A DNA stretch of 40,035 nucleotides from Candidatus Adlerbacteria bacterium (GTDB taxonomy: Bacteria; Patescibacteriota; Minisyncoccia; Phycocordibacterales; SBAW01). The notes under the pieces are model-generated. The model worked only from the letters and a program-made list of their open reading frames with translations. It made no database searches and had not been told where the DNA came from. Positions within the stretch are counted from its first letter, which is position 1; each line of letters begins with the position of its first letter. The position numbers were made by a program, and so were the translations under genes. The stretch covers positions 1-40,035 of the forward strand of contig CAIRHB010000042.1 in NCBI GenBank assembly GCA_903878285.1, given 5' to 3'. Below, piece after piece: positions 1 through 40,035 of the stretch.

Positions 1-2
1 CA

Positions 3-71
3 GCAATACAAATCGACGATATGATGAGTGTGCAACAAGGGCATAGTGCAAAAGAGCTAGCTTGTAACTGA
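3..71 (+). CDS. Possible C-terminal end of an ORF beginning before the window (AIQIDDMMSVQQGHSAKELACN*)
   Basis: Frame 3 is open from the window edge to TGA at 69-71, but too short to be conclusive. Confidence 0.2.
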   Translation, partial: AIQIDDMMSVQQGHSAKELACN

Positions 72-73
72 CT

Positions 74-877
74 CTATTGTACGTGCTCTTTTTGCGTTTG
101 GTGGCTGTAATGAACAGTGGAGGAGTTTTGAGATTCACGGGATATAATCTTGTGCGTGCCCTTAACGGATCGCTTCACATGGGCGAAAAACGCCTCGATA
201 TTGTTTACATGTACCGCCCCTCGGACATGCTCGCCCTTGCTGTGATTGACGGTGTGGCGCTCGTAGCCCTTGGCTGCTTTCTCTAGGCGGTTGGTCTGGT
301 CGGTCATCAAGAAACTTGCGGGCTCGACATACTCGGCGAGAAACTCGCGGTGTGCCTGTGCGGTAGAGTCCGCTACCACCTGTGCACGGATATTGCCGCC
401 GCGCTCTTTTGCAGCCATCACCACCGTCTTGTTTTTCATCACGCCCTTGGTGCGGTTGCTGATGCCACCCAGATAGCCCGTGTCCATCTCGACAATGCCC
501 TTGAGCTTGCCGTTGTTCTGCCCGAGTGCCTTGCGGATAAGATGGAGCATACGCCATGCGGTCTTGTAGGTAACCTCAAGCTCGCGCTCTAGCTCTTTGG
601 CTGACTTGCCGCTCTTGGAGCTGGAGAAAGACAGGATAGCTGCAAACCACACCGTAAGCGGGGTATCGCTCTTGTGGAATATCGTTCCTGCAGTCGGGGC
701 AATCTGAAAGCGGCATTTGGAGCACTGGTACTGCTTGCGCCCTGCTATGCGCTTGTACGAGCCACCACAGGAGCACTGGCGGGTGTGTTGTGCGTCAAAC
801 AGGAAGTCCAAACACACATCATCGTTGGGGAAGTCCTTAGCCAAGCTTTTAATGCCGTATCGTTGTTCTCGCTTCAT
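74..877 (-). mobile_element. IS1595/ISXO2-like DDE transposase
   Basis: N-terminal zinc-ribbon-like CSCGGSYKRIAGRKQYQCSKCRFQIAPTAGTIFHKSDTPLTVWFAA, then KTAWRMLHLIR, MDTGYLGG and HVNNIEAFFAHVKRSVKGTHK, as in ISXO2-like transposases; terminal inverted repeats not identified. Confidence 0.85.
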
Positions 878-922
878 ATACTCCTATCCTAGTCGATAGT
901 AGTTATGTTGTCAAGGGATAAG

Positions 923-931
923 TGTGGATAA
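923..931. promoter_or_regulatory. Perfect DnaA-box 9-mer TGTGGATAA
   Basis: Exact match to the reverse complement of TTATCCACA, in the intergenic region upstream of the 982 gene. Confidence 0.5.
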
Positions 932-981
932 CTTCGCGCTTTTTTGTGTCGAAATGCAAAACTGGCAGTACTATAGAGAAT

Positions 982-3621
982 ATGAAATCGCCAGGAAGAG
1001 GAAGTCCAAAACTACCCGCCGCGGCGAATGAGAATCAAGACCCCAAGGTCGTATCTTTCGCTAAAACATACGAAAAGAAACATGGAGCATCCCTTACAGC
1101 AGATCTGGCAATAAGAGAGGCTGCACGAGAACCTGGGGGCGCAACAAAAACAGAGACGGAAGAGCCGATCGCAGATATAACTCCTGCTGTGACAACACCC
1201 AGCCACGGAGAAGCGCCTGCTTTTATACCGCCAAATGTTGCCACTAGAGAAGCCGCAAAAACACCAGCACCTGTCCCCGCAACCGAGGCTGCTGTAACAG
1301 TAGCACCACCTGAATCAGTGAGTACTGTCACTCCAGCACCAGGGCTAGAAAATGTCCCGAAAGCAGAGAGAACTCCTGCAACAGTAGAGGTACCTTTGAC
1401 CGAAGAGCAGCTGAATCAGCGCCTTGGAGAGATGCGTAGCAGTTTGGTAACAGCAGAGGTTTTTGCTGCAGAGAATAAGATTGACAAAAAATACAAAAGT
1501 AGGGCTAAAAATGATCTGGGTACCTTTGTTCCACTAGAAAAAATTGAGGAAGTGGCATTAGTAGGGGGGCAACATATTGGCTTAGTCAATGGACGGAGGA
1601 TTTCACTAACCCAAGCAGAAGTAAATCTCCGCGAAGCTCGACGTGCACACTCCGCGCTTCAAGAAGAGTCGGCACGCCGAATTGTCGGCACTGGCGCTGT
1701 CGCTAATTTTGAGAAAACGAAAGAGATGTTTGCTTTTGTCTCTAAAGAACGCGCAGAAATTGCGCGTCTTGTCGCAGAGGAAAAGGGTGGGAGAGACCCA
1801 GGCGCACTTAAAAAAGTAGGGCGCTTCATAGCACAAACGTGGGCAAAAACACCGCCAATAGCACGTGCTGCATTATTAGTGCCAACATTGCTTCTTTCGC
1901 CCACCTTTACCGGTGCCGCTATTGGTGTTTGGGGAACAAGCGCGATAGCTCGCGCCGTCATTGCACCACATCTACTAAAAGGGACGGGGTCAATACTCAA
2001 TTGGTGGTACGATAGCCGAAAAGAAAAGGCAGTGGGGCATACGTTGGCATCTTTTAACCCAAACAACCTAAGCGCGACTATTAAAGAACTTGAGGGGCAT
2101 ATTGCCAAACGCGCGAAATCTGCAGAGCGTACAAGACTTTACCAAACCCTTTTTGCCTTGGGCGCTGGTGGCGCATTAGGGTATGGGGTAGGTCATGAGT
2201 TCAGTGAGATCACTGGATATAGAGGCATGGCGCATGCTAACGCTGAGGAAACACGCGTGTTGCCGTTGGTCGTGGATGCTAATGGTACGCGTCTGCCAGC
2301 AGCAAGACCGTGGACACCTCCAGCAGAACAAGGTGCGGTTACTACTAACGGAGTCACGGTGCGAACCAACTTAACAAATTATGAAGATGCTCAAACTTCT
2401 ACTGGCACAAGAATAAATGTTGGTGATGGTTTTTGGGACAAGTTTAAAGAGTGGTTTAACCCGAAGCCTGCTGTGCCAGGAGGTGGGTCGACAGACGCAC
2501 TAGTATCTGCGCCTACTGGAGGAGTAGCGAGCAATGTTGCCTCGCCCGACCTGTTGCATGCAAATACAGAAATACATGGAACGGTATGGAAAACATTTGA
2601 GGATCAATTAAATCAATCGGATCAGTTTAAAGGTCTCACACAGGCACAGAAAGAGTACATCATCGACGGCAACATTCGGCACTTGCGCGGGCTTGGACAT
2701 GATAGACTCGTAGCATTGGGTTTTAAGAATGGCAACATCGACTTGGTAGCAGACGGTCAGAAAGTGGATTTTAGTGTCTTGAAAGATGACAGTTTCCAAC
2801 AAGCGCTGCACGATAAAGCTACCGGTCTTTCCAAAGCACAACAGGCAAGCATTACTCACCAACACGCACCGCAACCACATACACCACTTCCACACGAAGG
2901 TCTCGCTGCGTCAGGGTCAGGTCGGTTGCCACCAGTTCTTCCAAATGCAGAGTCGTCTAACAGAGCATTGCTTGAATATGTAAGCGAAAAATATGGCGGG
3001 GTGTTTGCCAGAGATTTGCATGTGGTGCAAGACATGACCGCCCAGCAAGTACTCAGTGCTGAGACAATACCTGGTATCGACGCCGAAGAACTTGCTCACA
3101 TCAAAGATAGCGCGGGGCAATTGTTGCTGGATACGAGCAATAACCATAATCAGACAATTGGACAATTAGCCCGAGAGTCTGATCTCTACAGAGCGGTGAT
3201 GGATGCGCCGTCACAGCTACAGATACCACAACGGTTCGCTAAACTCATGCTTGAGCAGTATCAGGGACTGAGGGGTTTGAGCCAGACACAGCTGCACATG
3301 TCCGTGTATGACATACTACAAAGTACTGATGTCCGACCGGACACAAAAGCCCTTGTTGACACCATGTTGAAACATACCGGCGCTAGCAATCTGCGCATGT
3401 CTGTTCATGCACTTATATTAAGTGATATAGCAAAAAATCCCGCAACCAAAGCACTGGCTTCTGATATGGGGAACTCTGCTCTGACATCTCCCTACGCTCG
3501 ACAGTTAATCGACCAGATCGCAAAGCAGCGACCAGTGCCCTTGGCACCACACTATACTGGAACTTCTCCGTTCCCAAGCGGGACTGGCGGCATTGATACC
3601 GAACTCGGTGGACAATATTAA
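982..3621 (+). CDS. Large hypothetical envelope-associated protein with Pro/Ala/Thr-rich N-terminus and two predicted hydrophobic segments
   Basis: Long ORF; start at ATG 982 (MKSPGRGSPKLP) chosen over 922 because a -10-like TACTAT ends 7 nt upstream; hydrophobic segments ARAALLVPTLLLSPTFTGAAIGVW and TLFALGAGGALGYGVG. Confidence 0.75.
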   Translation: MKSPGRGSPKLPAAANENQDPKVVSFAKTYEKKHGASLTADLAIREAAREPGGATKTETEEPIADITPAVTTPSHGEAPAFIPPNVATREAAKTPAPVPATEAAVTVAPPESVSTVTPAPGLENVPKAERTPATVEVPLTEEQLNQRLGEMRSSLVTAEVFAAENKIDKKYKSRAKNDLGTFVPLEKIEEVALVGGQHIGLVNGRRISLTQAEVNLREARRAHSALQEESARRIVGTGAVANFEKTKEMFAFVSKERAEIARLVAEEKGGRDPGALKKVGRFIAQTWAKTPPIARAALLVPTLLLSPTFTGAAIGVWGTSAIARAVIAPHLLKGTGSILNWWYDSRKEKAVGHTLASFNPNNLSATIKELEGHIAKRAKSAERTRLYQTLFALGAGGALGYGVGHEFSEITGYRGMAHANAEETRVLPLVVDANGTRLPAARPWTPPAEQGAVTTNGVTVRTNLTNYEDAQTSTGTRINVGDGFWDKFKEWFNPKPAVPGGGSTDALVSAPTGGVASNVASPDLLHANTEIHGTVWKTFEDQLNQSDQFKGLTQAQKEYIIDGNIRHLRGLGHDRLVALGFKNGNIDLVADGQKVDFSVLKDDSFQQALHDKATGLSKAQQASITHQHAPQPHTPLPHEGLAASGSGRLPPVLPNAESSNRALLEYVSEKYGGVFARDLHVVQDMTAQQVLSAETIPGIDAEELAHIKDSAGQLLLDTSNNHNQTIGQLARESDLYRAVMDAPSQLQIPQRFAKLMLEQYQGLRGLSQTQLHMSVYDILQSTDVRPDTKALVDTMLKHTGASNLRMSVHALILSDIAKNPATKALASDMGNSALTSPYARQLIDQIAKQRPVPLAPHYTGTSPFPSGTGGIDTELGGQY

Positions 3622-3645
3622 TAACGAGCAACATCCTGAACATAT

Positions 3646-3951
3646 ATGGACAAAGAAACACGGGGGAAGATGGTCGAGGAGTGGGGGTTGGCAGGGTTTT
3701 CGCAGGAGGAGCAGGATGAATTTATCGACAAGATCGGGCAGGCGCTGTATCAGAGCGTCGTGATGCGCGCAACAGACGAGATGTCTGACGAGCAGCAGGA
3801 TATCTTTGAGACATTTCTCGAGCAGGCGGGCGAGAAGGCCGACCTGTTTACCGTGCTCGACTACTTGCACACTAACGTGCAAGGGTTTGACGACATGCTT
3901 GCCGAAGAGACAGAAAAGTTGAAGAAGGAATTGCTCGCAGCAGCGGCGTAA
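3646..3951 (+). CDS. Small acidic DUF5663-like protein
   Basis: 101 aa, GLAGFSQEEQDEFIDKIGQALYQSVVMRATDEMSDEQQDIFETFLE resembles the DUF5663 pattern. Confidence 0.6.
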   Translation: MDKETRGKMVEEWGLAGFSQEEQDEFIDKIGQALYQSVVMRATDEMSDEQQDIFETFLEQAGEKADLFTVLDYLHTNVQGFDDMLAEETEKLKKELLAAAA

Positions 3952-3995
3952 CACGCAGTAGAGGAGAACAGAACGAAGAGTGGTATAGTGCCTAC

Positions 3996-6026
3996 ATGTC
4001 GCATACGGATAGGTTGAACCCTGCGCAGCGGGAGGCGGTGCTGTGTACCGAAGGGCCACTGTTGGTGCTCGCGGGGGCGGGGGCGGGCAAGACGCGCGTG
4101 ATCGCGCATCGCATTTTGGAGATCGTACAGCGCGGCACCGAGCCGGAGCATGTCCTCGCGATTACCTTTACCAACAAAGCAGCGGGCGAGATGCGCGAGC
4201 GCGTGGTTGGGCTGCTACGCGAGCAGGGCGCACTGCCTCCCGATGCGACCTCGCACTCGCGCCACGCACAAAAATCAATGCCAGGGTTTTTTGGTCGAGC
4301 GGGGGAGCCGTTTGTATCCACCTTTCACTCGCTCGGGCTGTTGGTACTCAAAGAAAACTATAAAGAGCTGGGGTATAAGCGCACGCCTGCTATATACGAC
4401 CGCACCGACTCAATGCGCGAGATTAAAGCGGCAATGAAGCAACTCGGCATCGAGGATATGGAACCAAGGACTGTCCTTGGCGTGATATCCAAGACAAAAG
4501 GGCAGGGGATTGCATTGGAAGAGTTTATCGAAAAGGGCGAGAACTTTCGCGACCGCGCGGTCGCCTCGGTGTGGAACCTCTACGACCAAGCGCTGCGAAA
4601 AGACGCAGCGGTCGACTTTGACGATCTGCTGCTGCGCTCGATGCGCTTTTTGGAGATCAACGCCGAGGCACGGGTGCGCTACCAAGCCCGTTGGACACAT
4701 ATCCATATCGACGAGTACCAAGACACCAACCGCGTGCAAGCGCAGATGGCACACCTACTGGTCGGCCCCGCGCGCAACATCTGCGCGGTCGGCGACATCG
4801 ACCAAACCATCTACGGCTGGCGCGGCGCCGAGATCGCCAACATAATCCAGTTTGAGCGGACATATCCGGGCGCCAAGGTGGTGCTGCTTGAGGAAAACTA
4901 TCGCTCGACGCAAAAAATCCTCGACGCGGCAAACACGGTGATTGCTAAAAACCCCAACCGCCCCGAAAAAAATCTCTTTACTAAAAACAGTGAGGGCGAG
5001 CAGATCGGCATCTATCAAGCCTTCGACGAAACCGACGAGGCAGGATTTATCGCGCGCAAAATCGGCGAGCTACTGCGCGATGGGCGCGGCGCGGATGGAA
5101 AGAAGTTGCAGCCGCGCGACTTCGCGGTGCTCTACCGAGCAAACTTCCAGTCGCGAGCGATTGAGGAGCAGCTACTCGCCGCAGGCGTGCCGTACCAAGT
5201 GCTCGGCACGCGCTTTTTCGAACGTAAAGAGGTCAAAGACACGCTGTCATTTATCCGCGCAGCACTCCTCGACACACCCGCCGATATCCACCGCGTGACA
5301 CAGGTGCTGCCAGGCATCGGCAAAGTCACTGCACTAAAGATCCTTGCTGGACAGGAAGACACACTGCGTGGCGCGATCGCGCAAAAAGTGCAGGCAATGC
5401 GCACACTCTTGGCACGCATCCGCGAGAAAACAAGCATGCTGCCGCCGTCGCAGTTGATTCAGTTTATCGCCACCGAGTCGGGGATGGAAAAATTATTCAA
5501 AGAAGACAAACTCGAAGGAGCAGAGCGGCTCGAGAACCTCCGCGAGCTTGGGGCATTGGCGGCGCGGTATGATGCACTTCCTACGTACATCGCCGATGAT
5601 GAGACACGCCCCGCGCTGGATGCCTTTATGGAGTCGGCGGCGCTCGCGAGCGACCAGGATGAGCTGAAAGATGAGGCGAACGCGGTGCGGCTGATGACCA
5701 TCCACGCATCCAAAGGGCTCGAGTTCCCCATCGTGTTTATTACTGGGTTCGAGGAAGGACTCTTCCCCTACGAGCGCGACTACACATCGTCGGACTCCTC
5801 TGGTTCGGGGCAGAGAAGCGGCAAGGATGACCAGGAAGAAGAGCGGCGGCTGTGCTACGTGGCGATCACGCGCGCACGCGAAAAAGTGTTCCTCACGTTT
5901 GCGTCCTACCGCACGATCTTTGGATCTAAAAATGCGACTATCCGCTCGCAGTTTATTGGCGACATCCCCGAACATCTGCTGGAGTGGGAATCGCCCGAGC
6001 GACTCGGAAAAACCATCTATTTGTAA
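3996..6026 (+). CDS. pcrA: ATP-dependent DNA helicase, UvrD/PcrA family
   Basis: LNPAQREAV, LAGAGAGKTRVIAHRI (Walker A), IHIDEYQDTNRVQ, VGDIDQTIYGWRGA, ENYRSTQKIL, MTIHASKGLEFPIVFITGFEEGLFPY, RRLCYVAITRARE. Confidence 0.95.
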   Translation: MSHTDRLNPAQREAVLCTEGPLLVLAGAGAGKTRVIAHRILEIVQRGTEPEHVLAITFTNKAAGEMRERVVGLLREQGALPPDATSHSRHAQKSMPGFFGRAGEPFVSTFHSLGLLVLKENYKELGYKRTPAIYDRTDSMREIKAAMKQLGIEDMEPRTVLGVISKTKGQGIALEEFIEKGENFRDRAVASVWNLYDQALRKDAAVDFDDLLLRSMRFLEINAEARVRYQARWTHIHIDEYQDTNRVQAQMAHLLVGPARNICAVGDIDQTIYGWRGAEIANIIQFERTYPGAKVVLLEENYRSTQKILDAANTVIAKNPNRPEKNLFTKNSEGEQIGIYQAFDETDEAGFIARKIGELLRDGRGADGKKLQPRDFAVLYRANFQSRAIEEQLLAAGVPYQVLGTRFFERKEVKDTLSFIRAALLDTPADIHRVTQVLPGIGKVTALKILAGQEDTLRGAIAQKVQAMRTLLARIREKTSMLPPSQLIQFIATESGMEKLFKEDKLEGAERLENLRELGALAARYDALPTYIADDETRPALDAFMESAALASDQDELKDEANAVRLMTIHASKGLEFPIVFITGFEEGLFPYERDYTSSDSSGSGQRSGKDDQEEERRLCYVAITRAREKVFLTFASYRTIFGSKNATIRSQFIGDIPEHLLEWESPERLGKTIYL

Positions 6027-6039
6027 TGATTTTCCCGCC

Positions 6040-6048
6040 TGTGGATAA
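6040..6048. promoter_or_regulatory. Perfect DnaA-box 9-mer TGTGGATAA
   Basis: Exact match, intergenic between pcrA and the lipoprotein gene. Confidence 0.5.
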
Positions 6049-6063
6049 CCCGCTCACCGCGCG

Positions 6064-6093
6064 CTTGACAAAAAACTGATATTGGTACTAAAT
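6064..6093 (+). promoter_or_regulatory. Candidate sigma70-type promoter of the lipoprotein gene
   Basis: TTGACA followed about 17 nt later by a TACTAAAT-like -10. Confidence 0.45.
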
Positions 6094-6171
6094 AGTGGCA
6101 GATAGTCCCTCCCTTAAAAGGTGCGAGAGGGGGACGCCTAAGTTGAAAAAGCACCACAAAGGGGGCTAAAA

Positions 6172-6399
6172 ATGTTTAATAAGATGCTCGGGGCAATCGC
6201 TCTGCTTGGGCTGCTGACCACAAGCAGCCTGTCGCTCACCGGGTGCGGCACAGTGGCCGACCCGACAGCATGGTACGGGCTCGAGCTACAGCATGCCTTC
6301 AAAGAAGGCGCACGAGGCTCGGATGAGCGTATGAGCGGGTACGCGACGGCTGCGCAACGGGGCATTAATGAGGGTTTTGCCCTGAGCGCCCAGAAGTAA
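6172..6399 (+). CDS. Small lipoprotein
   Basis: 75 aa; signal peptide MFNKMLGAIALLGLLTTSSLSLTGC with lipobox LTGC; purine-rich GGGGG upstream of ATG. Confidence 0.75.
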   Translation: MFNKMLGAIALLGLLTTSSLSLTGCGTVADPTAWYGLELQHAFKEGARGSDERMSGYATAAQRGINEGFALSAQK

Positions 6400-6412
6400 C
6401 CGTGCAGTTACA

Positions 6413-6457
6413 GACCGAGGAGGGAGGGGTGAAAATCACCATCACCCCTCCTCGGTC
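6413..6457 (+). terminator. Rho-independent-like terminator after the lipoprotein gene
   Basis: GACCGAG / CTCGGTC outer stem and perfect inner 9-bp stem GAGGGGTGA / TCACCCCTC; followed by a weak T-rich tail. Confidence 0.65.
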
Positions 6458-6530
6458 TTCCGCTATTTTAGCGTAGGCAAAAGAGTTTATTTGAGCTACA
6501 GTAGGGAGCAACAGAAGATGTCTTCATACT

Positions 6531-7304
6531 ATGCTCAAAAAGAAATCACTCGGGCAACATTTTTTACACAACGCGCACTATGTGCGGGCGGTCGCAGACG
6601 CGGGGCAGGTAGTGGCGGGGGACACCGTGCTCGAGGTCGGCCCCGGCGACGGCGCGCTCACTCGCGAGATGCTCTCGCGTGGCGCTGTCGTGCTCGCGGT
6701 CGAGAAGGATCATCGCCTGATCCCGCTCCTGCAAGAAACGTTTAAAACGGAGATCGTGCGCGAGCAGCTATACTTGATGGAGGGCGACGCGCTCGATCTG
6801 CCGCCCGCGCGCATCGGTCTGCGCTCGGGGAAGTTTAAGGTTGTTGCAAACATACCCTACAACATCACCGGCGCCCTGCTGCGGATGCTGCTGTCGGGCG
6901 AGGCGCAGCCGAGCGCTGTGGTGGTGCTGGTCCAAAAAGAGGTCGCGCGACGTATCACCGACAAAAAAGAGAGTTTGCTGTCGTTATCAATCAAAGCGTA
7001 CGGCACGCCAGAGTATATCAAAACCGTGCCGCGCGGCGCGTTCACACCGCCGCCAAACGTCGACTCGGCAATCCTGCGCGTCGCAGATATCTCGCGAACA
7101 CGCTTTGCATCACCCGAGCACGAAGCGCGTTTTTTCGCACTCATCAAAGCGGGGTTCGCTCAAAAGCGAAAACTCCTGCGCCGCAACATCGAGCGGCTGC
7201 TTGGCAGCGAAACACTTTCCCTCATGCAGCAGGCGGGCATCTCTGAAAACGCCCGCGCCGAGCAGGTGCCGCTGGAAAAGTGGCTGTTGCTTGCCGCAAA
7301 ATAA
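6531..7304 (+). CDS. rsmA: 16S rRNA (adenine1518-N6/adenine1519-N6)-dimethyltransferase
   Basis: KKSLGQHFLHN, VLEVGPGDGALTREML, VANIPYNITGALL, TPPPNVDSAI, FAQKRKLLRRN. Confidence 0.95.
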   Translation: MLKKKSLGQHFLHNAHYVRAVADAGQVVAGDTVLEVGPGDGALTREMLSRGAVVLAVEKDHRLIPLLQETFKTEIVREQLYLMEGDALDLPPARIGLRSGKFKVVANIPYNITGALLRMLLSGEAQPSAVVVLVQKEVARRITDKKESLLSLSIKAYGTPEYIKTVPRGAFTPPPNVDSAILRVADISRTRFASPEHEARFFALIKAGFAQKRKLLRRNIERLLGSETLSLMQQAGISENARAEQVPLEKWLLLAAK

Positions 7305-7313
7305 TCTCCAAAA

Positions 7314-7712
7314 TCAAGCTGGACTTACGTTCTCAAACTGCATCCGCAGACCATATAAAAAAACCGGTGGGGTAGTTGGTGTAAAACAGAAAAATGGTAT
7401 ATCAAAATTGCCCATTATTTCCTGTCCTGGATGAGTGGGCGGAATAGATGGCGTCGGGGGAACCATATTTAAAAGGGTCTCAGGTGTCCAGATATATTCA
7501 TAGGGAGGTAAAAGTGGGCTTGCTGATGGCGCCAACTGCACCCAAATCGAAGGGCCGAGGGCACTGATGCACGGCGTAAGTATTGCAATCCTGCCGCCAA
7601 ATGAGCCACCGAGCGCCTCTGCGGTGTGTGTTGGCATAAAAAGTGCAATACCGATGACGACTGCGGTGAGCGCGACCGAGAGCTGTTTGAGATGGTGTGA
7701 TAGATTGTGCAT
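7314..7712 (-). CDS. Secreted small hypothetical protein flanking the T4SS-like locus
   Basis: Start MHNLSHHLKQLSVALTAVVIGIALFMPTHTAEA is a signal peptide; GGSFGGRIAILTPC and a second Cys near the C-terminus. Confidence 0.65.
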   Translation of the reverse strand: MHNLSHHLKQLSVALTAVVIGIALFMPTHTAEALGGSFGGRIAILTPCISALGPSIWVQLAPSASPLLPPYEYIWTPETLLNMVPPTPSIPPTHPGQEIMGNFDIPFFCFTPTTPPVFLYGLRMQFENVSPA

Positions 7713-7720
7713 GTACAACC

Positions 7721-7750
7721 AGTATATACTAGAAAAACGTGCGGTATACT
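7721..7750. promoter_or_regulatory. Divergent promoter region
   Basis: Palindrome AGTATATACT 7721-7730 (TATACT on the - strand 8 nt from ATG 7712) and TATACT 7745-7750 on the + strand 7 nt from ATG 7758. Confidence 0.55.
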
Positions 7751-7757
7751 GTGAGTA

Positions 7758-8669
7758 ATGCGTGTACAAGACTATCTGCCAAGCGTGCAGTTAACACTCC
7801 TGTTTATATCGCTCGCTATCGCGGGTGGGCTTGTCTGGGCGGCTCAGGCGATCACCGCACCACAAACAGCATCCGGCACCGCTGTCGTAGCTACGTCGAC
7901 AGACGAAGCGCTCGCACGCTCGCATGACAATTGGGAAGCCTCGCTCAACGAGATCCAAGCAGCCCAAGGGACAAGCACCATGCCCGCCACGGAGGACACC
8001 GGGACAATCGACCAGATGCTCCAGGAGGCAAAGAGTTCGAACATGACCGACACCATCGCGCGCACGCTCTTGGTCAACCTGTCGAACGCCAAGTCGCAAG
8101 GGCTCGGTGACGATGTGCCGACACAGGATCAGATCATCACTACCGCGGTCAACCAGGCGCAGATGACGCAGCAAACTAAGACATACACGCTCGACGACCT
8201 CACCATCGTCCCCGACTCAAAAGCAGCAAAACACACTTACGGAAACGCGCTCGCGAGCACACGTACCGCACACTCGGCAACGGATCTGGAAAACACCTAT
8301 ATAGCTATCGACAATGCAACCTCCCAGAACAAGCCCGAGATGCTCGCGCCACTTAAGACCGCCGAGCAGGACTACCGCGATATGGCAAAGAAACTACTCG
8401 CGGTGCCTGTCCCGCAGACGCTGGCGCCCTTTCATCTCCAGCTCATTAATAATTTCAAAAATATTGCCGACACCTACCCAGGGATGGAGCAGCTGCTGAC
8501 AGACCCCGTTCGCGGATTGACCGCGATCCAGCAATACAAAACACTCGACGACCAGACACTGCAGGTGTTCATAAATATCGCTCAAGCTTTTAATAAAGAC
8601 GGTATACTCTTTACTAAGGACGAGCCGGGAGTGCTGTGGAGTGTGCTCCTGTCCGCACAGCAGCAGTAG
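7758..8669 (+). CDS. Membrane-anchored extracytoplasmic hypothetical protein, T4SS-like locus
   Basis: 303 aa, N-terminal hydrophobic anchor VQLTLLFISLAIAGGLVWAAQAI followed by a Ser/Thr-rich region; first gene of the co-directional cluster. Confidence 0.7.
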   Translation: MRVQDYLPSVQLTLLFISLAIAGGLVWAAQAITAPQTASGTAVVATSTDEALARSHDNWEASLNEIQAAQGTSTMPATEDTGTIDQMLQEAKSSNMTDTIARTLLVNLSNAKSQGLGDDVPTQDQIITTAVNQAQMTQQTKTYTLDDLTIVPDSKAAKHTYGNALASTRTAHSATDLENTYIAIDNATSQNKPEMLAPLKTAEQDYRDMAKKLLAVPVPQTLAPFHLQLINNFKNIADTYPGMEQLLTDPVRGLTAIQQYKTLDDQTLQVFINIAQAFNKDGILFTKDEPGVLWSVLLSAQQQ

Positions 8670-8675
8670 ACCACC

Positions 8676-10961
8676 ATGAACAAAAAGACACTGTATACCA
8701 TACTCATTGCACTCGGCGTCCTAGTGGTGATTGCGCTTGCCCTATGGTGGCTGTTCTCCCACGCGAAGCAGTCTGGCTCCTTCGGCACCGGGCAAAACGC
8801 GACCTCGACCACGGGCGCAGGGAGCTCACCAACCAACATCGGATCGCCGGTACTCAACGGTTCGGCACCGGTGGGGTCAAACACGGGCGCGAACGCGGGC
8901 ACACCCAACCAAGGGTACAACACCGTTAACACCAACGGCAGTCAGGTCGGGTATGCGAGCGGATGGCAAAACACTGTAGCTCAGACACTGTATGGGTCAA
9001 ACTTTGGTACGGGCAGCAGCACACAGGGAACTTACGCAGCAAACATGGGCAACTCGTATACCTATGGGCAGCTGAGTATCCCTAACGTGAGTTGGTTCTC
9101 CAACTCGCCAACGAGTACCTCGTCGGGTGGGGGTGGAGGCGGCGGGGGAACGCTGTCGACAAGCGGTACAGGCACTGACACACGAGGCAACTCAGGCACC
9201 GTATTTAACCCAACCGGCATCAACCAGGTCGACAGCTCAAGCGTCAGCTACACCGGCACTATACCCGACTTTAGCAGCAGTAATGGCCAACAAAGTAGTG
9301 GCGGTCTTGGGCTCCTTGGCACCGCGCTTGTCGCAGGTGCCGCTGGAGCTCTTACGTGCGGTGGAGTCGAGTTGTTTACATGGGCAGCGGGTGGAACAGC
9401 AGCAACAGCAGCAACTGCCGCAGCAACTGCCGCAGGCACTGCAGGTGTCACAACTGCTGGAGGCGTATCTGCTAGCGCTAGCGGTTTAGTTGCCGCTATC
9501 TCAGTTATGACCAACAATGCCACCGTTGCCCCTGGTGTTGTCGCTGGTATAGCTGAACTGAATGCTCAAAAATCTTTACAAGATGCGACCGCCCAAGGCA
9601 GCCAACGCGCATCTGATACAACGATAAACACTTTTCTTTCTTGTATCGCCCGTACGGTGGCGAAGATTGCGCTGCAGCAGATCACCAACAGCGTGGTGAA
9701 CTGGATCAACTCTGGGTTTAAGGGCTCTCCCTCATTTGTACAAAATTCGCAGCAATTCTTTACTAACGTCGCCGACCAGGCAGCGGGGTCGTTTATCAAA
9801 GGCAGCGCACTTTCGTTCCTCTGCAGCCCGTTTAAGTTGCAGATAAAAATAGCCATTGCCAACAGCTACGCCAACAGGAACGCCATGTCCTGTAGTCTCA
9901 CCGGCATCATCAAAAACATCACCAACTTTATGAACGGCGACTTTAGCCAAGGTGGCTGGGCAGGGTTGCTCTCCTTTACTACCATGCCGACCAACAACCC
10001 CTACGGCGCATTTATGTATGCGAATGTTGGGCTCACCTACTATGTCCAGACTTCGCAGGGTATGCAACAGCGGCAGCTCTCTCTGGCAAATGGGTTCTTA
10101 GACCTTAAAAAAGAAACCAACTGTGCGCCCTATACCGGCAGTGGGACACCGCAAGCGACTCAAAACATGAGTGTAAAACAGGCTACTGGCTCATCAGATG
10201 CAAACAGCTATAACAACACTGGCGCGGGCACGTATATCACCTGCCAACTCGTTACTACAACTCCTGGTAAGGTTATTGAGAGTTCGTTAGAGAAGACGAT
10301 TGGTAGTTCTGTCGATGAACTTGGGCTTGCGAAAGACTTCGATGAGATCATCAGTGCATTAATCACCCAGTTGATGATGCGCGCGATGCAGGGGCTTTCG
10401 GACATGAGCGGGCAAAGCGGCTACGCAAGCAACTTCCAGACTGCCGACCAGCAGAATGCGACAGCCGCGGCGCAAACACTACTCTCCGAGATGCAGGCGG
10501 ACACCGGCTATGCGCAGCAGTATGGCGGTATCGAGCAGGAAAGCATCTCTGACATAGAGAGTTCGCAGCAGCAGCTCAACACGCTCTACAACTGTTGGGA
10601 GTCGATCGCCTTGGGCTCGACAACCGATGCGAGAAAGCAGGCGGCAAACACCAACGCGCTCGCTGCGTCGAGCACCATCCAGTCGCTCCAACCCGCGATC
10701 AACGCCTTGAACGCAAAGATCACCCAGGCAAATAGTTCGATCACCCTGCTTGAAACCATGCAAAGCAGCGCACTGTCTGCGCTGTCGACCGCTGACACCG
10801 ACGCGCTCACTACGAAGTACAAAGCTGCGGTAGCGAGCGGGCAGGTGTACGTCGCAACCGATGTGACAACCGCGACTCAGGACCGCACCACTCTACAGGG
10901 ACAACTCACTACACTCAATCAGCAAACCGTAGCCGGACTCAACCAATGCTATGCTTTCTAA
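8676..10961 (+). CDS. Large membrane-anchored surface protein, T4SS-like locus
   Basis: 761 aa; N-terminal TM LYTILIALGVLVVIALALWWLF, Gly/Ser/Thr/Asn-rich low-complexity region, Ala-rich hydrophobic segment, then a structured Cys-containing domain. Confidence 0.75.
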   Translation: MNKKTLYTILIALGVLVVIALALWWLFSHAKQSGSFGTGQNATSTTGAGSSPTNIGSPVLNGSAPVGSNTGANAGTPNQGYNTVNTNGSQVGYASGWQNTVAQTLYGSNFGTGSSTQGTYAANMGNSYTYGQLSIPNVSWFSNSPTSTSSGGGGGGGGTLSTSGTGTDTRGNSGTVFNPTGINQVDSSSVSYTGTIPDFSSSNGQQSSGGLGLLGTALVAGAAGALTCGGVELFTWAAGGTAATAATAAATAAGTAGVTTAGGVSASASGLVAAISVMTNNATVAPGVVAGIAELNAQKSLQDATAQGSQRASDTTINTFLSCIARTVAKIALQQITNSVVNWINSGFKGSPSFVQNSQQFFTNVADQAAGSFIKGSALSFLCSPFKLQIKIAIANSYANRNAMSCSLTGIIKNITNFMNGDFSQGGWAGLLSFTTMPTNNPYGAFMYANVGLTYYVQTSQGMQQRQLSLANGFLDLKKETNCAPYTGSGTPQATQNMSVKQATGSSDANSYNNTGAGTYITCQLVTTTPGKVIESSLEKTIGSSVDELGLAKDFDEIISALITQLMMRAMQGLSDMSGQSGYASNFQTADQQNATAAAQTLLSEMQADTGYAQQYGGIEQESISDIESSQQQLNTLYNCWESIALGSTTDARKQAANTNALAASSTIQSLQPAINALNAKITQANSSITLLETMQSSALSALSTADTDALTTKYKAAVASGQVYVATDVTTATQDRTTLQGQLTTLNQQTVAGLNQCYAF

Positions 10962-13281
10962 CTCACGACATACTCGCACCGCACGCAGCATCTGCAGCAA
11001 GTTGCTACTCACTACTATCCTGCTCGCGTTTTTCTTCGCACCACTTAGCGGATTAGTGCCGAGCGCGAATGCAGAACAAGGCCAAACAGCAGCAACGTAC
11101 GGGGCGGCAAGCAACGTCACGTCGCCAGCAAGCAACGCAACCCCGCCAGGGTCTGGCATTAACACATGGGAGTGCGACACGTCAGCAAGTATTTTTATTG
11201 GTTGCATTGTATACGTCTTTACTGTTGGCCTAGCAACACCAATAGCATATATGGGCAGTTTTGTGCTCGATGTGGGTATACATCTGTCGCTCCAAAGTGT
11301 CGCATACTCGCTCAATTTCCTCACCAGCGGCTGGACAGCGGTACGTGATATCGCCAATATCGCATTTATCTTTATCCTCATCTACATCGCCATCACTATC
11401 ATCCTTCAAGCAGAGCAGGCAAACACTATGAAGATGCTCGCGGGTGTCGTGGTGATGGCGCTGCTGATCAACTTTAGCTTCTTTCTCACTCGCGCCGTCA
11501 TCGATGCGGGCAATATCCTTGCTATACAGTTTTATAATGCAGTGCCCGGCACAGCAACCATTGCTTCCTCTGCGCAAGCATCGGGTGTCAACGTTGGTGC
11601 TGTTGGCGCAAACGCACTTGGTCTCAACAGCGACAGCAAAGATCTCACCTCCAACTTTATGCAGATGATACAGGTGCAGAATATCTTAGGACAGGGCTCG
11701 TTCCAAGATTTTGTTAGCAACAATCAAAAAAATATGACCGGCACGGGCGCATTTCTCACCAACCTTATCACACAAATAGTAGTGTTTATTGGTGTCGCGG
11801 TGATACTCGCGTTTCTTGCCGTTGCATTCTTTACGGTCGGTATAAAATTCATCGTGCGCATGATTGTGTTGTGGTTCGTCATCATCGGTGCGCCACTTGC
11901 CTTCGCAGCAAAAGCGCTAACAGGAAAAGGGTCGGTTACAAAATTATTCGACGAGTGGCTTGGTACACTTGTTACATTTAGCTTCTATCCGGCAATATTT
12001 CTCTTTATTTTTTTACTTATTAACTATGTCGCCATAGCACTTGCGCAAGGCAGTACAAACGGTCTTGTTGGTGCCGTCTTTAGCGACCTTAATGCCTCCC
12101 CAACAAGCGGCGTACCGGGACTCTATTTAATCGGTGCAGCAATCATGAACGTGGCAATCCGTATGGGTATCATCGTCGCGATGCTCTACTTTGGCACGCA
12201 GCTGAGCGACAAGTTGGTGACCCAAGGAGCTGGCATGGCTGGCACAGTCACTAAGTGGGCGAGCAGCAAAACCGACGGCATCGCAAACACCATGCGCCGT
12301 GCACCACTTCTTGGTGCAGTGCCATTCACCGCAACTGCGCGAGGTATAAACAATCTCACATACAGACCATTAGTTGGCAGTTTAGGCAAAAATCTCAAAG
12401 AGGGTGTGGCGGGAAGCAAATTCTGGAATCAAGAAAGTCGTTTCGGATGGAGAAGTGGCGTCCGCAAAGCGGTCGGCTCTGCCGGCGAATCAATGACTCA
12501 CGCCAAAGGACTTAGCAAGATTTCGTACCACGAGGCACATGAGCAACATGAAAAAGATGAAAAGGAGCGAAAAGAGAATTTGCGCAAGATTGATCTTAAA
12601 CAAGATCTAAAGGCACTTGCAGGTTTCGTCACCACAGAAAAGGCGGGCGGGACACTCTCTGCTGCTGATGAACAAGAGCGCGATCGTATTGTTGAGCGCG
12701 TAAGCAAACTTAGCCAAGGCGAGATTGAAGCGAACTTTAAAGACATCAAAGATCTTAAGCATATCTCCAGATATATAAATGAGGCGACGATGAAAAAGAT
12801 TACGGACAGCAAACAGTACTCTGATGGCGATAGAGAGAGTTTTGATACCGAGTGGAACAAAACATCAAAACACGCACCTCGTCAGCAGGTTGCAGATAAC
12901 ATACAGAAACTTACGAATCTCAATATTAATACACCAGAAATAAACCAAGCATTGCGAGACCTTAGTACAAAAGGCGTGGTGCTTGATAAAGAATCATCTA
13001 AGGCATTGTCAGATGCGATACGAGCTGGATTGCGAGACTTGGACGATGAAAGAAGGCCTCTTGTGAGAGAACGCCAGCAATTGAGACAGCAACTGGATGC
13101 CCTGCGCGCAAGCGGTGCTGCTGCGCCAGCTGTTGCTGCAGCAGAGCAAGCACACTTGGCTAAACTGAGAGAGTTGAAGAGTCTTGACGACAGAAGAGAC
13201 TTACTAGACGAAGGCAGCGGGTTCGTTAAAAAAGCTGAGGAAGCGCGAGGTAAATCTTCCGCCCCCGTTTTAATCCGTTAA
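10951..13281 (+). CDS. VirB6/TrbL-like polytopic membrane protein
   Basis: 776 aa with signal-like N-terminus, multiple TM segments (IANIAFIFILIYIAITIIL, MLAGVVVMALLINFSFFLTRAVIDAGNILA, IVVFIGVAVILAFLAVAFF, IVLWFVIIGAPLAFAAKA) and a long charged C-terminal tail. Confidence 0.8.
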   Translation: MLSNSRHTRTARSICSKLLLTTILLAFFFAPLSGLVPSANAEQGQTAATYGAASNVTSPASNATPPGSGINTWECDTSASIFIGCIVYVFTVGLATPIAYMGSFVLDVGIHLSLQSVAYSLNFLTSGWTAVRDIANIAFIFILIYIAITIILQAEQANTMKMLAGVVVMALLINFSFFLTRAVIDAGNILAIQFYNAVPGTATIASSAQASGVNVGAVGANALGLNSDSKDLTSNFMQMIQVQNILGQGSFQDFVSNNQKNMTGTGAFLTNLITQIVVFIGVAVILAFLAVAFFTVGIKFIVRMIVLWFVIIGAPLAFAAKALTGKGSVTKLFDEWLGTLVTFSFYPAIFLFIFLLINYVAIALAQGSTNGLVGAVFSDLNASPTSGVPGLYLIGAAIMNVAIRMGIIVAMLYFGTQLSDKLVTQGAGMAGTVTKWASSKTDGIANTMRRAPLLGAVPFTATARGINNLTYRPLVGSLGKNLKEGVAGSKFWNQESRFGWRSGVRKAVGSAGESMTHAKGLSKISYHEAHEQHEKDEKERKENLRKIDLKQDLKALAGFVTTEKAGGTLSAADEQERDRIVERVSKLSQGEIEANFKDIKDLKHISRYINEATMKKITDSKQYSDGDRESFDTEWNKTSKHAPRQQVADNIQKLTNLNINTPEINQALRDLSTKGVVLDKESSKALSDAIRAGLRDLDDERRPLVRERQQLRQQLDALRASGAAAPAVAAAEQAHLAKLRELKSLDDRRDLLDEGSGFVKKAEEARGKSSAPVLIR

Positions 13282-13292
13282 TACTGTAAAAT

Positions 13293-13829
13293 ATGGATAC
13301 ACTACCACAAGAGATACAGGATTTGCTTTACAGCGAGGATTTGCTCAACATCATTGAAAGTGTTGCAAAAAAACATGAGCTACATATCGACCAGATGTCG
13401 ACACTTGATGCAGAAGTATCAGCAGTGCTCCGCGGCTCAACAGAAACAAAAGACTTTCCCGAAAAACTCATGGATCGTCTCGACATCGACCGCCTCAAGG
13501 CGGATGCGATTGCACAGGATATGAATGATCTGCTGTTTGTGAAAATCCGCGACGCGATGAAGGAAGTTACCGCCAAACAGGACGAGGCGCGCGCTGCGCA
13601 GGAAGCGAAGGAGCGCGTGGGTGGGGAAGAGGCAGACGAGGAAGTTTTGGTGCGTGGTGAGAAGGCAGTAGACACACCACCGCTGCCGCCTGCCGCGCAG
13701 TCGCGAGAGCCGCTACCGGCAGTATCGCCCGCGACCGACACCATGCTGCACGAGGCAACAACGACCGTCGCGCCCGCAGCCACACCCGACACCTACAAGG
13801 CCGACCCCTACCGCGAGCCAGTCGAATAA
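13293..13829 (+). CDS. Hypothetical acidic cytoplasmic protein with Pro-rich tail
   Basis: 178 aa ORF in the collinear cluster, MDTLPQEIQDLLYSEDLLNIIESVAKKHELH. Confidence 0.65.
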   Translation: MDTLPQEIQDLLYSEDLLNIIESVAKKHELHIDQMSTLDAEVSAVLRGSTETKDFPEKLMDRLDIDRLKADAIAQDMNDLLFVKIRDAMKEVTAKQDEARAAQEAKERVGGEEADEEVLVRGEKAVDTPPLPPAAQSREPLPAVSPATDTMLHEATTTVAPAATPDTYKADPYREPVE

Positions 13830-13847
13830 TCTGCGGTATACTAGGGA

Positions 13848-14309
13848 GTGATGCAGTACCAAGTCCCTCAATTTATCGAGGTCGAAGATAAAATATTTGG
13901 GCCGCTGACGCTCAAACAGTTTATCTATGTCGCGGGTGGTGGTGGTTTGTGCCTCGCGATCTATACCCTGCTCCCACTGTATCTCGCGATCCCGCTCTCG
14001 TTGCCAGTTGCGATATTTTCGCTCGCGCTCGCATTCTACCAGATAAACGGTCGGCCGTTTATCATCGCGATGGAGCACGCGGTCGGCTACTTTTTTGGCA
14101 CAAAGCTCTACCTCTGGAAGCAGCGCGCGCCCGACATGCCGAGCATACAATCTCAAGCCGATGCAGCCTCTAGGACAGCAACATCGGAGGCACATCTCGG
14201 GCTCACGGTGCCAAAACTCTCCAACAGCAAACTGAAGGATCTGTCCTGGTCGCTCAACATTAAAGATCGGCAAAACGCTGGCAGCAACGGCCCCGAGTTC
14301 CAAATCTAA
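13848..14309 (+). CDS. PrgI-family membrane protein
   Basis: MQYQVPQFIEVEDKIFGPLTLKQFIYVAGGGGLCLAIY matches the PrgI family pattern seen next to VirB4; GTG 13848 or ATG 13851 start. Confidence 0.85.
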   Translation: MMQYQVPQFIEVEDKIFGPLTLKQFIYVAGGGGLCLAIYTLLPLYLAIPLSLPVAIFSLALAFYQINGRPFIIAMEHAVGYFFGTKLYLWKQRAPDMPSIQSQADAASRTATSEAHLGLTVPKLSNSKLKDLSWSLNIKDRQNAGSNGPEFQI

Positions 14310-14315
14310 CCCACT

Positions 14316-14984
14316 ATGGCAACTACCCCTGTCAAAGCTCAAGCAGCACAAAACTTCGTACCCATCAAAGAGGTGCGCGACGGTATCGTCATACTCAAAG
14401 ACGGCAGCCTGCGAGCATTGATGATGGTGTCGTCTATCAACCTCGCGCTCAAGGCGCAGGACGAGCAGGAGGCAGTAATCGGACAGTTTCAAAACTTTCT
14501 TAACTCGCTGGAGTTTACGGTGCAGTTTTTTGTCGAGTCACGACAGCTCGATATCCGCCCATACATCGCTATTCTCGAAGAGCGCTACGCAGCCGAGATG
14601 GACGACCTGATGAAGATCCAGATCCGCGAATACATCAGCTTTATCAAAGACTTTACCCAGCGCTCAAATATCATGTCAAAGAACTTCTTTGTGGTGGTGC
14701 CCTACGACCCGGCGCTCATCGGGCGCAGCGGTGGACTCGCGGGCGCGCTGTCGACCCTCATCCCCAACGCGTCGCCGCAGGATGGCGGCATTATCTCCGA
14801 CGAGCAGTTTGAGCAGTATCGCTCGCAGCTGGAGGAGCGGATCTCGGTTATCGAACAGGGGCTGGTGCGCACCGGCGTGCGGACAGCCACGCTCGGCACC
14901 GAGGAGGTGATCGAACTCTTTTACAAACTGTTCAACCCGGGCGAGTTGGAGAAGCCGCTGCAACTCGCACATATAGCACAATAA
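14316..14984 (+). CDS. VirB4/TraC N-terminal-domain-like protein
   Basis: 222 aa: FVPIKEVRDGIVILKDGSLRALMMVSSINLALKAQDEQEAVIGQFQNFLNSL; no Walker motif; directly before the VirB4 ATPase ORF. Confidence 0.8.
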   Translation: MATTPVKAQAAQNFVPIKEVRDGIVILKDGSLRALMMVSSINLALKAQDEQEAVIGQFQNFLNSLEFTVQFFVESRQLDIRPYIAILEERYAAEMDDLMKIQIREYISFIKDFTQRSNIMSKNFFVVVPYDPALIGRSGGLAGALSTLIPNASPQDGGIISDEQFEQYRSQLEERISVIEQGLVRTGVRTATLGTEEVIELFYKLFNPGELEKPLQLAHIAQ

Positions 14985-14988
14985 CACT

Positions 14989-16854
14989 ATGGGACTTCTC
15001 GACTTTATTAAAAAAGACAGCTCGGCAAACGTCGCTTCGCTGACTCCGATCTTGCCTGAGCAGATCTACAAGCAGGGCGTCCTCGAGCTGCAAGATGTGA
15101 TCGCCCCCTCGGCGCTCAAGATCACGCCGCGCGAGATCAACCTCGGCGACAAGATTGCGCGCACCTTCTTTGTGATGTCCTACCCGCGCACGCTGACCGA
15201 CTCGTGGTTTTCGCCCATTATCAACCTCGACCGTGTGCTCGATGTGTCCATTTATATCCAACCAATCGACTCTGCCGAAATTCTCAAGAAGTTTCAAAAA
15301 AAGGTCGCCGAGATTGAGTCACAGATTATGACGCGCGAGCAAAAAGGTCTCGTGCGCGACCCGATGCTCGACACCGCCTACAAAGACCTCGAGAACCTGC
15401 GCGACCAACTGCAGCAGGCGCAGGAAAAACTCTTCGACGTCGGCGTCTATATTTCCATCTACGGCTCGACCGTCGAAGAACTCGACAAAGCCGAGTCGGA
15501 GATTAAGTCGATGCTCGAGTCGCGCCTTATCTACGTCAAGCCAGCGCTCTTCCAACAGGAGCAGGGGTTCAAGAGCGTCCTGCCGCTCGGACACGACGAG
15601 TTGGAGGTATACTCCAAGCTCAATTCGTCGCCGTTGTCGTCGATCTTCCCGTTTGTCTCCTTCGACCTCACGTCGGACAAGGGCATCCTCTATGGCGTCA
15701 ACCGACACAACGCCTCGTTGATCCTCTTTGACCGCTTTAGTTTGGAAAACTACAACTCGGTGATTTTTGCCAAATCTGGTTCGGGCAAGTCCTACACCAC
15801 CAAGCTGGAAATATTGCGCACACTGATGTTCGACACCGAGGTGATCGTTATCGACCCCGAGCGCGAGTACGAGTTCTTGGCACAGACCGTGGGTGGGCGC
15901 TATTTTACTATCTCGCTCAATTCCGAGCATCACATCAACCCGTTTGACTTGGCACCACCACGCGAGGACGAAAACCCAGCCGACGTGCTGCGCTCGAACA
16001 TCGTCTCGCTCGTCGGGCTCTTTCGGCTGATGCTTGGAGGGTTAACCCCCGAGGAGGATGCCATCATCGACAAGGCGATTACCGAGACCTACGCGCTCAA
16101 GGACATCACCATTGACAGCAACTTTGCCGAAATCGAACCGCCGCTGCTGTCGGACTTCGAGATGGTGCTGGCGGGGATGGAGGGCTCGGAGTCTTTAGTG
16201 CAGCGTATCTCCAAGTACACTAAGGGCACCTGGTCGGGTTTTATTAACCAACCGACCAATGTTGATGTCAACAAAAAGTTTGTGGTGTTTTCGGTGCGCG
16301 ACATGGAGGACGACCTCAAGCCCGTCGCGATGTACCTGATCACCCACTATATTTGGAACAATGTGCGCAAAGTACTCAAAAAACGCCTGCTCGTTATCGA
16401 CGAGGCGTGGTGGATGATGAAGTCGGATGACACGGCATCCTTTCTCTACGGGATGGCGAAGCGTGGCCGCAAGTACTACCTTGGGTTGGCGACCATCACC
16501 CAAGATGTCGACGACTTTCTCAAGTCGCCGTATGGGCTACCAATGATCACCAACTCATCAATCCAACTCCTGTTGAAGCAGTCGCCCACCTCGATTGATA
16601 ACCTGCAAAAGACGTTCAATCTCTCTGACGAAGAAAAGTACCTGCTGCTCGAGTCAGACGTGGGGGAGGGGATCTTCTTCGCAGGGCTCAAGCATGTGGC
16701 GATCAAGGTGATCGCCTCCTACACCGAGGATCAAATCATCACCTCGGACCCGAGCCAGGTGCTCGCTCTACGCCAGCAACGTGCTGACGCCAAAGAGATG
16801 GCAGAGAACGCAGTGCAAAACCCTCCCGAAAATCAAAACAACGCGGTACAATAG
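14989..16854 (+). CDS. virB4: VirB4-like type IV secretion ATPase
   Basis: FAKSGSGKSYTTKLEILR (Walker A), VIVIDPEREYEFLAQ, KKRLLVIDEAWWMMKSD (Walker B), YYLGLATITQDVDDFL. Confidence 0.95.
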   Translation: MGLLDFIKKDSSANVASLTPILPEQIYKQGVLELQDVIAPSALKITPREINLGDKIARTFFVMSYPRTLTDSWFSPIINLDRVLDVSIYIQPIDSAEILKKFQKKVAEIESQIMTREQKGLVRDPMLDTAYKDLENLRDQLQQAQEKLFDVGVYISIYGSTVEELDKAESEIKSMLESRLIYVKPALFQQEQGFKSVLPLGHDELEVYSKLNSSPLSSIFPFVSFDLTSDKGILYGVNRHNASLILFDRFSLENYNSVIFAKSGSGKSYTTKLEILRTLMFDTEVIVIDPEREYEFLAQTVGGRYFTISLNSEHHINPFDLAPPREDENPADVLRSNIVSLVGLFRLMLGGLTPEEDAIIDKAITETYALKDITIDSNFAEIEPPLLSDFEMVLAGMEGSESLVQRISKYTKGTWSGFINQPTNVDVNKKFVVFSVRDMEDDLKPVAMYLITHYIWNNVRKVLKKRLLVIDEAWWMMKSDDTASFLYGMAKRGRKYYLGLATITQDVDDFLKSPYGLPMITNSSIQLLLKQSPTSIDNLQKTFNLSDEEKYLLLESDVGEGIFFAGLKHVAIKVIASYTEDQIITSDPSQVLALRQQRADAKEMAENAVQNPPENQNNAVQ

Positions 16855-16860
16855 TTGGTA

Positions 16861-17595
16861 ATGAGCACGCTCAACAAAGCAAGTATTATATGCTTCGCCA
16901 TATTCATTGATATGCTCATGGCGCTTATATCCGCTGGAGTTGTAGCACTTGCAAGCGTATCGGGCACAGCTATTGGCGCTGCCGCTGGGTGTTGGTTGGC
17001 AACACAAGTAGTAAGCGGTTCTGCTTCGTGTGCTCTTGGTGGTTTTGTTGCTGGTTTTTTAGGATCGTTTATCAACCCACTTCTTGCAGCAGTCGCAGTA
17101 CCAATCGGCGTAGGAACAGGCATTGCTATTAATACCTGTCTCGCATTTGTGCTGGGCGCGATATTGTATGGATGGTTGCTGCATAGTCGCATGTTATATA
17201 GAAAACAGGCACTACTGTTTGGTTTGATAAAAACTATCCCTATTATCAATGACTTACCAGCGTTTACGTTTATGGCAGTGCGCTGTGTCATACAAAAAAA
17301 CCTTGAGGAAAAGAAGTTGCAGCAAAGCCCATCAAAAACATCTGGTGCGATGCTGGCACCGGGCACCGCGCTCGGCACCGCAACAGCTGGAGTCTATGCA
17401 CTCAATCGCTACTCGGGGCGGCGAGCGGTGGAAGCGGGTGTGGATACCGAAGCGAGACAAACTGCGTGGCGCGAGGATACCAAAAAGCGCGCCTCGACGG
17501 ATCTCAAAAATATGGACGGTATCTATGCAAAACAGGGACAAAGAGCCTCATCACCAACACCACAAGCCGAGGCGCCGAACCCACTCTATGTATAG
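16861..17595 (+). CDS. Gly/Ala-rich polytopic membrane protein, T4SS-like locus
   Basis: MSTLNKASIICFAIFIDMLMALISAGVVALASVSGTAIGAAAGCWLATQ..., at least three hydrophobic segments and a cytoplasmic-looking tail. Confidence 0.7.
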   Translation: MSTLNKASIICFAIFIDMLMALISAGVVALASVSGTAIGAAAGCWLATQVVSGSASCALGGFVAGFLGSFINPLLAAVAVPIGVGTGIAINTCLAFVLGAILYGWLLHSRMLYRKQALLFGLIKTIPIINDLPAFTFMAVRCVIQKNLEEKKLQQSPSKTSGAMLAPGTALGTATAGVYALNRYSGRRAVEAGVDTEARQTAWREDTKKRASTDLKNMDGIYAKQGQRASSPTPQAEAPNPLYV

Positions 17596-18643
17596 CCTGT
17601 ATAAACACATACTCACAGCACTTATTGTTACTACACTATTTACGGGTGGGCAGGTGGCGCATGCGCAGACAGCGATGATGGCGGGGACTGGGCAGCCCGA
17701 CCCTGTGCAGTACACGGTCGCTCCCCAGGTGCCGGGGCCAAACCAGCAGGTGTCAATTTTTGTTGACGGTGTTGGCTCCTTCCTCGGCAACTCGACCGTC
17801 ACCTGGCAGAAAAATGGTGTTGTTGTGTCCTCGGGCATCGGCAAAAACTCCTACACCTTTACCACCGGCGGCATCGGACAGGTAACGGTGATCCACCTCA
17901 ACATCGACTCGTCGGTGCAGGGTACTATCTCGCACGACTTTGTCTTTAACCCGTCGCTGGTCAGCCTGGTCTGGGAGGCAGGGACCACTGCGCCGCCGTT
18001 CTACCTCGGCAAACCGCTCTACAGCGCAGGGTCGAGCGCAAAGGTGGTAGCATTCCCAACCATCCTGTCCAACGGCGCCCTGGTGCAAAACGATGCGCTC
18101 TCGTTCCAGTGGAAATTAAATGACACACTCGACCCGTCTCAGTCTGGCACCGGCAAGAACACTTTTACCTTTATTGGCGATGAGCTCCAAACCTCCGAAG
18201 AGGTGAGTGTTGCCATTTACCAAGGGAACACTGAGGTTGGCTATGGCGACGTCGTACTGCCCGTTAGCTCACCATTGGTCGTGGTGTATGACCAAGACCC
18301 GCTGCGCGGCGAGGTGCTCGACCAAGGGCTCACCGTGTCGGCAACGCTCAATGATAAAGAGGTGACACTTAAGGCAGAACCGTACTACTTCTCAACCGCG
18401 AGCCGAGCAAATGGCGCGCTGCAGTATACTTGGACACTCAACGGCAGCGAGGTTACCGGCCCCAGCTCGGCAAAAGGTTTGCTCACGTTGCGACAAACGT
18501 CGTCGGGGGCAGGGGAGGCACAGGTGGACGTGTCGCTCCAGAACACAAACGATGATACCTTTATGCAAGCGGCACAAACCGGACTCGACCTCACCTTCGG
18601 CACCGCAACCGGCTCCGCGCTATCTAACTTCTTTGGACTATGA
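17588..18643 (+). CDS. Secreted Ig-like/PKD-like beta-sandwich protein
   Basis: Signal peptide MYSLYKHILTALIVTTLFTGGQVAHAQ from ATG 17588; repeated sandwich-like segments VTWQKNGVVVSSGIGKNSYTFTTGG, LSFQWKLNDTLDPSQSGTGKNTFTF, LQYTWTLNGSEVTGPSSAKGLLTL. Confidence 0.75.
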   Translation: MYSLYKHILTALIVTTLFTGGQVAHAQTAMMAGTGQPDPVQYTVAPQVPGPNQQVSIFVDGVGSFLGNSTVTWQKNGVVVSSGIGKNSYTFTTGGIGQVTVIHLNIDSSVQGTISHDFVFNPSLVSLVWEAGTTAPPFYLGKPLYSAGSSAKVVAFPTILSNGALVQNDALSFQWKLNDTLDPSQSGTGKNTFTFIGDELQTSEEVSVAIYQGNTEVGYGDVVLPVSSPLVVVYDQDPLRGEVLDQGLTVSATLNDKEVTLKAEPYYFSTASRANGALQYTWTLNGSEVTGPSSAKGLLTLRQTSSGAGEAQVDVSLQNTNDDTFMQAAQTGLDLTFGTATGSALSNFFGL

Positions 18644-19803
18644 AAAACCTGTTTCAAAAAATGTCTGTTTATCTCCTGCTGTTCTGTATGGTAACGACTC
18701 TCTTGTTACCAACACACTCGAGAGCGGCTGGCGCGTGCGATAGTATAAAATCAAATACACAGGGGTATACAGATTGTGTGAATTCTTACAACACATGTGA
18801 AAGTGTTCATTCTGGCGAGAGCACGAACTATTGCCAACAAACTGCAGAATATATCGGCAATGGAACTAACACATATGATTCCTGTGTGCAATCAGGAGGA
18901 AGCGCATCAAGTTGTGGTTCAAATATTGCGAGCCAAGCTATCTATAACTACACCACCACGCCTGGAACTCAGGCACCACCCGCCTCCAATATAGCTTGCA
19001 CACCAAACGTAGGCATGATCTCTACCAGTTGTCCTTCTGGGTGTAGCTCGAATGATGGTAGCTCTTGTTATTTAAATCCAGGACAAAGTGTAAGTTGCCC
19101 GTCTGGAGACGTTCCATATACCAATGCAAGCAATGGACAGGAGAGTTGCGGTTACGTACCGCAATCGTGGCAGAATTTTGGTAGCTGTGCTACTGCGGGG
19201 CAAACTATGTACATAGATATTTATGCGTCGAATTCACAAGGTACCTGTGGTACCCCAATAGGAGACACCTCTGGCAGCAACACATCTGGAACAGGGGCTA
19301 GCACACCAACACAAACGACAACAGGAGGGACTGGCAGCGGGACAAATAACACCACAGGATCAACGCCTTGCACTGGCACGAACTGCGCAAGCAACGGCAA
19401 TATTACCTACACCCCGCTCGAACCGATACCGGGGATGACTTATTCGACCTCGAATATATCTTTTAGCCAGGTGGTTGGGTGGATTTTGCGCGCACTTATA
19501 TCAATCGGTGGAATGGTTGCTGTTGTGTCGCTCGTTCTCGGCGGCGTCGCGTACATGGTCTCGTCGGTTGGCGTCAACATTAGCAAAGCTAAGGCGCAGA
19601 TGCAGTCTGCTATCTATGGACTCCTTTTACTTATCGCTTGCTGGCTCATCCTTAACACCATCAACCCACAACTGATTAAGTTCAATATTATGAACTCAAC
19701 AACAGGCCTGCCGACAACCAACAGCGCAAACAGCAGTTCGGCATCTACTCAAACCAACACAACCACCGTTCCTTCATCAGGGTCAGCAGTAACAACAAAA
19801 TGA
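18640..19803 (+). CDS. VirB2-like pilin with large Cys-rich N-terminal ectodomain
   Basis: Signal peptide, many Cys residues, then two C-terminal TM segments VVGWILRALISIGGMVAVVSLVLGGVAYMVSS...KAKAQMQSAIYGLLLLIACWLILNTINPQLIKF typical of VirB2/T4SS-pilin-like proteins. Confidence 0.8.
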   Translation: MKNLFQKMSVYLLLFCMVTTLLLPTHSRAAGACDSIKSNTQGYTDCVNSYNTCESVHSGESTNYCQQTAEYIGNGTNTYDSCVQSGGSASSCGSNIASQAIYNYTTTPGTQAPPASNIACTPNVGMISTSCPSGCSSNDGSSCYLNPGQSVSCPSGDVPYTNASNGQESCGYVPQSWQNFGSCATAGQTMYIDIYASNSQGTCGTPIGDTSGSNTSGTGASTPTQTTTGGTGSGTNNTTGSTPCTGTNCASNGNITYTPLEPIPGMTYSTSNISFSQVVGWILRALISIGGMVAVVSLVLGGVAYMVSSVGVNISKAKAQMQSAIYGLLLLIACWLILNTINPQLIKFNIMNSTTGLPTTNSANSSSASTQTNTTTVPSSGSAVTTK

Positions 19804-21044
19804 ACAGCGAACAGACAAATTGGAAACTTGTGGGGATTGTGGTTGGCATTGGTGTGCTGGTGCTCCTTTTGCTACTCTTCCTTTTGTCTCGTGTTGGAGG
19901 CTCGTCTGGTTCAAATGGCTTTGGGCTCTTTGGCACGATAGGGAACCGTATACTCACCAGCACCGGCTCAAACACGGGGACAAACGCGAGCTCAACGGTT
20001 GTCTCGCCCAATCAAGCGGTGCCGATTATCTTTAAGATCGCTGATGGTCCGGTTGCGGGTGCCTCGTTTACCCAAACACAAAACCCAACCACCACACTTG
20101 CGCGCTATGTAATGCAAGATAATGGCCACGTGTTCGACATGCCGATGGATGTGCCAGGCGCGGCTGCGCGTATTGTCTCTAACGTGACCATCCCCGGTAT
20201 GACCAATATCGAGTGGGAGCCACAAGGCGTTGGTATGCTGGGACAGTATATAGACAATGCGACGATTAAAACAATCCACCTGAGTTTCCCCGCGGCGAGC
20301 ACCACGCTCGCGGTTATCCAGCCGCCGACGATCAAGTTCTTTCCGGATGAGATCTCATCTATCGCCCTGTCGCCGAACGGCACCCAGGCCGCCTACTTGC
20401 TCAACAGCGCCGCTGGTGCGCTAGGGTATATTGCTGCAAATGATGGGTCAAAACCTACTCGTCTTTTTTCGATCCCATTATCGCAAGTGTTGCTTGCGTG
20501 GCCGAGCAAGAGCACTCTCCTTGCACAGTCAAAAAGTGCCGCTGGAGTACCAGGAATCGCGTTCTCTATCCAGACCACGACCGGTGCTGTTACTGAGCTG
20601 CTGTACACGCTTGGCCTTTCGGTCAACGCGAGCCCAGATTTTGCAAACATGGTGTATCAAACCGTCCCTGCAGACGGCACCGCACGGCAAGTGTACGTGC
20701 ACAACGCCGCGACCGGCAGAGATACCTTGCTGTCCTTCCAGCCAGCCCCCGAGCGCTGTATCTGGAGCCCGATCTCGACTGTAGTGATGTACTGCGCTGT
20801 GCCGCTCCAATACACACCACCAAACTACCTCGACCTGTGGCATCAAGGCACCGCAAGCTCGCCAGACTCGATCATCGGCTATAACGCAGCAACCCGAGTT
20901 GCTATTGTAGTGGCAGGCCCCGGTGGCACCGACGGTGGTGTACAGACAAATATCGCACAGATGGCGATCTCGTCCGACGCGCACTACCTGCTCTTTATAT
21001 CAAAAGGTGACCGAACACTTTGGGGTGTGCGGCTTACACAGTAG
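19800..21044 (+). CDS. Membrane-anchored protein with possible WD40/TolB-like propeller
   Basis: N-terminal TM LVGIVVGIGVLVLLLLLFLL, then repeats such as ISSIALSPNGTQAAYLLNS, GLSVNASPDFANMVYQ, AQMAISSDAHYLLFIS. Confidence 0.7.
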   Translation: MNSEQTNWKLVGIVVGIGVLVLLLLLFLLSRVGGSSGSNGFGLFGTIGNRILTSTGSNTGTNASSTVVSPNQAVPIIFKIADGPVAGASFTQTQNPTTTLARYVMQDNGHVFDMPMDVPGAAARIVSNVTIPGMTNIEWEPQGVGMLGQYIDNATIKTIHLSFPAASTTLAVIQPPTIKFFPDEISSIALSPNGTQAAYLLNSAAGALGYIAANDGSKPTRLFSIPLSQVLLAWPSKSTLLAQSKSAAGVPGIAFSIQTTTGAVTELLYTLGLSVNASPDFANMVYQTVPADGTARQVYVHNAATGRDTLLSFQPAPERCIWSPISTVVMYCAVPLQYTPPNYLDLWHQGTASSPDSIIGYNAATRVAIVVAGPGGTDGGVQTNIAQMAISSDAHYLLFISKGDRTLWGVRLTQ

Positions 21045-21501
21045 CAGCTGCCGCGTCGCGATAATGCAGCGTGATGTGACGCAATTTGCCCTCGCCCTGC
21101 GAGCGCGTCTCGATCTCCGGGTCGTTGGCAAACAGCTCGTGTATCACCAGCCGGTCGTAGGGAGACATCGGGTCCATATCAATATCGCGTTTGAACAGCC
21201 GCGCATGTTGTGCGAGCATCTGCGCCTCGACGCGCACTTTGTTGATCTGCCCCTCGTGATACCCGTTTATATCAACCAAAAAGTTCGCCGCCTCGACACC
21301 CTGTGTGTGTTCAACCATCCGCCGCACGATACTGTTGATCGCGCGCAGTGTGTCGCCATGCTCGCCGATGAGCATCTCGCTTTCGGGGGAGGTGACGGCG
21401 ACCACTGTGCGCCGCCCTGAGGTGACAGAGATACTTGCAACCGCGACACCGAGTTTGTTGAAAAAGGTTTGTACTACTGTGGTGAGAAATTCAGGTGACA
21501 T
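21034..21501 (-). CDS. jag: Jag/KhpB KH-R3H RNA-binding protein
   Basis: LIGEHGDTLRAINSIVRRMVE (KH), DINGYHEGQINKVRVEAQMLA, MSPYDRLVIHELFANDPEIETRSQGEGKLRHITLHY (R3H); position next to yidC. Confidence 0.9.
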   Translation of the reverse strand: MSPEFLTTVVQTFFNKLGVAVASISVTSGRRTVVAVTSPESEMLIGEHGDTLRAINSIVRRMVEHTQGVEAANFLVDINGYHEGQINKVRVEAQMLAQHARLFKRDIDMDPMSPYDRLVIHELFANDPEIETRSQGEGKLRHITLHYRDAAAATV

Positions 21502-21570
21502 GCTCCCACAATACTCCAACAGGGGAGCCCGGCGCAACTAGACAGCTTACCGTGGAATGTTTTGGACTCA

Positions 21571-22299
21571 CTAGTTTTTGGCAGCTTCGAGTTGGCGACG
21601 GATAACCCACTCTTGTCCCAGCGACACCACGTTCCCAGCGCAGAAGTAGATGCCGACCGCGGCAGGCAGCGAGTAGGAGATAACCCCAATGAGCACTGGC
21701 AAGAAGTAGAGCATCATCTGTTGCTGCAGGCGCTGCGCAGACTCTTTCTCGGGCGAGAGTGCTGCTGATTTTGACACCTTTTTTACTCGCAGTAGCGACA
21801 CGTACGCGACAGCAAACTGCAGCGAAAACACAACAACCGTTAAAAGAATATTATGCTTCGAGAGCAGGTCTACAACGCCGAGAAACACCACATTAATTGT
21901 GTGTGGCTCCGGTACAAATGAGTACAGCAAATTAGTCGCTACCTTTGGCAACCCCTCGCGAAAGAACGCATAATAGAGAGCGATAAATACTGGCAGCTGT
22001 ACCAACAGCGCGAGAAAACCGCTCAGTGGGCGCACTTTGTGTTTGGTAAACAGAGCCATTGTGCGCTTTGCGCGCTCCTCGGGGTTGTTTTTGTACTCTT
22101 TGTTGATTACATCTACCTCGCCCTGGATCGCCTGCATACCCATCTGAGTGCGGATCGATGAGGCGAATGCGGGGTAAAAGACGATACGAATAACGAGCGT
22201 CAGCGCAATGATAGCAAAACCAACATCACCCCCTGGCATGAAGTCGATGAGATATATAAACGCGTTGTAAATCGGCTGGATAAGTAGTGTTTGAAACAT
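21571..22299 (-). CDS. yidC: YidC/Oxa1 membrane protein insertase
   Basis: GGDVGFAIIALTLVIRIVFYPAFASSIRTQMGMQAIQGEVDVINKEYKNNPEERAKRTMALFTKHKVRPLSGFLALLVQLPVFIALY. Confidence 0.95.
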   Translation of the reverse strand: MFQTLLIQPIYNAFIYLIDFMPGGDVGFAIIALTLVIRIVFYPAFASSIRTQMGMQAIQGEVDVINKEYKNNPEERAKRTMALFTKHKVRPLSGFLALLVQLPVFIALYYAFFREGLPKVATNLLYSFVPEPHTINVVFLGVVDLLSKHNILLTVVVFSLQFAVAYVSLLRVKKVSKSAALSPEKESAQRLQQQMMLYFLPVLIGVISYSLPAAVGIYFCAGNVVSLGQEWVIRRQLEAAKN

Positions 22300-22332
22300 G
22301 GTGAGATAAGCAACAAGTTCGGGGAGTACTTG

Positions 22333-22650
22333 CTAGTGTACCGCAGATGGCAGCAACTGACCAAGCTCAGCGCGAAACGCTGGTGTTAAAGGTTCTGCTG
22401 GCACCTTGTGGACAAATACAATCGCAAGCCCTGTGCCCGAGAGGGGAGCGAGCGCTCGGTAGATTGCGCGGCGCAAGCGGTTTCTATCGACGGCTTTCTT
22501 TGCTACCAACTTTGGCACCACCACCGAGACTCGCAGTGGTGTTGTGGTCGAAATCAGCTTCATCGACAAGCAGTTTCCACGGCGTCCGCGGCCACGCTTG
22601 AGCACCTCACGTACCTCGCTTGCGACGAGACGTTGTCGCTTGGGGAGCAT
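22333..22650 (-). CDS. rnpA: Ribonuclease P protein component
   Basis: MLPKRQRLVASEVREVLKRGRG...VSVVVPKLVAKKAVDRNRLRRAIYRAL; between rpmH and yidC. Confidence 0.93.
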   Translation of the reverse strand: MLPKRQRLVASEVREVLKRGRGRRGNCLSMKLISTTTPLRVSVVVPKLVAKKAVDRNRLRRAIYRALAPLSGTGLAIVFVHKVPAEPLTPAFRAELGQLLPSAVH

Positions 22651-22659
22651 AGAGGCGTA

Positions 22660-22794
22660 TTATACCGCGAGTTTGGCACGACCTTTACGGCGGCGGCGCA
22701 GCAGAGTCTTCTTGCCGCCCACGGTGGCAGTACGCACAAGAAACCCGTGCGTCTTGGCGCGCTTGCGCTTTTTTGGCTGGTAGGTTTGCGACAT
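22660..22794 (-). CDS. rpmH: 50S ribosomal protein L34 (absent from the supplied ORF track, 44 aa)
   Basis: Reverse-complement translation [44 protein letters not shown]. Confidence 0.97.
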
Positions 22795-22899
22795 GTCTCA
22801 TACTATAGCCCATCTCGCGAATCTTCACAACCGGCCATGCCGATGTGGCTCTTTTGACGGCAAGGGTAGGGTCGCGTATCCTTACCGGTACCACTCACT

Positions 22900-24237
22900 A
22901 TGACTACCACCAAAGAACTCTGGGAAAATGCGCTGGTTGAGTTAGCACTCACCATATCGAAACCCAATTTCAACACGTGGTTTAAAGAGACACACATTGT
23001 GCGCGTCGAAGATGGCACCGTCTACCTTGGTGTACCGAGCCAGTTTGCGCGCGACTGGTTGTCGACCAAATTTCATAAAGATATTTTGCGTTCGTTGCGC
23101 GGATTATCCGATAGTGTGCGCTCGATCGAGTACATTATCTCTCGCGGACAAAAGAAGTTGGACGAGACACGGCACGTGCCCGCGGCTCCGTCAGAGTTGC
23201 CGCTTGAAAGCGTCCACGCCAAGACGAATCTCAACCCACGCTTCACCTTCAATACTTTTGTGGTCGGGCCATTTAACGAGCTCGCGCATGCGGCAGCACA
23301 GGCGGTGATCCGCCGACCAGGGAGCGCCTACAACCCGCTGTTGATTTATGGCCCTACTGGGCTTGGGAAGACACATTTAGCGCAGGCGATTGGCAACCAT
23401 TTTCGCATCAATGCACCAGACAGAAAGATCCAATACGTCACGTCGGAGAAGTTTTCGATGGACTATGTGTCATCACTCCAAACAAACAAAGTGCAGAGCT
23501 TTAAAGAAAAGTATCGCCAGTACGAGCTGCTCATTATGGACGATGTGCAGTTTTTGGCACGTATGGAAAAAACAAAAGAAGAATTTTTTCATCTCTTTAA
23601 TTTTCTCCATGATGGAAATAAACAGTTGGTGTTTACCTCCGACCAGCACCCGAATGTGATTCAGAACATCGAGGATCGGCTTCAATCACGCTTTAGTGCT
23701 GGCATGATTGTGTCGGTGACACCCCCCGACCACGACTCGCGGCTGGCGATCGTGCGCTCCAAAGCGCTTGCACATGGAATGATCCTTGCCGACGATGTGC
23801 TCGAGTACCTCGCGACGACAGTCGAGGGGAACGTCCGCGAACTCGAAGGGGCACTTAACCTGCTACTCATCCAGTTTGAACTACGTGGTGGGCCAGTCAC
23901 CATTAACGATGCTAAAAATGTACTGCGTGGCGCGAGCGGTTCGACGAAAAAATCAATATCTGTGCAGGAGGTGGTAAAGATAATCACTAGTTTTTACGGC
24001 ATCGAGGAGGGGAGTATTTACGAAAAAACACGCCGCAAAGAGGTGGTACGCCCGCGCCAAGTGATCATGTTTCTCCTGCGTGAGGATTTTAAAATCTCCT
24101 TCCCAACTATCGGCGAGAAGCTCGGTGGCCGCGACCACACCACGGTCATCCACTCATGCGAAAAGATAAAAAGCGACCTCACCACCGACAGTATACTCTC
24201 CCAAGAACTCCACCAGATCCGTCTCATGTTGAAATGA
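22900..24237 (+). CDS. dnaA: Chromosomal replication initiator protein DnaA
   Basis: LNPRFTFNTFVVGPFNELAHAAA, GPTGLGKTHLAQAIGN, LIMDDVQFLA, VRELEGALNLL, RPRQVIMFLLRE, LGGRDHTTVIHSCEKI. Confidence 0.98.
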   Translation: MTTTKELWENALVELALTISKPNFNTWFKETHIVRVEDGTVYLGVPSQFARDWLSTKFHKDILRSLRGLSDSVRSIEYIISRGQKKLDETRHVPAAPSELPLESVHAKTNLNPRFTFNTFVVGPFNELAHAAAQAVIRRPGSAYNPLLIYGPTGLGKTHLAQAIGNHFRINAPDRKIQYVTSEKFSMDYVSSLQTNKVQSFKEKYRQYELLIMDDVQFLARMEKTKEEFFHLFNFLHDGNKQLVFTSDQHPNVIQNIEDRLQSRFSAGMIVSVTPPDHDSRLAIVRSKALAHGMILADDVLEYLATTVEGNVRELEGALNLLLIQFELRGGPVTINDAKNVLRGASGSTKKSISVQEVVKIITSFYGIEEGSIYEKTRRKEVVRPRQVIMFLLREDFKISFPTIGEKLGGRDHTTVIHSCEKIKSDLTTDSILSQELHQIRLMLK

Positions 24238-24461
24238 TGTGGATAATGGGTGGAGTAGTGCGTGGAGAGTAGGTGGAAAAAGCTTGGCAAAAAGAGTATA
24301 AGGAAGGGGTGCGGGCAGTTATCCCACCAACAGCCGGTGGTTATCAACAGGAAACATTCATCTCAAAAACAGGTTTCTGGATTGCTGCAGAAGGGTATTC
24401 ATGAGTTATCCACCGTATCCACAGCCTTAATAAGCGTAGTAGACTTTAAATATAAGAAGAT
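24238..24461. promoter_or_regulatory. oriC: Candidate oriC (dnaA-dnaN intergenic)
   Basis: Perfect box TGTGGATAA 24238-24246; TTATCAACA 24341-24349; adjacent TTATCCACC 24406-24414 and GTATCCACA 24415-24423; AT-rich tract before dnaN. Confidence 0.8.
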
Positions 24462-25559
24462 ATGAAATTCGAAACCAGCACAGAGGAGCTGTTGATAGCG
24501 GTAGCAACCGCGGGTAGATTTACCGAGAAACGAGCGAACCTCCCAGTACTCTCGAGTATCCTCCTGAGTGTTGAGGGGCACCGTCTACTTCTTCGTGCAA
24601 CAAACCTCGAGTGCGGTGTCGAGATATACATCCCTGCTAAGGTGTCTGCCGAGGGGGTGGTGGCGATTCCTTCGTCGGTGCTACTTGGATTTTTAACCAA
24701 TACACGCAGTAAGTCTGTATCTGTGTCGCTGGTTGGCGAGGTGTTGGTGGTGGAGACAGAGCGCGCTTCGGCGTCGATTAAGACTATTCCACACGACGAC
24801 TTTCCGATCTTGCCACGGGTGTCGGCTGAGCGGTCGTTTACGGTCAAAAGTGCCGATTTATCTCGAGCGATTCGCAGTGTTGCCTACTGTGCCTCAACTT
24901 CGGCAATTAAGCCCGAACTACAGAGTGTGTTGTTGTACAGCGAAGAGGGGAAGTGTACTGCTGTGGCGACGGACTCCTTCCGTCTCGCAGAAAAAACCGT
25001 ACCACTGCGCGGCGGCGGGAGCGTGCCGCAGCTCTTGGTGCCGGCGAGAAATGCAGCAGAGTTGATGCGCATTGTTGATACTGTAAAAGGTGATGTGGAA
25101 ATTTACTACAACGACAACCAGCTTTCAACCCAGGTTGAGGCTGTCTATTACACAAGCCGACTCATCGACGGTACCTTCCCAAATTATCGCCAGATTATTC
25201 CGAAAACCTTTTCGACCGAGGCGGTAGTGCTTCGCGAGGATGTAGCAACCGCGCTTAAATCACTTTCTATTTTTGCCGACAAATTCTCCCAAGTTTCGTT
25301 GTCGATTGAACCGACTAAAAAGGCGGTGTTGCTTTCGTCGCGCAACCCGGACATTGGCGAGCAAACTTCGAACATGCGCGCAACCGTCGTGGGCGACGGG
25401 CTCACTGTGTCGTTTAATGGGCGCTACCTTGCCGACAGTCTCCAGGCGATTTCTGGCGAGTCGGTGCGGCTCAGTAGTAACGGTGCAGGAAAGCCGATGC
25501 TCATCAAAGATGCTGCTGATGAATCCTTCTTCTATTTGGCAATGCCCATGAATCGGTAG
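24462..25559 (+). CDS. dnaN: DNA polymerase III beta subunit (sliding clamp)
   Basis: MKFETSTEELLIAVATAGRFTEKRANLPVLSSILL..., IDGTFPNYRQIIP, SFNGRYLADSLQAI, FFYLAMPMNR. Confidence 0.96.
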   Translation: MKFETSTEELLIAVATAGRFTEKRANLPVLSSILLSVEGHRLLLRATNLECGVEIYIPAKVSAEGVVAIPSSVLLGFLTNTRSKSVSVSLVGEVLVVETERASASIKTIPHDDFPILPRVSAERSFTVKSADLSRAIRSVAYCASTSAIKPELQSVLLYSEEGKCTAVATDSFRLAEKTVPLRGGGSVPQLLVPARNAAELMRIVDTVKGDVEIYYNDNQLSTQVEAVYYTSRLIDGTFPNYRQIIPKTFSTEAVVLREDVATALKSLSIFADKFSQVSLSIEPTKKAVLLSSRNPDIGEQTSNMRATVVGDGLTVSFNGRYLADSLQAISGESVRLSSNGAGKPMLIKDAADESFFYLAMPMNR

Positions 25560-25584
25560 TGTTTTTAAAATCTGCTATAACGCT

Positions 25585-27714
25585 CTACGAGCTCGTCTGA
25601 GACCAGTTGCGGACGGGGATGTCCCAGTACTGGAACTGCGGGTCAGCACCCGGATTAGCGGGCTGTGGGCCGTTTGGGTTGTTTTTATCAACCCAGTAGA
25701 GGATCTCATGCAGTTGACTATCAGATCCTGGTGTGTTCCATACACCACGGAGTACTGGTTTAAGGCCGCTTTCGTCCACCGTGCCACGCGTAAACGACTC
25801 AACCGGCGTCTTGGCGAGCGCATAGGTCATGAATTCGTGCCACATTGGGCCGACGATAAAGCCAGAGACTTTTTTAACCATCGGCGTGTTGTTGTTATTT
25901 CCTGCCCAGATACCCACAACAAGGTTTGGTGTGTAGCCAATCGTCCACGCGTCTTTGTAGTCGTTGGTGGTACCCGTTTTGACCGCGACATCGCGCCCGG
26001 GGAAGGTGAGCAGATCATTTTCGCCAAGTGGCGCTTTTGCTACTGGGTCGGAGAGAATGTCGTTTATCTCTTGCGCGACAGTTGTGGGAAGTACCTGGCT
26101 GCCAACAGGCTGAGTGTTGTCCTCGAGGACTTTGCCGTTTTCGTCGGTAATCTTGAGCACCGACACGGGAGACACGTGCACACCGTTTTGTGCGAACGCG
26201 CCGTACGCGCTGGTCATATCAAGCAGCGTTGTCTCACCGCCGCCGAGCACCAAAGTTAGTCCATACTGCGACGGATCACCGAGCGTCGAGATACCCATCG
26301 ACTTGGCGAGCTGGAGTGTATCTGCGATGCCTGCGAGGTACAGCACTTTAATCGACGGGATATTGATCGACTGAGCGATTGCGTCACGCAGCGTCATTGG
26401 GCCGCGAAACTTGCCATCATAGTTGACCGGCGAGTAGCAGGGGGGTGTATCGTTTGCGACGTCGCTCGCCGAGCAGGAGGTCGAGAACTGTGTTCGTACA
26501 TCAAATAGCACGGTGTCCGGCGTGTAGCCTTTCTCGAACGCTTCGGCATAGGCAAACGGTTTAAAGGTCGACCCTGGCTGTCGCCCTGCGAGCGTGACGT
26601 TAAAGTTGCCATCAATCGTGGTGTCGAAGTAGTTGCGGGAGCCAACCATCACAAGGATCTGTCCATTGGTCGGGTCGATAGCGATCATACCAGTGTTGGA
26701 GGCGTTAAACTGTGTTTGGTTGCTCGTGGCGTGTGCTTGCACGACCTGCTCTGCCTCTGCTTGCAGGTCGGCATCCAGCGAAGTGACTACACTCCACCCA
26801 CCTTGCTGTAGAACGTCAGGACCGTACTTATTTTCCAAATACTGCTCAACGTAGAAGACAAAGTGTGGTGCGGTAATCGAACTCGTGTTCGGGGTGAGAA
26901 AGGTCACTTTGGTTGCTTTCGCGGCGTCACGGTCTGTCGCGGTCAGGTAGCCGTGTGCGAACATCTTATCGAGCACGATATTCTTTCGTGTGTCGAGCTC
27001 TTTTGTGTGGTTGCCGTATGGTGAGTAGTATGTTGGTGCGTTGATAATCGAGGCAAGGTACGCCGCCTCGGGCACGGTCAGGTCGGATGCGTGGACACCA
27101 AAGAACGTCTCGGACGCTTCCTCGACGCCGTAGATGTTGCCCCCATAGGGGACTTGGTTGAGATAGAGCTCAAGAATCTGGTTCTTGGTAAGCACACGCT
27201 CGAGTTTAATCGCCAATACCCACTCTTCAATTTTTCGCGTGATTGTTTTGCTATTGGTGAGTAAGACATTTTTGACCACCTGTTGCGTGATAGTCGAGCC
27301 ACCTTGTGTTACTCCGCCTGGGGTAATGTCTGCAAGTATGGCGCGCAGAATTGCTTTGAAATCAACTCCACCATGTTGGTAGAAGTTAGGGTCTTCAATC
27401 GAAATCGTTGCGTGTTGGACGTTCTGTGATATTTCACTGAGTGGCACGACGGTGCGGCGTGTGCTGCTGTTGTTGAGGTCGTAGAGCAGCACGGTGCCGG
27501 TGCGGTCGTAGAGTTTGAGTGATTGATCAACTTTTCGGCTTTCGATCGACGACAGGTCGGGGATCTGGAGCGTTGATGCCCACACCGCGAGCCCACCGGT
27601 GGCAAGCAGCCCAAGCCCAATGAACCACAGCAGCAAGGTTTTAGTGTGACGGCCGATAAAATGCACAAAGCGAGTAAAAAGGCTTCGCGAACCGCGCTCG
27701 GAGGAGTATCTCAT
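25585..27714 (-). CDS. Bifunctional penicillin-binding protein 1A (GT51 + transpeptidase)
   Basis: ISIEDPNFYQHGGVDFKAI, TQGGSTITQQVVKN, KLERVLTKNQILELYLNQVPYG, GSTFKPF, SIN, AVKTGTTNDYKDAW. Confidence 0.95.
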   Translation of the reverse strand: MRYSSERGSRSLFTRFVHFIGRHTKTLLLWFIGLGLLATGGLAVWASTLQIPDLSSIESRKVDQSLKLYDRTGTVLLYDLNNSSTRRTVVPLSEISQNVQHATISIEDPNFYQHGGVDFKAILRAILADITPGGVTQGGSTITQQVVKNVLLTNSKTITRKIEEWVLAIKLERVLTKNQILELYLNQVPYGGNIYGVEEASETFFGVHASDLTVPEAAYLASIINAPTYYSPYGNHTKELDTRKNIVLDKMFAHGYLTATDRDAAKATKVTFLTPNTSSITAPHFVFYVEQYLENKYGPDVLQQGGWSVVTSLDADLQAEAEQVVQAHATSNQTQFNASNTGMIAIDPTNGQILVMVGSRNYFDTTIDGNFNVTLAGRQPGSTFKPFAYAEAFEKGYTPDTVLFDVRTQFSTSCSASDVANDTPPCYSPVNYDGKFRGPMTLRDAIAQSINIPSIKVLYLAGIADTLQLAKSMGISTLGDPSQYGLTLVLGGGETTLLDMTSAYGAFAQNGVHVSPVSVLKITDENGKVLEDNTQPVGSQVLPTTVAQEINDILSDPVAKAPLGENDLLTFPGRDVAVKTGTTNDYKDAWTIGYTPNLVVGIWAGNNNNTPMVKKVSGFIVGPMWHEFMTYALAKTPVESFTRGTVDESGLKPVLRGVWNTPGSDSQLHEILYWVDKNNPNGPQPANPGADPQFQYWDIPVRNWSQTSS

Positions 27715-27759
27715 GTGGCAATTCTACCACAGCGGCGTTTGTGTTACAGTGGTGTGTAT

Positions 27760-28986
27760 ATGGCAGATGTGGTGTCGATAGACGAAAAAAAGATAGACGA
27801 GCTGCTTTCACGGAGTATCGCAGATGTGTTGCCGACCAAGAAAGAACTCAAGGAGCTTCTGCTGAGTGGTAAGCGGCTACGTTTTTACATTGGTACAGAT
27901 GCGACTGGTCCACAGCTACATCTCGGGCATTCGACAAACTATCTTATATTGGAACAGTTTCGGCAGCTTGGGCACGAAATCGTCATCCTGTTTGGCGACT
28001 ACACGGCACTCATTGGCGACCCGACCGATAAAGAAGCGGCACGAGTGCAGCAAACACCTGCACAGGTTGCAAAGCATATTCTTGATTGGAAATCACAAGT
28101 AGAGAAGATTGTAAACTTTACCGACTCAGCAAACCCAGCAAAGATTCTCCAAAATAGTGAGTGGTTATCGAAGCTTTCGTTTGAGGAGCTTATCACCATC
28201 GCCTCAAACTTTACCGTACAGCACATGCTTGAGCGCGACATGTTCGAGAAGCGGATTGAGGCGGGGAAGCCGGTATATCTGCACGAGTTTTTTTATCCAC
28301 TCATGCAGGGGTACGACAGTGTGGCAATGAATGTGGATGTTGAGGTGGGTGGTACCGATCAAACATTTAACATGCTCGCGGGGCGTATTCTCCAAAAACG
28401 GTATCACAATAAAGAAAAGTTTGTCATATCGACCACATTACTTGCGAATCCATCCACGGGTAAGAAGTTGATGAGCAAGAGTGAGGGAAACTATATAGCA
28501 CTCAACGATACGCCGCAGGATATGTTTGGTAAGACGATGGCGCTGCCCGACGGTGTTGTTCGCCAGATGTTTATTGATACCACCAATGTGCCGCTTGTTG
28601 CAATAGACGAAATCCTCGACGCACACCCCAAAGAAGCAAAGATGCGTTTGGCGCGCGAGTTGGTAACCATGTACCACAGCGCGGACGCGGCAGGGAAGGC
28701 AGAGGCCGATTGGCAAAACACCTTTAGCGACGGAGGCGTGCCAGAGCAGATACCCGAAGTTGTTGTGAGCGTGGTGACGACCTACCTCGACGCGCTTGCC
28801 GAGGCGCTCGGCGAGTCCAAGGCTGAGCTGCGTCGCCTCGCCAACGCGCGGGCGATTACCGACTTTACGATGCCAGCGGCAGCGCAACAGGAGGAAAAGA
28901 AAATACTCGACCTCTCAGAGATAATCTCCGTGCCAAAAATCCTGCGCATCGGCAAGCACCGGTTCCTCAAGATTCTCATTAAGTAA
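27760..28986 (+). CDS. tyrS: Tyrosyl-tRNA synthetase
   Basis: YIGTDATGPQLHLGHSTNYLIL (HIGH), GDYTALIGDPTDKEAAR, QGYDSVAMNVDVEVGGTDQTFNMLAGR, KKLMSKSEGNYI (KMSKS), C-terminal S4-like. Confidence 0.95.
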   Translation: MADVVSIDEKKIDELLSRSIADVLPTKKELKELLLSGKRLRFYIGTDATGPQLHLGHSTNYLILEQFRQLGHEIVILFGDYTALIGDPTDKEAARVQQTPAQVAKHILDWKSQVEKIVNFTDSANPAKILQNSEWLSKLSFEELITIASNFTVQHMLERDMFEKRIEAGKPVYLHEFFYPLMQGYDSVAMNVDVEVGGTDQTFNMLAGRILQKRYHNKEKFVISTTLLANPSTGKKLMSKSEGNYIALNDTPQDMFGKTMALPDGVVRQMFIDTTNVPLVAIDEILDAHPKEAKMRLARELVTMYHSADAAGKAEADWQNTFSDGGVPEQIPEVVVSVVTTYLDALAEALGESKAELRRLANARAITDFTMPAAAQQEEKKILDLSEIISVPKILRIGKHRFLKILIK

Positions 28987-28987
28987 C

Positions 28988-29022
28988 AATCCCCGCATCA
29001 CAACAATGATGGGGGATTTTTA
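28988..29022. terminator. Terminator hairpin after tyrS
   Basis: AATCCCC-GCATCA ... TGATGGGGGATT followed by TTTTTA. Confidence 0.7.
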
Positions 29023-29033
29023 CTCTGCGTCTA

Positions 29034-29186
29034 TTACTCTTCCTCTTCGTCGGGGAGGTCTAGCTCTTCATCATCCTCATCTTCGAGCTCTCCTTCCTCA
29101 AGCTCATCTTCGTCCAATTCCTCTTCGGTATCTATATTCGTATCATCGCTCAACATAAACCCCTCTGTCTCAAACTCATCTTGCAT
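29034..29186 (-). CDS. Hyperacidic 50-aa micro-protein (absent from the supplied ORF track)
   Basis: MQDEFETEGFMLSDDTNIDTEEELDEDELEEGELEDEDDEELDLPDEEEE*; intact ORF flanked by the tyrS terminator. Confidence 0.55.
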   Translation of the reverse strand: MQDEFETEGFMLSDDTNIDTEEELDEDELEEGELEDEDDEELDLPDEEEE

Positions 29187-29322
29187 AGATAGTGCAATGC
29201 TAGTGCCCTTTTGTAATTATTGTTGGTGTAACATTGGTGTTGTACCAAACCTATATAACTTTGCAATACCCCTGCGCCCACGAAGCGGGGATAACTGTCG
29301 CGGCGCACTCAGTTTGGTTGGG

Positions 29323-29856
29323 TTAGTGGCGCACCGATGCAAGACAAGTGAGCCCGACCGCGATCGCGTCGAGCTCGTCGTCGAGGCGTTTTGCGACAGG
29401 CAGCGCAACCAATTTTGTAACCATCATTGCGACCGCTTTTTTGTCACTCTGGCCATAGCCCGTGACTGCAACTTTGACCTGGAGTGGCGTATAGTGAAAG
29501 ACGGGCACTGTGTGCGACGTCGCGAGGTAGGAGAGCATGCCGCGCACCTCGGACACCTTCATCGCCGTCTTAGCATTTTTGGCAAAGTAGATATCCTCCA
29601 GAGCAACGGCATCTGGCTGCCAACGGGCGATAAGTTGCTCAACCGCAGTACCCAGCTCGCCGAGTCGTGCATCAAACGACAGCGTCGCGCTCGTGCGGAT
29701 GCATTCGGAAAAAAGTAGTGTCTCGCGATTACTAACTTTCTCCACCACCGCGACTCCAAGGCGTTCGAACCCAGGGTCGAATGCTAGCACCCTCCATCCG
29801 ATAGCACCCCTTGCAGGGTACACAATTTTCTTCTCGGATTCCTTCCTATTCCGCAT
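29323..29856 (-). CDS. ruvC: Holliday junction resolvase RuvC
   Basis: [77 protein letters not shown]; start 29856 overlaps the end of yebC. Confidence 0.93.
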
Positions 29857-30376
29857 TGGTGTAGACCTCGTTGACATCATCCTGCTCGTCGATTGCGTCG
29901 ACCAGTTCGGCGAGTTTCTCCAAGTCCTCGTCGGAGAGATCAACCGTGGTTGTTGCGGCAAGCTCGCCCTGTTCGTTTTTGGCAAATGCCCAAATCGCGG
30001 CGCCTGGGTTGGCGAGCGCGTAGCCATTTTTGCTCAGCAGGTGTTTGATCTCCTGCACAGTGCGGTTTCGATTATCGGTAAACGCCTCGATAATAATCGC
30101 TACGCCGCCCGGGCCGTATGCCTCGTAGGTAACTTGCTCGAGCTCTGCCCCCGCTTGCGACGCTTTGTCGACCGCGCGGTCGATATTATCCGCAGGCATG
30201 TTCTCGGCGCGTGCCTTCTCGATCGCAAGCCGGAGTCCTGGCGCGTTTCGATCACCCTTACTCTTCTTCGCTTCGACCGTGATATAGCGCACCAACTTTG
30301 AAAACACCTTGCTCTTCCTCGCGTCCGTCGACGCTTTCTTGTGTTTAATTTTACTCCATTTGCTATGTCCTGACAT
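29846..30376 (-). CDS. yebC: YebC/PmpR (TACO1) family protein, shortened form
   Basis: [28 protein letters not shown]..., [35 protein letters not shown], ending in [20 protein letters not shown]. Confidence 0.93.
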
Positions 30377-30386
30377 ATCCTCTAGA

Positions 30387-30740
30387 TTACTCGCCCTTTT
30401 GTGATTTTTCAAACCGTGCATCAATCCTGGCGGTTTTGTGTGCGAGTGCTTGGTTGATGTCGACACCCGCCTGCTGCGCCAAAAGGAGAGTGGTGATAAT
30501 CACATCCGCGCACTCGGCACCAATGTTCTCGACCGCTTCGTGCGCCGAGCTCGCGCCGTCCAATTTTTCCTGCCGTTGCAGACGCTCCGACGCAAGGATT
30601 GCCTCGGCGAGCTCGCCCACCTCCTCGGTCAACTTCGCCACTCTGCCAAACAGCCCCTCGCGCTTTGTCGCGACAGGGAAGTGCTTATTGAGCCGCCCGC
30701 TCTGCCGCTCGACCCAGTCAATCAGTTCTTGAGAAATCAT
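30387..30740 (-). CDS. MazG-like nucleotide pyrophosphohydrolase
   Basis: [18 protein letters not shown]...[42 protein letters not shown]. Confidence 0.85.
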
Positions 30741-30815
30741 AGCCAAAGTATAGCCGCAGTTTCGCACAAAAGAAAATCCTGCACAACGATCAATTTTTGG
30801 TGTAATGACAATGTG

Positions 30816-30843
30816 TTGACACATAATCAGAACACACTATACT
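30816..30843 (+). promoter_or_regulatory. Sigma70-type promoter of the TA operon
   Basis: TTGACA (30816-30821), 16-nt spacer, TATACT (30838-30843), 6 nt before ATG 30850. Confidence 0.75.
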
Positions 30844-30849
30844 AGAACC

Positions 30850-31134
30850 ATGACCACAACTATTCAGGTGCGTATCGATGCAAAGACAAAAGCAAAAGCA
30901 AAGAAGGTGTTTGCTGGGATGGGGCTTGATGTATCAAGCGGCATCAAGGTGTATCTTAATCGCGTCGTCAAAGACCAGGCCATCCCGTTTGTGGTGCGCA
31001 CCGAAAACGGCTACACGCCCGAGCAGGAGCAGGAAATTATCCGCGAAACCGAATGGGCTAAAAAATACGCCAAACGGTATACAGATGTTGATGAGATAAT
31101 GGAAGAGTTTTTCGGCACGAAACAGAAGAAATAA
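30850..31134 (+). CDS. RelB/DinJ-family antitoxin
   Basis: TTTIQVRIDAKTKAKAKKVFAGMGLDVSSGIKVYLNRVVKDQAIPF. Confidence 0.88.
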   Translation: MTTTIQVRIDAKTKAKAKKVFAGMGLDVSSGIKVYLNRVVKDQAIPFVVRTENGYTPEQEQEIIRETEWAKKYAKRYTDVDEIMEEFFGTKQKK

Positions 31135-31138
31135 AAGT

Positions 31139-31420
31139 ATGTACTCGGTACTTTTCTCAAACAGTGCGAGAAAATCTCTAGAAAAATATGCCCGTAGCGG
31201 CGTGTTTCCACAGAAGAAGTTTCGGCAAGCGCTGTTGTGTTTGAGAGAAGAGAAACCTCTTCCGGTATCGTTTCAAGATCATCAACTCAAGGGCAGTATG
31301 TCTATATACCGAGAGTTCCATCTTTCATATGACCTGCTGGTACAGTATGAGCGGGATGATATCTTGTGTGTTATCGCGATAAACAAAATCGGCACGCACA
31401 CCGAGTTTTTTGGTAGATAA
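31139..31420 (+). CDS. YafQ/RelE-superfamily mRNA interferase toxin
   Basis: 93 aa 4 nt downstream of the antitoxin; DHQLKGSMSIYREFHLSYDLLVQYERDDILCVIAINKIGTHTEFF. Confidence 0.87.
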   Translation: MYSVLFSNSARKSLEKYARSGVFPQKKFRQALLCLREEKPLPVSFQDHQLKGSMSIYREFHLSYDLLVQYERDDILCVIAINKIGTHTEFFGR

Positions 31421-31439
31421 GCAAAGGCGTCGCCTTGCT
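31420..31439. terminator. Hairpin between convergent toxin and ruvB genes
   Basis: AGCAAAGGCG-TCGCCTTGCT near-perfect inverted repeat. Confidence 0.45.
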
Positions 31440-31448
31440 GAAATAAGG

Positions 31449-32525
31449 TTATAATAGGCGTTCGTTCAAATCCTCTGGTGGTTTTTTGCCGAGGTGGGTG
31501 TAGGCAGCGCGGGTGGCGACGCGGCCGCGGGGGGTGCGCTCGATGAGGCCGAGTTGCAGGAGAAAGGGCTCGTGGACTTCAGAGATGGTGTTTGGCTCTT
31601 CTGACAGCGCTGCGCCGAGCGCGGAGACGCCCGCGGGGCCGCCGTGAAAGCGCTCGATGATGGTGAGCAGGATGGCTCGGTCAACAGGGGTGAGGCCGAG
31701 ATGGTCGACCTCGAGCAGGCCAAGCGATGCATCGACCGCCTCTTTGGTGAGCGCGGTGCGCTTGAGCTGTGCCCAGTCGCGAGCGCGCTTGAGCAGGTAG
31801 TTGGCAGTGCGCGGGGTCGAGCGGCTGCGGCGGGCGATTTCGCGCACGCCGTCTGTCGCGGTCTCGATGCCAAGAATACGCGCCGAGCGCTCGACAATCT
31901 TCGCGATTTCGTCCTCGCTGTAGAACTCGAGTCGAAAGACGCCGCCAGAGAAGCGCGAGCGCAGCGGGGCGGATAGGTCGGCGACGCGCGTGGTTGCGGC
32001 AATCATAGTAAATGGTGGCAGCGGCAGGTCGAGCGTGCGCGCTGATGGGCCTTTGCCGATGATGATATTGAGCACTCCCGACTCCATTGCGGGGTAGAGC
32101 ACCTCCTCGATGCTGCGCGAAAGGCGATGGATTTCGTCGATAAAGAGGATATCACCCGGCTGCAGGTTAGTGAGGATCGCCGCGAGGTCGCCAACACGCT
32201 CGATGGCGGGGCCGGACGTCGCGCGGAGTGACCCGCCGAGTTCGTGAGCGATAAGGTGCGCGAGTGTGGTCTTGCCAAGCCCTGGCGGGCCATAAAAAAG
32301 GATGTGCTCAGGAGGGGATTGCCGCTCTTTGGCGGCGGTGATCAAAATATGCAGATTGTTTTTGATACTTTCTTGGCCGATGTACTCGTCCCACGACGCG
32401 GGTCGCAGGGTTTGATCTAAAAAAGCGTCGCCTCGTGTGCCAGCCGCTGGCGCATCGTCAAGAGCTGTTGTATCTGAAAGGTTTTCTGGTTCCTTGGGAG
32501 CTCGTTTTGGAAACGTATTTGACAT
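31449..32525 (-). CDS. ruvB: Holliday junction branch migration ATPase RuvB
   Basis: [83 protein letters not shown]. Confidence 0.97.
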
Positions 32526-32539
32526 ACAATCAATAGTAT

Positions 32540-32557
32540 GCTAACTTTTTTGTTAGC
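32540..32557. repeat. Perfect inverted repeat GCTAAC-TTTTTT-GTTAGC in the ruvB promoter region
   Basis: Direct reading; adjacent to -10-like TACTAT (32533-32538, - strand). Confidence 0.6.
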
Positions 32558-32563
32558 ACCGTC

Positions 32564-32586
32564 CTCCCGCCCAGGGAGTTTTTATT
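32564..32586 (+). terminator. Terminator-like hairpin CTCCC-GCCCA-GGGAG-TTTTTATTTT
   Basis: 5-bp GC-rich stem followed by a T-rich tract on the + strand. Confidence 0.45.
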
Positions 32587-32822
32587 TTGGATTTAGACAT
32601 AGTACACCGTCAAGCAACGCGGCCCGCCCGGGTTTTGAAACTTGCTTAAGGACGCTCCGGCTTCAGTTTTTATACTCGATGCGGGGGCTATCCTCAAAAC
32701 AAGATTTCGCTTCTTCGCTAGTCGAAGATGTGCGGTGATTGACGGTGTACTGTCCCTAACTCTACACCCACGGCAGCGTCTCGCCAACGTTGACCATGTT
32801 TTTTTCTGTCGTGTAGGTTTTC

Positions 32823-34505
32823 TTACACAGTCGCCTCGAGGTCGACCACGCGCTCAAGCTCGTCGAGCGAGGTGATACCGCGCAGCACTTTGATTACGCC
32901 ATCTTCCTGCATCGTCGGCACGCCCTGTGGCCGAGCGACAGCGGCAATCTCGTGCTCGCTCGGTTTGGTGCGCAGCACTTCTTCGATCGCTTTGTCCATA
33001 AAAATTGCTTCGTAGACGCCGATGCGCCCCTTGTAGCCGCGGCCGGTGCATGCGGGGCAGCCGCCCTCTTTGGCGACTGACAGTGTGTGCGTGTTCTCTG
33101 GCACGAGCGTGCGGTCGACGATCGTGCCGAGATGTCGGTCGATAATCGTTTGCTCTGTTGGTGTTGCCTCGCGCTCCTGCTTGCACTGCGTGCAGAGTTT
33201 GCGCACCAAGCGCTGCGCCATCGCACAACTGACTGCCGAGCTCAAGACCTTTTCGCTGATACCCATATCGATGAGTCGGGGGAAGGAGCCTGCCGCGTCG
33301 TTGGTGTGGAGTGTTGAGAACACAAGGTGCCCCGTGAGCGCGGCGTTAATCGCGGTCGTCGCCACCTCGCCGTCGCGGATTTCACCCACCATAATGATGT
33401 CTGGGTCCTGTCGCAACACCGAGCGCAAGCCTTCGGCGAAGGTATAGTTTTTCTTATCCACTTGTGTTTGCACAATGCCCGGGAGATGATACTCGACCGG
33501 GTCTTCGATGGTGATAATTTTCGTATCAGGGCTATTTACTTTACGCAAGAATGCGTAGAGCGTGGTGGTCTTTCCCGCTCCTGTGGGGCCGGTTGTCAGT
33601 ATCATGCCGTTTGGCTTGGCGATCTCTTTTTCGATCCGCTCGCGCAGTTTGGGCTCGAGGCCAAGCGACTCTAGCGGCACGGCAATCGACTCGGGGTTGA
33701 GAATGCGCATCACAAACGTCTCGGCGTAGTTGCCGGGGAGAATCGACGTGCGCAGCTCGAGCTCTTTACCTTTAATCTTGATGCTAAAACGGCCGTCCTG
33801 TGCCTCGTGTGTTACGTTAAGTTTAAGCCCCGAAAGCAGTTTGAGTCGTGACAACACCAAGTGGTAGGTTTCTTGATCAAACGTGAGTATGTCGATCAAC
33901 ACGCCGTCGAGCCGGTAGCGCAGGCGCACATCGGTCTCCTCTGCCTCAAGGTGGATGTCGGACGCGCCGGTCGACAGTCCTCCGGCGAGGATGATCTCGA
34001 GGATGCGGGTGATGCGGTACGCCTTTTTCATTGTGACCGCCTCATTGATAAGTGTGCCGATATCCTGCAAACTTTCGACCTTCTCGAGCAGATTCTCGAC
34101 CTCTTCGCCAGAGATCTCGAATACGCCCGCCTTGCTTTCCTTCGCGTAGGAAAGGTCGGCGTAGTGGTCGTAGGCGCGTTTGAGGCTTTCCTGCGAGGTG
34201 ATAAACATGGTCACGATATAGCCGCGCTCGGTGAGTTTTTGCACCATCTCGAGCACTTTCGGATTGCGCGGTGAGCGCGCAGCGACGCTCACTTTTTTTC
34301 CTACTTCGCCAAAGGCGACCATCTCAGCGTCGCGTGCATCCTTTTCGAGGATGAGTCGCAACGCTTCGACATTGACCGCGACAAGCGACAGGTCGACATA
34401 CTCGACGCCGTACTTGTGCGACAGCATCTGTGCCAACTCCTCCTCCTCGCGCTTCTTGAGAAAGTCGACACGCTTTTCTTGATCGCTATCATTAAACGTA
34501 ACCAT
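32823..34505 (-). CDS. pilB: GspE/PulE/PilB-family ATPase
   Basis: GPTGAGKTTTLYAFL, ITIEDPVEYHLPGIVQTQV, GLRSVLRQDPDIIMVGEIRDGEVATTAINAALTGHLVFSTLHTNDA, CTQC...CPAC zinc motif. Confidence 0.95.
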   Translation of the reverse strand: MVTFNDSDQEKRVDFLKKREEEELAQMLSHKYGVEYVDLSLVAVNVEALRLILEKDARDAEMVAFGEVGKKVSVAARSPRNPKVLEMVQKLTERGYIVTMFITSQESLKRAYDHYADLSYAKESKAGVFEISGEEVENLLEKVESLQDIGTLINEAVTMKKAYRITRILEIILAGGLSTGASDIHLEAEETDVRLRYRLDGVLIDILTFDQETYHLVLSRLKLLSGLKLNVTHEAQDGRFSIKIKGKELELRTSILPGNYAETFVMRILNPESIAVPLESLGLEPKLRERIEKEIAKPNGMILTTGPTGAGKTTTLYAFLRKVNSPDTKIITIEDPVEYHLPGIVQTQVDKKNYTFAEGLRSVLRQDPDIIMVGEIRDGEVATTAINAALTGHLVFSTLHTNDAAGSFPRLIDMGISEKVLSSAVSCAMAQRLVRKLCTQCKQEREATPTEQTIIDRHLGTIVDRTLVPENTHTLSVAKEGGCPACTGRGYKGRIGVYEAIFMDKAIEEVLRTKPSEHEIAAVARPQGVPTMQEDGVIKVLRGITSLDELERVVDLEATV

Positions 34506-34574
34506 ATGCGTTTGTGTACCTCTATTCTACAACGCTTTGCTTTTTTCTCGCACCGTTTGGTGTAGGATACTCGT

Positions 34575-35114
34575 ATGAAGCAAGAACAAAAGAATGAGCA
34601 AGCGCAACACATGCAAAAAATTGCACTCGCCGACCTATCGGCGTATGTGCAAAAACTCTTGCAGCTGCCCGTCTTTGTAATACAGACAGAACAGGCAGAT
34701 CAAAAAGATCACGCGCTGCTAATCACCTTGGTGGGTGACCTCGGCGCGGGCAAGACGACATTCGTGCAGGCGCTGGCTAAAGAACTCGGTGTCACCGAAT
34801 CGGTGTTGAGCCCCACTTATGTGATTATGAAATCCTATGACATTCCCGCAGCTAATCAAAATAGAAACACAGAGCAGACAATTAGTGCTCGCCGGTTTGC
34901 AAAACTAGTGCATATCGATTTGTATCGCCTCGACAAGCCCGAAGAACTTTCGGCGCTCAAGCTGGGCGCGGTGCTTGCCGACCCTGCTAACCTTGTGTGC
35001 ATCGAGTGGCCCGAGCGCGCCGGCACCCTCCTCCCGCGCCCCGACCTGCATCTCCACCTCTCCTCCGACGGCGCCAGCGAAGCCGAGCGGTTTGTCGAAA
35101 TCATCCAAGGGTAA
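34575..35114 (+). CDS. tsaE: tRNA threonylcarbamoyladenosine biosynthesis ATPase TsaE
   Basis: LVGDLGAGKTTFVQALAKELGVTESVLSPTYVIMKSY, HIDLYRL, CIEWPERAG. Confidence 0.92.
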   Translation: MKQEQKNEQAQHMQKIALADLSAYVQKLLQLPVFVIQTEQADQKDHALLITLVGDLGAGKTTFVQALAKELGVTESVLSPTYVIMKSYDIPAANQNRNTEQTISARRFAKLVHIDLYRLDKPEELSALKLGAVLADPANLVCIEWPERAGTLLPRPDLHLHLSSDGASEAERFVEIIQG

Positions 35115-35165
35115 CCCTTGGAAGCGTACGTGGCTACAGGGGCGGGAATGAGATAGAGTAGAGGT

Positions 35166-37628
35166 ATGGTGGATACTCCTAAGCGATTGGTGATCCTCGA
35201 CACGCATGCGATTTTGCATCGGGCGTATCATGCGCTGCCGGATCTGTCGTCGTCTAAGGGCGAGCCCACGGGCGCCTTGTTTGGCTTGGTGTCGATGCTG
35301 ACCAAAATTATCGCAGACCTCAAGCCCGACTATATCGTCGCGGCGTTTGACCTGCCCAAGCCGACGCACCGGCACATTGCCTACGAGGACTACAAAGCGC
35401 ATCGGGTCGCGGCGGACGACGCGCTGGTCGCGCAGATTATCCGCTCGCGCGACGTGCTCGATGCGTTTGGCATCCCGCGGTACGAGTGCGAGGGGTTTGA
35501 GGCAGATGACGTGATCGGCACGGTTGTTGAAAAATTGAAACATGCGCGTTCGACGACAACTAAGAAAAAAGAAATAGACAGTGCTGATCTTGTTGATGTG
35601 GTTATCGCGTCTGGCGACAACGACCTGCTGCAGTTGGTCGATGATGATCATGTGCGCGTGTTCACCTTTAAAAAAGGGTTGTCGGATACGGTGCTCTATG
35701 ACGAGGAGAAAGTAATCGAGAAGTACGGCTTTGGCCCCGCGCTTGTGCCAGACTTGAAGGGGATTATGGGCGACGCGAGCGACAATATTAAAGGCGTGCC
35801 GGGGGTTGGCGAGGGGAGCGCGCTCAAGCTGGTAAAAACATTTGGCTCGGTTGAGTCAATCTACGAGGCATTGAAGAAAAAAGGGGTCGAGGAGGTGGCA
35901 AAAGAGGCGGGGATACAAAAACGCTTCGCACAGCTGATGCTCGACCACGAAGAGGATGCGGCGTTTTCGAAATTGCTCGCGACTATTCGGCTCGATGCGC
36001 CGATCAACTTCGTGCTACCAGAAAAATCATGGAAGGACGGTGTCGACCGTGAGCGGCTGTATGCACTCTTAACTGAGTTCGACTTCCGCTCACTCATCAC
36101 TCGCGTGAAGGCGCTCTTTGGAGAATCGGGCGATGTTGCTGGTGGGAGCAGATCTAGTTCTGATGGGGCAGGTGGTGATACTCCGACAACCGACGGCTTG
36201 TTTGGCCCGAGCGAGGATGTGCCATCGGAGGAGCTGGCAGATGCGCTGCTCGCGGTGTGGGTGCTCGACTCCAACACGACGCAGCCAACCTTAGAGGATG
36301 TGTACCGCGTAGGCGGTGTGCGGACATTTGTCGACGCGCGAAAAAACCTGCTGGCGCAGATTAAAAAAGATGAGCTCTCGTTTGTGTACGAAAAAATTGA
36401 GTTGCCGCTGCGACCCATTTTGCGCCAGATGGAGCAGATGGGGATCAAGGTCGACCACGCATTTTTGCGCACCTTGTCGGGCGAATACACGGGCGAGCTA
36501 CATACTATCGCCAAGCGGATTTATGCTGCAGCGGGCGAGGAGTTTAATATCAATTCGCCTAAGCAGCTTGGCGAGGTGCTCTTCGACAAGCTGGGGCTCG
36601 GGGTGAAGAATCAAAAAAAGACTGCTGGCGGGCAGCGCACGACGCGCGAGTCGGAGCTCGAGAAGATGCGCGATCAGCATCCGATTATCGCTGACATTCT
36701 CGCGCATCGCGAGTTGCAAAAACTGCTCTCAACTTACATCGACACCATCCCCACCATGCTTGACGAGCGTAGCCGCTTGCACACCTCGTTTATCCAGACA
36801 GGCACCACCACTGGGCGATTGTCATCGCAGAATCCAAACTTACAAAATATTCCCATCAAAACCGACCTCGGCCGCGCGATACGTCGCGCGTTTGTGGCAG
36901 AAGAGGGGATGCGGCTGGTGTCGTTCGACTACTCGCAGCTCGAGCTGCGCATCGCGGCCTTTCTCTCGGGTGACGAAGCACTCAGCGAGATTTTTAAAAA
37001 CGGGCGCGATGTTCACGCAGAGGTGGCGGCGCGCGTCTTCGATGTGCGGGGCGAGGACGTGTCCTACGAGCAACGGCGACGCGCAAAAGTGATCAACTTC
37101 GGTATTCTCTATGGGATGGGAGTGAGCGCTTTACGCGAGCAACTTGGTACCACACGGGGCGAGGCGCAGGAGTTTTATGATCAATACTTCGCTGCGTTCC
37201 CGCGTCTTGCGGCTTATCTGGAGGAGGTGAAGGCGGATGCGACGCGCCGCGGGTATACCGAGACATACTTTGGGCGCCGTCGCTATGTTGCGGGTATCAA
37301 CTCGCCGATTCCGTACGTACGTGCTGCTGCTGAGCGTATGGCGATTAACGCGCCGGTGCAGGGCACCGAGGCGGATATGCTCAAGCTCGCGATGGTCGAT
37401 ATAGCGGCGTGGGTTGCTGCCGAGAATCTCGGCGACCGTGTGCGGATGTTGCTGCAGGTGCACGACGAGCTAGTGTTTGAGGTTGCAGAAAAAGAGATTG
37501 CATCTGCGGCAGAGAAAATACGTCAGGTGATGCAAGAGGTAATCCCGCTCATTGAGGCGCACAATATTCCCTTTTTGGTCGAGGGGAAGGTGGGCGGCAT
37601 CTGGGGCGAGATGGAAAAACTCGTATGA
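35166..37628 (+). CDS. polA: DNA polymerase I
   Basis: 5'-nuclease N-terminus (LVILDTHAILHRAYHAL, GDASDNIKGVPGVGEGSALKLV) and polymerase motifs (HTSFIQTGTTTGRLSSQNPNLQNIPI, FDYSQLELRIAA, RRRAKVINFGILYGM, LLQVHDELVFE). Confidence 0.96.
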   Translation: MVDTPKRLVILDTHAILHRAYHALPDLSSSKGEPTGALFGLVSMLTKIIADLKPDYIVAAFDLPKPTHRHIAYEDYKAHRVAADDALVAQIIRSRDVLDAFGIPRYECEGFEADDVIGTVVEKLKHARSTTTKKKEIDSADLVDVVIASGDNDLLQLVDDDHVRVFTFKKGLSDTVLYDEEKVIEKYGFGPALVPDLKGIMGDASDNIKGVPGVGEGSALKLVKTFGSVESIYEALKKKGVEEVAKEAGIQKRFAQLMLDHEEDAAFSKLLATIRLDAPINFVLPEKSWKDGVDRERLYALLTEFDFRSLITRVKALFGESGDVAGGSRSSSDGAGGDTPTTDGLFGPSEDVPSEELADALLAVWVLDSNTTQPTLEDVYRVGGVRTFVDARKNLLAQIKKDELSFVYEKIELPLRPILRQMEQMGIKVDHAFLRTLSGEYTGELHTIAKRIYAAAGEEFNINSPKQLGEVLFDKLGLGVKNQKKTAGGQRTTRESELEKMRDQHPIIADILAHRELQKLLSTYIDTIPTMLDERSRLHTSFIQTGTTTGRLSSQNPNLQNIPIKTDLGRAIRRAFVAEEGMRLVSFDYSQLELRIAAFLSGDEALSEIFKNGRDVHAEVAARVFDVRGEDVSYEQRRRAKVINFGILYGMGVSALREQLGTTRGEAQEFYDQYFAAFPRLAAYLEEVKADATRRGYTETYFGRRRYVAGINSPIPYVRAAAERMAINAPVQGTEADMLKLAMVDIAAWVAAENLGDRVRMLLQVHDELVFEVAEKEIASAAEKIRQVMQEVIPLIEAHNIPFLVEGKVGGIWGEMEKLV

Positions 37629-38260
37629 TGCGCGTCGTGGTCGGCATGCAGGCGTCGCGCGGCGGGGGAGCAGTCGAAGATCTCTCGTGGGAGCAGTTGA
37701 CGCCTGAGGAAGTCGCAACACTGGCATCGACGCCGTCGCTTCTCGGTGATACACGAACCTTCCTGCTCGTCGGGGCGCTCGCGAGCGAGACTGGTGACGA
37801 GTATCTCAAGTTGGCGCCGGGGTTGGTCGCGTCGCCGCACATACTTATTTTTGAAGAAGAGAGGTTGCTCAAGCGACCGACGGAGATTTTGACCAAAGCA
37901 GGTGCGAGTATTGAAGTAGCTCCGAAGCCCGCCGCCGCGGGAGCGGCGGCGGGCGGCGGCGCGGCGAGAGCCGCGCCGCCATCCGATGTCTTCGCGCTCG
38001 CCAACGCATTCGGTATGCGTGATAAAAAAAAGTGCTGGCTCTTGCTCACCGAGGCGTTGCAGGCGGGCGCGGTACCCGAGGCTGTTGCGGGCATTCTCGC
38101 GTGGCAGGTGCGCGACTTGCTAACAAAAGGCGGTTCGCAAAAATACTCTCGAGCCGAGTTGGTCGAGTTGTCCCGGGCGCTCGTGGCGCTGTACCATGAC
38201 TCCCATCGCGGCGCGGGCGACCTCGCACTCCTGCTTGAGAAGTTTGTGCTTGGGCTATAG
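37625..38260 (+). CDS. Compact DNA polymerase III delta subunit-like protein
   Basis: LLGDTRTFLLVGAL...ILIFEEERLLKRPTEILTKAGASIE...DVFALANAFGMRDKKKCWLLLTEALQAGAVPEAVAGILAWQVRDLL resembles HolA; overlaps the polA stop. Confidence 0.7.
   Translation: MMRVVVGMQASRGGGAVEDLSWEQLTPEEVATLASTPSLLGDTRTFLLVGALASETGDEYLKLAPGLVASPHILIFEEERLLKRPTEILTKAGASIEVAPKPAAAGAAAGGGAARAAPPSDVFALANAFGMRDKKKCWLLLTEALQAGAVPEAVAGILAWQVRDLLTKGGSQKYSRAELVELSRALVALYHDSHRGAGDLALLLEKFVLGL
37927..37954. repeat. Perfect 12-bp-stem hairpin GCCCGCCGCCGC-GGGA-GCGGCGGCGGGC
   Basis: Direct reading, within the holA-like coding region. Confidence 0.9.
37955..37980. repeat. Perfect 11-bp-stem hairpin GGCGGCGCGGC-GAGA-GCCGCGCCGCC
   Basis: Direct reading, immediately adjacent to the previous hairpin. 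Confidence 0.9.
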
Positions 38261-38333
38261 TCGCGCACTATTTCCTAGCACTTTTGTCTTTTTTGATATA
38301 CATTGTGCAGTATCCCGCCCATAGTAGTAACAT

Positions 38334-38406
38334 CCGCCCATAGCTCAGTCGGTAGAGCAGCTCCCTTTTAAGGAGACGGTCGTTGGTTCGAATCCAACTG
38401 GGCGGA
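38334..38406 (+). tRNA. tRNA-Lys (anticodon TTT)
   Basis: Acceptor CCGCCCA/TGGGCGG, D arm GCTC...GAGC, anticodon loop CTTTTAA, T arm GTTGG-TTCGAAT-CCAAC, discriminator A; CCA not encoded. Confidence 0.95.
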
Positions 38407-39967
38407 CAGAAATTGGTGTAATATAACCCCCTTATTTTGAGCGATTTCTTGAGCTTTCTCGGTTTCTTGTGAGCGATAGAATGCTGCTTCAAGTTTCAAA
38501 AGCGCATCGAAAAGAGGGGCAGGAATGGCGCTTATTATAACCCCGTTGACGACTTCGAACCGCTCCCAGAAAAAGAGCAGGTACTGTCGTTGTAGTTCGG
38601 GTGATGCTTTTTTGTATGCAGCATAAATGTCTCGCGTGAGCAGGAGTATCTCGCGCGCAACCTCGACGTTTACCTCTCGTTGGTCTTCGAGTTGGAGCAA
38701 TTCGTTGTTGATTTGGTCTATGTCTGTCTGCAGTTCTTTGCGTATGCGTGTGAAGTCCTCGTCGGAGAGTGTGCTCGAAAAGAGCTTTTCTTCTGCGATT
38801 TTGCGCTTTGACTCAAGCCCTGTGCGGCGATTCACAAATCCTTGCCGCTTCGCATCGTACTTTTTGCGTCGTTCTAAAAATATCTGTCGTGCGTTGTCTA
38901 TGACCATGCCGACAAACTCGTCGGAGAAATCTATGTCTCTGAACTTATCAGCCACTGCGTCCTCCAGTACTGTGTGCTCAATGTATTTTCCGCACCCTTT
39001 CGGGTTGGTGCAGTGGTAGTACGCCTTCTTTTTGTTCATATGCCATTCGGCAGCGTAGCGACGACCGTGCCGAGGACAGGTTACAAGCCCCGCAAGTAGC
39101 CAGACGTATTTACGACGACGACAGGCATGTTTGTTCTTTTCTTCGAGTATCATCTGTACACGGTCAAACGTCTCTTGGTCGATTAACGGCTCATGTTTGC
39201 CTTTGAGCACGTCGATACCGCCCCAGTGAATCTCGCCGAGATAGAGGCGATTGCGCAGCAGATTGTATAGGCTGTTGAGTTGCAGTCGGCTACCTTGTCG
39301 GTTGCGTAATCCTTTGACGTGCATGATGTCGGACAGCTCCGCGACGCTGATGTCGCCGCGTGCGTAGCGGTGGAATGTCTCGGTTACGAGCGGTCCCGAC
39401 ACTGGATCGGTGGCGATGATTTTTCTGCCTATCCGTCCTGCAAGCTCGTTCGGGTTCTTGGTGTTGTAGTATCCTGTGGGCGGATAGGTGGGGAAGTAGC
39501 CTTCTTTGGCGATTTCGCGCATCACGCCTTGTACTTTCTCCGCAGTTATCAGACGCTGCAGCTGCGAGAAGGTCATCATCATAGTGCCGACCGTGAGACC
39601 CATTGCGCTTTCGTTGTCTATCATCGGCTCGTTGATGCTGATGAGTACGGCTCCTTTCGATTTCAGGAGTTCTTGGAAGATGAGGTAGTCTTTGACGTTG
39701 CGCCCAATACGGTCGCTGTGTACGACGTAGACCGCTTGCACTTTCTTCTCGTGGATGAGCTGAATCAGTGTGCGTATCGCGGGGCGGTTCATGTCCTTGC
39801 CGCTCTTGCCCTCGTCTTTGAGTGCAGGTAGCAACGTGTATCCGTCGCGGAGGATCCGCTCGTTGCAGATTCTTTCTTGCGCTTCGATAGACAAGCCCTC
39901 CTTGGCTTGCTCATCGGTTGATACCCTACAATAAGTTACGGCTGTTTTGTTTTGGTTAATAGTTGGC
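38368..39967 (-). CDS. Large serine recombinase (resolvase-like N-domain + recombinase + zinc ribbon)
   Basis: AVTYCRVSTDEQAKEGLSIEAQERIC, VVHSDRIGRNVKDYLIFQELL, LVTCPRHGRRYAAEWHMNKKKAYYHCTNPKGCGKYIE, coiled-coil region; start at MPTINQNKT. Confidence 0.93.
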
Positions 39968-40035
39968 ATGGTGTTGTGATGGTAAATACGCACCTTGGAA
40001 ACACAAACCGGTTTTTCCACACTTACCAGTGAGAG

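Follow-up and report, generated by a model that had tools for sequence, protein, structure and literature searches.

Why should a -10-like hexamer lie only a few nucleotides upstream of so many start codons on a single contig? The window analysed here, a stretch of 40,035 nucleotides that constitutes contig C42 of a Candidatus Adlerbacteria draft genome (G000; 930 kb, 44 contigs), raises this question, and the original prediction had answered it with leaderless mRNAs as the default for first genes.

Hexamers upstream of start codons

All 16 hexamers that had been put forward, with their spacings and start codons, match the window exactly; the gene names were checked by Pfam. On the forward strand these are TACTAT (969..974), 7 nt 5' of the ATG at 982 of a large protein with no Pfam match; TATAGT (3984..3989), 6 nt from the ATG at 3996 of a UvrD-type helicase; TATACT (7745..7750), 7 nt from ATG 7758; TATACT (13837..13842), within an operon, 8 nt from the ATG at 13851 and 5 nt from the GTG at 13848 of a PrgI-family gene; TACAAT (16847..16852), 8 nt from ATG 16861; TATACT (30838..30843), 6 nt from the ATG at 30850 of a RelB-type antitoxin and with TTGACA upstream; TAGGAT (34563..34568), 6 nt from the ATG at 34575 of TsaE; and TAGAGT (35154..35159), 6 nt from the ATG at 35166 of DNA polymerase I (PolA). 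The reverse strand carries TATACT (7721..7726), 8 nt from ATG 7712; TATTGT (21508..21513), 6 nt from the ATG at 21501 of an R3H/KH (KhpB-like) protein, a spacing that recurs in the related genome G023; TATAGT (22802..22807), 7 nt from the ATG at 22794 of rpmH (ribosomal protein L34); TAGAAT (27721..27726), 6 nt from the ATG at 27714 of a class A PBP; TAATCT (30384..30389), 7 nt from the ATG at 30376 of YebC; TATACT (30747..30752), 6 nt from the ATG at 30740 of a MazG-like protein; and TACTAT (32533..32538), 7 nt from the ATG at 32525 of RuvB. Another reverse-strand hexamer, TATAAT (22659..22664), 8 nt from ATG 22650, was missing from the original list. The spacing is not constant, as had been claimed, but peaks at a gap of 6 and spreads over 6-8.

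Other features of the window deserve mention. In the region 6065-6399 of the forward strand, a small lipoprotein-like ORF (ATG at 6172) has TTGACA at 6065 and a leader predicted at about 70 nt, which contains CCCUCCC and GAGAGGGGG, with AAGGGGG before the start; it is likely a leadered exception among the genes of the window. The reverse-strand rpmH adjoins dnaA (22900) and dnaN (24462), both on the forward strand, and the region 22333-25559 is likely that of the replication origin. An IS1595/ISXO2-type transposase (74-877, reverse strand) lies at the contig edge.

The analysis was extended to a sample of 242 kb out of the 930 kb (12 stretches plus the window), in which 194 genes were called de novo with a codon model. 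Start codons were picked on codon score alone, and thus the TANNNT motif had no influence on their choice. The same pipeline was applied to E. coli as a negative control and, as a positive one, to a plasmid of Deinococcus deserti, in which leaderless mRNAs are known to occur. The positional peak at -12 to -14 that the original prediction expected genome-wide is present in this sample: at gaps of 5, 6, 7, 8 and 9 nt the motif was counted 6, 25, 15, 12 and 6 times, against some 2.7 per position elsewhere. Of the 142 first-of-operon genes, 50 (35%; about 8 expected, P = 6e-26) have it ending 6-8 nt ahead of the start; other 3-nt windows hold it in 5.8% of cases, and internal in-frame ATGs are preceded by it in 1.9%. 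The window alone contributes 10 of 20 first genes, and with the window left out the signature is found in 40/122 (P = 2e-19). E. coli has it at 3 of 82 first genes and shows no peak, whereas the D. deserti plasmid has it at 13 of 81, with the peak at the same position as in G000. When nearby upstream ATGs were allowed, the proportion rose to 41% of the G000 first genes (E. coli: 12% against a 10% background). The leaderless promoter signal is therefore real, but with 35-41% of first genes the word 'default' was an overstatement.

The signature extends beyond this genome. Three further genomes of the genus show independent peaks (P = 9e-12, 1e-13 and 6e-20); in more distant members of the order (around 40% GC) a weak, wider peak covers gaps 6-10 (22% versus 12%, P = 2e-3). 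Members of other classes that retain the anti-Shine-Dalgarno (anti-SD) sequence have it as well (26% versus 11%, P = 1e-9).

The hexamers also have the surroundings of promoters. Upstream of 73 of them, TTGACA (at least 4 of 6 positions) was found 9 times at a spacer of 16 bp and 15 times at 17 bp, against 0-3 times at any other spacer, and a G occupies the extended -10 position, two bases before the hexamer (-14), in 63% of cases versus 24%. The commonest hexamer in G000 is TATACT. Genes with the signature start almost invariably with ATG (92/95, versus 188/226 without it; P = 4e-4), and where a gene has the signature, its orthologue within the genus has it too in 20 of 32 pairs, versus 10 of 47 (P = 3e-4). 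Upstream of tsaE the sequence has diverged, yet a -10 stays close to the ATG in four species (that of the window and three diverged relatives), and at ruvB the arrangement TAGCATASTAT-N7-ATG is largely conserved across the genus. The ruvB block TAGCATASTA (32530-32545, reverse strand; loci L244-L268), likewise conserved in the genus, is a near-palindrome, TAG-N4-CTA, that overlaps the -10 and could be an SOS-type operator. Together, the -35 boxes at 16-17 bp, the G at -14, the near-universal ATG and the conservation between orthologues identify the hexamers as promoter elements. In the standard sigma-70 promoter geometry a gap of 6 places the +1 on the A of the ATG, and it is from this position that we infer leaderlessness.

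Two other readings of the hexamers have to be weighed. The AT-rich hexamer might be an element of translation initiation on a leadered mRNA, Kozak-like or an A/U stretch bound by S1 as in the Bacteroidota, and no promoter at all. Inner-operon genes are indeed A-rich as well, from -5 to -11, and have a T at -1 in 70% of cases in G000 (17% in E. coli); some of them carry TANNNT at 6-8 nt without a -35 (4/44, 8/50 and 10/54, with no -35 enrichment there), and an S1-like protein of four-domain size is encoded. A translation element would, however, account poorly for the sharp peak at gap 6, for the spaced -35 boxes and the G at -14 of the first-gene hexamers, and for a G000 signature that is stronger in first than in inner genes (35% versus 11%), and we consider it unlikely. 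Alternatively, the promoters might be ordinary ones with very short leaders of some 3-10 nt, either because RNA polymerase starts further upstream or because start codons were misassigned. The choice of transcription start site does shift by a few nucleotides, and in the order outside the family of G000 gaps of 9 and 10 were counted often, 12 and 11 times. Against this, the peak of G000 and its congeners lies at gap 6, the very gap that is standard for a +1 on the A of the ATG, and the known leaderless D. deserti peaks at the same position, which makes short leaders very unlikely.

The 3' end of the 16S rRNA

The original prediction had also pointed to the anti-SD at the 3' end of the 16S rRNA, and here the outcome favours leaderless initiation. 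The 16S gene of G000 has kept an intact helix 45 with its GGAA loop, but GGAAUAAUUCAAUGA stands in the place of GGAUCACCUCCUUU and CCUCC is absent altogether. The same holds throughout the order: CCUCC is missing after helix 45 from every one of the 29 readable 16S genes that the genus, the family and the order of G000 provide, some of them on long contigs, and the new tail is itself conserved as GGAAYAWUUCAA. Of the class genomes sampled, 76 carry A or T at the position of the first C of CCUCC and 45 carry C, so that about two thirds are altered; one genome (G169) matches both forms, and the 45 include a few degraded ones. G169 has its own 16S without the anti-SD and a second, canonical 3' end of a different lineage (G169:C6:260-305, L080), which is probably located on a contaminating contig. 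In the rest of the phylum the altered form was found in a single genome of roughly 90, and the exact CACCUCC is present in 90 of the 240 sampled genomes of the phylum, nearly all of them outside the class. Intermediate tails occur as well (GGAACAUCUCCUUU, GGAUUUUCUCCUUU and GGAUUAUCUCUUUU). Database records with a tail of the G000 type belong mostly to the Parcubacteria group (Nomurabacteria, Taylorbacteria, Zambryskibacteria and others), of which the Wolfebacteria and Campbellbacteria are members too; this assigns G000 to the patescibacteria of that class.

Could the missing anti-SD be an artefact of assembly, binning or annotation, the real tail being GGAUCACCUCC? The 16S gene of G000 is found on a contig of only 4.5 kb in a draft genome. 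Nevertheless, in the 29 genomes of the order, long contigs included, helix 45 is intact and followed by the replaced tail, and such tails recur in many named Parcubacteria records, which leaves this explanation a next to negligible probability. The conservation of GGAAYAWUUCAA across the order could, on the other hand, mean that a new anti-SD has evolved, the altered tail pairing with a different motif upstream of the genes. In the G000 sample, gaps 2-13 show no enrichment of tail-complementary pentamers, either before first genes (15% versus 13%) or before inner genes (7% versus 7%). A new SD/anti-SD pair was rejected on this ground, and we regard it as extremely improbable.

The site of the former anti-SD may have acquired a structural role. 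Among 80 distinct tails of the class that lack the anti-SD, the arms of a small hairpin at this site (UUCA/UGAA, CUCA/UGAG, UUCC/GGAA, UCC/GGA) are matched better than in between-species shuffles (z = 5.6, 0/2000; relatedness uncontrolled). The arms thus appear to covary across the class, which we take as a lead. Within the order alone, whose tails are too uniform for this comparison, the corresponding value is z = 0.1, and a stable hairpin in the order's own tail was rejected in view of weak folding energies and this low variation. In the relatives that retain the anti-SD, CUCCUUUCUAGGGAG can pair with the trailer into a comparable hairpin.

Probable initiation without Shine-Dalgarno pairing

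The SD motifs GGAG/GAGG/AGGA precede 5% of all G000 starts, against a background of 5%, and the canonical SD pentamers precede 0-5%, at or below background in G000 as in the order; the control values are 44% of starts in E. coli and 36% in D. deserti. In the window, the claim that SD motifs are mostly absent from the listed starts holds on the whole, although GGAG/GAGG lies between hexamer and start codon in 4 of the 16 (13848, and 35166 on the forward strand, 21501 and 30376 on the reverse). Measured as excess over background, SD use comes to +1% for the genus and -1% for the remainder of the order; class members that retain an anti-SD reach +8.5%, anti-SD-bearing members of other classes +13.5%, and E. 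coli +42%. The rule 'no anti-SD, no SD' holds in the order but is broken by one family of the class (f60). In three of its genomes (G088, G134 and G113; loci L089, L281-L285, L088 and L280, 16S L330, L331 and L334) the one 16S gene lacks CCUCC, and still 14-22% of the starts carry SD motifs, many of them strong and of the AAGGAGG type. Either the anti-SD was lost very recently in these genomes or the motifs serve something else.

We consider it very probable that many operon-head mRNAs of G000 are leaderless, transcribed from housekeeping-sigma promoters placed on the start codons and translated without SD pairing, and that the anti-SD was lost after leaderless use had spread. The hexamers would be the -10 elements of ordinary housekeeping-sigma (sigma-70-type) promoters, with transcription starting at the A of the start codon or no more than about 2 nt away from it, which would leave many operon-head mRNAs leaderless. 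Ribosomes would recognize these by pairing of the 5'-terminal AUG with the initiator tRNA. SD pairing is unavailable in G000, since its 16S ends in h45-GGAAUAAUUCAAUGA and not in GGAUCACCUCCUUU. Inner-operon genes cannot be leaderless throughout; they would rely, equally without an SD, on their A-rich start context, often with a U just before the AUG; recognition via an AUG extended by this U is one possibility. As to the order of events, the leaderless signature is phylum-wide and the loss of the anti-SD narrower, a pattern that points to leaderless, SD-poor initiation as the earlier step and to decay of the anti-SD as the later one. The phylum would already have made common use of leaderless promoters at a time when its anti-SD was still intact; by relaxing the selection on the anti-SD, leaderless initiation then probably allowed its loss in the ancestor of the order.

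The complement of initiation-related proteins was inspected as well. All 21 of the relatives searched have initiation factor IF3, and they share the S1-like protein (in G000 about 386 aa, G000:C17:7578-8576). A few kb away lies a weak bS21-like ORF, below the cut-off (G000:C17:2282-2413); among the relatives searched, the bS21-like match is found mainly in the genus of G000. Era binds GAUCACCUCC of the 16S rRNA, and loss of this GTPase has been described for the CPR (PMC10582724). In line with this, Era is missing throughout the class, in members with and without the anti-SD alike; the sole match over the cut-off was a tandem GTPase, which is probably Der. Era as a switch for anti-SD loss was therefore rejected, its own loss being earlier than, or independent of, that of the anti-SD.

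Relation to known systems and implications

Leaderless transcription as such is known, as are scattered losses of the anti-SD. For 21.6% of bacterial species, up to 40% of transcripts are predicted to be leaderless (PMC9581028). Like G000, the leaderless bacteria (D. deserti, Mycobacterium; the leaderless bacterial group of GeneMarkS-2) have a -10 at 6-8 nt before the start; in D. deserti and Mycobacterium such genes likewise lack an SD, and leadered genes are mixed in. D. deserti differs in that it keeps its SD use (36% of starts versus about 5%), whereas in G000 the anti-SD is gone. Loss of CCUCC has been listed for 266 prokaryotes, one Wolfebacteria and one Campbellbacteria genome among them, and the category that is closest to G000 in lacking CCUCC after helix 45 and having very few SD motifs (category iv) comprises Weeksellaceae, haemotropic Mycoplasma, insect symbionts and a few genomes of Wolfebacteria, Campbellbacteria, Peribacter and SR1 (PMC10783764). 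The CPR cases in this category are isolated genomes, whereas the loss is uniform in the order of G000, affects about two thirds of the genomes of its class, shows graded intermediates and is linked to leaderless promoters. Flavobacterium johnsoniae, with the SD-independent initiation of the Bacteroidota type, is similarly SD-poor and A-rich before the AUG but keeps its anti-SD (PMC6847099). The conserved anti-SD, sequestered with bS21, that characterizes this type is not found in G000, where the anti-SD is absent and the bS21-like match is weak. In the open-access journal literature searched, we found no prior report of leaderless transcription in CPR or Parcubacteria, and no paper on an order-wide loss of the anti-SD or on its link with leaderless promoters in this group. 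The combination thus appears to be undescribed in that literature, which does not establish priority.

Few sequences of bacterial rRNA are as conserved as the anti-SD, and the case for stable life without it has been argued mostly from endosymbionts and Flavobacteria. We give about even weight to a fuller account, in which the order and most of the class would have abandoned SD pairing permanently, the operon heads being leaderless and the inner genes recognized via the A-rich, U-before-AUG context, while the anti-SD site would have become a small hairpin kept for its structure and not its sequence, and living intermediates (CCUCC, UCUCC, UCUCU, none) would mark the route. In practical terms, gene finders that expect an SD will misplace starts in such genomes. 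More generally, here is a species-rich and environmentally widespread order without an anti-SD; its relatives represent every stage of the loss, and those that keep the anti-SD already make frequent use of leaderless promoters. This makes the question whether leaderless initiation came first, and freed the anti-SD to decay, directly testable.
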